A stretch of 64,000 bases of DNA, taken from assembly GCA_963971285.1 (NCBI GenBank), contig OZ020249.1:6944001-7008000 (forward strand). The letters are read 5' to 3'. Every line of letters starts with the position of its first letter. Position 1 is the first letter of the stretch. This DNA comes from Astropecten irregularis (Eukaryota; Echinodermata; Asteroidea; Paxillosida; Astropectinidae). Positions 1-64,000 of this stretch are shown here, one piece after another. The notes beneath the pieces were generated by a model, which saw nothing but the letters and a program-made list of their open reading frames with translations, was not told the DNA's origin and ran no database searches. The position numbers and the translations under genes were made by a program.

Positions 1-269
1 TAAATTTCACTCAGTTATTTTGTTCAATTATTGGCCAAGTAGAAACACTCTTTTCATAATTATACTTAATCTAAAAAAAAATATCGTGAAATCCGTCCGA
101 AACCGACCGACGATCGCATTATAAAATCAAAGACGTAAAAACATTGCCCACACCGCAGAGAAATACAGCCTGGTATCCGCGTGCGTAATAGCCACAGTTT
201 CAAAGCAAACGTAGTTAACGTACATTGTGTACGTGCACCAGCGAAAGTCTCAATCAGTACATTACACGT

Positions 270-490
270 GCCGTGGGCTTGCGCGCGGTCCGAAGGCCTA
301 CCTCAGCTTTTGGATCGCGGCCGGTTTCGTTCCACCGTTACGGACGGTGGCTCAAGGCCGGCCGGCTCGGTACAGAGTTTCGCCGTGGGCTTGAAATGTA
401 TGTTGCGCTCGGTCAGTACCTTTTTGGATCGCGGCCGGGTTCGTTACCGTATACGGACGGTGGCCCACAGCCGGCCGGCTCGGTACAGAT
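270..490. repeat. GC-rich two-copy tandem repeat
   Basis: Two imperfect head-to-tail copies of about 110 bp. Each contains TTTTGGATCGCGGCCGG, a GGACGGTGGC block and GGCCGGCCGGCTCGGTACAGA. The stretch is far richer in G+C and CpG than the surroundings. Reading frames across it show no recognisable protein, so I treat it as repeat. Confidence 0.6.
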
Positions 491-1594
491 TTGTAGTAAG
501 AAATGGTGGTTTTCCGATGGAATATTGCGGTGATATTTTTTAGGAATGTATCCTCACTCACTGTCCTAACGGGTATGAGCATTTTTGGTGTAATTGATGA
601 CCGGATATATTTTTCAGTCCACTGTTAATTCCGACCACTGCGCGATCTGTGATGAGGTGGATGACCTTTTTTATTTCTGTTTGATCATGGATCGATTGGG
701 TCGGCGCCGAGTTTGTGACTTGCTAACATTTTGTCTGTTTGTGGGACCATTCATGAAGGAAATCATTTGAAAATCTTAACAATTTCCTTCAGTTATCAGT
801 AGCAGCTTGACATGGACAAACAATGTGGACTTAAAAAAAAACCTCCTCCCTACTGTATGCGATATGCGTGTACATGTACACGTACACGTACATCACAATG
901 CACAGCGCACGTGTTATTCTGGGAACACCCTCCATAGGGCTGCGAGGTTGAGTTTGAAAGGTGGAACAGCCAAAACGGCATTTCGCGTGACGTAATTTGG
1001 TCGAGATGGCACACTGCGCACTATTCAAAATGGCCGATTGACGGCGAACGGAGGGAATCTCGACACCTTCGGTAAGTTTTGGGTCATTTTTTCTGAATAT
1101 AATGATCTTTCGATATTCAAAGTGGTTTTATATGACTCATTGATAAGTACCAATCAGATCCATGTAGTCAGATTTTGTGTTTGGATTTTGGAAAGAGGAA
1201 AACTAAGTGGAAACGTACTTCAGGAGTTGGCCAAAAAGTTTTTCTCCAATGTTTGAATGCACTTCTTCGTAATCCTAAGGTCCCAGTCCCCATGTCAGAC
1301 CTAGGGTTACGATCATCGCAACTATAAGTTGTACAGGTTTTAAGACAAAAAGCTGCCAGAATTGTTTAATCTTAGTATGTATACGGTACTTCAAAGAAGG
1401 ATTATTGTCTGAGGAGAAACTAAGACTCGACAATGAAAGTCGTGCAGAACACGATTTCTGCTTCTTGACAAAAATATTTGGAAAACAACAGTTGACAAAC
1501 TAGTTTGCCAACTTCCAACACCTCGGGAGCTAGAATGGATTGTCACCCTCAAACCATGTGATATTTGTATAGGCCTAGGCCTACTATAGCTATC

Positions 1595-1794
1595 NNNNNN
1601 NNNNNNNNNNNNNNNNNNNNNNNNNNNNNNNNNNNNNNNNNNNNNNNNNNNNNNNNNNNNNNNNNNNNNNNNNNNNNNNNNNNNNNNNNNNNNNNNNNNN
1701 NNNNNNNNNNNNNNNNNNNNNNNNNNNNNNNNNNNNNNNNNNNNNNNNNNNNNNNNNNNNNNNNNNNNNNNNNNNNNNNNNNNNNNNNNNNNNN
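1595..1794. other. Assembly gap (200 N)
   Basis: A run of exactly 200 undetermined bases, a round number typical of a scaffolding placeholder of unknown true length. Nothing can be said about the sequence inside. It lies downstream of the ADCK5-like gene and does not interrupt any coding exon. Confidence 0.99.
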
Positions 1795-2433
1795 CAATCG
1801 ATCGTAGGGTTTCGAAAAGGCCCAAAGTATGACATCAAAAGTACAGAGGTATATTAATATATTTGCACATAGTTACATTTGTAAAAAGATATCACTGTTA
1901 GTTGTGGTATAATGAGATGGTTCCAGTCTAAGGAAAACTCTGACAGAACATGGAGGAAGAAGGACAGAATATATGGCTCGATATTAACAAAATACTTTGC
2001 ACCATTTCATCCATACAACTATATAATGACCTAATTGCAGCCCAAATATTTACAATGATATCAAGTTTGTATCTTAATAAATATTGGGACACTGGCTTTC
2101 AAGTTTTTAAAACATGCAAGGGGTATAATTCTCCACGATGCTTGGTTAATCCTGTACAATATTTGTGACATGAGTTCTAAAATATGCGTATAATTACTTA
2201 AGTTACATATGACAAACAAATATCAAACTAAAAGACGAAGTACTACTGTATATGGTACTTTATGAGGCTGACTTTTAAGTAGAAATTTTGCTTCAATCCT
2301 TTTCTGTACAGAATGAGGTTCAGGAAGACTAAATGTGCGTTTTGCATAGTTTCTGAAATCATAACCATAATCACTATGATGAAAGACAAGACATTATGTT
2401 AATACAATTATACTCTTTAAATAGTAATCAACT

Positions 2434-2796
2434 AAAGGTAGTATCATACTTTGGTAACACACCAAAACATAAATCTTCACAGATTTACCTATGACTTACA
2501 GGGTATAAAGATTGGGATGGTAAAAACATACCGTTAACATTTTTCTGTCTGAAATGCTGTATTTATCCAGAAAAAAGTAAAACCAGTGACCAAAATTATT
2601 TTTGATCTTTTAAAGATCAAAAATAAAAGAGAAAAGACTTAAAGAAATACTGTGGTCGTTTTTCACTGTTTTCTCAAAACGTGGGCACCGTATGGGACTG
2701 AAATTTTCACAGATGACTGTTACTGTATCTGTCTTGATATTTTTGCCCATGAATCTGCATTTCTTTGATAAAAACCAAAGTATGATATTACCCTTA
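2434..2796. repeat. Family A TIR repeat
   Basis: Non-autonomous element with terminal inverted repeats AAAGGTARTATCATACTTTGG. The interior carries GATCTTTTAAAAGATCAAAA, a small palindrome, and a block CTGGATAAATACACCATTTC. No coding capacity. Confidence 0.8.
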
Positions 2797-3083
2797 AGTT
2801 TCCATTCTGAGAGATGGTTAATTTTGAATATGAAAATTCAAGTTACAATTCTTGCAAAATATCAGTATCTATTCGGGCAACAAACTTATTTTACTGCATG
2901 ATTTGTTTGAATTAAGAATACCAACTTCAATGGCAGTGGTCTTTCTAATAGAATAACATATTATACATATTAATTGATCTTTCTTGCAGCTGCTGATTCT
3001 TTATAATTTATCTTCTCTGTATTATAAGCATAATTTCCATCTATGTTTATAACAACCTGAGCGACTCTCAATCTAAGACTTAA

Positions 3084-3563
3084 GCCCCTTTCACACCGGG
3101 CCTTACGTACAGTTGTGTAGCGCTGCGTAGGGAGTACCCTGCCCTACATTGTTCCTACGCTGTTCCTATGCTAGTCTACTCTGGCTTGCGTAACAATACA
3201 CCGAGGAGTACACGAGATGTACGCACAAAATGAAACATGTTTGATTTTTTTGCGTACTCTTGATGTAGAGCACTGGACACCCGAAGTACGCAGTCTTTAC
3301 GCAGGTCTACGCAATGCTACGCTACTGTGCGTCATGCCAATGCAATAGTACCCTACCCTGCTTCTGTTATACACATCCCTACTTGCCTGTACGCCAATTA
3401 TATTATTCTGGTGAAAATGTGATACTTCATTGCGGGGTACGCAACCATAAGCCATTGCACTACGTGCATCTTCGTAGGCCCATCTTGAGAACGCAGCTTT
3501 ATTTTGGCGTACACGATACGCAGCACTACGCAACTCTACGTGGCCCGGTGTGAAAGGAGCTTA
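3084..3563. mobile_element. Fold-back element, CTTTCACACCGGGCC ends
   Basis: Arms AAGCCCCTTTCACACCGGGCC ... GGCCCGGTGTGAAAGGAGCTT. The interior is rich in TACGCA/TGCGTA motifs, making both halves largely complementary. Confidence 0.75.
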
Positions 3564-3823
3564 AGACTTCAAAATAATGACGTAGAATTTCCTTGTGAAA
3601 ATTTCTACAGTTGCCTGAAATATTTCCTAGAAAACACAGCAAGCAGAAAGCTTACTTTCCTGTAGTAAGCCGATTATTTCCACAAGTGCATGCGCTGAAA
3701 TCTTTTGTCACCAAATGTCTGACTCGTGAATATTATTAAGTAGACCATGTGAAAACATACTACAAAATGTATCAACATTTTGGAAATCAAACACATTTTG
3801 GGTTATTGAAAAGTGAACAAAAT

Positions 3824-3899
3824 TGACTGGAGCGGGATTCGAACCGGTGACCTCCTGAATACCGTACAGGCACTCTACCAACTGAGCCATCCAGCCCTA
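3824..3899 (-). repeat. tRNA-like repeat (pseudo-tRNA)
   Basis: Minus strand reads GGCTGGATGGCTCAGTTGGT ... CCGGTTCGAATCCCGCTCCA with a good acceptor stem (GGCTGGA/TCCAGTC), D arm and T arm. The anticodon stem has a mismatch and position 33 is not U, so I call it a tRNA-derived repeat, not a tRNA gene. Confidence 0.6.
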
Positions 3900-4047
3900 T
3901 GTTGGCGTTGACCCCATTACTCAATTATCTTTGTTCGTTTGGCAGTCAGAAGCCATGAAATTCAGTAAGTTTCCCTTGTGGTTATTTGATGATTACCGGG
4001 TACATTTTGGGTTAAACTAAACCTTCATCATGCAGTTGCTTCGTTGA

Positions 4048-4174
4048 TCACAATGGCTGCAAGCTATCCATTATTCCTCGTCTACTGTCGGCTGGTCCCC
4101 TGTTCATGGTCCAACCAAAATGAAGCATCACCTTCATGACAAAACTCGTCACTGAATTCAGAAACTGATCAGAT
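4048..4174 (-). CDS. ADCK5: ADCK5-like terminal exon 14
   Basis: Follows acceptor CATGTAG, completes the split arginine codon of exon 13, and runs 41 residues ([20 protein letters not shown], then on to SLQPL) to TGA at 4048-4050. The sequence itself is weakly conserved, as in the family. I chose it for its phase, its acceptor, its length compared with the human C-terminus and its amphipathic helix character. Confidence 0.72.
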
Positions 4175-7100
4175 CTACATGAGAAACAAAAGGAGTATCA
4201 ATGTCAATATTTGATGGATTTGTTTCCATCCATTTTGTTTAACCCCCTTCAGCCCGGGGAGTATCCATAGCAGCCCCACGTCATATTCATGATTGCTTTG
4301 TTATTTGCAATGAAATGTTTTGAATGGGGGCATTGTCTGGAACAAGAGGTTCTGGGAACCTTTATTATCCAAAACAATCCGCTCATTGTGGTACATTCAC
4401 CCCCATAATTTGCATATGAAAAGATCTGCATATTCGAGTTGACCGCAATATCTGAGTTTCGAACATCTGGGCGTGAACGGATTAGAGTCTGCCTTGAATT
4501 CAATCTTTTGTGCGGTGCTATTCACCCAATGCATGCCTGCATTGTTTATGCCGAGCTCCCTGAACACAAAGCCTGGCCAGGGCCCAATTTCATGGAATCC
4601 GTTACGGCCTATTTTTGTGCTTACGGGCTCTGCTATAGGTGAAATCTATTTTATGGAATCCGTAAGCAAGACTTTCGGTTAGCGAAGAATTTCTAGGGTA
4701 ACCATGATCATTTTCTGTTGTATGCATTCTGCACAAATTCTTTGCTTACCATTACCAAAAAAGAAACTCTTCCGTGAAATACGCTATAAACTGTAACCAA
4801 AAAAACTCTGCTACCGTATGCGATTTTTTGCTAATGGTAACGGATTCCATAAAATTGGGCCCAGATGACCTCTATATGACCGGTGGCTGATAAATAAACC
4901 TGGGCTGAAGAGGAATAAGAAGTGAATATGAGGACATAATAAGTGACGAGAAGTCGCATCCTCACCTTAGAGTGAAATCATAGATGAATTGATTCCACAG
5001 CGTCTTCATACTTCCAGCCAATGATCTGTCATGTGATTCATGAAACATGGCACCTGCAGCACTGACAAAAGAAAAATCAATATCCAAATCATTATCGATA
5101 CATGTTATTACCGGTGAGTGAAAAGCAAAGCCGTCTTTGCCCTAGAATCAGAGCGGGGGTTGATTTCATGAAGCCCTACGATCGATCGTAACTCGAGTCA
5201 CGAAGGATAACCCATCGTAGGGGGCCTATCCCATGTAGGGCTTCAATGCATCATAAGTCCTACGATTGATAGTAAGTTACGAAGAGTTTGGTGAAATCGA
5301 CCCCAGGACCCTTTTCCAAACCACGGCTCCGGCTCCGGCTCAGGCTCAGGCTCAGGATCTGGCTCAGGCTCCGGCGCTGTCATCCATACGCTGAAAATAC
5401 ACGTTGCAGCTTTTCATTGATGCTGAATCTCTGATTTCGTGTTCAAAATAGAGTATCTACTTCCGAACCGCAGCCAAAAGCCTCTATTTTGATACCTGTT
5501 ATTTAAAAATGGATTCATGTAATGGAGCCGGAGCCAGAGCCGGAACCGGAGCCAAAGCCAGAACCAAAGCCGGAGCCAAAGCCAAAGCCGGAGCTGGAGC
5601 CGTAGCTGTAGCTGTAGCCGTAGCCGTAGCCAAAGCCGGAGCCAGAGCCGAAGCCAAAGCCGGAGCTGGAGCCGGAGCCATAGCCGAAACCAAAGCCGGA
5701 GCCGGAGCCAAAGCCGGAGTCGGAGTCGGAGCTGGAGCCGGAGCCGAGGTTTGGAAAATGGCCCAAGCACCCTCTAGGCTTGGCTGAAGGTATTTGAAAA
5801 TGCCTCACAGGGATAAGATTGACCAATGATAACAATATCTGAATACAACTGACAGGGGACATAACAAATCTAAAAAAAAAACCAATACTTTTGTACACAG
5901 CCTGTGAGGGAAAAAAAAAATCTGAAATCCAAAACGAGAAAATCTGAAATCAGATAAAAATCTGAGAATTCTCATCACGGTACTTACCATCTTCCCATGG
6001 TGACGAGATAATTGACAGGTTGGCCGAATGTACGATCAATGGAACGAACTGTATTCATATTTCTGCAACAGCAACAAAAGACCAAATAATATGAAAATAT
6101 TAGATTGAGGAAATATGGTTTCAAACACAGAGAACAACCTGATGTAAGTCACTAAAGAGGAATCAACGTACAGACCTTCCTGTATCTGTATTTCCACTAT
6201 TCCTGAAGGTAATATCATACTTTGGTTTTTATCAAAGAAATACTGATTCATGGGCAAAACTATCAAGACAGATACAGTAAAAGTCATCTGTGAAATTTTC
6301 AGTCCCATTTGCTCACGTTTTGAGAAAACAGTGAAGAACAGCCACAGTATTTCTTAAGTCTTTTCTCTTTTATTTTTGATCTTTTAAAAGATCCAACAGA
6401 TTTTCGGTGATTGTTTTATTAATTTCTGGATAAATACACCATTGCAGGCAGAAACATTTTAACGGTATGTTTCTACCACCACCATCTTCATACCCTGTAA
6501 GTTATACGTGAATCTGTAAACATTTCTGTTTGGATATGTTACCAAAGTAAGATACTACCTTTAAAGGTATAATACGTGATTGGTAAAGGTCACAGGACAG
6601 CACTCACACTTTGTCTGATCAAAAATGTACATAAAATAACACACCTGTGAAAATTTGAGCTCAATCGGACATCTGAGTCATGAGAAAATAGCGAAAAACC
6701 GACTCAATGTTTCTTATCAAACATAAAGAATGGTTTTGATCTTACCCCGAGATCTAAACTGTTTCGGTCTTTGTTTTACTAATTTCTGGATAAATACCGG
6801 TACACCATTTTTGGCAGAAATATTTTAACGGTATGTTTCTACCAGCATCATCTTCATATCCTTAAAAGTTACAGTAAATAGGGATGATAAAAATATCTGA
6901 AAACAACTGACAGGGGGCATAAACAATCTGAACTCTGAAAATCTCCTATACTTTTGTACACAGCCTGTGAGGAAAAAAAAATTAAATTAAAAATAAACAA
7001 AATCTGAAATCAAATAAAAATCTGAGAAATCTCATCACTGAGTAAATACGTAAATCTGTGGACGTTTCTGTTTGGGTATATGACCAATCCTGTACTGTAT

Positions 7101-10100
7101 CTGTTTTGTGATTCAATGTATACAAATTACTCTGTCAGTTTCAATTTACCCAAATGTTAAGACGCATCAGAGGCTAAGAAACCTAAAAAATTCAGACACA
7201 AACTAACTTCTGGGGCCAATTTCATAAAACTGTTAAGCACAAAAATTTGCTAAACATGACATTTCTGTTTTAATAAAAACAGGGTTAACAACAAAATGTC
7301 CATGTGTTGTGTATCACTTGTGATTGTCCTTTGGCTGTTGTTCGCTGACCATGAATATCAAATGGAATTTTCAATGGTGGTTTGTTTAATATTGGGGGAG
7401 ATATTTTGGTGCTAAGCAACTTTTTGTGCTTAACAGTTGTGTGAAATTGGCCCTTGGAAGTTCCTGAACTTGCTTTCTTACCTCAAGATTAGATAGAGTG
7501 ATTTGGGCAGTGACTGGACAAATTCATTGAGTCTCGCTCTCATCAAGTCCGTCTGAGCGGCATCCATATTGTGGAAATCCTTGGCCATCTTACGTAGCTC
7601 CTTGGATGGGACAATGAAGGTCATATGCAGACCACGACGTGCTCGCATGTTGATTGGACGTTGTGTCACCATCATTGCAAACAGCATATACTCTGGGTTT
7701 GTGGTAAGTCAGAAAGAAACGAACAAACGATAATCCAGGTTCAATTTCTGATGAAAAACAACAAGCTTTTGAGGAATATCTTGCTAGGATCAAAACGACA
7801 GGCCCTCCTAACTCTGTCATTTAGTCTTTGAGAAAGATCCTGTAAGGATCGAAACGTCAGGCCCTCCTAGCTCTGCCCATTATTAAGCCTTTGAGAAAGA
7901 CAATGCTAGGATCCAAACATCAGGCCCTCCTAACTCTAAGTGGCATTAGAGAAAGATCCTGCTAGGATCCAAACATCATGCCCTCCTAACTTTGCCCATT
8001 TAGTCTTTGAGAAAGATCCTGCTGGGATCGAAACGTCAGGCCCTCGTAAATCTGCCCATTAAGCCTTTGAGAAAGATCCTGCTAGGATCGAAACGTCAGG
8101 CCCTCGTAAATCTGCCCATTAAGCCTTTGAGAAAGATCCTGCTAGGATCGAAACGTCAGGCCCTCCTAACTTTGCCCATTAAGCCTTTGAGAAAAATCCT
8201 GCTAGGATCGAAACGGCAGGCCCTCCTAACTCGGACCATTAAGCCTTTGAGAAAAATCCTGCTGGGATCAAAACGTCAGGCCCTCCTTACTCTAAGCAGC
8301 ATTTGAGAAAGATCCTACTATGATCGAAACATCAGGCCCTCCTAACTCTAAGCGAAAAACAACATGTTTCATCCTCAAAATCAAATGGAAATAATTAAAA
8401 AACAAATACATTTCCAAAGACATAAGAAATGTAACGGGTACATTTCGGGAAATGTGTGCCACAGGAAAGCATACTATGAGAAAATTTTGTTTTTTATTTT
8501 TGGTCCATCACTGGGTAAAACATAGGGGGTTTATGAAACAGAGGGCTCAGGCTCCAGCTCCATTTCGTGAATCCATTCTGAAATAACGGGTATCAAAATA
8601 GAGGCTTTTGGCTGCGGTTTCGGAAGTAGATTCTCTGGTTTGAAAAGGAAAACAGAGCTTCAGCTTCAATAAAGATCCACAACGTATTTTTTCAGCATAT
8701 GACAGAGCTGGAGGCTGAGTCTGAGCCTGAGTCTGAGTCTGAGTCTGAGCCTGAGTCTGAGCCTGAGCCTAAGCCACTGTTTCGTAAACCCCCACATTCA
8801 TGATATTAGTTGAAATGGTTCACCTTTGACCCCTATATCAGCTGCACTTTGCTGCATAATTACTTCATCCTTCAAAATGACTGCACGCCAGAATTTGCCA
8901 AATGCAAGTCGTACACTGTAAAAAATGACAAACCAAAAATACATCTCAGTTTACTTCACAGTATCTTCACTTCAACAGGGTTAACAGAGTGGTTTCAAAA
9001 TGAACACCACTAACATGTGGTGCTCCCTTTTGGAGAAAACCATAGAGCTATATTAAAATTACTAGAGCGCTAGCTCTGCGTTCTCCGTGAGTAGACATTT
9101 TGAAGCCGTCCTGGGCGCTGTCATTTTGAATTTGAGTGCGTGTCTGTGGAACAAGAACACTTTGACTGGAATGCCTTTCGAAGAGTGTACTCTATATGCA
9201 ACGCTCAAGTATGCGCGAACGGTACCTAGCGCGTCTTTTTGACGCATGCAATCATTGCGTGACTGAAGTGCAGAGCGTGTGCGCGCACGGTCCTAAATGA
9301 TACGAGCATTTACCGAGGGTGTGTCGGATTTCGGGCGTATTTGGCTTCGATGACGCACCTGTATAGAACACAACGCAGTATGCAAATGAACGTATAAAAA
9401 ACGTACAAAATTGTGGGCTTTCCATAGGTTTGTGCACAAACATGGATGCGCCCAGTAGGCATCACTTTCTACACGGAGCTAGCGCTCTAGTAATTTTAAT
9501 ATAGCTCTATATATAGCTCTTTTTTTTGTCTTACGTCCTATATTTCTGTGGTTAATAAACAAGAAACTGACAGCGAGAAAAGACTTACTCAGAGGGAAGT
9601 TCTTCGTATAATCCGTGATCAAGAAGCACAAGTTTTGTTGTTCCATCTGATGCCTTCCGGACAAGAACTGCAATTAAATTATGCATAATAATATTAGTCC
9701 TCAAATTGATCCTGGTGATAACATTGGTACACATTGGTGAAGTATTTTACATATATATTTAATATATTCATATGTTCTGAGTGAAAAATGTGGCATTTGG
9801 AATTTCAAATTATAAAGATTTTCTTTTATCAATGAAGTCATTTTGAAGAGGATTTTTTTTAAATTAGCATTCATTTTCTTTTTTCTTTATCTTTTCTTTT
9901 TGGGGGAAATAGCAAGGAAATCTGAAAACTGTAAACAAATCTGGAGAAATCGTTTGCATCAGTAATCTGGGATGTGAGCGGCCACAACAAAAATCTGAAA
10001 ATTTAAAAGTTCCTATACTTTTGTACAGAGCAGGTATAGACCGATCCAACGGCACAATATACCATCCGACATTACTGCGGTGTCCCCTTCCTTTTTTGTG

Positions 10101-13100
10101 TGGCAACAAAAGAATGTACGCTCCGCTGCACTCTATCCTGCAGGGTGTAAATCAGGGGACATACACCCTGCAGTATAGAGTGCGGCGGAGCGTATTCTTT
10201 TGTTGCCACACAAAAAAGGACGGGGACACCGCAGTAATGGCAGATGGTATATCATGCAGTCGTATCGGTCTACACAAAAAAGCTGAAATTTTGAGTTTGA
10301 ATATAAACCAACAAATCGGAATTCAGATCATAATCTGAAGTCTCACATCCCTGAGTTTTGTATATAAACTTGTTTCAAATCATTATCCATATTTCATAAG
10401 TTAGTGACATACGATAATTGCGATGAAATTTTAAGAAGTTATAAATGAACATACTATTTCCCGGATGAGGATCGGCATGCACAAAACCAGTGCGGAATAT
10501 CTGCTCACCAAACGCCTCAATCAACATTCCATCAACCTATGAACATAAAAGATAGAAATTGTACATCATAAAACCAGCAGTAACAAACTCCATCTTCACA
10601 TCAGTTTAACAGCTTGAACATTACAGAGATAATGGCATCAGGTTATCTTTCAATATTCTTGTATGCATTTCAATTTCTCAATAAAGAAAGCCCTGAAGCA
10701 TGTTGTTCTATTAAGACTCAAGTCCATGCCCCGCAAAGAAGGAGTATAAAAGCAAAGACCAGAGGCCAATTTCATAGAGCTGCTTAAGTCCAGAATTTGC
10801 TCAAGTATGAAAAGTCTTCCTTGATCAAACAGGATTACCAGCAAAATTTTCATGTGATGTTTACTGTGTTTGACTTGTATTCGGCGATTGTTTGCTGAGC
10901 ATAACATTCACAAGGAGTTTTGGCTGGCATATATTTTATTCATCAAGGTGTTTGGTGCCCAAGCAAATGTTGGTGCTTAAGAAGCTCCAGTCCCACAACA
11001 GGAGTGCATAGCTCACATGGTAGAGCATTTGTATAAAGTCAGACATCTATAGGGGTTTTCACACTATCCAAAATCTCGGGGTTGGAACCGGATCGAACCC
11101 TGAGATTTTTTCAACCCTTTTCACAATTCAACATTTTCAACCCCAAGCCAACCTGGGTAGGATAGCCTAGCTGGATCGAAATCAACCCTGGTAGGGTGCA
11201 GGGTGGAAAATCTCAATCCGTTTCCAAACTGCATTTTGCGCCGTGATCTGTGTTGTATGAGCCGGTTCACCACAAACGTAGTGTGAATGTTGCGTCTCTT
11301 CGATCTGGTTCAAAAACTTGCCGGACTGAATCGGGGTGGATCCGGGTTGGTTTCAACACGGATCGAAAAGGAGATAGTGTGAAAAGGCCTAAAGGGTTCA
11401 ACTCTGAGCTCAGACAGAATGTGTTCAGCAGATTGCAAGACTTGTTAATAGCCCAGGGCAGGGATTTGAGCACACTCACCTCAGCAGGTTTGATTCCCAT
11501 GTCTCTGATTGTATCAACATCGGTGACTTTACAGCCTTGGGCAAAGTCCATCGTCAACACTCGCTGGAAGAAACATGTCAGAGGAATTCTGATAAGCATC
11601 ATATCACGTAGGAAACATCATATTCTTAGACAATCCAAAAGGGTCAAACTTAAATGGTCAATGTTTCGCTCTTACATGATTTTAATGTAGCCGGAACATA
11701 AATAAAACAATTTGGCCTTAAGAGGGCGCTCTATTGATGACATCTTTAAGGGTAGACATAGCTTCAAGGACACAATTACAGCTACGGCTATGGCTGTTGT
11801 TAAAGGTAATATCATACTTTCCTCTTTCCTCTTTTATTTTTGATCTTTAAAAAGATCAAAAACAATTTTGGTCACCGGTTTTACTCTTTTCTGAATAATA
11901 CAGCATTTCAGACTTTTTTAGACAAAATTCTAATGGTATGTTTCTATCATCACCATTTTTATACCTGTAAGTCATAGGTAAATCTGTGAAGATTTCTGTT
12001 TCGGTATGCTACCAAAGTATGATAATACCTTTAAGTTCTATCCACAATATCAGCAAATATACCCGTCAGCCCTTTTACTCTATAAATCTCTTGGTTTACT
12101 GGGTTTGGATTCAATGCACTTTGACCTTTAGCAAATTCCTACATTGATAATGAGCAGAATCCATGGCAACGGATTGTACCTTGCTTGTCAAATCCCAGTG
12201 AACCTTAGGGACGCAGACATACTTCAGATGTTGCAGATTGGCAGCACACCTCTCCGAGTTACGTCCCTCATTCTCAAAGTCCAACTCCTTGGCAAGCGGT
12301 TCCTTCATTTCCTGTTTCACAACCAAAAGTTTTAGGACAAATCAAACAAGTGCATCCATTTCACATAGATTCCTTCATCTTAAAGGTATAATACATGATT
12401 GGTAAATATCACAGAGCAGCATTCACACTTTGTCTGATCAAACATGTACATGAAATAATAAACCCGTGAAAATTTGAGCTCAGTTGGACATCTGAGTCAT
12501 GAGAAAATAGTGAAAACCCAACTCCTTCTTATAAACCATAAAGAAATGCAAATTAGGCTTGCCCTTCACCGACATGGATGAGCACTGTATACTCAGTGCT
12601 TGTGAGTGCACATGAAAAAATCACATGCTGGCTCAGGTGGGATTCGAACCCACAACCTAAAGAAATGGTTTTGATCCTACCCCGCCCTGAAATCAAAACT
12701 GTTTTCAGTCTTTGTTTTATTATTTTCTGGATAAATACACAATTTCAGGTGGAAATCTTTTAACGGTATGTTTCTACCAGCACCATCTTCATATCCTGAA
12801 ATTTATTCATAAATATGTGAACATTTCTGTTTGGGTATGTTACCAATCCTGTACTGTAAGCCAAAGCATGGACAGTAATGGGAGACTTTTGGAGAGTCAG
12901 AGAGACAACAGCGCACGCGCAAACCATGCTTGCGCAATTGTGAGCATGCACGCGTTGTATTGCGTGTGCGTGCGTGTGCGCTGTTGACTCAAGACCGACT
13001 CTCCAAAAGTCTCCCATTAAGACAGTTTCAATGACACAATCTTCGACTTACAGAAAGAATGAGATTGAAGTTGATCGTATTTGGATGCATCCAGTGAATA

Positions 13101-16100
13101 AGATCCAGCATTATCTCTAAGGTTTTCATATCTCCACTGTACTGATCTCTAAGGTTGATGTATTGCACCTGTGAAGAAAATAGCCAAAAGAAAATTCATT
13201 TATAATCCTGAAATCAGTGGATGCATTTATATAATAACAACTTGGGAAGCTAATCGTCTTTATTGGCAGCTGAGGTGCTGAATTGCGAAGGATGCAGCCA
13301 CGACGTGATCGAGATGACAGAAGCGCCCATGGCAGCCCGCACACTTTAACCCATGATCACTGAGCACAGCCTGAGATCAAAAGTGACTTTTGTAGTGGGA
13401 GGAAAACTGGAGAACCCGGAGAAAAACCCTTGTACATAGGAGAGAACCAACACACATCTCTACTCATATATGACCCAAGCCGGGATCGAACCCGGCCCCA
13501 AAAGTTGCAATCTCCATTTTTCTTTGAAGCAGGATTTTATCCAACGAAGCACATGGCAGTCAGACTCACTGAAACACATTTTTACACTATTTCTGGACCT
13601 CAATTTCTGCTCATATCACTCCACACATTTCTTATGGGTCTTATCATAACCGTAGCATTGGCTCAAGCTCAGGTGTAGTTCCCATGGTACCAGTTTATCA
13701 TTAAAGCTCAGCTTTTTAGTTCAAACCGTGTTTTGCCATCACAGTCCAAGGGGCCAATTTCATAGAGCTGCTTAGCACGAAAATTTGCTAAGCATGACAT
13801 TTCAGTCTTAATAATAAGAACAGGGTTAACAACCAAATTTCTACGTGTTGTGTATCACTTGTGATTGTTCTTTGGCTGTTGTTCGCTGACCATGAATACC
13901 ACATGGAATTTTCAATGGTGGTTTGTTTTATTGAGTGAGACATTTTTGTGCTAAGCAAATGTTTGTGCTTAACAGTTTTATGAAATTGGCCCCTGGCCAT
14001 AAGCCTTAACTCTGATACCGTTTCCCTTGAATTTGATAGCATAATTGGATGAGTATGTGTTTGCTATTATGTTAGCTAAGCAGGATGATGGTATGGTATG
14101 TCACCTTAACTGCCACTTCTTCATCATCGTGTGTGACTGCTCGATGCACCTGGGCAAGGCTAGCTGCAGCTATTGGTGTTGCCTCAAACTCTTTAAACAT
14201 CTCAGTTGGCTTACAATTGAAATCTTCTTCAAAAAGCTGGTCCAACTATAAAAAGAAAGAACAGTGCCAAACGGAAACCAATTAAATTCATCCATTCATA
14301 ATCAATGTATAGTACCAGGGATGAGATTGACCAATGATAAAAATGTCTGAAAACAGCTGACAGAGAGCATAACAAGTCTGAAATCTGAAAATCTCCTATA
14401 CTTTTGTACACAGCCTGTGATGAAAACAAATCAACAAACAAATCTGAAATCAGATCTGAGAAATTTCATCCCTGACAGTACACTTTGTACATTAATGCAT
14501 CAATCAATAGATAAATCAAAGAAAGAAGTATGTATCCTCGATGTACCGGTTTTCGAGGGCGTAAGCATTTTTATTCCAAGCAAGACAAAAAGTCACATAC
14601 AGAAGTAGCAAGTTTTGGCTTGCAGTTGAGCACATACACGTACCGTACATAAAACAAATCAACTGATAGTGTGATACAGGCCTGCGAGTCGCTACCAATG
14701 ACGTATAGGAGGTCAACCCTCGAAAACTTGATATACCTCGACAACAGGTACACTGACGATAGGTGCTTCCAGTCACAAAATATTGAGTCCGAATCCAAGT
14801 GCGATTCAATCGATACAAGTGGGGGTGGGGCACTGTGGCCTAGTTATCTGGCGTGATGAACTCAAAGTCTTGCGGTCAATCTACAGATTGTGGGTTCGAA
14901 TCCAGCCATGGGATAGTGGAGCTTGCGTCCTTGGGCAAGAGGCTTTGTAACATATTGCTCCTCTTCACCCAGGTGTAAATGGGTACCTGTGAGGGTAAGA
15001 GATGGCTTTGTGGTTTGATTAGCCCTTGTGCACTTCGCAGGCAGCCAGGGGCTGTATACTCCTCAGGGAGTTGAGATTGTTTCAGGAATGTATGTGGGGC
15101 CCGATGACCAAGGGCCGATTTCACCAACGCTTTGCGATCATCGGTAAAGCCGAAATCCATCACTTTAATAACGGAAAATTGGTACACAAAGTAGCGATTG
15201 ATTGTCCAATTAGCGATGGATTTGGGCTTTAGCGATGACCGCAAAGTGTTAGTGAAATCGGCCCCTGGGATAATAATGGTAAAGCGCCATGATCTAGATG
15301 AAATTGCGCTATTTTAATAAAAACCTGCCATTAATAAGTCTGTGTGCCTCATGTATGACATACATTTGGTGCAGGTGTGTACTTGTATGAGCATATAACA
15401 CACCACAAAGGTATGACCTACCTCTTTATACTCCCGTGAAAGCGCTTTATCATGGAGAACCGACAACTTCAGTAAGATCTCTTTAGGAAGAACATAATTG
15501 GCTGTGACTAGGACCTGCCCAAGTTTGATATACATCCCTCCGTTCTTCAAACAACCCTTGACGATTGTGTCTCCCGTTCTCTCATTACAGGCCTGGAAGG
15601 CCTTGGCGTATTCCTCACTTCCCTCTTCAAGGTTCAGTAAACTCCATTTATAATCCAATGAGATGGACGTACCGATGTAAAGTGTCCTGTTTATAAGATA
15701 AAGTGATGACAGCAGGTTGCAGTGTTTGTGGGTCAGCAAGCACTTCATTATACAGTGTACGTGCAAGTTAGGTGTGATTTTATGACATAAGCCCTGTCCG
15801 CACTGGACTTTTTTGGAGCAAAGTTACCAAGACGTTAGATACTTTACCCATTTTAAGTCCAGTGCGGAAGTCTCTCAGCTATTTTTCCAGACCCGCACGG
15901 GTATTTCTACCGGCCAACTTCTGCCCAGGAAGAATTTCCGAGAGACTTTACCCGAGACGAAAAGTCCAGTGCATTACCTTTTGTACAAGATAGCATCAGC
16001 AAGTCAAGGAATTGGCGGCAATTTAAGAATACCATAAGTGAATGACTGGGTTCCAGTATTTCAATGTAGTATTGTATGGTCTCACAAGTCACAATATCTA

Positions 16101-18500
16101 CTAAATTTGGACATAATTTAAATCTTGGAATCTTATGAAAAGCACTGCATTATGCAAGTACAGTGAAACGCCGCTATGACGAACATGGCGGGATGCACAG
16201 ATATTGCCAGCTACAGTGGTCATTCGTTAAGTGAATAAAAGAACCATATTGGGTATTACACAAAAAATGGGAGTCGATGATGATGTTTAGTATAGCTGAA
16301 TGTTCGTTATAGAGGTTATTCACCAACGTCATAAAATCATGTGATTGGCCGTTATTAGCTTTTCTATGTTGTTGTCCATGGTTACCTGTTGGACACTGAA
16401 CATGATGTGTGCACTACATGTGCAATCATTGTGCTTGACGGCCAATGACGTCACATGAATAACCTTTATAGCGGTGTTCATTATCGTGGCGTTCCACCAA
16501 CTCCACCTGACAAGGTTAATTTCCGTGGACTAATTTTGAGACAATCATTTCAGCTACCCTAGATATTAAAGGTAATATCATACTTTGATTTTTTTGTCAA
16601 AGAAATACAGATTCATGGGCAAGAATATCAAGACAGATACAGCAACAGTCATCTGTGAACATTTCAGTCCCATACGGTGCACACTTTTTGAGAAAACAGT
16701 GAAAAACAGCCACAGTATTTCTTAAGTCTTTTCTCTTTTATTTTTGATCTTTTAAAAGATCAAAATGATTTTCAGACGTTGCATTACCAATTTCTGGATA
16801 AATGCACCATTTCAGACGGAAAAACTTCAACGGTAGGTTTCTACTAGCATCATCTTCATACCCTAAAAGTTAAAAGTAAATCTGTGAACATTTCTGTTTT
16901 GGTCTCTCACCGAAGTATGATACTACCTTTAACCCTAGATGTATATAAACATACCTGAAAAACCTTACGAATCCTTGGCCAGTTGCATAGAACCTTCTTT
17001 GACTCATGCTATCCATCATAGCATATGAAACAATGCCAATAACAGGTAGTGATATAAACGTCCCAGCCATGGTCCTCCGAAGTATTCTCCATAATGGTCT
17101 ACCTTGTTTCATGCTCACATCTCCTGTACTTTGATATCTCATGGTCAAAAGCTGTTGACAAAATAGGGAGTAAAGAGATAAATAAATGAGAAACAACAAA
17201 GCTTAGGCACAGGGGTGATCTTTAGGGGCATGGGCAGTAAACTAACTTGTGATACAGAAGCAGAAAGTTTTTTTTTTTTTCATGATAAATGATCAAGTAT
17301 ATTGTGCAAATGCAAGGCCAACTGGGCTGAAACTTCACTAAGACAATACAGATGATTGGAATTGTTGCCATGGCTATTGTCTTGATGCCCCTTTAAACGT
17401 TTATCATACTTTGGTTTTTGTCAAAGAAATACAGATTCATAGTAAAAAATATCAAGGAAGTCCCATACGGTGCCCACTTTATGAGAAAATAGTATTTTAA
17501 AAAACTGTTCACACTATTTTTGATTCATTAACAGACCAAAATTGTTTTTGGTCATGGGTTTTACTCTTTTCTGGATAAATAAAGCATTTCAGGCAGAAAA
17601 ATGTTAACAGTATGTTTCTACCATCACCATCTTTATACGATGTAGGTTATAGGTAAATCTGTGAAGATTTCTGTTTTGGTTTGCTACGAAACAAAAGTTT
17701 CTCTCCCAGAAATGCCAATTGGTAAGGAAATTTACTTTGCTTAATTAATATAAATAAGTCATTGAAAAGTGAACAAAGAAAAATTGACTGGAGCGGGATT
17801 CGAACCGGCGACCTCCTGAATACCGTACAGGCGGTCTACCAACTGAGCCATCCAGCCCTATGTTGGTGGTGACCCCAATAGTCAACTATCCTTGTTCAGC
17901 ATTGTTGCGTGTATCATTGAAACGATCCCTGGGGTGTGGCGGTGTGTGCGTGGTTTCATGGCTTCTGACTGCAAAACGAACAAGGATAGTTGACTATTGG
18001 GGTCACCACCAACATAGGGCTGGATGGCTCAATTGGTAGAGCGCCTGTACGGTATTCAGGAGGTCGCTGGTTCGAATCCCGCTCCAGTCAATTTTTCTTT
18101 GTTCACTTTTCAATGACTTAAAATAACTCAGTCAGTCAGTTTCCCTTGTGGTTATTTCACGAATATAATATAAATAAGGACAGAAAAATCAGTTCCTACT
18201 CCATACAACACTTCAGACACTAGCCAAACTTATGCCATTTATATTTCTATGGCATAGCTAGCAATGCAATAGACATTAGCCTACTGTTCCATGGGTTGTT
18301 TTTTTCCTAAAAACAAATCTGTAAAAAAAGCGTAAGTATAACGGGCATTTGTACCAGTAATGATGAATGTTGTTTACCTTTATTGGCTCCTGTCTGGTAA
18401 ACAGTGCAGATCTATATAAGTGTTTACGAAGCACATTATTATATACAGGTTGACGATGGGCGTGGCAGATTCTCAATCCTCTGTTTATGTGTGTTGCCAT
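4048..18500 (-). CDS. ADCK5: ADCK5-like UbiB/ABC1 atypical kinase, complete 14-exon gene
   Basis: Mitochondrial atypical protein kinase-like protein of the UbiB/ABC1/ADCK family. Relatives (COQ8/ADCK3) support coenzyme Q synthesis, but the substrate of ADCK5 is not firmly known. Exons in coding order: 18378-18500, 16955-17151, 15422-15686, 14105-14245, 13052-13168, 12180-12311, 11480-11563, 10455-10536, 9589-9667, 8824-8915, 7482-7692, 5988-6062, 4966-5061, 4048-4174. They sum to 1821 nt, giving 606 residues plus TGA, close to the usual roughly 580. All introns are GT-AG and every junction keeps frame. Seen: arginine-rich N-terminus without acidic residues (targeting peptide), a membrane segment near residues 68-87, KLGQ (161-164), AAAS loop (221-224), VAVK lysine (242), ExD motif ELD (290-292), DPHPGN (375-380) and DHG (397-399). 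All catalytic residues typical of the family are intact. The next gene upstream ends about 7 kb away in the same orientation. Confidence 0.95.
4577..4866. mobile_element. Fold-back element, GGGCCCAATTT ends
   Basis: Arms GGGCCCAATTTCATGGAATC ... GGATTCCATAAAATTGGGCCC. A related copy lies at 32144-32453. Sits just downstream of ADCK5-like exon 13. Confidence 0.75.
4966..5061 (-). CDS. ADCK5: ADCK5-like exon 13
   Basis: Ninety-six nt encoding [20 protein letters not shown] and then [13 protein letters not shown], a C-terminal helical segment comparable to human KVVWEMLKFEVALR. Acceptor CAG, donor GTGAGG. Phases match both neighbours. Confidence 0.88.
5156..5307. mobile_element. Short fold-back element
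   Basis: Internal inverse repeats CCCTACGATCGATCGTAA and GTCCTACGATTGATAGTAAG around AGCCCTAC. Ends GGTTGATTTCATGAA / GGTGAAATCGACCCC. Confidence 0.55.
5306..5776. repeat. Family J fold-back with GGAGCC hexamer arrays
   Basis: Ends CCTTTTCCAAACC and GGTTTGGAAAATGGCCC enclose (GGCTCN) and (GGAGCC)-type hexamer arms around a unique core containing CAAAATAGAGTATCTACTTC and AGCCTCTATTTTGATA. The hexamers create long repetitive reading frames that are not genes. Confidence 0.75.
5807..5985. repeat. Family I repeat
   Basis: AATACTTTTGTACACAGCCTG core between AATCTGAAA-rich arms, flanked by AGGGATAAGATTGACCAATG. It touches ADCK5-like exon 12. Similar copies lie at 6881-7045 and 14318-14478. Confidence 0.6.
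5988..6062 (-). CDS. ADCK5: ADCK5-like exon 12
   Basis: Seventy-five nt encoding [20 protein letters not shown], the conserved RNINTVRAIN block of the family. Acceptor TTGCAG, donor GTAAGT. The end phase fits the next exon. Confidence 0.92.
6204..6563. repeat. Family A TIR repeat
   Basis: Complete copy with both TIRs. Its right end abuts a family-B copy, sharing the ACCTTTAAAGGTA junction. Confidence 0.8.
6564..6880. repeat. Family B TIR repeat
   Basis: Begins AAAGGTATAATACGTGATTGG. The interior has GAGCTCAATCGGACATCTGAG and GGTTTTGATCTTACC. The right half is shared with family A. Confidence 0.7.
6881..7045. repeat. Family I repeat
   Basis: Copy with TATACTTTTGTACACAGCCTG and (A)n-rich arms, directly after a family-B copy. 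Confidence 0.6.
7212..7457. mobile_element. Fold-back element, GGGGCCAATTTCA ends
   Basis: Arms GGGGCCAATTTCATAAAACT ... AGTTGTGTGAAATTGGCCC. Near-identical copy at 13749-13996 and a relative at 10762-10992. Confidence 0.75.
7482..7692 (-). CDS. ADCK5: ADCK5-like exon 11
   Basis: Begins [15 protein letters not shown], matching the human YLLFAEMLMQRPVRL block, and ends [11 protein letters not shown] with the arginine codon split across the intron. Part of the C-lobe helices. Acceptor CCCAG, donor GTAAGA. Confidence 0.93.
7771..8352. repeat. 60-bp tandem array with hairpin plus GAAAC motif
   Basis: About nine or ten units of 60 bp (some shorter), each with GAGAAAGATCCTGCTAGGAT followed by CGAAACGTCAGGCCCTCC. 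GATCCTGCTAGGATC forms a hairpin. Because 60 is divisible by three, one frame stays open as a 20-residue repeat, an artefact. A lone inverted copy lies at 58655-58712. Confidence 0.85.
8524..8795. repeat. Family J fold-back with hexamer arrays
   Basis: Inverse orientation. Ends GGGGGTTTATGAAACAG and CTGTTTCGTAAACCCCC, core TATCAAAATAGAGGCTTTTGG, and a (GAGTCT/GAGCCT) arm. Confidence 0.7.
8824..8915 (-). CDS. ADCK5: ADCK5-like exon 10 (short, easily missed)
   Basis: A 92-nt exon encoding [17 protein letters not shown] and continuing to DIGVK. It aligns with human RAALCQLWRAIILRDD. It is needed to keep frame between exons 9 and 11: 92 nt is the length class that links phase 2 to phase 1. Acceptor TTTTTTACAG, donor GTGAAC. 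Confidence 0.9.
9044..9512. mobile_element. Family E fold-back element
   Basis: Ends are ATAGAGCTATATTAAAATTA ... TAATTTTAATATAGCTCTAT with CTAGAGCGCTAGCTC inside. Lies in the ADCK5-like intron between exons 9 and 10. Confidence 0.75.
9589..9667 (-). CDS. ADCK5: ADCK5-like exon 9 (DHG = DFG equivalent)
   Basis: Encodes [23 protein letters not shown] replaces the kinase DFG and supplies the magnesium-binding aspartate (397). Enters in phase 1 and leaves in phase 2. Acceptor TTGCAG, donor GTAAGT. Confidence 0.95.
10035..10275. mobile_element. Family H palindromic element
   Basis: Arms GACATTACTGCGGTGTCCCC ... GGGGACACCGCAGTAATGGC with CTGCAGGGTGTA near the centre. It splits a copy of the family-I repeat (9900-10018 and 10276-10355). 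Confidence 0.7.
10455..10536 (-). CDS. ADCK5: ADCK5-like exon 8 (catalytic loop DPHPGN)
   Basis: Encodes [17 protein letters not shown], the catalytic loop: Asp375 is the catalytic aspartate equivalent and Asn380 the metal-binding asparagine. Ends in phase 1. Acceptor TCATAG, donor GTATGT. Confidence 0.95.
10762..10992. mobile_element. Fold-back element related to the GGGGCCAATTTCA family
   Basis: Left end GGCCAATTTCATAGAGCTGC and right end GCTTAAGAAGCTCC, more diverged. Confidence 0.6.
11050..11394. mobile_element. Fold-back element, TTTTCACACTATC ends
   Basis: Arms GGGGTTTTCACACTATCC ... GGAGATAGTGTGAAAAGGCC, interior GGATCGAACC/GGTTCGATCC-like. Adjacent to ADCK5-like exon 7. Confidence 0.65.
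11480..11563 (-). CDS. ADCK5: ADCK5-like exon 7
   Basis: Twenty-eight codons beginning [17 protein letters not shown], corresponding to the conserved RVLTADFCAGCKVNDVE block of human ADCK5. Phase 0 at both ends. Acceptor TTCCAG, donor GTGAGT. Confidence 0.95.
11802..12033. repeat. Family A TIR repeat, internally deleted
   Basis: Both TIRs present, but about 130 bp of the left interior is missing compared with full copies. Confidence 0.7.
12180..12311 (-). CDS. ADCK5: ADCK5-like exon 6 (ExD motif)
   Basis: Forty-four codons, phase 0 at both ends. Carries [17 protein letters not shown], the ExD element whose acidic residues help bind metal and contact KxGQ in family structures, and ends VHWDLTSK. 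Acceptor AAACAG, donor GTACAA. Confidence 0.95.
12384..12852. repeat. Family B repeat with inserted tRNA-like repeat
   Basis: Family-B ends surround a tRNA-Thr-like fragment (about 12547-12655; GTGGGATTCGAACCCACAAC), which interrupts the element after AAACCATAAAGAAATG, a sequence partly repeated on the far side. Confidence 0.65.
12877..13018. mobile_element. Family C fold-back MITE (P-like TIRs)
   Basis: Almost wholly palindromic 142-bp element, AATGGGAGACTTTTGGAGAG ... its inverse, with a centre of alternating purine-pyrimidine GCGCACGCGC repeats. Confidence 0.8.
13052..13168 (-). CDS. ADCK5: ADCK5-like exon 5
   Basis: Thirty-nine codons, phase 0 at both ends, beginning [18 protein letters not shown] and matching the VQYIDLRD block of human ADCK5 directly after the catalytic lysine. 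Acceptor TTCACAG, donor GTAAGT. Confidence 0.95.
13749..13996. mobile_element. Fold-back element, GGGGCCAATTTCA ends (second copy)
   Basis: Interior shared with the 7212 copy (GTGTTGTGTATCACTTGTGA, TTTTCAATGGTGGTTTGTTT). Confidence 0.75.
14105..14245 (-). CDS. ADCK5: ADCK5-like exon 4 (AAAS loop and VAVK lysine)
   Basis: Forty-seven codons containing [13 protein letters not shown], where the alanine-rich AAAS replaces the glycine-rich loop of ordinary kinases, and ending in EEVAVK, the ATP-binding lysine. Phase 0 at both ends. Acceptor TATAG, donor GTGACA. Confidence 0.95.
14318..14478. repeat. Family I repeat
   Basis: Copy with AGGGATGAGATTGACCAATG and TACTTTTGTACACAGCCTG. Confidence 0.6.
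14820..15116 (+). repeat. tRNA-derived SINE
   Basis: Head has A-box-like TGTGGCCTAGTTATCTGG and B-box GGGTTCGAATCC. The body contains CTTCACCCAGGTGTAAATGG and GGTTTCAGGAATGTA. No intact tRNA. A fold-back follows directly at 15111. Confidence 0.75.
15111..15268. mobile_element. Fold-back element, GGGCCGATTTCAC ends
   Basis: Arms AGGGCCGATTTCACCAACGC ... GTGTTAGTGAAATCGGCCCC. Confidence 0.7.
15422..15686 (-). CDS. ADCK5: ADCK5-like exon 3 (KxGQ motif)
   Basis: Encodes [16 protein letters not shown] and then [15 protein letters not shown] is the KxGQ signature that in UbiB-family structures folds over the active site and suppresses protein-kinase activity. It matches human ADCK5 through the stretch ending in REYKE. 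Acceptor AACAG, donor GTAGGT. Confidence 0.95.
15788..15975. mobile_element. Element with CCTGTCCGCACTGGACTTTT end
   Basis: TAAGCCCTGTCCGCACTGGAC at the left, TAAGTCCAGTGCGGAAG internally. A longer relative with the same motif lies at 43150-43540. Confidence 0.6.
16161..16500. mobile_element. Fold-back element, GTGAAACGCC ends
   Basis: Arms ACAGTGAAACGCCGCTATGAC / TAGCGGTGTTCATTATCGTG-GCGTTCCAC are roughly complementary. Interior CACATGAATAACC pairs with TTATTCACCAACGTCA. Confidence 0.55.
16568..16932. repeat. Family A TIR repeat
   Basis: Full-length copy whose right TIR ends 23 bp from ADCK5-like exon 2. Confidence 0.8.
16955..17151 (-). CDS. ADCK5: ADCK5-like exon 2 (membrane anchor)
   Basis: Residues 42-106. 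Contains a basic stretch ([10 protein letters not shown]) followed by a hydrophobic segment ([16 protein letters not shown]) that is the predicted inner-membrane anchor, then the beginning of the family's conserved helical extension (GQGFVRFF). Acceptor CAACAG and donor GTATGT. It ends in phase 2, and the split arginine codon is completed by exon 3. Confidence 0.9.
17392..17696. repeat. Family A repeat, degenerate
   Basis: Recognisable interior (TATCATACTTTGG, GGATAAATAAAGCATTTCAGG, GTGAAGATTTCTGTTTTGG), but the ends are eroded. Confidence 0.6.
17763..18120. repeat. Inverted pair of tRNA-like repeats
   Basis: Two copies of the pseudo-tRNA unit (about 17788-17863 minus, 18016-18090 plus) point outward and share flanks GTGAACAAAGAAAAATTGAC and its inverse. 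Together they form a long near-perfect hairpin with a loop of about 85 bp (about 17896-17980). Confidence 0.75.
18378..18500 (-). CDS. ADCK5: ADCK5-like exon 1 (start, mitochondrial presequence)
   Basis: Forty-one codons beginning [18 protein letters not shown]. The region is rich in Arg, His and Lys with only one acidic residue near its end, as expected for a mitochondrial targeting sequence. The ATG has a good context (ACCATGG) and is the first in a leader that begins after an acceptor-like CTTACAG at 18518, so a separate 5' UTR exon is likely. The donor GTAAAC leaves phase 0, which fits exon 2. Confidence 0.85.
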
Positions 18501-18517
18501 GGTAATTAACTTTTCAC

Positions 18518-18760
18518 CTGTAAGTGTTAAATTAGTAAATGAGTGATGCATACAAATTAAATTTCATTCACAGCAATGCAATGCATAATTTGTTCAAGCG
18601 ATTATTTAGCAAAATATATGCTTCCCCAACTTCCGTCGAGAAGACCAGTGTGAGGGACCACGTGACGTTTGCAGTTCAACGCCCCCTAATTCATGTATTT
18701 TGCAAAATTCAAAATGGCGTCGGTCGTGTAGCACCAGTGCGAAAATTACATGTATGATGT
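18518..18760 (-). promoter_or_regulatory. Probable promoter / 5' UTR region of the ADCK5-like gene
   Basis: Upstream of the start codon lie a CACGTGAC E-box (about 18659-18666; USF or CLEAR type) and an AAAATGGCGTC YY1-type element (about 18711), both common in housekeeping and mitochondrial gene promoters. No TATA box is evident in the right place. The transcription start and the 5' donor of the inferred leader intron were not located. Confidence 0.45.
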
Positions 18761-19068
18761 TAAGTTAAGAATGACCGAAAAATAGATGAATACAAGATTG
18801 AAATCATTCGATTAATAAAAATATATCATTGGGAAGATATGAGACACTAAGGAACATTTGTGTATGTAGAAAGTGTATGCAATGTGATGACAAGAGGGTG
18901 CGCACCAGAGCCGAACATATCCCTCGTAAATCAGACGGTTGGACGTGTGGCTAAGGATGGAGCGGCTTGACCGAAAATTTGTACCACACTATAATATTAT
19001 ACTATATTATACTATCATATCCTACCTCCATGTTTATATGGCCGACTGTGGCACTGTGCAAATTAAAT

Positions 19069-19828
19069 ATCGTCTAGTCATGAGTTTCGGTTATATGTTT
19101 TCGGTAACGAAATTTGATTCCCGTTTACCGTGAGACCGTGCATGATACTTCGTGATCAGTAGGCTATCCCTGAAGTGATGACTACACTCAGGGCTATCTC
19201 CGACATTCAGGATGTTGAGAATAAAGTTTTCAGTTGTGAGTGATACTCAAAAGTGAAAAAACTATGTAATTTTGGGTATAGATTACTAATGCATTTTAAG
19301 GCTAATGTTCAAACGTTTAGAAAAGACACAATCTGTGGTCAAATATTCCAAACTAAACTGTCGTCTGCTCGAGCAACCACACATATTTGAATCAATTTCA
19401 TTTTTGTAACCATTTTAAAGTGCTAATTTTGGATAAAATAAAACGAAACATTTGCCCAACAATGCTCCAGTTGAACACGAGTTGCATTAATCATATAGGA
19501 GTTTATTCCTCCATGCATTATCGTCCGATCATGAGTTTCAGATGGACATGTGTTTTCGATGATGAAATTTGATTCTCATTTACCGCGAGACCGTGCAGGA
19601 TACTTCGTGATCAGTATCCCTGAAGTGATGACTACACTCAGGGCTATCTCCGACATTCAGGATGTTGAAAATAAAGTTTTCAGTTGTGAGTGATTCTCAA
19701 AAGTAAAAAAACTATGTAATTTTGGGTATAGATCACTAATGCATTTTAAGGCTAATGTTCAAACGTTTATAAAAGACACAATCTGTGGTCAAATATTCCA
19801 AACTAAACTGTCGTCTGCTCGAGCAACT
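19069..19828. repeat. Direct duplication of about 310 bp
   Basis: Copies at 19069-19379 and 19522-19828, very similar (shared TACACTCAGGGCTATCTCCG, TCGTCTGCTCGAGCAAC). The spacer is unrelated. Confidence 0.85.
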
Positions 19829-20087
19829 TTCATTCTTCCGATGTCAGACGGCAGGTCACGTGATCCCGTTGCGATCTGGGTTTTCATGGCATGCAAATGT
19901 AACAAATGTGTTAAAGTCTTTCTCAAATCGAAGTGCCATTATTTTATTTTTCTCTTTTTATTAACTTGAACCTTTGCTAAGCTGATGAACTTAAGCTTTC
20001 CACGTTTAGGACTCTCATAATGATGCCAGATATTATAAAAATGTTGTGATAATAATTTTACCTACCATAATCTGTACCAAATTCTCA

Positions 20088-20466
20088 TTTTGTTGATTCA
20101 ACCATTTATTTATAAATAAAAAATAATTTTTCATTCACGATCTTGGAATCAAAACCGTTTCAGAACCTTTTATAAATAACTCCATCGACCCAGTTCAATC
20201 AAATCAAGTCAGGACAATATTTCATCAATTTTTGAGTGACTTGTTACATTAACATAGCGGAATTGGTGTCGCTGTAAATGACGGACAATATTTCCAAAGA
20301 AAAGACTTCCACTTCGAGGATTTTTACAGAGTATAATCTGGATGTGTCCAAAGTGTCAAAGTTAGTGAAGTGATTTTCTGAAATTTTATTTCGTTTCTGT
20401 TTTATAGAAGTTTTCCCGTTATCCCATCGGAAACCGATGACTGCAGGCTACTGCAGCTACATGTAG
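20088..20466. repeat. Direct duplicate (outer), copy 1
   Basis: Shares AACCATTTATTTATAAATAA ... ACTGCAGGCTACTGCA with 21844-22268. Copy 2 has an extra segment of about 60 bp near 21990. Confidence 0.85.
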
Positions 20467-20858
20467 TAGTACTAGTACTATGTATGTAGGCTATGTGGCA
20501 CTTAGCTGCAGTAACTGTAGCCCAATATTACTCCTGACGTTGTTGTCGTATATAGGGCTACAGGAAGATATATATGGAAATCATCTGTTGAGAATTCCCC
20601 ACCCCTAAAATGACTGTTATTTAGCGATCTGTGGCATAATGACTCACCCTGGTGTTCCTGATGTCGTGAAGAAGCATTCAGAAGAAACAAAATTCAATTC
20701 CCATTTCGGATTTCAACAAAACGAGAAATTTTCGGCCCAAATCTCAGTACATACAAAATGACTTGGATTCTGAGGCAAATCTCCCACAGTGCTTTGCGAA
20801 ATAATATAAGGAAATACATAAGAATTTAACTCTACCCTAATACCCTGTCCCTGTCCCT

Positions 20859-21008
20859 GGATGAATTGCAGCCTATTCATTTGTACTCACAATCATTCCG
20901 TGTGATGAAAATCGATGTTTTCCGACGAACAAGCAGACGACCACGATCTAAGATCCGCCATTTTGTGTGGGTTTTCTCCACACATTTCTAGTCTTAATTC
21001 CAAGACCT
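20859..21008. repeat. Inverted repeat arm 1
   Basis: About 150 bp (TGAATTGCAGCCTATTCATT ... TCTTAATTCCAAGAC) repeated in inverse orientation at 21491-21648. Contains CCGCCATTTTGTG, a YY1-like motif. Confidence 0.85.
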
Positions 21009-21132
21009 TCGCTGTTGTTTTCCCTCGGCCTATAGGGCGCCCCCGCGCGGCGGACATGGATAAAATTCTGTGGGATCAGACAGCGGTTAGTCACACTGCG
21101 TGGCCCTCTATTGACTGCACTTACACACACAC

Positions 21133-21481
21133 TTAGGTACAGGGTTCTAGCCACGGTGGGCGGCGCTGGGCGGGCCAGCCCGGCACTGGAAATTTGCGCC
21201 CGGAACATAGGTCTGAAATAAACTCTGCCGCCCAGCACGAATTTTCGCAGAGTGAATAAAAGTATTGCCAATATCCTGAATTTTGATCACATTCCTGAAT
21301 AAAAGTTCACTCTTTTCTGTGTTTTGAAATGTGAAGCACTGATTCTCAATGTTTACAAGACGATATAATTTCCAATTTTTAGCGAAGGCCTACCGTATAT
21401 CTGTACATGTAGCGAACTAGGGCTCAACTTCATTTCTAGAGGCCACCACTAAAATTGGTCTGGCTAGAACCCTGCTTAGGT
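21133..21481. mobile_element. TIR element between the inverted arms
   Basis: Ends TTAGGTACAGGGTTCTAGCCA and TGGCTAGAACCCTGCTTAGG; interior GC-rich at the left. Confidence 0.65.
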
Positions 21482-21490
21482 AGTAACGTC

Positions 21491-21648
21491 TTGGAATCAA
21501 GACTAGACATGTGTGGAGCAAACCCACACAAAATGGCGGATCTTAGATCGTGGTCGTCTGGTTGTTCGTCGGAAAACATTGATTTTCATCACACGGAATG
21601 ATTGTGAGTACAAATGAATAGGCTGCAATTCATTCCTGACAATCGGAG
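21491..21648. repeat. Inverted repeat arm 2
   Basis: Inverse of 20859-21008 with few changes. Confidence 0.85.
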
Positions 21649-21843
21649 AAGAGATGGAGCGATTTTCAAGCTGATTTGCGATGTTTTTGTTGTCATTTGG
21701 GGACATTTTCGGCGAAAGTGCCGTGAAATTTTTTTTTCCTGTGTACGACACATTTTGCCCTATAGGATTCACTGGGGCGCTAGACCGACCGTCAACCCCA
21801 AAAGTCAAAAAAGGAAGTTCAGCGCCCCAGTTACTGGGTCTAG

Positions 21844-22268
21844 ATTCAACCATTTATTTATAAAAAAATAATTTATCATTCACGATCTTTGAATCAAAAC
21901 CGTTTCAGGACCTTTTATAAATAACTCCATCGACCCAGTTCGATCAAATCAAGTCAGGACCATATTTCATCAATTTTTGAGTGACTTGGCACGCCATAGC
22001 TACTCCGATGTCAACGAACTTTGCCGCACAACCAAGTTATCGAAAACTGGTGACGCTTTGTTTACATAGCGGAATCGATGTCGCTGTAAATGACGGACAA
22101 TATTTCCAAAGAAAAGACTTCAACTTCGAGGATTTTTACAGAGTATAATCTGGAAGTGTCCAGTTTAAAGTTAGTGAAGTGATTTTCTGAAATTTTATTT
22201 CGTTTCTGTTTTATAGAAGTTTTCCCGTTATCCCATCGGAAACCGATGACTGCAGGCTACTGCATGCA
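21844..22268. repeat. Direct duplicate (outer), copy 2
   Basis: See copy 1 at 20088. Both contain ATGACGGACAATATTTCCAA and GTTATCCCATCGGAAACCGA. Confidence 0.85.
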
Positions 22269-22723
22269 GCTATGTGGCACTGTGCAAATTCATAGGGGCC
22301 TATTTATTTAAAGAACGGCATTAGGCTAGTTTCATTAAGTTACTTAATAATTCTTTATTATACTTAGGCCTACAATCATAACCATGGAGGAAGTACAACC
22401 AACCTCAAGTCGGAAAGTTCAGCGTACAACACACTCTGCAGTAGCACAATTCACGATCTTTTCTACAGCTAAAAGTAACAACATCACATTCACATTGCGT
22501 TCAGTTGTATAATAACAAACTTTCGTGTGAAATCCAGGTCAAAGGTAATAAAACTACGCATGCGCAGACTTGCAATACCTTCACTCATCTACGGTGATTA
22601 CAAGTGGACATCTAAAACCGGAAATATCTGCGCAAGTTTTGACCGCATCGGGAATACATAGGCAAACACGCAAATTTTCGTGCAAATAAATGAATAATGT
22701 CACAAATATCATGTTCACAGATT

Positions 22724-23091
22724 TAAAGGTAATATCATGCTTTGGTTTTTATCAAAGAAATACAGATTCATGGGCAAAAAATATCAAGACAGATACAGTA
22801 AAAGTCATCTGTGAAAATGCCAGTCCCATACGCACGGTGCCAACCTTTTGAGAAAACCGTGAAAAACAGCCACAGTGTGTTTTTTAAGTATTTCTCTTTT
22901 ATTTTTAACTTTTAAAAGATCAAACAGATTTTCGGTATTTTGTTTTATTAATTTCTGGATAAATACACCATTTCAGGCGGAAACATTTTTAAGGTATGTT
23001 TCTACCACCACCACCTTCATGCCTGTAAGTTATACGTAAATCTGTGAACATTTCTGTTTTGGTTTCTTACCAAAGTATGATACTACCTTTA
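22724..23091. repeat. Family A TIR repeat
   Basis: Full-length copy with both TIRs in intergenic DNA. Confidence 0.8.
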
Positions 23092-23669
23092 TTTGGACTA
23101 CTCATGCCATAGGCACTGTAAACAGTTTATGTTCTATGCAATACCGCACATTCCAGCAATTTGGCCTTTTCAAAATGACCAAAAAAATAAAATAAAATAT
23201 CAAAAAATAATCCAAACCAGGACAAATCAATGCTTGCAATAATTTTATTATTAGCTTCAAAGTCCCCAAAACACCAAAAATACCCATTAATAATACCCAA
23301 ACACCCAACTTAATAATATTTAGTCACAAACTAATAATTGAATTTCACCACAGAAAAAATCATAAAACATAGTTCTGTATTAATTTTTCTTCGACTTAGC
23401 TTTATACCATATAGTTTGGTAAAATTAAGTGACATACCCTGTCATTTCTCAGCTTATGTGGTTGATTTTGGAATGAACTAAATAATTTAGTAAATCAGAT
23501 GATTTTTATCAAGCATTTTCCTCTCAAAATTTTCAGTATGAACAGCATGCAAGTAAATGAATACTTGTTGAACATTATAAGAGATCGAGTGCATTCTACG
23601 GAAGTGTATTTAGGACATGACTAAAAAAGAATCTAGGCCTACTATTCTGCCTGAGTGGATTAGTATAGT

Positions 23670-23814
23670 AATGGGAGACTTTTGGAGAGTCGGTCTTGAG
23701 TCATCAGCGCACGCGCAGACATGCGCAATACAACGCGCACATGCTCACAATTGCGCAAGCATGGTTTGCGTGTGCGCTGTTGACTCAAGACCGACTCTCC
23801 AAAAGTCTCCCATT
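23670..23814. mobile_element. Family C fold-back MITE (P-like TIRs)
   Basis: Same palindrome as the other copies, 145 bp, in the intergenic region. Confidence 0.8.
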
Positions 23815-24762
23815 CGCCTTGGTGGAATAGTAGTGGAGCATGATTTTTTTTTCAGTATGTCCTAAATACACTTCCGTAGTATTCATGCATGGCTGATGAA
23901 ACAATATGTTTTTCTGCAGTTGTTTGTGGCATTGTATATCTAGTACATGTGTTATGACTTATGAAAGGGTTCAATGTTCCTAAAGTTACATACAGTCATG
24001 CAGTAAAGCATAAGTAAGACATAATGTCAAGCAATTTAAAGAGATTTTCATCAACATTTAAATTTACTCAAATGTTTTCAATATAACCCTTTTTAAATTC
24101 AAAGGAATAAATTCAAATCAAAATCTGCCTTTTATTTAGTGGCATGTCCCTGTTTCCAATTGTCATAATCTTAATTTTCATAAATTATCTAGATATCTAG
24201 ACTACAGCCCTGAGTGTCATTTTCACTAATACTTGGTGTAAAAACTCTCACAATTATTCCACTCGTTTGAATTGTCATTGTTACTTTATGAGGAGATAGC
24301 AAAAAGACAACACAGGGCTTAATTAAAAAAACAAAACAAAACCAATCTACACCAAGATAAAATATAAATAACTTAAAATAAAATATGAGCTGCTGTCATA
24401 TCAATTACAAGTTTGTGATTCTCATGAAGAAATGGTTATATTGAATTACCATTTGACTAAGTTTTAGCTTATAGTAAAGAATTAATGTATCCTTTGCTTC
24501 CATGTAGGTGATACCTGATGTCTATCAAATCCCTTAGTACAGGAATATGACTTCTGTGATACAATTCTCAAATGGAATTTTCTTCTGAATTCATTTTCTT
24601 TGAAATCAGAGAGAGGAGAAATAATTCTGTTAGAGCCAACAAATTTGGGTCATAACGTTCAATTTGTGAAGGCTAAGAGAAATACCATGTTTATAGTGTG
24701 AATATCAATGCAGCATGAACATATACGTACGTAACATTCCCTCAAACCTACCCATATTTCTT

Positions 24763-24768
24763 TTTAAT
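24763..24768 (-). terminator. Candidate polyadenylation signal (ATTAAA) for the Sfp1-like gene
   Basis: ATTAAA on the minus strand about 760 bp past the stop codon. A canonical AATAAA lies further on at 24131-24136. Neither has supporting evidence beyond the hexamer. Confidence 0.2.
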
Positions 24769-24959
24769 ATCTAAAGGAGAAAAATAAAACTTGAAATCCT
24801 CATCAATAATATTTATGTTGATTGTACCTTCAGTTCTTGTATTTCACATTCATGACAGATGAATGGGTGCCTTGTCACCTGTGAAAGAAAGTAACAGTTA
24901 TATTGTGTTGTTGTTATGATCTTCATGACATAAAATTCAAATGCGTCATTTTTTGATGG

Positions 24960-25352
<393 letters not shown>

Positions 25353-25530
25353 TTAACCAGCAAACCTACCCAACTCTTGGTATTGTTTTTGTTTCTGTAT
25401 GTGCACTGTCCTGTGAACCAGTGTTTCTAATTTTCTCCTTTGCCTTGATAGAATACCTTGTTTCTTGAAGGACAAAAACGCAAGAAATCAGAAGCATATT
25501 CTGAATCTCGATCATACTCACATGGACTGT

Positions 25531-26156
25531 TTAATCAGGATTCTCACAGTTGTAGGTCACGTCCAGATACTCTTTACTCCCAGGCCAGGTGTCCTCAAAA
25601 TCTCTGCCACTAATGGAGCATCTTGATTTGGACTCGCAGAGGGCAAATACCTTTTTACCGGCAATAGGATCCGATCTATCTTCAGTAGGTAGTGCTGCAC
25701 CAGCATCCAAGCAGTATGCTTCACCAGCCCGACGTCCAAAAAACACGGATTTAATGTTGATGACCCCTTTGCCAGGTGGACAGACTAGATAAGCTGACCG
25801 GTCCTCACAAACACGCAAATTGAAGACCTGATCTACTGCCACATCGTGAGTCACAGGCTTGTGTGTGCAGACGAACTTGATATAGATGTAATTGAGGGCC
25901 CCAAAGCATGGCTCGCCGAAAGCCTGAGTGGTACTGGCATCCAAGACACATTGATTCTGACCTTGACACATATTGCGTATAATGTCCAAAGTTTGGTCAT
26001 TGTTGCAATTATCTGCATTGCCAGCTTGCAGACAGACATCGTCAACCTTTGGGCCAAACGAGGCTTCTAGGATATTGACAAATCCTGTGCCACAGTTGAT
26101 GGTTGAACACTCTAGCTGTAACTGTGGCCTGACCAGGACCTGTGGAACTGGCACAG
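25531..26156 (-). CDS. Galactose-binding lectin domains 3 and 4, C-terminus and stop
   Basis: One 626-nt exon with two SUEL-type domains ([20 protein letters not shown] ... [22 protein letters not shown] ... EYLDVTYNC) and then ENPD and TAA at 25531-25533. In copy 1 an intron splits the final strand (FLQ|VNFRC). Here the exon reads straight through to the stop, so this is a natural C-terminus in this form of the transcript. Confidence 0.93.
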
Positions 26157-29100
26157 CTGTTGAGGAATTGAGACAACAATACAGACACAATAAAAGAGAA
26201 TTCAAATTCTCTGAAAAGACAAATCTTCTGAAAGAAAACAAATTCAATGAATGGTTTGTAAAATCCAAGAATACTCATACAATTGAATCTTAGATCCAAA
26301 AGGACACTTCAAGAATTCCCAGGCAAATCTAAGCGTTTTCATAACAGTCCAGTCCCCTATCTTTTAAAAGATCAAAAATAAAAGAGAAAAGACTTAAGAA
26401 ATACTGTGGCCGTTTTTCATGATTTTCTAAAAAAGTGGGCACCGTATGGAAATGAAATTTTCACAGATAAATGTTACTGTATCTTCCTTGACATTTTTGC
26501 CCAAGTGTTGTGTTTTTTTGGGGGACACGCTGTATAGTTTGCTGAAAGTACAAAATGAAACATAGCATGTTTACATAGGAACATGTCCAAGTTACATACA
26601 TACCAAGGCACTTTTTGGACTCTGTATCACGGAAGTAGCCATCTTTGCACACACAAGCAGGAGCCTGATCCGCTGTACCGCAAAGTTCATTACTTTGACA
26701 GGCGTTCTGTTCACAGTGTAATGTCCCTCCTTGACAGGAGCAGATGCTGGAACAATCCACTTTCATGAACGATTGATCATGCTGTCAAAGATTTCAAATC
26801 AGATCATTATTTCTCAAAACAGTGTACTACAGAATGCTTGAAATATTAATAAGATAAAAAAAATATCCAATGACAAACAATATAAGTAATTTTAAAACCC
26901 TTTAAAAAGTTGATAAATTACGGCTGGCCTAGCCTCTTAATCTGCCATTTCACCCAGACAAAGGAAAAATATATTTAACATTTATTAAATGTTTCAGCAA
27001 GGAATATTTCTCCAGCTGTCATATTCAATACAATGTCATGGCACAGTGTAACATTTCACAAACCTCCCTTGAGACGGAAAGCGGGTAATCGATAAACTAT
27101 GCATTTTGTGAATGTAAAATGTTGCTAGTACCATCACGATGCTAAGGTTGCGCATGAAGCGCGCGCAGTCTGCAAAGGCAATGTAACACATAGAAAACAC
27201 ATGCATGCGCATTGCAAAGCACTTCGCAAGGGAGAAATTTTGTCGTAGGTCTGGACCTCGGTCAAAATCTCTCAAGGATTCACCAGGCCGACGTCGGTCA
27301 CTCTCAAGCATTGGTGTCCTTTCACAGGATGACACTTTTGTAAGATTTCACAACCGTGAGAGAATTTCTCAATGGTTGAGAGTTTTTTGGGGGCGTTGTG
27401 TGAAAAGGCCTTTAGAAGACAAAGCTTGATCAAGCCCTTACCTTGTAATAAATACCGCTTTCAGGATCTACACACCCACATTTTTCAATCTCGATACAAT
27501 TCTTGCCATCTCTGACCATTCCATGTGGACAGATACAACCTTCTAAGTCGGGTTCTTGACAGGTGGATGAAGCAAACTGATTGGCACAGGTGTCTGGACA
27601 TGCAGAGCTAGAGGGACTGTATATCATTAAATTGGCTGAACAGTCCATGTCTGTCACAGCAAAAGGAAAAGAACTGTGTTTCAACAAAAATGGAGAAATA
27701 ATTCAAGCCTAAAGATTTGCCTACAAATTTGCCTGACCACTTCTTAAAGGTATAATACATGATTGGCAAAGGTCACAGAATCACACACACACTTTGTCTG
27801 ATCAAACACGTACATGAAATGATAAACCTGTGAAAATTTGAGCTCAAATCGGAAATCTGAGTCACGAGAAAATAGCGATTATTAATCTTAATAATCATGA
27901 GACATGTCTGAACTTACAACAGAAGTCCGGTCTTCTCCAGTTGACGATGGTATTATTCTTTCTACATTCATCAGCATAGGTACTGTAATCCTCACAGTAA
28001 CTTATGTCACCACCCGTACTGCAAAAATCCGTCACGCAACCGTTGTAGAAGAATGTCTTATCAACCTTTGCATGACAATCCGCAAATGGTCCTATGAAAA
28101 GCAAGCAAATAATCAACCATTTTATCCTTCATAAGCAGTCATAAATGACAATTCTTAACCATCTATAATCATTGGTAATCATTTACAACCATTCTTAACC
28201 ATCTATAATCATTGGTAATCATTCACAACCATTCTTAACCAGTTATTATCATTGGTATAATCATTTACAACCATTCTTAACCATCTATAATCATTGGTAA
28301 TCATTTACGACCATTCGCAACCATCTATAATCATTGGTAATCATTGACAACCATTCTTAACCATCTATAATCATTGGTAATCATTTACAACCATTCTTAA
28401 CCAGTTATTATCATTGGTATAATCATTTACAACCATTCTTAACCATCTGTAATCATTGGTAATCATTTACAACCATTCTTAACCAGTTATTATCATTGGT
28501 ATAATCATTTACAACCATTCTTAACCATCTATAATCATTGGTAATCATTTACAACCATTCTTAACCAGTTATTATCATTGGTATAATCATTTACAACCAT
28601 TCTTAACCATCTGTAATCATTGGTAATCATTTACAACCATTCTTAACCAGTTATTATCATTGGTATAATCATTTACAACCATTCTTAACCATCTATAATC
28701 ATTGGTAATCATTTACAACCATTCATAACCATCTATAATCATTGGTAATCATTTACAAACAATTCTTAACCATCTATAATCATTGGTAATCATTTACAAA
28801 CAATTCTTAACCAGTTCTAGCTAGGCTCAAAGGATGAACACTTACCATCTTCAGCAATGATGCCATTGCACATAGCTAGTGCTTGAGCTTTTAATTCCGC
28901 ATCCGAACAGGGTTCTGGTAACACACAATCTTCACAATCTTCACATATTTCTTCAGATCCAGGTTTGGGAACATTCCATGATCTTCCAAAGGAATCTTGA
29001 TCAGTTGCCTGCACGTGTGTAAAAAGAAAATGTCGTTGCTCTTGAGTGGGTTTTTTGAAAAATGAAGCATAGGCTGAACAAAACAATGGTGTTGGTGTGT

Positions 29101-32100
29101 ATGTTGGCTAAAGACAATTTCACACAATAGCAAGCAATAACAAAAGGACATTCACTACAACTGCACAATTGTTAAAAATAGAGCTATGACACATACAGCC
29201 AAAACCTCTTGTTACTGGTTCAACTGTTTTCATGCAAACAATTTCTTCAACTTCTTATTAGCGATTTACAACCCTAAATAAAAAATAAAAAATTAAAACA
29301 ATTTAAAAGGTGAACAAAGACAAATTGACTGGAGTGGGATTCAAATCAGTGATCCCTGGATTACCATAAAGGCACTCTACCACCTGAGCTATCCAGCCCT
29401 ATGTTGGTGGTTTCCCTAATAGTCAATAGCGCTAATGACGTCACAAAATCCCCGGATGTCAGACAAACATTGACTCACACATGTAGTGTACATGGATGCG
29501 CACACACACACACACGTTTGCATGGTTGCAATGTTTGTCTGAGATCGGGTGCTATTTTTAGCGCAAGTGCGGAGCGCTATTATCTTTGTTCCTTTGGCAG
29601 TCAGAAGCCATGAAACCACACAGGTACTGCCACATCCCAAAGATCATTTTTTAAGATACACGCAACATTAGGAATGCTGCAACCTGAGAAACGATATATG
29701 GGGGGGGTCCCACAGCTAGTGAGTCTTTTTTTAATAACCGAAGAATTTAACTGGTTCCCTTAACTCTCATTATAGGAGGAGAATCTAACTGGTTCCGGCA
29801 ACCACTAATACAAAACTTACTATTTCTCCAAGTCTTGTCAAGTAGTCGTCCTCTTGATTACCATTATACGTGCCACAAAGTCCCTCAGTATGACCGGCAA
29901 AATCTGCATTGACATGAACCTCAGCATTGGACCAACCATCCCAATCAATGCGTAAACCAATGTCAGTATGAATAACCTATTAGTTAAAACAAAGGAAACA
30001 GAAGAACAAGGTACATTAGAATAGAATCATTGCATCCTTCTTGATAGCGAAGTTTATAATTATAAATGGGGTATTAGGGAGACACGTTAATTAGCGTCTG
30101 AAAGTGAACATTAGGGAGACGTCGGGAATTAGGGAGACATTTCAATGTTTCCCTAAGGTACCAACTGCCTTTTACAGACATATTTTTATTGTCCAAATTT
30201 TAATAGAAGACAGAGAATGCTCTCAGTATGAACATAAGTAAATTTCAAGTTCATTGGTTTGGAGAATGTTTAAAAATAGGTAAGTAAAGTTTGTGCACAA
30301 CACTATGGGAAAGTCTCCCTAAGGTCCCATCCTCGATAATAATAATAATAATAATGGGCATTTATAAAGGGCCTTTCCAAGAAGATCAAAGCGCTGTACA
30401 TTATTATTATCCCTGGTCATCGGGCCATAATTTACATTCCTGAAACCATCTCAACTCCCTGGGCCGGGGAGCATACAGCCCCGGCTACAATAAGGCACAC
30501 ACAGGCTAATCAAAGCACAGAGCCAACTCGCAGGTACCCATTTACACCTGGGTGAAGAGGAGCAATATGTGATAAAGCGTCTTGACCAAGGACGCAAGCA
30601 CCACTAGCCCATGGCTGGATTCGAACCCACAATCTGTAGATTGACCACAGGATCTTGAGTTCGACACGCCAGACCACTAGGCCACAGTACCCCACATATG
30701 CACTCTTCATCAAAGACATTCAAAAGAAGCAGTACACAAAAGCAGAAATTCTGAAATTCTAATGAGAAAATGAAGATATTGGAGGAGTATACAAAATGAA
30801 GAATTCTGTGGGAACAATTTGCATATTTCATTGTAGAAAAAAATGGTCCATCTTAATATTCTGCTGATATTGGTTTTAGAATCAAATGCATTGTTTCATG
30901 CAATTCAAAGTAATGAATTTAGAAGTATACAAAACTATACACCAATCCGACGACGCGACCATGGAGGTGGGAAACATCCACCATTACTGCAGTGTCCCTG
31001 CCTGTATTTTGTCCGGCAACAAAAGAATTTATGTCAGCCTCACTCTATACTGCAGGGTGTACGTCCCCTTATCATGGAACATACACGCCCTGCAATTATA
31101 GAGTGCGGCAGAGCATAAATTCTTTCGTTGCCAGTAATGCCAGACAAAAGGCAGGCAGGGACACTGCAGTAATGGCAGACAGTATATCGTGCCCTCGGAT
31201 CGTTCTATAAGAAGTTTAACTCCTATTCAAGACAGAGGGATATGTGGACAAAATGACAATATTGGAAGATCAAGGATGAGATTATTTGGGTTCTACCCAC
31301 CACATTTGGACTGTTGAGAACAATTTCCATCTTTTCAGTCTTCAAACCTTGAATTTCTATACCGTCACGCAACGTCTGGCCTTTCGTCAGACTTACGACC
31401 TATAAAAGTAATCATAAATAAACGGGGGAATTGATGGAATGGCTTAAACAATATGTTTAAAATAACCACTTTATAAAAACAAACGAACAAACTAAGAAAC
31501 AAAACCCACTTAAAGGTAGTATCCTACTTTGGTAAGAAACCAAAACAAAAATGTTCACAGATTTACGTATGACTTACAGGGTATGAAGATGGTGGTGGTA
31601 GAAACATAGGTCCATAAAATGTTTCCGCCTGAAATGGTGTATTTATCCAGAAACTAGTAAAACAACGACCGAAAATGTTTTTATCTTTTTGATCCTTTAA
31701 AAGATCAAAAATAAAAGAAAAAAGCTGTTTTTCACTGTTTTCTCAAAAAGTGGGCATCGTATGGGACTGAGATTTTCACAGATGACTATTACTGTATCTG
31801 TCTTGATATTTTTGCCCATGAATCTGTATTTCTTTGATAAAAACCAAAGTATGATATTACCTTTAAAATTGACAGATTTTAAATTTGAGCTGTTGGAAAC
31901 AATAGCGCTCCGCACTAATGACGTCACAAAATCCCCGGATGTCAGACAAACATTGACTCACACACGACTGGACATGCACGCGCACACCCACGCACCATAT
32001 TACGCCGTGTGCATGGTTGCAATGTTTGTCTGAGGTCCGGTGCTATTTTTAGTTAAAGTGCGGAGCGCTATTAAGTTCATTGTCACAATTCACAGCAGGG

Positions 32101-35100
32101 AATATAGTGAACACATTCTGCCTCGTCATTCAATGTAAAAGACCAGGGCCCAATTTCATGGAATCCGTTACCGTTAGCAAAAATTCTTCACTTACGGTTG
32201 CAGACTTTATTTGGTTACGGTTAGCGTATTTCACGGAAGAGTTTCCTTTTTGGGAACAGTAAGCAAGGAATTTCTGCAGAATGCATATGACGGCGCGTTA
32301 GTAGAAAATGATCACGGTTACCCTGGAAATTCTTTGCTATTAACAGAAAGGTCGAGACTTGCTTGCGGATTCCATGAAATAAATTTCACGCGTAGCAGTG
32401 CCCGTAAGCACACAAATAGGCCGTAACGGATTCCCTGAAATTGGGCCCAGGTAATCGTTTGAACAACCCACAACCATTGCTAATGTGGCCTTGTGATGGA
32501 GCAACTATTTCACAAGCTGAGATTTATGTCTGGGATATGCCAGGATTCTGTAATGGATGGATTCTCCAGCTGAATTTCAAGTTATGGACCATAGCAAAGA
32601 CCTCATGGTATTTTTCTCATTGCTCATTTTCTCTGTGTGTTTCAACAATTCCAATTAAAAGCTACAGTACAGGATTGGTAAACATACCCAACCAGAAATG
32701 TTCACAGATTTATGTATAACTTTCAGGATATGAAGATGGTGCTGGTAAAAACACACAATTAAAATATTTCCGCCTGGAATGGTGTATTTATCCAGAAAGT
32801 AGTCAAACAAAGACCGAACACAGTTTTGATCTCGGGGTTAGATCAAAACCATTCTTTACAAGTTTTATAAGAAAAATTGAGTCGGCTATTTTTTCGTGAC
32901 TCAGATGTCCGATTGAGCTCAAATGTTCACAGGTTTATCATTTCATGTACATGTTGGATCAGACAAAGTATGAGTGCTGTCCTGTGACCTGTACCAATCA
33001 TGTATTGTACCTTTAACTCTCGTTAGCGTTGTTTCAATTCTTGGCTGATAAAAAATAAACAGATTAACAGAAAACAAAGAATATGTGGAACAATACATAC
33101 ATGGCCATCGTAAATGAAATCAACTTCAATAGTTGATGTCATAGAAGGGACGCGTCTTGCTCGTTGGTTGCTAACAATAATTTCAAAGTCGGGCACTTCA
33201 CCATCGGAATTCTTGACCAGTGTATAACTACAGTGACCCATGAAGTCATACTCTAGTCCATCAAAGGTGATGTAATGGGGATCTCCTTCTGCTCTGCAAA
33301 TTGCCTGTCCTGGAAAAAAACCGATAACATCAACGCCGGTCAAGCTCAGTTTAGCATGACGCTCATGTCGCAAATTAATTATTATCCCTGGTCATCGGAC
33401 CATAATTTACATTCCTGAAACCATCTCAATTCCCTGGGGAGTGTATAGCCCCGGCTACCGTATTCAGCGCACAGAGGCTAATCAAACCACAAAGCCATCT
33501 CTACCCTCACAGGTACCCATTTACACCTGGGTGGAGAGGAGCAATAATGTGATAAAGCATCTTGCCCAAGGACCATGGGTGTCGATCCCGGGGGGGGGGG
33601 GGGGGGGGGGATGGGGATGGGGGGGATATATCCCCCCAATATTTGACATGGGGGGATGGCGTGTATTATCATCCCCCCCAATATTTTGAGGTTGAATGTC
33701 ATTCAATTTTATTGTATAGAAATATTACATGATCTTTGTTGTTTTGTTAGTCTTCGCAATGAATTTATACTGTTTAATTCTTCTGAATATTGTTTTTAAA
33801 TGCTCTAAAATGAGACTTTTCGATTCTGTTTCTATTAAAAAGTCCTTGTTTTGGGAGGGGGGTATCCCACCTCCCACAGCCTCCATCGGCTCGGTCGCTT
33901 CGATCCCTCGCATAGAACACCAAATCACCAATCATCCCCCCCAATCATGAACAGAAATCGACACCAGTGCCAAGGATGCAAGCACCATTAACCAATGGTT
34001 GGATTTGAACCCACAATCTTTAGATTGACCACGAGACTATTTTGAGTTCAACACGCCAGACCACTAGGTCACAGCACCCCATGTGCTTTTATTGCAAGCT
34101 TGGATCATAACAACAGACCCAGCAACTTGTCCTACCTACTCTTGTCAAATAGCCACAGATTCACTAAGCACTAGTCTTTATGTCATATCCTGCCCAGTCT
34201 AAATGCCAAATAAAACAACTTTCATAGCACCATCACGTCATCTTGAAAGCCACACATCAATAACTAAGGTGCGTTCAAGTAGGTCACCTAGGTCGCTCCG
34301 AGTCAGCCCCCGTACCGTTCGATTAGGTCTGACGTCACTAGGGGTTCACCCAGGACAGCCACCAGTGACCCTGCTCGTGAGCAGAGTCAGTGGTGGGAAA
34401 CACATCACACAAATTCAAGATGGCGGAAAGGTAAGCAAGCGTTGGATTAGCCGGGCTGTGGTGACTGATCCGGGTGACGTGACCCGTATTTACCGAGGGA
34501 AGCTACTCGAACGCACCTTAAGTATCTAACTATTAAAGTTTAATCAGACTAATATCCTAAACACTGAAAGAATCTAACAATGTTCATATGAGTATTATAA
34601 GTTACAGAAAATTGTCCTGCATTTGGAGGCTACACAGTGGCAAACATAAGTAGACCCAGAAACAAAGGTCCTGTTTGTTTAACGCAAAGGATCCCATATA
34701 TAGGGATCCACCTCCTATGCAGGGTATACACTAAAAATGGATCAGTATGATCCGTGATCCTGTGCATTAAACAAACAGGCCCCAAGATTACAGAATCCAC
34801 AAAATGAATAGTAATAACAAGACTATGGACCTTTGTCTTGTTTACAAACATCTTCTTGACAGACGGCGTGACCAAATTCAACATTTTTGCAAACAAATTT
34901 CCATAGCTGTACAAACTACATACCGTCATTGCTTGTGTTGTTTTCATTACATTCAGCAATATCTTTGAATGGTTTATGAAATGTTGTGTACAAATTGGGT
35001 ACAAATTGTGGGTATTTTTGTATGCCTGGCTTTGACGGCCGCTCGCCAAAGTTTTTCGCCATCTTGGTTGGTAAAAACTCTGGCTGTGACGTTGGAAAAG

Positions 35101-38100
35101 AAAGGTCTATTATACAATGATATTAGGAAGGCAATACCTTTATCACAGTGTTGTCCAGTAAAGGCAGCAGGGCACTTGCAATTGTACTTGGGTTCCATGC
35201 TGATAGTTTCGCAAATACCGCCATTCTGGCAAGGATTGGGAACACATTTATCTTCCTCTAGGACCTTAGGATCTGGATTGACAGCACACCTGAAGTTGAC
35301 CTAGAAGGATGAATCAAGAATGTTTAGTATTTAATCATGGTTAAAATCTCTGACAGTTTTGTTAAAAGGTAATATCATACTTGGGTTTTTAAGAATACAA
35401 ACTCTATGCCGTTATGTCGGACAAAATGGCAGCAATTTGTCGGACCTCAGATAACACATTGTGATTGGCCAAATTGTTAAGGGGTGTGGCCAACTTGATC
35501 GGTGTATTGTACTGCTGAAGAACTAGAGTTGCCATTGACAGAATTTGACATCAACAATTAATTACTGGGAAATGAATTCCACTGACGGCCATGACGGAAA
35601 AAGGGTTATTGTCGACAGGATACAAGTTATGATGAGCCCCAATCTCAGCTGTGTATAAGACTGGTGTGGCATATCTGGAAACGGTGAGTTTCACAGGGTG
35701 TTTTTGATCTGCAATGATACACTTTGAATGCAGCGGCAGCCATTTTGCTCAAAAGTCAGTCTGTTAGTTTCATAATGTTTTAGGGCTGTAAGTTTACGAG
35801 TAATTATGTAACCGGTTACTTGTCTGTTTTTCAGTTACGGTTATGATTACCCGTATAACAAAGCAAACAAAGAAAAACAAAGAAATAGTAAGTTTGGGTC
35901 TTTTAGGAACTTGGTTTACAACATTCTTTTGTCACAACCTTTGGCAGTGGTAGACATAGCAAAATGTCTGGCCTTTGCTTTGCAGTTTGCATAAGCCTGC
36001 TGGTCCAATTTTCAAAAGATCATTGACATTTTTTTCATGAACATTTTTTTATTTGGTTAATCGGTTAACCGGATACAAACTGCAGCCTTAAGTGATGGCC
36101 GTCAGTGGAATTCTTCCAGAATGCTTAATACTAACCTGTAGGAACTTTTGAACATCTGGACAATTATCATTTCCAAATGTATCTGGCACTACATTGATAG
36201 TGCACATTGGCTCAGTGTGGCACATTTCTACAACTTTACGGTATGCTGCGGGAGCATCGCAGTCCTCGTTTAAGCCCTGGCTTTCAACTTGATCCGTTGA
36301 GCAGGTGTGATCTCCTTGCTGCCTGCCGAAGCTAGCCGAAACAACGTCAATTTTGAAGTGTTGACAATCCAACTTGAGTTCACTACCGTGACATGATGTG
36401 AGTTCTATGTCCGTATTGGTGATGCCTATGGGTACAGTCTGACGACATTGATACCTCACATACAAAGCCTTCCAATCGATGTCATCGAAACTGCCAAATG
36501 TAGTTGTATCGACTGGAACAGAGCACATGTCGTGGTTGTGACATCTCAAATAGATGATTGTCTTGGCAAACGGGTGTGGTGGCTTATCTTGAAAGGAATC
36601 GGGACATTCCGATCGAGGTTTACTGCTGTACTCTACGTCAAGGATCTCAATGCGTTCATTTGTCCCTGAGCAGTCCAATTCTAGTTGAGTGCCCTCACAT
36701 GCCACAGTCTCCTGTGGATTCAGGATTTCTATTTCAAAAAAAAAAAAAATGAAAGAATACGATTAATAAGAAAAATTGCCATGTCTTCATTAAAATATTT
36801 TCGCCTGAAATACTTCAATTGTGGCTTCAACTGTATTTTATCCAGAAATGAGTCAACCAAAAATCAAAAACAGTTTTGATCTCGGAGTAATTAAATAAAA
36901 ACCATTCTTTATGTTTGAGTATGAGTAATTTAGGTCCGTTGTGAAATGTCTGCTTTGCCTTTGGCTCTATTTCACAAATCTATTCTAAAGTAATAGAATA
37001 GTATACAAATATTGACTGCTTCGAGTGCGATGGTTAAATCTATGATACCCGAGGTGATCCCCTGCGCGTTCTATTTTCCCGAGGCGCAGCCGAGGGAAAA
37101 TAGAACGCGCAGGGGATCACCGAGGGTATCATAGATTTAACCCATCGCACAAGTCAAAGCAGTCAATATTTGTTTTATAACACCCCATACATAGATTCTG
37201 CAAACTAACAGACCCGCTACAATAAAAAAAACACAATTTAGACGACTTTGTTTAACTTTAAAAAAAAAACAATTTAGACGACTTTGTTTAACATTTCTCA
37301 TGTTAATTAAAACCTTAGTGCAGTATAAGCTGATAAGTACGCGAGTAATGCACAATCATGTAATTTTAAGAGGTGCCAGTCTAAACTTTGCATCCTCGCA
37401 CACATTTCTCATTCAGGTATGTAGTATTATGCACAACTGCTTGGGTTCGAGGTGTGATACTACCACGGTTACTACGTGCTGTACTCTGTGCACTAAAATA
37501 TAAGTCTGGGTACCATGCAGCTCGGGATAGTACATTGATTGCCATGGTAAAGTACATTGGGATAGTACGTTGCTTGCCACGGGGTAGTGCGTCGCGCGCT
37601 GTGCGCCTTGTATAGCAAAAATATATAATGTCATGTGACGCGCTCTGAACCAATCACGAGACGGAATCCGTAGACGGGGTGTTATAAAATAGAATAGAAT
37701 ACTTTATTATCCCATTTGGGAAACTCGGTGGTCTTTTACAGCATTAAAACAATCATTCAAAACATACATGTACAATAATTAAACCCCTCAGATAAATAAC
37801 ACATTATTTAAAAACGACACAAAAGTATCAAAGTAAGGAATTTAGTTTGGAAATAGATAATCTACAAAAAGTCACCTAAAAAAAACACAACTGAAGCCAA
37901 AGTCAAGATTCAAATATGGCTCAAAACAAAAGTGTTTGACATAGGGACTTACCATCGCAGGTGGTCAAACCATCTCCAGTAAACCCTTCATTACAGAAGC
38001 AACCTTTGACATGATTCTTGACTGAACATGTGGCACGATCATGGCAGCTTACATCCTCACAATTGGCATTCTGCTCCGCGTCACAATGACAAAGTTCAGT

Positions 38101-41100
38101 ACAGTCGGCGGACATAAACTTCTCATTTTTCTGTAAGAAAACAGCAATTTTCAGAAAACATGCTTAATAATAGATTGTGATAAATCCCAATTTCAAAAAG
38201 AAGTAAGAACAATAATTATGGGTTATTTGTGCAATAGCGCTCCGCACTATTTGACTTGGCCAGCGCGCGCATGTACAAAATCCCCAGATGTCAGACAAAA
38301 ACCGCAATCCGATGAGACGTCACAGCATTTAGCCTGCTATTTTTAGAGCAAGTGCAGAGCGCTATTGGAAGTTGCTTATTTTGTACATTATTTTAAAGGT
38401 AATATCATACTTTGGTTTTTGTCAAAGAAATACAGATTTATGGGCAAAAATATCAAGACAGATACAGTAACAGTCATCTGTGCAAATTTCAGTCCCATAC
38501 GGTGCAAAATTTTTGAGAAAACAGTGAAAAACGGCCACAATATTTTTTAAGTCTTTTCTCTTTTATTTTTGATCTTTTAAAAGATCAAACAGATTTTCAG
38601 TCGTTGTTTTACTAATTTCTGGATAAATACACCATTTCAGGCGGAAAAAATTTTAACGGTATGTTTCTACCAGCATCATCTTCATACCCTGTAAGTTATA
38701 CGTAAATCTGTGAACATTTCTGTTTTGGTTTCTTACCAAAGTATGATACTACCTTTAACTATTAAGTGGATAGTATGTAGATAGATGATATACAGACCCT
38801 GTGGTAGACACCATCATGTGTACATCCACATTGATCTTCTGGTACACATAGATGATTATCTTCAAGCCATAGACCGTTCATACATTCACACATTGGACCA
38901 GTTGCTTCTTTACAATCTTTAGCAGCATCTTCATCACCACATGTATTGGGACATCCACTGGCTCTAGCATTGTAAACCATGCCTACAGGGCACTTAATAC
39001 CTATAGAACAAAAACACAAATGCAGTGTTAGAGTTGAGTCCTCAGATCCGAGTACAGAGTACTCCGAGTACTTCGAAGTCTGAGTACTGGGCCGATCAAG
39101 TCCAAGTACATTGCTGACGTGTCCAATTCCTAAGTATCGAGTCCGAGTAAATTCAAAGTCGAGTACAGGGCTGAGTCTGAGTACCAAACTCCAAGTCCAC
39201 GTCCGAATACTGTACCAACGCACAGCAGGTGCGGTTCTACGGGGGGGCTAGGGGGGGGGCTGTAGCCCCCCAAAAATTTTGTCTAGCCCCCCCAAAAAAA
39301 TGCAAGTGAAATTTTTGTTGTTGAAAATACTGGATTTTTTAAGTTATTAAGCGCCAATTACATAAAAAAATGCGTTTTTGTGTGGGCTATAATGTGCATG
39401 TTTTTCGACCCCTAATAAGACATAGCAGAAGTGAGTGTTAGAAGAACCAAAAAAAATTGGGTCTTCTAGCCCCCCCAAAAAATAATGGCTCTTCTAGCCC
39501 CCCAAAAATTTTGACTCTAGAACCGCGCCTGACGCACAGTGCAAAATATTGCATTTTGTTTCACAAAGCTGTTTACAATTGGATGTTGATCATGTTGTGG
39601 CACTCTTCTCAGAAATTAATGTTTCTCAAACCTTGCAAATGACACTGTGCTGCTTACTTCATTTGATACTAAACTCCTGATGATCTTCATACTTCCATTG
39701 TATAATTCATCAGAAATCGGCAACATTAGCAGCCATGAAATGTAACGAAAATGAAATTTGCACTAAATGGTCAAGTAATCCCCAAATTCAAGCACATGGA
39801 ATCGAGTATGGGCCAAGTACATTTATTTTTGAGTACTTTTTATCGAGTACAGGCCAAGCACATTTTATTTCCGAGTACGTTTAATCGAGTACAGGCCGAG
39901 TATTTGTCTGTACTCGAGTTGTACTAATAATAATAATAATAATAATAATAAAGAATTTATATAGCGCATTTTCCATGAATATGTTCAAATGCGCTGAATA
40001 CAATACAAGTATGAGTACGAGTACGAGTACGTGTACTCCAACACTGCACAAATGCCAGGATTATTAAATAGGGCTGTAAGTTCACGGATAAATTTTGTAA
40101 CCCGTTACTCGTCTGTAATTCTGTTAAAATTACCCCTATAACAAAGAAAACAAAGAGAACAAAGAAAAACAAAGAAATTGTAAGTAGTCGAATGTGGCCA
40201 TTACATTCATGTATTCAGGTATGTTTCAGCTGACGACCTTTCATTTAATTAAACCTTTCGCACTGTGACCAGGGGTGCGCACTAGGGGCCACAGAATAGA
40301 CCTACACTGTGAAATAGAATACTTTGTGACATGTTTGGTATTCGTTGGCCCGCAGTGGTGCGAAAGGGTTCAAAGTGTTTCATCACAGGTTGTGACCTAC
40401 ATGTAAATACTATGAAAGCAAACAAATTCCTTTCTCTTGGTATTTGTTTATTTCCAAATATTGGTACGTTCAACCAGCAAAATTCGGTTTTAACAAATTG
40501 TGTCTGGAGGCTCGAAAACAGTTTTATATTTAAAACCGTTCGGTTTTATCTCAGTGCCGCTCAGTGGCGGATCTAGCTTTTTGGTAAGGGGGGGGTTTAC
40601 CTGGAGTGAAGTTTTGTAGCGAGGCACTGCGACTCGACATTCTTGACCTAATGACTCAACTAAACTCGACTCGACAGTCTTGACCTAATGACTCAACTCA
40701 ACTCGACTCGACAGTCTTGACCTAAAGACTCAACTAAACTCGACTCGACAGTCTTGACCTAATGACTCAACTAAACTCGACTCGACAGTCTTGACCTAAT
40801 GACTCAACTCAACTCGACTCGACAGTCTTGACCTAATGACTCAACTCAACTCGACTCGACATTCTTGACCTAATAACTCAACTCAACTCGACTCGACAGT
40901 CTTGACCTAATGACTCAACTCAACTCGACTCCACATTCTTGACCTAATGACTCAACTCAACTCGACTCGACATTCTTGACCTAATGACTCAACTCAACTC
41001 GACTCGACATTCTTGACCTAATGACTCAACTCAACTCGACTCGACAGTCTTGACCTAATGACTCAACTCAACTCGACTCGACAGTCTTGACCTAATGACT

Positions 41101-44100
41101 CAACTAAACTCGACTCGACAGTCTTGACCTAATGACTCAACTCAACTCGACTCGACAGTCTTGACCTAATGACTCAACTCGACTTGACTCGACAGTCTTG
41201 ACCTAATGATTCAACTCGACTTGACTCGACATTCTTGACCTAATGACTCAACTCGACTTGACTCGACAGTCTTGACCTAATGACTCAACTCGACTTGACT
41301 CGACAGTCTTGACCTAATGACTCAACTCAACTCGACTCGACATTCTTGACCTAATGACTCAACTCAACTCGACTCGACAGTCTTGACCTAATGACTCAAC
41401 TCAACTCAACTCGAGACACTTCTTTAAAATGACTTGACCCCATCGGTTTTAGATGTACATAAACTGTTTTAAAGCGTCCAGACATATCATATTGCTAAAA
41501 CTGATCGGGTTAAAACAGTTGTTTTAGCGAATTTAACACGCTGTCTGAACGTACCCAAACTGTGACTCATTACAACTCTGCTTTACGCATTGGTCACTTC
41601 TTAGCAATAGGGGGCCGTACTTACCGCAAAAACCGTCCTTTCTCCAGATACCAACTTGGACTTGTTGCTTCACACAATCTTCTTCAAATTGCTCGATATC
41701 TTCACAAAGATTGTCCCTATTTGGGAACATTGCACAGAAGTCAAACATGCAGTTTACGTAAGCTGTTTCCGGGTCGATAACTTTGATGCATGAGGCAAAT
41801 GGTCCTGGGAAAAAAAACAAATCAAGAATACAGAATTGATATTTAGATACACATATACAGGATAATCATTGTCAAGACACAACTTAAATAACTACTTAGA
41901 TGGTAATGAAATGACATGGTTCCAACTGCGTCGCAAAATATCAATTACCAGGAGCAGAGGGTTGTGGAAATAAAATAGTGCTAGGCAAACTCGGGTAATT
42001 TCATATCCTGTTATATTACTGATTGTCAAAAAAAAACAGGTTTAATAGTTAACCTATGTAATCACGTGCAACAACAGTGCAAGGTGTGTGATTTAATATG
42101 GTATACGTCTTCTTCAATGTGATCGTCGCTTTCAGAATGCTTTTTACAACGTTATTCTTTGAATTAAACATTTAGATCAAGTACACAATGTTTCTATTTA
42201 ATACTAGATCCAGTATGTGAAAAACGTGTTTCTACTTGGAAAAATAGACAAAATATCTGACTGAAATTCTACAATTTACCCTTTTTGGGTTGTTAAGCAT
42301 GAGCCAAAGGTTCGTCCCTTTTTCCTTTAAATTTTGGTTGACGGTTAGCAGAAATTTGTAACAGGATAATTAAATCCGGGTCGGTTAATCTTTAACCGGA
42401 TAAAAATCCCAGCACTAAAATAAAATGGACAAAATGTGATGCTAGCAGGTTCAGTGGACGTGGACCTGGCGTGACCTGCCCAATGGGAGACTTTTTGTCG
42501 TAGAGGGCAGCAAACCTACCAGGCTCCTTAAAACTTTTTTACACGCTGTAAGTACGGCGGTTGTCCAAAAACTCACCGGAAGACGCAGGAAAATACTGTG
42601 AACATTAAATTCAGGCCATTTACAATTAATTTTTATATTCACAACAGCCGCCCACCACAATTTCAATGCCCGAAAACACAAAGTTAGGTGAAATTCTGAT
42701 GATTGGCGAGGAATAATGTGATAGGCTTCGCTTGCAAAGTAAAAACTCTGTGCACAAAACTGAATGCTGTTTGCCGTGGGCCACCGTGATCATTTCTAAT
42801 TCGCCCTTTTAGTTGCCAATCTCTACAAATTCTGCATTTGTTTGTTCTTGGGGAACTCATGTCCTCCCCTGTCATCACAACCGGACACTGCACAGTATTT
42901 ACCAGGCATTTTCATTGCGATTATTTACGCCTGTTGTGTTTACGATGAACATTCGTACACAAAAGCAATGACAACAAAATCAAGACACTTTTCCCGAGCC
43001 TGGTGACGCGCGCCCTCTTGTGATTAACAAGGGTTTGTCAAAAGTCTCCCATTCATTTTGTCTCTTTCCCTCTCTGTATGTCTGGTTAGTTTTATTCTTT
43101 TTTTCCCAAAGAAAAGGTGGCATACGCCCCACGACCACCGTGGTCGGGGCTTAAGCCCTGTCCACACTGGACTTTTTTTCTGGGGATTTAACTGAGCTGA
43201 TGGGTAAATGAAAAATGGGCAAATATTACCGGTGTTCCGCACTTGGACTTTTGACTCGGGTAACTTAACCATGCACGCACGGAAGAATTACCGAGCTGAC
43301 AATAGTAGGCTCATTAGGGTACCCGACTCGCACTGTCCGCACTGGACTTTTCGTCTCGGGTAAAGTGTCTCGGGTATTCTACCCGGGCAGAAATTTGGCC
43401 GGTGGAAATACCCGCGCGGCTCAGGCAAAGTAACTGAGTGGTAGACTTCCTGAGACGTCCGCACTGGACTTAAAATGGGTAAAGTACACAGCGTCTCTGT
43501 TACTTTGCCCAAAAAAAGTCCAGTGTGGACAGGGATTTTACAGAGTTTTCAGCAAAAAGCAGAGAGTTTCCATACCATTTGGTTGAGTAAGCACACTGCA
43601 TGCTTGTTGAGCTTCGGCAAGCTTTCCAATAGTTCGGCAAATGTCTTCATCCTTACAGTCTGTACAACCACTGCATTCTGGCTCGGCAGCCCAGCTTTGA
43701 GCAAAGGTGTTGATATTTGTAACCTGAGCATCACACAATCAAATTCAAATAAACAAATGTCCTTATTGTCATACAGGTTAAATCACAAACTATAGTACTT
43801 GAACCAATGAAAAGTTGGGTGTGTTTAATTTGCACAGAGAGTTTTAGTCAAGTTTTAATACCTTTCATTCATAGATTTTCAAAGGTATAACATGATTGGT
43901 AAAGGTCACAGAACAGCACCGACACTTTGCCTGATCAAACATGCACATGAAATAATAAACCTGTGAAAATCTGAGCTCAATCGGACATCTGAGTCCAAGA
44001 CAATAGCAAAAAACCCAACTCATTTTTCTTATAAAACATGAAGATTGGTTTTGATCTTACCCTGAGATCAACATTTTTTTCGGTCTTTGTTTGACTAATT

Positions 44101-47100
44101 TCTGGATAAATACACCATTTCAGGTATGAAACGGTATGTTTCTACCAGCACCATCTTCATACCCTGAAAGTTATACGTAAATCTGTGAACATTTTTGTTT
44201 GGGTATGTTAATTACCAATCCTATACAGTACCTTTAATATAATAGTACAAATCTAGGATAAAAGAGTAACCTTCCACTATTAAACATTGACTGAGTTTAA
44301 AGTCATTGAAAAGTGAACAAAGAAAAATTGACTGGAGAGGGATTCGAACCGGCGACCTCCTGAATACCGTACAGGTGCTCTACCAACTGAGCCATCCAGC
44401 CCTACAGTCCCACCAACGTAGGGCTGGATGGCTCAGTTGGTAGAGCACCTGTACTGTATTCAGGAGGTCGCCGGTTCGAATCCCGCTCCAGTCAATTTTT
44501 CTTTGTTCACTTTTCAATAAAAATTAAGTTGCTATTTTTGGTCTTGATATTGCAATTAAAGTTCCATTTGCTGTGCTGCCATATTGTTACCATTCATATA
44601 TTGAAAGGGCACTTGTACATCAAACGTTTCTGACCTAGCATGTTCTGACATTTGCAAAAAAAGAATCCTTTTGATAACAAGAGTTGATCTCATTGTAATA
44701 ATGCTGATCCACAAATTACAGGGCTGATGGTCAAATGTCACAGCTTATTCAAAGAAGTAGTCTCCGCTTTGAAAGTGCCATAAAAATTATTTTAAAACTA
44801 GAACCGCAAAGCTGTCATGGCTCGCTGCAGCCTTATGTGCAGTTACAAAACACGATAGCAAACACCCATCCATCACACACACACACCCATCCAAATAAAA
44901 ATTCAACATTTTGAAACAATAGACAAAACTTCAACATTTTGAAACAACAGAAAAAACATTTTTCATTTACAGTAATAACAACATTATTTTGGACAATGCA
45001 CCCATCCAAAAAAAAAAAAAATTGGGGTTCAAGCACATACTAAAAAACTTTAACATTTCACACGGCCCCACTGACGGACGGACAGACGGACGGGACGAAC
45101 GTTACTACTATATAGGCTTCGCTTTGCTTCGCAGCTCGCCAAAAATGGAATAATATTGATTTGCAATTATTGTACCTGTTCCTCTGTATGACGCACTATG
45201 TAATCGTCATTCTGATCTCCATTGAAGTTGCCACAGAGTCCTTCCACTTGATTTTTGTAGTATTCGGGAAGATAGATTTCAACTTTGCTTCTTCCATCCC
45301 AGCTAACTGTCAGACCAAAATCAGTTCGAAGCTCCTGCAGTCAAAATATGAAAAACATATACAATAATAGACGTACATACACCCTCAAAACTGTTTCGGT
45401 CTTTGTTTTACTAATTTCTGGATAAATACAGCATTTCAGGTAGAAATATTTTAACGGTATATGTTTCTACCAGCACCATCTTCATACCTTGAGTGAAAGG
45501 GGATAACTAAAACAACTCAAGTGAGGGTGTCCTTTGGAAAAGACGACCTTTGGAAAAGACACTTAATCTTGATTTCCTTGAAAAAAAAACAGCATTTGAT
45601 AAACCAAGATTTCCCATGGTGACTGTTTGCACTGTTTACGAACTGTTGAGTCCATTTTCTCAAACGCAATGTTTTTTTTGGAGGCCGAGCAAGTCCCATA
45701 TGCTCCCTTTAATAGGGAAGTGTGTGAAATTGTCTCTAGATATGAACTTACAATACGCTTGTTGGCTCCACTGACGACAGAAACTCCATCCTTGTAGTAT
45801 GGAGCACTGATACGCTCTTCGTTGACATACACCTTTCGACTTTGCTCGAAGACAAAGTTCTGTTAATGAAACAGATAATCATACAATATGACATTACTGC
45901 CAGTTGATTCGAGAAGATTTTAAGAGAGCTTTTGGAGATGAACGAAATTATTTCAATGGTTAAGTTCAGACAGCTTTTTCTTTATAACCAATTGAGTTGA
46001 ACCGCTCGGCAACCGCGGGGGGTAAGTCGGGGGGTAAGTTAAAATTCTGTTGCGTCCATACAGCATTTTACTGTTTGCAGTTGAAACAGATCGCTTTTAT
46101 TTTTGGTTTTAAGAGGTCATGCTCTGTGCCTTGACCCTGTAGGCTACGGGCTTCAACAGGGATAAAACGGTGATTCTAGCAAATTTAAAACGCTGTCTGA
46201 ACGTACCCAATGTTATGCAAACAATTTATTGCCCTTCAACAACATAGATAAGCACTTCACTAAATAAAGTGCCTTTTGAGTGCACATGAAAAAATATCAT
46301 ACGCTGGCTCAGGTGGGATTCGAACCCACGACCTCCTGCTTACTAGTGCAGATGCCATACCCGCTAGGCCATCTAGCTAGCCGGGGTCGGTGGAGTGAAT
46401 CGCATCCCTTCTTGGCGGGTGCCGTAATTAATCTGTTATTATTGATTTATTCGTCAAGGAGACGCAAACAATTTATTGCCCTTCAACGACGTAGATAAGC
46501 ACTTCACTATTAAAGTGCCTTTGGAGTGGACATGAAAAATTCTTGAGCTGGCTATTTATGATTCTGCAAATTCAGTAACCGTGAAGACAATTGATTCTAT
46601 AAATTCCTGTAACCAGGGGCGGATCCAGTGAGGGCATGGGGGGGGGGGGGGGGTGACGGCGCACGCCCCCCTTTTCTTCAAGCAAAAAAAAAAAAGAGGG
46701 AGAAAAACTCAAAAAGAGAAGAAAAAAGAGTGGGGAGACAAAATTAGCTAGCTTTGATCACCCCGAAATGCATCCGTCGCTATTGAATTGGTGCATTTTA
46801 TTTCCACGCCCCCCCCCCCCCCTCCCCCACAATATGAGGTATAACGCAATCTTAATGTTAACAAATCTGGGGCATTTGTACAATTTCTGAGATTTCCTAA
46901 TAAAGTGCAAGATAAGTCTCGTGGTTTTGCTGTGGTCTATAAAGTAAAATATTACTAGAGCGCTTAATTAGCTCCGTGTACAGACTAATGCCAGCTGGGC
47001 ACATCCATGTTTGTGCACAAACCTATGGAAAACATAAAACTGTGTACGTCTTTTGTACGTTCATTTGCATATCTGTGTTGTGTTCTATACATGTGCGTTA

Positions 47101-50100
47101 TTGAAGCCAAATACGCCCAAAATCCGACACACCTCCGGTAAATGCGCGTTTCATTTTGCACAATCCGTGTACACGCGCTGCACTTAAATTTTGCCATGAC
47201 GTTGGATTTTATCAGCAGTTGAGTCACGTACAGCAGCAGCGTTCACGCGTACTTACTTGCGCGATGCATATAGAGTACACTCTTCGAAACGCATTCCAGT
47301 CAAAGTTTTATTGTTCCACAGATACGCACACAAATTCAAAATGACTGCGCCCAGGACGGCTTCAAAGTGTCTACGCACGGAGAAGGCAGAGCCAGCGTTC
47401 TAGTAATTTTAATATAGCTCTATGGGGTCTATCACACATACCTTGCCATCGATTGACATAAACACTTTCCGGGTGATGGACACACTTTTCCTCTTTGGAT
47501 TTTTCACATTATCAGCTTTTACCACAAAGTGCTGCTGGGTGGTGGTGGCCTTCGTTTGTGTCAGAACATATGTACAGTCACCTTGGAAATTGAACTTTTT
47601 CCCATCAAAATTGCGGTAATGGGGATCACCTTGAGCATAGCATTTGGATGTTCCTGCGGAGCAAATGGGATATTAAATGGGGTTTAGTACCAATCTTAGG
47701 GCAGCAATATGAAAGCTACAAGCAACGGGCAAAACTGTGCCAAATGCACAGCACTGTGCAACCATATACAGCCCACTGGGCATTTTACCCGTTATTACCC
47801 AGGTTATAACAGGTAATAACAGTGATATTACCCGGTAATATCAACTGGGTAATAACAGGGAAATAGTAGACCAATCTTTCCCTGTTACTACCCCTTAATA
47901 TGTAACCGATATTTCTGTTATTGCTATGTTATTACCACTTGATATTACCCCTTTTACCATGATATTACCATAAGAATGTAACCGATATTTCTGGTCTTTT
48001 CTCGTTATTACCATCCGATATTACCCCTTTTACCATGATATTACTGTGGAAATGTAACCGATATTTCTGGCATTTCCCCGTTATTACCATCCGATATTAC
48101 CCCTTTTACCCAATATTACCGCGGAAATGTAACCGATATTTCTGGCATTTCCGTGTTATTACCATCCGATATTACCCCTTTTACCCAATATTACTGGGTA
48201 ATAACAGGGAAATAGTAGACCAATCTTTCCCCGTTACTACCCCTTAATATGTAACCGATATTTCTGTTATTGCTACATGTTATTACCGCTTGATATTACC
48301 CCTTTTACCATGATATTACCTTGAGAATGTAACCGATATTTCTGGCATTTCCCCGTTATTACCATCCGATATTTCCCCTTTTACCCAAAATAACCAATAT
48401 TTCTGGCATTTCCCCGTTATTACCATCCGATATTTCCCCTTTTACCCAATATTACCGGGGTAATGTAACCAATTTTTCTGGCATTTCCCCGTTATTACCA
48501 TCAGATATTACCCCTTTTACCCAATATTACTGTACGTGAGGATGTACAATAATTGATACTTCTGCCATGGCAAAGTTTTCACTGCTGGACGTGCATCAGT
48601 GTTTACCTGAAATACAAAGGTTCAATGCTGACTTTATCACTGAATTGATATCTAAATCCATTTCAATCATTAGGCCTATGTGCTATTGAATATCTGCAAG
48701 GGTTTTACAAAGGAAGCACACACAAACACATCTATTTTCATCATATACTGTATATGTATTCATCAACAAGACTTTCTTGTATAAAACATAATATGAAAGG
48801 CAAAATTAGAGCTCATTCAGACAAATTCATTTTGCTTGACACCATGGTGAATTTTAAATTTTGTCCAGGACTCCAGACATCATTCAAATAAGGTATTTAA
48901 ATGCTTTAATTGGTTCACTCATTTCCATCATCTGACCTCCCAAGCCGCATTCGAAGTTGCAAGGTTGAACAAAAGAATGAACAATCAACAATGTTGAACC
49001 TTTTGTTCAACCTTGCAACTTCAAATGCCCTTGGGAGGTCAGACATGGAAATGATTCAAGTTGAACAAATTGAAGCATTAAATACCTTGTTTGGTTAATA
49101 TGTCTGGACAAAATTCACCATGGGGTCAAGCAAAATGAATTTGTCTTTGATGTACGTTTATGAGCTCTTATTTTGCCTTAAAAATATTCTTCAACGTTGC
49201 CACAAAAAGTCAAAACATTTAAGAGGTACAGTACAGGATTGGTAACATACCCAAACAGAAATGTTCACAGATTTATAAATATAACTTTCATGGTATGAAG
49301 ATGGAGCTGGTAGAAGCCTACCGTTAAAATATTTCCGCCTGAAATGGTGTATTTGTCCAGAAATTATAGTTAAACAAATAAAAGACTGTCTCTGTCTCTC
49401 TCTCTCTCTCTCGGCTCCTCGTCGATGTCCCTTTGGCTAGGGTACTCCAGTATATCCTCGTCGCCAAAATGTTATGTCCTTACTGATAGACTTTAAAATG
49501 TGAGCACAAAGGAGACTGCAACATGTAGTACTGGCTACATCATGTATTTTATGTGATGACTGGATCTCAATGGTGGTAACCACGCAACTAACCCAAAAGT
49601 ACAATTACAAGGCGCGATATGCATATGCGCACATAGTCATCAATCAAGTACACAACAGTATATCCTCAATGTTTACTCGCTATCATCTTGCATAGTGTCG
49701 AGGATGGCTCCTCCTCTGCTCTGATTCCCGTTAGCTTTGCTTCTCTGGTTATGGAGGCCATCTTTATGAGTGAAGCCATCTTGGTGTTCATGGTTGGCTT
49801 CAAATTCATTCTTGACCGGTGGCCGTCAACTATTTCTGAAAGCATCAAAGAAATATAGAGAAATATGCATACAGATTAATTTCTAAGTTATTAAGTAGGA
49901 ATTTGTACCAGAACTAGCTAGCCACAGGCTGTTTTCTCAAAATATCCACTGGCATTCTATTTCTAATGAATTTTGCTTTTGACACCATTGACATTTTTCA
50001 AATTTTATCTATTGTCGATGTTTAGAAGTATCCTGCATGTTTGTGAACTTCAATTTAGTTAACCACGGCCCCTTAAATAGGAGTGAGCTGAAATTTCACA

Positions 50101-53100
50101 GGTTTATCATTTCATGTACATGCTTGATCAGAGTGCTGCTCTGTGACCTTTATCAAGCATTTAATTATAGGGACCAAAATAATATTGTTCATTCAGTGTG
50201 GCCATTTCAAGCTTTCACTGCCACAGAATTAATCCCTAAATGTAGTTAAATAAAGAAAAAGTGAAATATTCCACAGTTGGCCATGAGGCCAGTTCAGTAA
50301 ACACCTAAACCCCTAAGTTAAACTCTAGTTATGCTCATTACAGTCTCCCTTAGTTCAATAGAAACATCAAAGCAATAAGGGGAATTATCTACTCTGAATC
50401 AGAATATGACCAATTACGGACCAAGATGTCAGCCTTTTAAAGGCCGACTCCTTGTTCAACTTTACCAAAAATAGGAAATTGGCCTACTACATATTAATTA
50501 CTTTATTAGGCCCACACAGTTAAATAGATCGAGTGTCTCAATAATCTAAAAAAATCTCTACTTCTAATACATGGTATTAAAGTAATAACGTGTAAAACAT
50601 TAGCTACAGAAAAATTAATGAACTTTTCCTACCTGAAAAGGAGAAGAGTAGAGCAGAGAAGCAGCAGTCAACTCAGCAGAATTGTTAACTCACTGAAGAG
50701 CAATGGCAAAGTGAATCACCTATTCTCCTTTTCCCTCCAAAACCAACTGAATTTATCCAGTTCACCAGTCCCTTCTTTACTATTGGTCTATTTGTCCTTC
50801 TGAATATTCCATGTAATAATCCTGACTTGTGATTGGTCCTCATTGTTTAAGGCTAATTATTCATAGATGCCCCACAACTCACAGATGCTTTACAGCTGTG
50901 CATGGTGGGCATTTTGCAGGCTAGTTCAATCAGGTCAATATAGAGCAAGGTCAAGTGTTTGACCACCAACATTGGGTTTGTTGCCAGAAAGGCTGAACTG
51001 GCTCATAGCAGAATTCCTTAAGGGAATCAGCTAAGTACATGTAGGTCAGGGATTGTGAAATCTTGGACTATAATGCAGGGTTCAGGTACAAGTTGCATGA
51101 TTGTATATATATGTATACACCACACATAAAAAAAATACTGTAGGCCTACATGTACATGTAATGTACATGTATGTATGTAGTACAGTGTCCATGTGGTCAT
51201 CCTCCTTCTGTCACATGCACGTATAGGTATGCATCATAGTGAAAGTACATGTTATAACCCATTTCAACCGTCAGTTACTCAGTTTTTACCCACATTACCT
51301 CTCATCACCCTGTTGTTACTCTGTAAAATATGGGTTTCAACAAGGTAATAACAGGAATATTTGAACTTATGAATTTTGTTGGAATTGCTGTTATTTTTCT
51401 GTTATTACTCAAGTTACCAATGTTATCACCCATTTCAACGGTCAGTTATTACCCACATTACATCTCATCACCCTGTTGAGTACTCGGTAAAATAATTTAT
51501 GGGTTTCAACAAGGTAATAACAGTAATATTTGAACTCATGAATTTTGTTGGAATTGCTATTATTTTCCTGTTATTACCCAAGTTACCAATGTTATAACCC
51601 ATTTCAACCGTCAGTTATTACCCACATTACCTCTCATCACCCTGTTGTTACTCGGTAAAATATGGGTTTCAACAAGGTAATAACAGTAATATTTGAACTT
51701 ATGAATTTTGTTGGAATTGCTGTTATGTTTCTGTTATTACTCAAGTTACCAATGTTATAACCCATTTCAACCATCAGTTATTACCCACATTACCTCTCAT
51801 CACCCTGTTGTTACTCGGTAAAATATGGGTTTCAACAAGGTAATAACAGTAATATTTGAACTTATGAATTTTGTTGGAATTGCTGTTATGTTTCTGTTAT
51901 TACTCAAGTTACCAATGTTATAACCCATTTCAACCATCAGTTATTACCCACATTAGCTCTCATCACCCTGTTGTTACTCGGTAAAATATGGGTTTCAACA
52001 AGGTAATAACAGTAATATTTGAACTTGTTGGAATTGCTGTTATGTTTCTGTTATTACTCAAGTTACCAATGTTATAACCCATTTTAACCATCAGTTATTA
52101 CCCACATTACCTCTCATCACCCTGTTGTTACTCGGTAAAATATGGGTTTCAACAAGGTAATAACAGTAATATTTGGACTTAGAAAATTGATACATATGGT
52201 GCACCATATTCAGTTATTTTACTCATCAGAAACAGATCCTGTCGGCCCCTAGAATGAATTATATCTGATCCTCATCCTAAAATACCAAATATTAAGGAAT
52301 AGCACACTTTCAAAGTCATGCAAAGGTAATATCATTGGGGTAATAACACGGTAATATCGGTAATATTTGGACTTAGTCAAATTTAGGGCTGTTATTACCG
52401 GTAATATCGGGTAATATCGGTAATCGGTAACAATTTGCCCAGTGGGAGGGTGTCCCCCAAAAATGCAATTAACACTTTGTGTCGAGATCTATTATAGGAA
52501 AATCAAACTGTTTATCACTTCAAGATTCAAATATATGATACAACCATATCTCGGCTATCACCATGTAGAATTTGAGCAAAATTAGATTTTGTGATAATGT
52601 TGAGATCACGGACTTGGCACACGACAAATCTGATGACGCTATTTCAGGGAGATACTTACGAATGTCACAATTCTTTCCTGACCATGCCAATGAGCAGCTG
52701 CAGGTATATCCGAAACTGGCCGCTGTTTTTCGGCAGAGAGCTCCATTCTTACAAGGGTTAGGATCGCAGGGATCCAGCGCTATATGCAAGAAATACAAAA
52801 TAACCAAATCATATTATTTTATACCAATATCAACCAGTGATTCATTGCCTAGAGTGGAGGGCAAACATTTGTTGAAATTTAAATGTACAATACACGATTG
52901 GTAAAGGTCACAGGACAGCACTCATACTTTGTCTGATCAAACATGTACATGAAATTATAAACCTGTGAAAATTTGAGCTCAATCGGACATCTGAGTCACG
53001 AGAAAATAGCGAAAACCCAACTCAATTTTTCTTATAAAACATGAAGAATGGTTTTGATCTTACCCAGGGATCAAAACTGTTTTCGATCTTTGTTTTACTT

Positions 53101-54230
53101 ATTTCTGGATAAATACAACATTTTCAGGTGGAAATATTTGAACAATATGTTTCTACCAGCACCATCTTCATACCTTGACTGAAAGGGGATAACTAAAACA
53201 TCATTAAAAACAGTAGAAAACAGCGAAAAACTGTTGCAATTGTAACGCCAAATTGTGTGGGAATGGCTGTGTAAATTTTCATCTTGCCAAGATCAATAAT
53301 ATTTTGGTGTTTGGTTTTGACTCTTTTCTGGATAAATGCAGCTTTTCAGACCAAACAATTTTCACAGTATGTTTCTACCATTACCGTCTTTATACCTTGT
53401 AAGTTATAGGTAAATCTGTGAACATTTCTGTTTGTTACCCATGTTGTACATGCCCTTTAAAGGTAGCATATCATACTCTGGTAAGAGACCAAAACAGAAA
53501 TGTTCACAGATTTACCTATAACTTACAGGTATGAAGATGGTGGTGGTAGAAACATACCGTTAACATTTTTCCGCCTGAAATGGTGTATTTATCCAGAAAT
53601 TAGTAAAACAAGGACCGAAAATCATTTTAATCTTTTAGACATAAGAAATACTGTGGCCATTTTTCACTGTTTTTTCAAAAAGTAGGCACCGTATGGGACT
53701 GAAATTTTCACAGATTACTTTTACTGTATCTTCCTTGATATTTTTGCCCACGAATCTGTATTTCTTTGACAAAAACCAAAGTATGATATTACCTTTAAAT
53801 CTAACTGATACAAAATATATATCATAATCCACAGAAAACTATAAGAGTTTGAAGTTCATCCACTCTTAGGATTAATTAAGCTCCAAACTAGCACAAACTA
53901 GGCACAGTAGGTTTCAGGTTTCATGGCAAAAAAAAGACTACCTAGGTAAATCTCCAGTAGTCCGGGACCTCAGAACTAAACTACTGCCCTATCCAACCAA
54001 TCACAAGATAGATTCAAAGCCACTAAAAATTCTAGGGCTCTTTTCCAAACATCGGCTCCGGCTCAGGCTCCGGTGCTGTCATCCATATGCTGAAATAGGT
54101 TGTCGCTTTCATTGAAGCTGATTCTCTGGGTTTTTTTTTTTTTAAATCTTCCGAACAGCAGCCAAAAGCCTCTATTTTGATAAACTTTATTTAAAAATGA
54201 ATTCATAAATTGGTGCCGAAGCCGGAGCCA

Positions 54231-54271
<41 letters not shown>

Positions 54272-57200
54272 AGAGCCGGAGCCAGAGCCGGAGCCAGAGT
54301 TTGGAAATGGGACTATGATAAGGGCTTACTTGAGCATCCAAGAAGTTCAAGTCGCATGGAAGGATTGTTGTGAGACTTCAGAATGTAAAGGCGAACGTAC
54401 AGAGCTTCAATAGCGTCAGTGAAAAAGTTGGTTCTCACAGAATTCTGATCCACGTTTCCAGGGAAAATCTAAGGGACAAACACAGTATAGACTACAATCA
54501 AATTCAAATTCACTAATTAAAATCCCAATCACTATGCCCATGATATCAATGGAAACATGCATAAATTGAAGGAGCCATACTTTGGTTTTTGTCCAAGAAA
54601 TGCAGATTAATTTATGAGCATATTATATCAAGACAGATACAGCAACAGTCATCTGTGAAATTTCCAGTCCCATACTGTGCTCACTTTTTGAGAAAACAGT
54701 GAAAAACGCCATGGTATTTCAAAACCTTTTCAACTTACATTTGATCTTTTAAAGATTTAAAGTTTTGATCTTTTAAAGATTTAATTAGACAGATGAACTA
54801 AGTGCCCGTTGTATAGTGTTGCCGGTTCGAATCCCGCTTCAGTCAATTTTTCTTTGTTCACTTTCAATGCAAATAAATGTTAGACATAATATTTGAGATT
54901 GTCAGATGATAGTCTAAGAATTCCTTTTCATCATCTACTTACATCTCTGATTTCCTTGTTGAATTTCACGTACTGGTAGTTCTGGGGTTGTTTGGTGACG
55001 TAATTGATCGAGGCTGAATAGTCGATGGCGAAACTAGTCACCCATGCATCTGTCTGGGGATTTCCCTGCGTGGACACGCCCGTCAGTCTGGTCTCATGGT
55101 CCAATTTAATCTGTATAGTAAAGACAATGACAATTAGAAGGCTGGTACGTATAGCTGATACAATCTCAATGTCATGAATATTAATTGATTTTTTTTCTTT
55201 CTCAGGCCGTGTCCGAAATGACTGTCTAGAGCTAGGTCTACGGCTATTGTCTACGGCGGCCATTTTGAAGCGCTGTCCGAAATGCTATCTACAGCTAGAG
55301 CTACGGCTACAACGTCATCAAAATCTAGCCGTAAGAAGTGTTGTCTTGATCCGCGCAAACAAAATGGCGACTGATCATGCTGAGTTTTTCGGGGTCAACG
55401 GAAACACACAAAATGAGCTGTTGTTCGGTTCTGGTTTTACTGTCAGACTTACTGTTCTTGGAAAGAGTTCTTCATATCATTATCCATCCTGATGAAGTCG
55501 ATCGCCCGTTGTAAACAAACATTTGCTCAACGCGGACCCGTAACGATCGAGCAGACGATAATTCGATGACGTCAGAAAAATTAACTTAAAATATCACTTG
55601 AGGGCGTAATACGTAGCCGAAGCTGCGTCCGAATTCCAATGGCTAAAGCGCTTCCGTAGACGTAGCTGTAGCTGTAGACCTAGACCATAGCTCTAGACAA
55701 CAATTTCGGACACGGCCTCAATGTCACAGACACTTTCCTCCAAGTATGCTTTTGAAATAGGTCATATATTTTATATCTATAGAGGGCGCTATACTGATCA
55801 TTTTTTTCCTTTGGGGTACACTTACAGACATATAATTATAAATGCATAGACCGCCAGTCCGTGATTATGAAAAGCATGGGCAAAGCGGTCAATCGCTGCG
55901 CGTGACCGCGTGCGTTTGGCGCGCAACGTGCGTCTTGTAATAAGAGCATGCATTTGACAAGAATTTATGCTTTTTTTGGTCTCGCTAGCTCTTGATTTCC
56001 AAGTATAAACATTGGCATCGCATTACTTTGAAGTACTTAATCCTAACTAAGTATATACACTGTATGAGGTTTCTTTTTTTTTATTTGGAAAATGGCTTCA
56101 TGGAATTTTTTGCCTGGAACTCTTCAACTATGCGTAAATTCCCTATACCGAGGGGTGAATTTGCCCAAAGTTTTTATTTCAGCCGGGCACCAAGGATCCG
56201 GAGATCACCAAAACCCCCTGTAATTTTGAATAGGATCTGGCGATCTATGCGTTTATATATCTTTGGGTATACCACATAACATGAAGTTATGCCCAAAATA
56301 TATAATCATGTGAATGGGAGACTTTTGGAGAACCGGTCTTGAGTCAACAGTGCACGCGCAAACCATGCTTGCGCAATTGTGAGCATGCGCACGTTGTTCT
56401 GTGCGTGCGTGTGCTTGCGCTGTTGACTTTTGACCGGTTCTCCAAAAGTCTCCCATTGTTTTTAATCACCTGTATATCAACTTCATTCCATGTATCGATT
56501 TACTTTTTTTTTCTCTGAAAATTTTAATAACACCAGTCTCGATCATATATATCCCTCTTCCATGAAAATTCATCAGCATATAAACCATCTGAGGAGAATT
56601 TGTTAAAATTATAATAAGAATTCAAGTTTGTATGATTGTTCTGTTTGAAACGTTTCCATTGGGTTATTTTACCGTGATAATTGGGTCCAAAACCTCAGAA
56701 GTCCATGCATTTGCAGCATTGAGACGAACCAGTGCAGGATTTTCATCCACGGCTGAACTGAAACTGATTGACTCATCTGGAATAGCGCCACTCTCCATAC
56801 CTAGACCTCCTGTACATGAGACTAAACGTACAAACAAAAACATTGAAACATTTTAATCCCCATCATCTGATTGGTTGATCTCATAAATCCCCATCATCTG
56901 ATTGTTTAATCTCATTAATCCCCATCATCTGATTGGTGAATCTCATTTTAAACAAAAACATTTAAACAGTTAAATCCCCATCATCTGATTGGTGAATCCT
57001 ATTTAAAATACCCGACATCTGATTGGTTAATCTCAATAATCCCTGTCTGATTGGCTCATAAATCCCCATCATTTGATTGGTTAATCACATAAATCCCCAT
57101 TATCTGATTGGTTAATCTCATTATAAATCCCCATCATCTGATTGGTTAATCTCATTTTAAATCCCCATAATTTGATTGGTGAATCACACAAATCCACATC

Positions 57201-59569
57201 ATCTGATTGGTTTATCTCATTTTAAATCCCCATCATCAAATAGAAATGAACTTACTGGGAGGCAAGGTTTCTTTAGCCTGTCCAACTCCTGTAATACACA
57301 AAGCAGGACAAAAAGTCTAAATGAAATGAATCTGAAGAAGATCATGGCAATAAAATCGGACGTACTTGTAGAGTACATCTTGAATGAACAATTGGAGACT
57401 TTTGACTATAAACCATTGTTAATCTTAAGAGGTCGCGCTACACCAGTCTCGGGATAAGTGGGTCGATTCTGTTGTCATTGCTTTTGTGCACGAATATTCC
57501 TTGTAAACACAACCGACATCAAATAAGCACATAAAAATGCCTGGTACATACTGTGCAATGTTCAGTTGTGAGGACAAGATTGGCCATCAAAAGGGCGAAT
57601 TACAAACAATCATGGTGGCCGATGGCAAGCAGCATAGTGTTTTGTGCACAAAGTTTTTACTTTGGCAAGCGAGACCTAGCACATTATTCCTCGCCAAACA
57701 TAAGAATTTCACCTCACTTTGTGTTTTTTGGGGCATTAAAATTTGGGTGGGCGGCAATGTCAAACAATAAAAATTAATTGTAAATTGCCTGAATTTAAAG
57801 TTCACAGCATTTTCCTGCGACTTTTGAAAAGTTTTTGGACAATCGCCGCACTTAAAGCGTGTACATAAGTTTTCAGGGAATGGTAGTTTGCATATCAACT
57901 CTGATATACATCAGATGCATTTTATCAAACTCCAAATTGGAATTTGTATTAAAGGTACAGTACAGGATTGGTAAAATTTAGGTTCACAGATTTACGTAAA
58001 ACTTACAAGGTATGAAAATGGTGATGGTGGAAATAAACTGTTAAAATATTTCCGCCTGAAATGGTGTATTTTTTCAGAAATGAAACAGTTCTGGTAAGAT
58101 CAAAACAATTCTTCATGTTTTTTAGGAAACATTGAGTTGATTTTTCGCTATAAAGTTCTCATGACTCAGATGTCTGATTGAGCTCAAATATTCACAGGTG
58201 TGTTATTTGATGTCCATGTTTGATCAGACAAAGTGTGAGTGCTCTTCTGTGACCTTTACCAATCATGTATTATACCTTTAAAACAAAACAAAGTAATAAG
58301 CTGAGTGAGTCGTACCTTCCTGGGTAATTATCGCATTGAAGGAGAATGCAGTTTTCCGTTTCTTGTATCGCTTCATCTTGATTTTGTCACCCACTTGAGG
58401 ATTTCTAAGATTACGAACGCGTCTGTTTCTGGCAAACATGTACTGGGATTTGTCGTGCGCCCTCTTGTGCTGAAAGAGTGGACTGCTTCTACGAGATGAA
58501 AACGCAATCATCTGACCAGAGCGAACCTCAATCCAATCATTTGGCTCTAGAATATGCTGATGGAAATAATAGATCAATAAATAACTCAAGTAATAAATAA
58601 ACTGATGCTGCAAACTGCTCATCAGCCAAAATGACCTGAAATATATCAAATGCTTGGAGTTAGGAGGGCCTGACATGTTTCGATCCTAGCAGAATCTTTC
58701 TCAAAGGCTATATGCCTAAATATTCAGAGATCAGATCTATGAGCAGCAGCACAGCTTAGAGCATCTGTAGAAAAATTGCACATCAGCAAATTAATTTTGT
58801 CTTATGAATGTTTAGAAGGCACATTTTATGAGTGATTAACAAGGAATAGACCTTTCTTTTGTTTAAAAATACTGACATGCTGGTTGGCAATACTTGGCAT
58901 GGGCGGCCAAATGTTGCAAATCATTTCGTCTTCTTGACAGACGGCGTGACCAAATTCAACATAATTTGCAAACTTTCCATAGCTATACAAAAATTCATAC
59001 CATCATTGCTTGTGTTGTTTCCATTACATTCAGCAATATCTTTCAACGTTCATGAAACGATGTGTACAATCTGTGGTTGTCTTTTATGCCTGGCTTTGAT
59101 GGCTCGCCATAGTTTCCGCCAGGCTTGGTTGGCAAAAACTCGGGCTGTGACGTTGCAAAAGAAAGGTCTAAATATGGGTGTACTTGGAACTAGTTGTCAA
59201 AAACGTGAATTGCACTTTATACATCAATGCTCTGTAGGCTAATAACACTCACTAAAATGTGCTTAAAAACTATTGTGATGTTGAACTTTGACATGATATT
59301 CACTACTACAAACCATCAGCTATTCCCCTTTTCCAAACAATTGGATTTGGCTTTGGCTTTGTCTATGATCCAAAAGCCGATTCCTTGTGTTTTTGTGGAT
59401 TCTGAAAGCACTGCTTTGTTGTTCAAAATAGAGTGTCTACCAAAATGTAGCCTATCGCCTCTATTTTCATAACTCATACATTGAGTATTAATGGATATTC
59501 AAAATCAAATAGCCTGAGCCTGAGCCTGATGAGCCTGAACCTAGCTGAGCCTTAGCGTGAGCCTTAGCG

Positions 59570-59626
<57 letters not shown>

Positions 59627-62600
59627 TGAGCCTGAACCTGAGCCCCAGCCCCAGCCCTGGCCCTAGCCCTAGTCTGAGCCACAGCTAACAGTAAAATATA
59701 ATAATAATTTGGGAGGCTAATCATCTTAGTTGGCAGCTGGAGTGCTGAATTATGAAGGATGGTGCTACATGTGATCGAGTAGCAGGCTTTCATGGGCGCC
59801 CTTTGGCAGCCAGCCACATCAACCCATTATATGATCACTGAGCACAGCCTGAGATCGAAAGTGTTTGATTTTGTGGAGGGAGGGAAAAATGGAATAATGG
59901 ACATTATATTGATTAGAGACATGATGGTTTTGTATTTTTAGTACACAAATTATTGTTATTAAACTCCTGAACAAGATTTCTAAAGAGGAAATTCCATTAT
60001 CCATTAGGACACTTAGGATCGGGAGTGGGTGCAAAGAAATATACACGTGGCCATATGTATGCTTGACTATATTACACACTCACCTCATACATTTCTCGTC
60101 TTCTCATTTTTCTTGATTTCCTGATCCGAGTCATTCCAACAATCTTGAATACTCCCCTCTTGATGTTGATTGGATGTAAGACATAGAATCTGATGGAACT
60201 ACGTCTCTTTGGAATCATTTGCCAGCCTTTGATGTAACTGTTTAAACGGATATGAAGGTCAAACAAGTTATACAGTGTGTCCCCCAAATAAACCATGATA
60301 CCCATTTTCAAAAAGTTATGAAAAGAAATTGTATGTTTTCAGCTATTTGATTTTAAGTCTATTGCATAAACTCACTGGGTAAATTCTGACCAAAATTCAA
60401 TGCAATCCATTCATGCATCGCCGAGCAATAGCGCTCTGCACTTGCGCTAAAAATAGCACCGGATCTCAGACAAACATTGCAACCATGCAAACGTGTGTGG
60501 GTGTGTGCATGCATGTACACTACGTGTGTGAGTCAATGTTTGTCTGACATCCGGGGATTTTGTGACGTCATTAGTGCAGAGCGCTAAATACTGATTGTCT
60601 TGAAAAGTCCATTTTGCTACCATTACAAATGAGTGACAGTTGTGGTCATCTTAGTGGTGAGATTTACAGATCACAGCTAAGAATGTTGAGATGACCATGC
60701 ACACAACTGTCACTCAATTGTAATGGCAGGAAAATGGACTTTTCCAGACAATCAGTAATTGCTCGGTGATGCATGAATGGATTGCATTAAAATTTGGTCA
60801 GAACATGGCCTGGGAGATATTGAATGCAATAGACTAAAAACCAAATAGCTGAAAACGTACATTTCCTTTTCATAATTTTTTGAAAATGGTTAATTTTTTT
60901 TTTGGGGGGGGGAACACACTGTATATTACATAAAATGATAATGCAAGGAGTTTAGTCTGGTGATTGCAATTTAAAATGTGTATGAGCAATGGTATTAAGT
61001 CAGGGGACAATGCAAGAGACAATATATGACAAAGTCAATGCGCGGTATTTTTGAACGCATGAGGGTGCTGTTAGGTGTACAACTTTATTTACTTCCGGGG
61101 GTACAGTCCGATTAATTGTCAATTGAGCAGAGGTCATTTACGGACAATTTTGTCTTTTGGGATACGATAGAAGTGTATATTTTTACTACGACATGTACGA
61201 GTTGTATTCTGACACAGTGGTACACAAGAACAAGGCATTGTCAAATGACCCCCGGAAGTAATTCGAAGCGCCCTCAAGCGTTCAAAAATACCGCGCATTT
61301 ACTGGCAATAATGGGAGACTTTGGAGAATCGGTCTTTAAGTCAACAGCGCACGCACAACAGCGCAGGCGCAAAACAACGCGCGCTTGCTCACAATTGCAT
61401 GCGTGTGCGCTGTTGACTTGAAGACCGGTTCTACAAAGTCTCCCATTATAAGCTCCGGGCATTCTTCAAGAAAACATAATATATGCAAATTTTAATTTCC
61501 ACAACTTTCTTGGAAATTGAACAAAGTTTTCCTTCTTGCATGCAGTGTTGTAAATGGTTCCTTTAATATGCCTGAAAAGATTGCTTTGTCTGACATGGCT
61601 CAATACATGATTGGTCACAGAACTGCACTCACACTTGATCAAACATGTACATGAAATAATAAATCTGTGAACATTTAAGCTCAATGGGACATGATCTGAG
61701 GCACAAGAAAATAGCAAAAAAAACACTAAATTTTTCTCATAAAGAATGGTTTTGATCTTGCCCCGAGATCAAAACTGTTTTTGGTCTTTGTTTTACTCAT
61801 TTCTGGATAAATACACCATTTCAGGCAAACATATTGTTTCTGTTTGGGTATGTTACCAATCCTGTGAAAGATATTAGTCAGCAATTGATAAGATTAAAAT
61901 GTTACCTACCTATTACAAGTAATAGGATTTTCCACATTGACGGCAAACGTCCTGTCAGATTGAGAATATTTCCACTGCCTGACGAGAGGATTCACTCCCC
62001 ATTCTTTGTCACAAACGACTGTCAGACAAAACAGAACAAAATTCAAATAATAAGAACAACCCAAAGGAAAAGATAAACTCAACTCATATAGTTAATTTAT
62101 GTCACAAATTTGTGACATGGGCAGTTTCACAGTAACACAAGTTATCTTTTAAGTATTTTTGACCTATTCCTTGATCAATTTATTCTTAAAAGACTCCAAT
62201 TTAGAAATGTTTTATAAGAATCAATAAGTATACCACTTATGGTTCCTTAGAAATGCATGCAAATTTGCAAAAAAAGATGTAACTTACATTACAAAAAGTA
62301 CCAAATAGCGCTCCGCACTAAAGACGTCACACAAGTGATTTGGCTCGCGCATGCATGTAAAAAAACCCGGATGTCAGTCAATCTTCATGCATGCACACAA
62401 CATGCACAGCCACACACGTTTGCAATGTTTGTCTGAAATCAAGTGTCCTATTTTTAGCGTAAGTGCAGAGTGCTATTCGTGTTCACTTTGCAAAGAATCA
62501 AGGTGTACTACAAAGTCATCTATGAAACTTTGAGAAATAGCGCTCCGCACTTGCGCTAAAAATAGCACCGGATCTCAGACAAACATTGCAACCATGCAAA

Positions 62601-63722
62601 CGTGGGTGCGTGTGTGCGTGCATGTACACTACGTGTGTTAGACAACGTTTGTCTGACATCCGGGAATTTTGTGACGTCATTAGTGCGGAGCGCTATTGAA
62701 GTCATTTTCTGTTTTCTTCCCACATTTGATTTAATATTTGTTATCCATTCTCCCTATTAATAAGAAGGTCCCAAATATCTTACTCAGGCAGCCATGTACT
62801 TCAAAGCGAAGTCCAGCGTCATCCTTCCATTCCTCAGCATATATCCTGACATACTGGCCCTTTTCTGCATCCTTGAAAAACACCTGCGTCACGGTGTCTG
62901 AATCGGTATTTCCATAGAAGATCTAAACAATTGTATACACAAATCATAAGCTTAGATTACAAGTATCACAACCAAGCATGGGTATGGTTGCAATGCCTCC
63001 CTTCAAAGTATCATGGAAACCAATGCCGTATATAACATGATGAGAGTAATGATGGTCTTTTTCACACAAAAAACACATTGATATAAATTAATAAAAAGCT
63101 GTTCAATTAACAGTACTATCATACTTTAGTAGCATACCAAACAGAAATCTTCACAGATTTACCGAGAACTTACAGGAAATACAAATGGTGATGATAGAAA
63201 CATACAGTTTCGTCAAACCGATGACCCAAAACAATTTTGATCTTTTAAAGATAAAAAATAACAGCGAAAAGATTTTTAAATTACTATCCGCATTTTTCAC
63301 TGTTTTCTCAAAAAGTGGGCACAGTATGGGACTGAAAATTTCACAGATGACTGTTACTGTATCTGTCTTGATATTTTTGCCCATGAATCTGTATTTCTTT
63401 GACAAAAACCAAAGTATGATATTACCTTTATAGTCCAGCGAGAATTGAAACGATTTTTTTTGCACAAGCTATAAGAGCATAACTTATAATTAAGAAATTC
63501 AAGACAAAAATATTTATAAGAAAATTACTTTTGAAAAGTAAATTTAGGTAAAATACACAAACAAAATGTGAAGATTACCTCACTACCACGGTTATCGGTG
63601 GCCTTGGTCCAGCTGGTAAGGTCCTTACTCAAGTGAACTTGGAACTTGGTCAACCATCTTTCTTCACCATTACAACCTTGAATGCTGATTCCTGTCACTA
63701 GGGTAGGACTGCCTAAATCAAT
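25531..63722 (-). CDS. Sfp1-like multidomain secreted adhesive/clotting glycoprotein, 3' part of gene (27 exons)
   Basis: C-terminal 1713 residues of a giant extracellular protein; the 5' end is outside the window. Exons in coding order: 63579-63722, 62784-62922, 61910-62018, 60084-60237, 58316-58556, 57256-57288, 56673-56809, 54943-55110, 54330-54468, 52660-52779, 47442-47653, 45752-45859, 45176-45334, 43576-43723, 41625-41804, 38798-39000, 37953-38130, 36136-36728, 35138-35300, 33101-33309, 31301-31399, 29821-29976, 28846-29008, 27918-28091, 27442-27650, 26604-26781, 25531-26156. They sum to 5142 nt with unbroken frame and GT-AG introns. Domain order is F5/8C, basic region, F5/8C, EGF, [VWD-C8-TIL-SUEL lectin x2], EGF, [VWD-C8-TIL-SUEL lectin x2]. 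The same domain kinds occur in the sea-star footprint protein Sfp1, a structural component of adhesive secretions, and (without the lectins) in arthropod hemocytin/hemolectin. An adhesive role is inference; a coelomocyte clotting or egg-coat role is also possible. Confidence 0.9.
26358..26501. repeat. Family A repeat fragment
   Basis: Middle segment only (TTTTAAAAGATC through TTGACATTTTTGCCC), in the last intron of the Sfp1-like gene. Confidence 0.65.
26604..27650 (-). CDS. TIL domain 2 plus VWC/EGF-like tail
   Basis: Exons 27442-27650 and 26604-26781. The first has [11 protein letters not shown], then [12 protein letters not shown] and [13 protein letters not shown]. The second is exactly 178 nt, like its counterpart in copy 1, and starts [16 protein letters not shown] and ends [10 protein letters not shown] ... 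KCL. Confidence 0.92.
27046..27415. mobile_element. Fold-back element
   Basis: Arm GTAACATTTCACAAACCTCCCTTGAG pairs weakly with internal TTTCACAACCGTGAGAG; right end GGGGGCGTTGTGTGAAAAGG. GC-rich interior of mixed sequence. Confidence 0.4.
27747..27890. repeat. Family B repeat fragment
   Basis: Left part only, starting AAAGGTATAATACATGATTGG. Confidence 0.65.
27918..29008 (-). CDS. C8 domain 2
   Basis: Exons 28846-29008 and 27918-28091. Shows [20 protein letters not shown], then [20 protein letters not shown], and [12 protein letters not shown]. It is parallel to C8 1 exon for exon. The intron within it holds the 28143-28816 tandem array. Confidence 0.93.
28143..28816. repeat. Tandem array of 40/42-bp alternating units
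   Basis: Units of AACCATTCTTAACCATCTAT + AATCATTGGTAATCATTTAC alternate with a variant (AACCAGTTATTATCATTGGT + ATAATCATTTAC), giving a higher-order repeat in the middle. Lies in the C8 2 intron. Confidence 0.85.
29318..29425 (-). repeat. Degenerate tRNA-like repeat
   Basis: Diverged copy (GACTGGAGTGGGATTCAAAT) whose flank continues after the family-D insertion, at TATCTTTGTTCC. Confidence 0.6.
29426..29582. mobile_element. Family D TIR element with CRE
   Basis: TIRs AATAGCGCTCCGCACT-like. Internal TGACGTCA and GGATGTCAGACAAACATTG, mirrored as CAATGTTTGTCTGAGATC. It is inserted within a tRNA-like repeat. Confidence 0.75.
29821..33309 (-). CDS. VWD domain 2
   Basis: Exons 33101-33309, 31301-31399 and 29821-29976. 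Opens [20 protein letters not shown] and closes [16 protein letters not shown]. Exon sizes (209, 99, 156) parallel VWD 1 (212, 108, 159) with the same phases. GDPH is again intact, so both VWD units keep the potential self-cleavage site. Confidence 0.95.
30330..30697 (-). repeat. tRNA-derived SINE with (ATT)n tail
   Basis: Same SINE, minus strand, nearly full length: TGTGGCCTAGTGGTCTGG head and GGGTTCGAATCC B-box, ending AGCGCTTTGATCTTCTTGG then an (ATT)n tail. The tail half resembles the 39923-40000 fragment. Confidence 0.8.
30949..31208. mobile_element. Family H palindromic element, second copy
   Basis: Same arms (CCATTACTGCAGTGTCCCTG ... CAGGGACACTGCAGTAATGG) and centre (CTGCAGGGTGTACG). 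Confidence 0.7.
31512..31866. repeat. Family A TIR repeat
   Basis: Full-length copy with both TIRs, in the intron between exons 20 and 21 of the Sfp1-like gene's list (33101 and 31399). Confidence 0.8.
31901..32072. mobile_element. Family D TIR element with CRE
   Basis: Full copy with AATAGCGCTCCGCACT ends and an internal TGACGTCA, adjacent to a family-A repeat. Confidence 0.8.
32144..32453. mobile_element. Fold-back element, GGGCCCAATTT ends (second copy)
   Basis: Arms GGGCCCAATTTCATGGAATCC ... inverse, interior GCTTACGG/CCGTAAGC-like. Confidence 0.75.
32657..33017. repeat. Family B TIR repeat
   Basis: Full-length copy in the opposite orientation, with TIRs CTACAGTACAGGATTGGTAA and ACCAATCATGTATTGTACCTTT. 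Confidence 0.75.
33381..34085 (-). repeat. tRNA-derived SINE split by a later insertion
   Basis: Same SINE in two pieces (33381-33573 and 33970-34085), interrupted by a 396-bp TIR element. Confidence 0.8.
33574..33969. mobile_element. TIR element inserted in a SINE, with 8-bp duplication
   Basis: Flanked by CCAAGGAC and CCAAGGAT, a probable 8-bp target duplication with one change. The ends carry GGTGTCGAT in inverse orientation. The interior has poly-G/poly-C-rich arms (GGGGGGATATATCCCCCCAA). The 396-bp insert has no coding capacity. Confidence 0.75.
34267..34527. mobile_element. Fold-back element, AAGGTGCGTTC ends
   Basis: Arms AAGGTGCGTTCAAGTAGG ... GCTACTCGAACGCACCTT. Interior GGTCACCTAGG pairs with GGGTGACGTGACC. 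Confidence 0.75.
34842..35110. repeat. Dispersed repeat, pair with 58927-59172
   Basis: Shared TTCTTGACAGACGGCGTGACC, CATTGCTTGTGTTGTTT, TGCCTGGCTTTGA and CTGTGACGTTG. Of unknown type. Abuts the EGF 2 exon. Confidence 0.65.
35138..35300 (-). CDS. Lectin 2 end plus EGF-like domain 2
   Basis: A 163-nt exon. VNFRC finishes the second lectin domain, then [12 protein letters not shown] and [14 protein letters not shown] form a complete EGF-like domain. This EGF sits before VWD 2 exactly as EGF 1 sits before VWD 1. Acceptor TTCTAG, donor GTATTG. Confidence 0.92.
36136..36728 (-). CDS. Galactose-binding (SUEL-type) lectin domains 1 and 2
   Basis: One 593-nt exon with two tandem domains. Cysteine landmarks: [13 protein letters not shown] ... 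[12 protein letters not shown] ... YVRYQC, then [11 protein letters not shown] ... [12 protein letters not shown] ... CPDVQKFLQ, completed by VNFRC in the next exon. The YGR and DPC tripeptides seen in many rhamnose-binding lectins are not intact, so sugar specificity cannot be assumed. The acceptor runs through a 12-base polypyrimidine tract. Confidence 0.93.
36990..37690. mobile_element. Long fold-back with near-perfect palindrome
   Basis: A near-perfect palindrome at about 37028-37145 (centre GAGGCGCAGCCGAGG, arms including GATCCCCTGCGCGTTCTATT) lies in the first quarter. GGGGTGTTATAAAA at the right end is the inverse of TTTTATAACACCCC at about 37173, so two fold-backs share a border. Confidence 0.65.
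37953..39000 (-). CDS. TIL domain 1 plus VWC/EGF-like tail
   Basis: Exons 38798-39000 and 37953-38130. The first encodes [19 protein letters not shown] and ends [11 protein letters not shown] (trypsin-inhibitor-like, cysteine-rich). The second starts [16 protein letters not shown] and ends [15 protein letters not shown]. The donor of the first (AGG|GTCTGT) is weaker than the others, but the frame and the match to the second copy support it. Confidence 0.9.
38233..38366. mobile_element. Family D TIR element, shorter copy
   Basis: Ends AATAGCGCTCCGCACT and AGTGCAGAGCGCTATT. The CRE end is altered and the interior is shorter. Confidence 0.75.
38395..38758. repeat. Family A TIR repeat
   Basis: Full-length copy ending 39 bp from the TIL 1 exon. 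Confidence 0.8.
39229..39532. mobile_element. Fold-back element, AGGTGCGGTTCTA ends
   Basis: Left GCGGTTCTACGGGGGGGCTA and right TCTAGAACCGCGCC. C-rich and G-rich subterminal blocks (CCCCCCAAAAA) are repeated four times. Confidence 0.65.
39923..40000. repeat. (AAT)n microsatellite with SINE-tail fragment
   Basis: (AAT) repeats followed by TTTATATAGCGCATTTTCC and CAAATGCGCTGAATACA, a tail motif like that of the SINE at 30330. Confidence 0.6.
40625..41417. repeat. 37-bp tandem array, each unit with TGACTCA
   Basis: About 21 units of 37 bp, such as TCTTGACCTAATGACTCAAC followed by TCAACTCGACTCGACAG. About 18 contain an exact TGACTCA. In the intron between C8 1 and TIL 1. Confidence 0.9.
41625..43723 (-). 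CDS. C8 domain 1
   Basis: Exons 43576-43723 and 41625-41804. Contains [14 protein letters not shown] before the domain, then the eight-cysteine pattern through [15 protein letters not shown] and [11 protein letters not shown]. Always paired with VWD and TIL in mucin, VWF and zonadhesin-like proteins, as here. The intron between its last exon and TIL contains the 37-bp tandem array. Confidence 0.93.
42482..43053 (-). mobile_element. P-element-like fragment with THAP-like coding remnant
   Basis: Bounded by AATGGGAGACTTTT and its inverse, the same ends as the family-C MITEs. On the minus strand it reads [20 protein letters not shown] followed by in-frame stops, resembling the N-terminus of a THAP zinc finger (M-P-x-x-C-x-V-x-x-C with FPK). 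THAP domains begin P-element-type transposases. Internally deleted and not functional. Confidence 0.6.
43150..43540. mobile_element. Fold-back element, CCTGTCCACACTGGAC ends
   Basis: Left TTAAGCCCTGTCCACACTGG, right AGTCCAGTGTGGACAGGGAT, with CCGCACTGGACTTTT repeated inside. Ends 36 bp from a C8 exon. Confidence 0.7.
43881..44238. repeat. Family B TIR repeat
   Basis: Full-length copy ending ACCAATCCTATACAGTACCTTT. Confidence 0.75.
44303..44517. repeat. Inverted pair of tRNA-like repeats, short loop
   Basis: Same arrangement with a loop of about ten bases between the two AGGGCTGGATGGCTCAGTTG units. Arms of about 100 bp, almost perfectly paired. Confidence 0.8.
45176..47653 (-). CDS. VWD domain 1
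   Basis: Exons 47442-47653, 45752-45859 and 45176-45334. Begins [15 protein letters not shown], the usual VWD opening, and ends [16 protein letters not shown], the usual VWD close with the CGN calcium-site motif. GDPH is the sequence at which several VWD proteins self-cleave between Asp and Pro. The unit supports disulphide-linked multimers in the family. Confidence 0.95.
46303..46382 (-). repeat. tRNA-Thr-like repeat
   Basis: Minus strand: GGCTAGCTAGATGGCCTAGC ... GTGGGTTCGAATCCCAC. The T arm is perfect. The anticodon region CTAGTAA resembles tRNA-Thr(AGT), but the stem has an extra base, so it is a tRNA-derived repeat. Confidence 0.55.
46953..47425. mobile_element. Family E fold-back element, second copy
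   Basis: Same element in the opposite orientation. Its right end (TTTTAATATAGCTCTATGG) lies 17 bp from the VWD 1 exon. Confidence 0.75.
47790..48535. repeat. Degenerate tandem array of about 75 bp units
   Basis: Units with AATGTAACCGATATTTCTGG, CATTTCCCCGTTATTACCAT and CCGATATTACCCCTTTTACC. Subterminal part of the 4.7-kb element. Confidence 0.8.
48833..49131. repeat. Fold-back inside the 4.7-kb element
   Basis: Arms GCTTGACACCATGGTGAATT ... AATTCACCATGGGGTCAAGC, with further pairing through CATCTGACCTCCCAAG and GTTGAACAAAAG. Confidence 0.75.
49222..49385. repeat. Family B repeat fragment inside the 4.7-kb element
   Basis: Half copy (GGTACAGTACAGGATTGGTAAC onward) interrupted at a CT-microsatellite. 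A matching remainder lies at about 50085-50170. Confidence 0.6.
51250..52180. repeat. Tandem array of about 165 bp units
   Basis: Five to six copies, each with GTTATAACCCATTTCAACC, CATCACCCTGTTGTTACTCG and CAACAAGGTAATAACAGTAA. Subterminal part of the 4.7-kb element. Confidence 0.85.
52660..52779 (-). CDS. EGF-like domain 1
   Basis: One 120-nt exon with [14 protein letters not shown] and then [14 protein letters not shown], six cysteines in EGF spacing. It lacks the Asp/Asn pattern of a clear calcium-binding EGF. Phase 1 at both ends, the usual phase of shuffled extracellular modules. The next coding exon is 5 kb away across a transposon-filled intron. Confidence 0.93.
52883..53185. repeat. 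Family B repeat
   Basis: Nearly complete copy upstream of the eroded family-A copy at 53185-53456. Confidence 0.7.
53459..53797. repeat. Family A TIR repeat
   Basis: Copy with both TIRs. It is directly preceded by a second eroded copy at about 53185-53456. Confidence 0.75.
54033..54311. repeat. Family J fold-back with GGAGCC hexamer arrays
   Basis: Ends GGCTCTTTTCCAAAC and GTTTGGAAATGGG, core AGCCTCTATTTTGATAAAC. The right end lies 19 bp from an F5/8C exon. Confidence 0.75.
54330..56809 (-). CDS. F5/8 type C (discoidin) domain 2, complete
   Basis: Exons 56673-56809, 54943-55110 and 54330-54468. Opens with [18 protein letters not shown], the classic discoidin start; the middle has [19 protein letters not shown]; it closes [11 protein letters not shown] and LELLGCS. 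The last exon is 139 nt in both discoidin domains, and both leave in phase 1, showing a shared origin. Expected to bind sugars or phospholipid surfaces. Confidence 0.93.
54570..54770. repeat. Family A repeat fragment
   Basis: Left half of family A (CATACTTTGGTTTTTGTC, CAAGACAGATACAGCAACAG), truncated to the right. Confidence 0.6.
55203..55722. mobile_element. Fold-back element, GGCCGTGTCCGAAAT ends
   Basis: Arms CAGGCCGTGTCCGAAATG ... ATTTCGGACACGGCCT, with TAGAGCTACGGCTA-type subterminal repeats. In the intron upstream of an F5/8C exon. Confidence 0.75.
56313..56457. mobile_element. Family C fold-back MITE (P-like TIRs)
   Basis: Same palindrome, 145 bp, in an intron of the Sfp1-like gene. 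Confidence 0.8.
56860..57235. repeat. Short tandem array with CCAAT boxes
   Basis: About a dozen degenerate units of AATCCCCATCATCTGATTGG + TTAATCTCATTT (30-36 bp). Each carries ATTGG, the inverse of CCAAT. It occupies nearly all of the intron between exons 57256 and 56809. Confidence 0.8.
57256..62018 (-). CDS. Strongly basic unassigned region between the two F5/8C domains
   Basis: Exons 61910-62018, 60084-60237, 58316-58556 and 57256-57288, about 178 residues. It begins [20 protein letters not shown] and has a possible disulphide pair (VCD and TCN) in the first exon. The middle two exons have about 35 Lys/Arg against about 8 Asp/Glu by my count, with clusters such as [12 protein letters not shown] and KMKRYKKRK. 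Blocks such as [28 protein letters not shown] and [15 protein letters not shown] suggest a beta-sandwich. I do not recognise a named family. All four exons join in phase with the flanking F5/8C exons, so it is not a spurious ORF. Confidence 0.85.
57388..57905 (+). mobile_element. P-element-like fragment, second copy
   Basis: Homologous to 42482-43053 in the opposite orientation: ATTGGAGACTTTTGACTATA at the end, then [20 protein letters not shown] at about 57537. The right end is eroded. Non-functional remnant. Confidence 0.55.
57951..58280. repeat. Family B TIR repeat
   Basis: Full-length copy with both TIRs, ending 36 bp from the exon at 58316. Confidence 0.75.
58927..59172. repeat. Dispersed repeat, pair with 34842-35110
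   Basis: Second copy in the same orientation, same landmarks. Confidence 0.65.
59322..59690. repeat. Family J element with GAGCCT hexamer array
   Basis: Left end CCCTTTTCCAAACAATTGG, core TTCAAAATAGAGTGTCTACC, and a (GAGCCT)n arm at 59514-59690. Confidence 0.7.
60271..60924. mobile_element. Large fold-back, ACAGTGTGTCCCCC ends
   Basis: Ends ACAGTGTGTCCCCCAAATAA ... and inverse. Arms pair over several hundred bases (CCATTCATGCATCGCCGAGC with GCTCGGTGATGCATGAATGG). Interrupted by a family-D element. The end sequence also occurs at 26505-26536. Confidence 0.75.
60427..60587. mobile_element. Family D TIR element nested in a larger fold-back
   Basis: Full copy, opposite orientation, interrupting the left arm region of the fold-back at 60271-60924. 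Confidence 0.75.
61036..61303. mobile_element. Fold-back element, TGCGCGGTATTTTTG ends
   Basis: Arms ATGCGCGGTATTTTTGAACGC ... GCGTTCAAAAATACCGCGCAT, interior TTACTTCCGGGGGTAC / GACCCCCGGAAGTAA. Confidence 0.75.
61310..61447. mobile_element. Family C fold-back MITE (P-like TIRs)
   Basis: Same palindrome, 138 bp. It sits directly beside another fold-back element (61036-61303). Confidence 0.8.
61592..61866. repeat. Family B repeat, shortened
   Basis: Copy lacking part of the left interior; its right end is ACCAATCCTGTG. Confidence 0.65.
62304..62477. mobile_element. Family D TIR element
   Basis: Copy with AATAGCGCTCCGCACT left end and AGTGCAGAGTGCTATT right end. Confidence 0.75.
62536..62697. 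mobile_element. Family D TIR element
   Basis: Full copy only about 60 bp from the previous one and in the opposite orientation; both TIRs and TGACGTCA are intact. Confidence 0.8.
62784..63722 (-). CDS. F5/8 type C (discoidin) domain 1, C-terminal two exons
   Basis: Exons 63579-63722 (48 codons, phase 0) and 62784-62922 (139 nt). They show [17 protein letters not shown], then [22 protein letters not shown] and the closing FEVHGCL, the strand order of a coagulation factor 5/8 type C fold, which binds glycans or membranes. The N-terminal part of the domain lies beyond the window. The cysteine that normally closes the domain is present. Confidence 0.92.
63115..63432. repeat. Family A TIR repeat, slightly shortened
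   Basis: Copy with a degenerate left TIR and a good right TIR, in the intron between the two exons of F5/8C 1. Confidence 0.75.
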
Positions 63723-64000
63723 CTATTTAGACCAACAACAAAAAAAGGACGTCTGCTCAAATCTTGGTGTAAAAGAGCCATGATCATTGTTGATTGTTGA
63801 TATACAGAAATATGGAGTCAGGTCTCAAATTTCCCAAAATGTAAGTTCATGCGACCGAAATGTTGTATGGCAGACAATGTGATTTAAGAAATTACGACAA
63901 AAAATCATATTCTGCATTATGGACCACGAAATTTGCATTATTTATGCTTATAAGCCTGAGATATATGCAATTATATTACAGAAAAGAGAAGAGTTAACAT

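Follow-up and report, generated by a model that had tools for sequence, protein, structure and literature searches.

Exon and domain map of a probable orthologue of the sea-star footprint protein Sfp1, and of the X modules in its beta subunit

The 64,000-nucleotide stretch of DNA analyzed here (the window) carries on its minus strand the 3' part (the last 27 of 64 exons) of a giant multi-domain gene, and the question it raises is whether the encoded chain is a reversible adhesive, a coelomocyte clotting protein, or a tectorin- or egg-coat-like protein assembled from common modules. Judging from sequence, we put a probability of roughly 0.93 on the gene being the orthologue of Sfp1, the known tube-foot glue protein of sea stars, because its length, mass, four subunit masses, cysteine content and domains all agree with that protein.

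Extent and structure of the gene

We modeled the gene with an exon-chaining finder that scores codon usage and splice signals, using 19 clear protein stretches as seeds, and then corrected the chain by hand, guided by frame and domain continuity and before any residues were counted. The full chain consists of 64 exons running from 110724 to 25531 on the minus strand without a phase clash, and its first 37 exons (64746-110724, window coordinates) lie outside the window, past its end. A VWD family search of the 475.7-Mb genome (168 contigs) gave 111 matches, nine of them on the contig of this locus (C12) and all nine on the minus strand: four fall in the window, four at 20.80-20.84 Mb, and one at 7043269, past the window's end, from which it follows that the gene extends beyond the window. 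GT-AG borders are found at 62 of the 63 introns, the exception being a GC-AG intron in the 5' part of the gene with its donor after 103182.

The initial annotation had described the part from 63722 to 25531 as 27 in-frame exons encoding 1713 residues to a clean stop, with GT-AG borders at every one of 26 introns. Compared as totals, these figures are reproduced exactly by the final model (27 exons, 1713 residues, a single stop, 26/26 GT-AG), and the "3' half" so named amounts to 1713 of 3819 residues. The raw finder output from 63722 likewise had 27 exons prior to editing; within this part exon 32273-32196 was removed, 60237-60084 was inserted, and a start at 58488 was moved to 58556. Boundaries altered by hand further comprise 106434, 103182 (the GC donor) and 77578, along with that at 58556. 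Three finder exons (107661-107553, 99192-99163 and 32273-32196) were rejected as spurious because, once they are left out, the adjacent domain exons connect in frame. The finder's own 66-exon chain scores 549.4 on the minus strand, whereas the finder reaches 13.6 on the opposite strand and 46.0 on window positions 1-25000; five dinucleotide resamples score 4.3-11.0 and the joined introns 5.7. This control is partly circular because the gene itself supplied the training data for codon usage and splice signals, which is not so for the Pfam scores. Linker exons of 24-33 nt, each weakly supported by itself, precede all five F5/8C modules.

At the 5' end, a candidate signal-peptide exon at 111401-111329, chosen on hydrophobicity, phase and position, joins in frame and would leave a mature N-terminus QESYISC..., with a weak donor score (-0.4). 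A rival signal peptide at 130753 was set aside despite its higher ranking score (2.94 vs 1.31), because the peptide at 111401 is a textbook one lying 0.6 kb ahead of the next exon. With this exon the model comprises 3819 aa and 426.7 kDa, and its cysteine content is 5.1%. Downstream of the stop codon lie an ATTAAA at 24768 and an AATAAA at 24136. Features of the window part are collected in Table 1.

Table 1. Features of the gene within the window, in order of transcription
Feature	Position	Strand	Evidence
F5/8C (discoidin) domain 4, second exon	63579..63722	-	gene model, Pfam F5_F8_type_C
F5/8C domain 4, third exon	62784..62922	-	gene model, Pfam
Module X5, three exons (62018-61910, 60237-60084, 58556-58316)	58316..62018	-	gene model; no Pfam match
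33-nt linker exon, phase 1-1, ahead of F5/8C 5	57256..57288	-	gene model
F5/8C domain 5, three exons (56809-56673, 55110-54943, 54468-54330)	54330..56809	-	gene model, Pfam
EGF-like exon	52660..52779	-	Pfam EGF 2.2e-4, gene model
VWD2, three exons (47653-47442, 45859-45752, 45334-45176)	45176..47653	-	Pfam VWD, gene model; FCGBP chain 8r0t_B aligned from the P of GD|PH
GDPH codons of VWD2	47630-47619	-	
C8-2, two exons (43723-43576, 41804-41625)	41625..43723	-	gene model, Pfam
TIL2 (39000-38798) and TILa2 (38130-37953)	37953..39000	-	gene model, Pfam
Two SUEL lectin domains, single exon	36136..36728	-	Pfam SUEL_Lectin, gene model
EGF-like exon	35138..35300	-	Pfam EGF 1.1e-5, gene model
VWD3, three exons (33309-33101, 31399-31301, 29976-29821)	29821..33309	-	Pfam, gene model
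GDPH codons of VWD3	33286-33275	-	
C8-3, two exons (29008-28846, 28091-27918)	27918..29008	-	gene model, Pfam
TIL3 (27650-27442) and TILa3 (26781-26604)	26604..27650	-	gene model, Pfam
Last exon, two SUEL lectin domains, stop 25533-25531	25531..26156	-	gene model, Pfam

Beyond the window's end, long minisatellites occupy introns of the gene at about 82.4-84.5 kb and 67.7-68.7 kb (window coordinates) and give repeated peptides in open frames; tandem arrays at 40630-41414, 28151-28813 and 51279-52181 have units of 37 bp, 40/82 bp and 163 bp; and 48 copies of GAGCCT fill 25061-25348, just past the stop codon. Elsewhere in the window, 9467-18817 shares six blocks of 0.5-1.5 kb with the 10-kb flank before the window, in the same order, at 94-99% identity and 19.2-19.7 kb apart, which would represent either a tandem duplication of recent origin or a haplotype left uncollapsed. 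An open frame on the minus strand at 15314-15823 has its second copy in the duplicated flank; it encodes a peptide that we take to resemble an ABC1/ADCK-type kinase fragment, and the whole frame has no Pfam match at E<=0.01.

Domain plan, self-cleavage sites and subunit masses

A Pfam scan of the translated model, run on four pieces that together cover 3785 of 3794 residues, resolves a continuous series of modules. From the N-terminus, the signal peptide is followed by a fibrinogen-like N domain of ~215 aa, FAMeT, SUEL, EGF, VWD1-C8-TIL-TILa and module X1; the middle of the chain reads F5/8C-X2, F5/8C-X3, F5/8C-X4, F5/8C-X5, F5/8C and EGF; and the end reads VWD2-C8-TIL-TILa, two SUEL, EGF, VWD3-C8-TIL-TILa and two SUEL. 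Best E-values are 1.6e-67 for VWD, 7.9e-59 for F5/8C, 8.6e-35 for SUEL, 1.3e-27 for C8 and 7.3e-19 for FAMeT (PF12248), and counts by part of the chain are 1 + 2 stretches for VWD, 1 + 4 for SUEL and 2 + 3 for F5/8C. TIL and TILa are matched in all three D assemblies and C8 in the second and third, with no C8 match in the first C8 region; one sub-threshold VWC match lies on a TILa module. Two of the three EGF-like modules score above cut-off, the first being a weak hEGF (E 0.012). Thus the combination of VWD-C8-TIL, SUEL, F5/8C and EGF in one chain, on which the initial annotation had built its assignment, is borne out by Pfam, with the first EGF below cut-off. The N domain has no match among PDB sequences at E<=0.01 and in Pfam only COLFI at 0.0028, below cut-off; we name it fibrinogen-like because the matching domain of a paralog (below) hits Fibrinogen_C above cut-off (3.4e-7). 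VWD1 contains a CGLC motif, of the kind used in VWF and mucin polymerization.

All three VWD domains carry a GDPH motif, and cuts at these sites are predicted to yield pieces of 57.0, 229.4, 72.5 and 65.3 kDa. Sfp1 of Asterias rubens (KJ472215.1, UniProt X2KZ73) is described in PMC9382459, PMC7037938 and PMC6410801 as a protein of 3853 aa and 426 kDa with 5% cysteine and subunits of 57, 231, 72 and 66 kDa. Predicted and published masses follow in the same order and agree within 1.1%, and none of 400000 random triple cuts matches the four published masses in order within 1.25%. Together with a chain only 34 aa shorter, of nearly identical total mass and cysteine content, and with the domains named for Sfp1 in PMC9382459 and PMC7037938, which agree with the FAMeT, VWD, C8, TIL, SUEL, F5/8C and EGF modules found here, this agreement supports the earlier assignment to Sfp1. 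The two proteins are not identical in plan: our model has five discoidin domains where the A. rubens protein is given four, and three EGF modules where it is given one (PMC7037938, PMC6410801). An antibody peptide of A. rubens Sfp1 (VDGNDFEYITDEDGRD, a 16-mer; PMC6262867) finds its best placement in F5/8C 1 with 6 of 13 aligned residues identical, a modest placement (score 39 vs 34 in the paralog) that is reached by 1 of 500 shuffled proteins and 2 of 500 shuffled peptides. A peptide of the A. rubens Astacin-like Sfp was not found when up to 3 mismatches over 33 bases were allowed, although an interrupting intron could also conceal it. From these two peptides the DNA probably comes from another sea star than A. 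rubens, its origin from a sea star being itself deduced from the Sfp1 assignment. Sfp1 is reported from all sea-star orders (PMC7037938), and in A. rubens it occurs in adhesive cells of type 1 and makes up the footprint meshwork (PMC9382459).

Work on human FCGBP (PMC10880436) establishes GDPH autocleavage in VWD domains and places the cut between Asp and Pro, with mutation of the Asp preventing cleavage and mutation of the His inhibiting it; there, a first-strand cysteine can hold the cleaved piece through a disulphide bond. FCGBP (PDB 8rde, 8r0t) is by sequence the best solved relative of the VWD-C8-TIL-TILa assemblies (E 2.5e-295), and the alignments to its chains 8r0t_B and 8qci_B begin exactly at the P of GD|PH. 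In the present protein a cysteine stands 4 residues ahead of the GDPH Gly in three of three VWDs. FCGBP differs in having 13 VWD domains rather than three, and we know of no F5/8C, SUEL, FAMeT or X modules in it. VWF, MUC2, MUC5AC and MUC5B share the D-assembly modules and have other partner domains; unlike them, the present gene shows no CTCK match at E<=0.1.

By analogy with A. rubens Sfp1 and FCGBP, we propose that the chain is a secretory product of adhesive gland cells, as in A. rubens, and that each VWD would cut itself between the Asp and Pro of its GDPH to give four subunits. The cysteine ahead of each site may keep the pieces disulphide-linked, the SUEL and F5/8C domains and probably the basic X copies would bind glycans and surfaces, and the D assemblies and cysteines would build the meshwork.

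A paralog and competing readings

The four VWD matches at 20.80-20.84 Mb on the same contig belong to a paralog (20.80-20.85 Mb) that combines three N-terminal domains of the kind opening Sfp1, three VWDs, an F5/8C domain and an X module, and that aligns with the present gene in 16 BLAST pieces of 18.7-36.9% identity. Its three VWDs carry one GDPH, one GDSH and one GVSH, and two more GDPH strings both lie in TIL modules. The model of the paralog is incomplete and was taken without editing (2703 aa, with flanking finder exons 1, 2 and 50-52 left out); in its first 1393 residues, Pfam places VWD, F5/8C and Fibrinogen_C above cut-offs and SUEL, TIL and EGF below them, and finds no match to FAMeT. 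In A. rubens, Sfp2 has a single cleavage site, Sfp1 and Sfp2 both lie on chromosome 11, and the available text of PMC9382459 names Sfp1, Sfp3, Sfp4a and Sfp5 as the type 1 Sfps with FAMeT, Sfp2 not being among them. The two genes on this contig fit the pair of Sfp1 and Sfp2, making the paralog a candidate Sfp2 orthologue. Elsewhere in the genome, VWD matches form a long array on contig C10 (27.05-27.10 Mb), many of them ~2 kb apart, which suggests a large repeated-VWD gene.

These comparisons bear on one alternative, namely that the gene described here is itself Sfp2-like or encodes some other close relative of Sfp1 among the footprint proteins of type 1 adhesive cells. A. rubens Sfp2 (OP067637) does have comparable domains and shares a chromosome with Sfp1 (PMC9382459), but the three GDPH sites and the FAMeT domain found here contrast with its one site and with the lack of a FAMeT listing in that text, and the paralog, with one VWD GDPH and FAMeT absent from the part scanned, is the better Sfp2 candidate. 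We regard this alternative as improbable and largely refuted.

Still less probable is a hemocytin-like coelomocyte clotting protein, which the initial annotation had offered beside the adhesive, or a tectorin- or egg-coat-like protein, which it had named as a refuting case. VWD-C8-TIL with F5/8C is common to hemocytin, and among the F5/8C matches listed, a second locus with VWD and F5/8C about 12 kb apart occurs on contig C19 (12.90-12.93 Mb), so the pairing of these two domains is not specific by itself. Hemocytin, however, ends in a CTCK domain, and tectorins and egg-coat proteins have ZP and NIDO domains; none of CTCK, ZP and NIDO has a match at E<=0.1 in the 3785 of 3794 residues scanned, and the chain ends in two SUEL domains. 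We also know of nothing in hemocytin that predicts four subunits of the Sfp1 masses. The domains thus lend support neither to the clotting alternative nor to the tectorin- or egg-coat-like one. That the finder merged two or more adjacent genes, a thought raised by the 5.0-kb intron between 52660 and 47653, is the least credible reading, as phases fit across all 64 exons, the modules follow one another without a break and the total mass equals that of the published single chain.

The X modules of the beta subunit

Within the beta subunit of this probable Sfp1 orthologue, the five F5/8C domains alternate with five copies of a module of ~160 aa, which we call X (X1-X5). The X modules have no Pfam match at E<=0.1, and a profile of them compared with PDB sequences gives nothing better than E 0.72. 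Among the 15 pairs formed by X1-X5 and the X of the paralog, 13 align better than all 200 shuffles, the weak pairs being X1-X5 (reached by 7 of 200 shuffles) and X4-X5 (1 of 200); X5 is closest to the paralog X (z 29.5), then X3 (z 16.0) and X2 (z 8.8). Comparisons of X with F5/8C 4 or 5 (12 pairs) are all near chance, the closest, X4 with F5/8C 5, being reached by 12 of 200 shuffles. Searched against the whole genome, X1 alone finds only itself and misses the other four copies, so that the family rests on the pairwise shuffle tests and the alignment.

The copies diverge sharply in charge. X5 (~170 aa) has a net charge of +27 and a pI of 11.2 and X3 a net charge of +28 and a pI of 10.9, against -10 for X1, -8 for X2, -7 for X4 and -5 for the paralog X. 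Net negative charge is the rule along the chain (25 of 31 segments); apart from X3 and X5, positive charge is confined to VWD2 (+5) and, at +1 to +2, to the first SUEL, the second EGF and the signal peptide. In truncation work cited as Lefevre 2021, an "unannotated domain" is reported to be important for adsorption of the recombinant C-terminal part of Sfp1 beta to glass. X5 may be this domain, as no other unannotated module lies closer to the C-terminus of beta.

We tentatively propose, at somewhat less than even odds, that beta is a ladder of discoidin domains alternating with an undescribed domain family, in which two copies, X3 and X5, have become polycationic (pI about 11) while X1, X2 and X4 are acidic, like most other modules. 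Such a chain would be a block polyampholyte, gripping sulfated glycans and surfaces of negative charge with its basic rungs, with X5 as the "unannotated domain" that serves adsorption to glass. A description of the X family did not turn up in our limited search of the accessible sea-star adhesion literature, which is not proof of absence.

The presence of the gene is to be expected, as its protein family is already known and well studied in reversible underwater adhesion. The value of the locus lies in a complete exon and domain map and in the conservation of all three VWD self-cleavage sites in a species that is probably not A. rubens. Beyond this, the X family, with its two polycationic copies, is a concrete candidate for the adsorption activity that has been ascribed to the unannotated domain.
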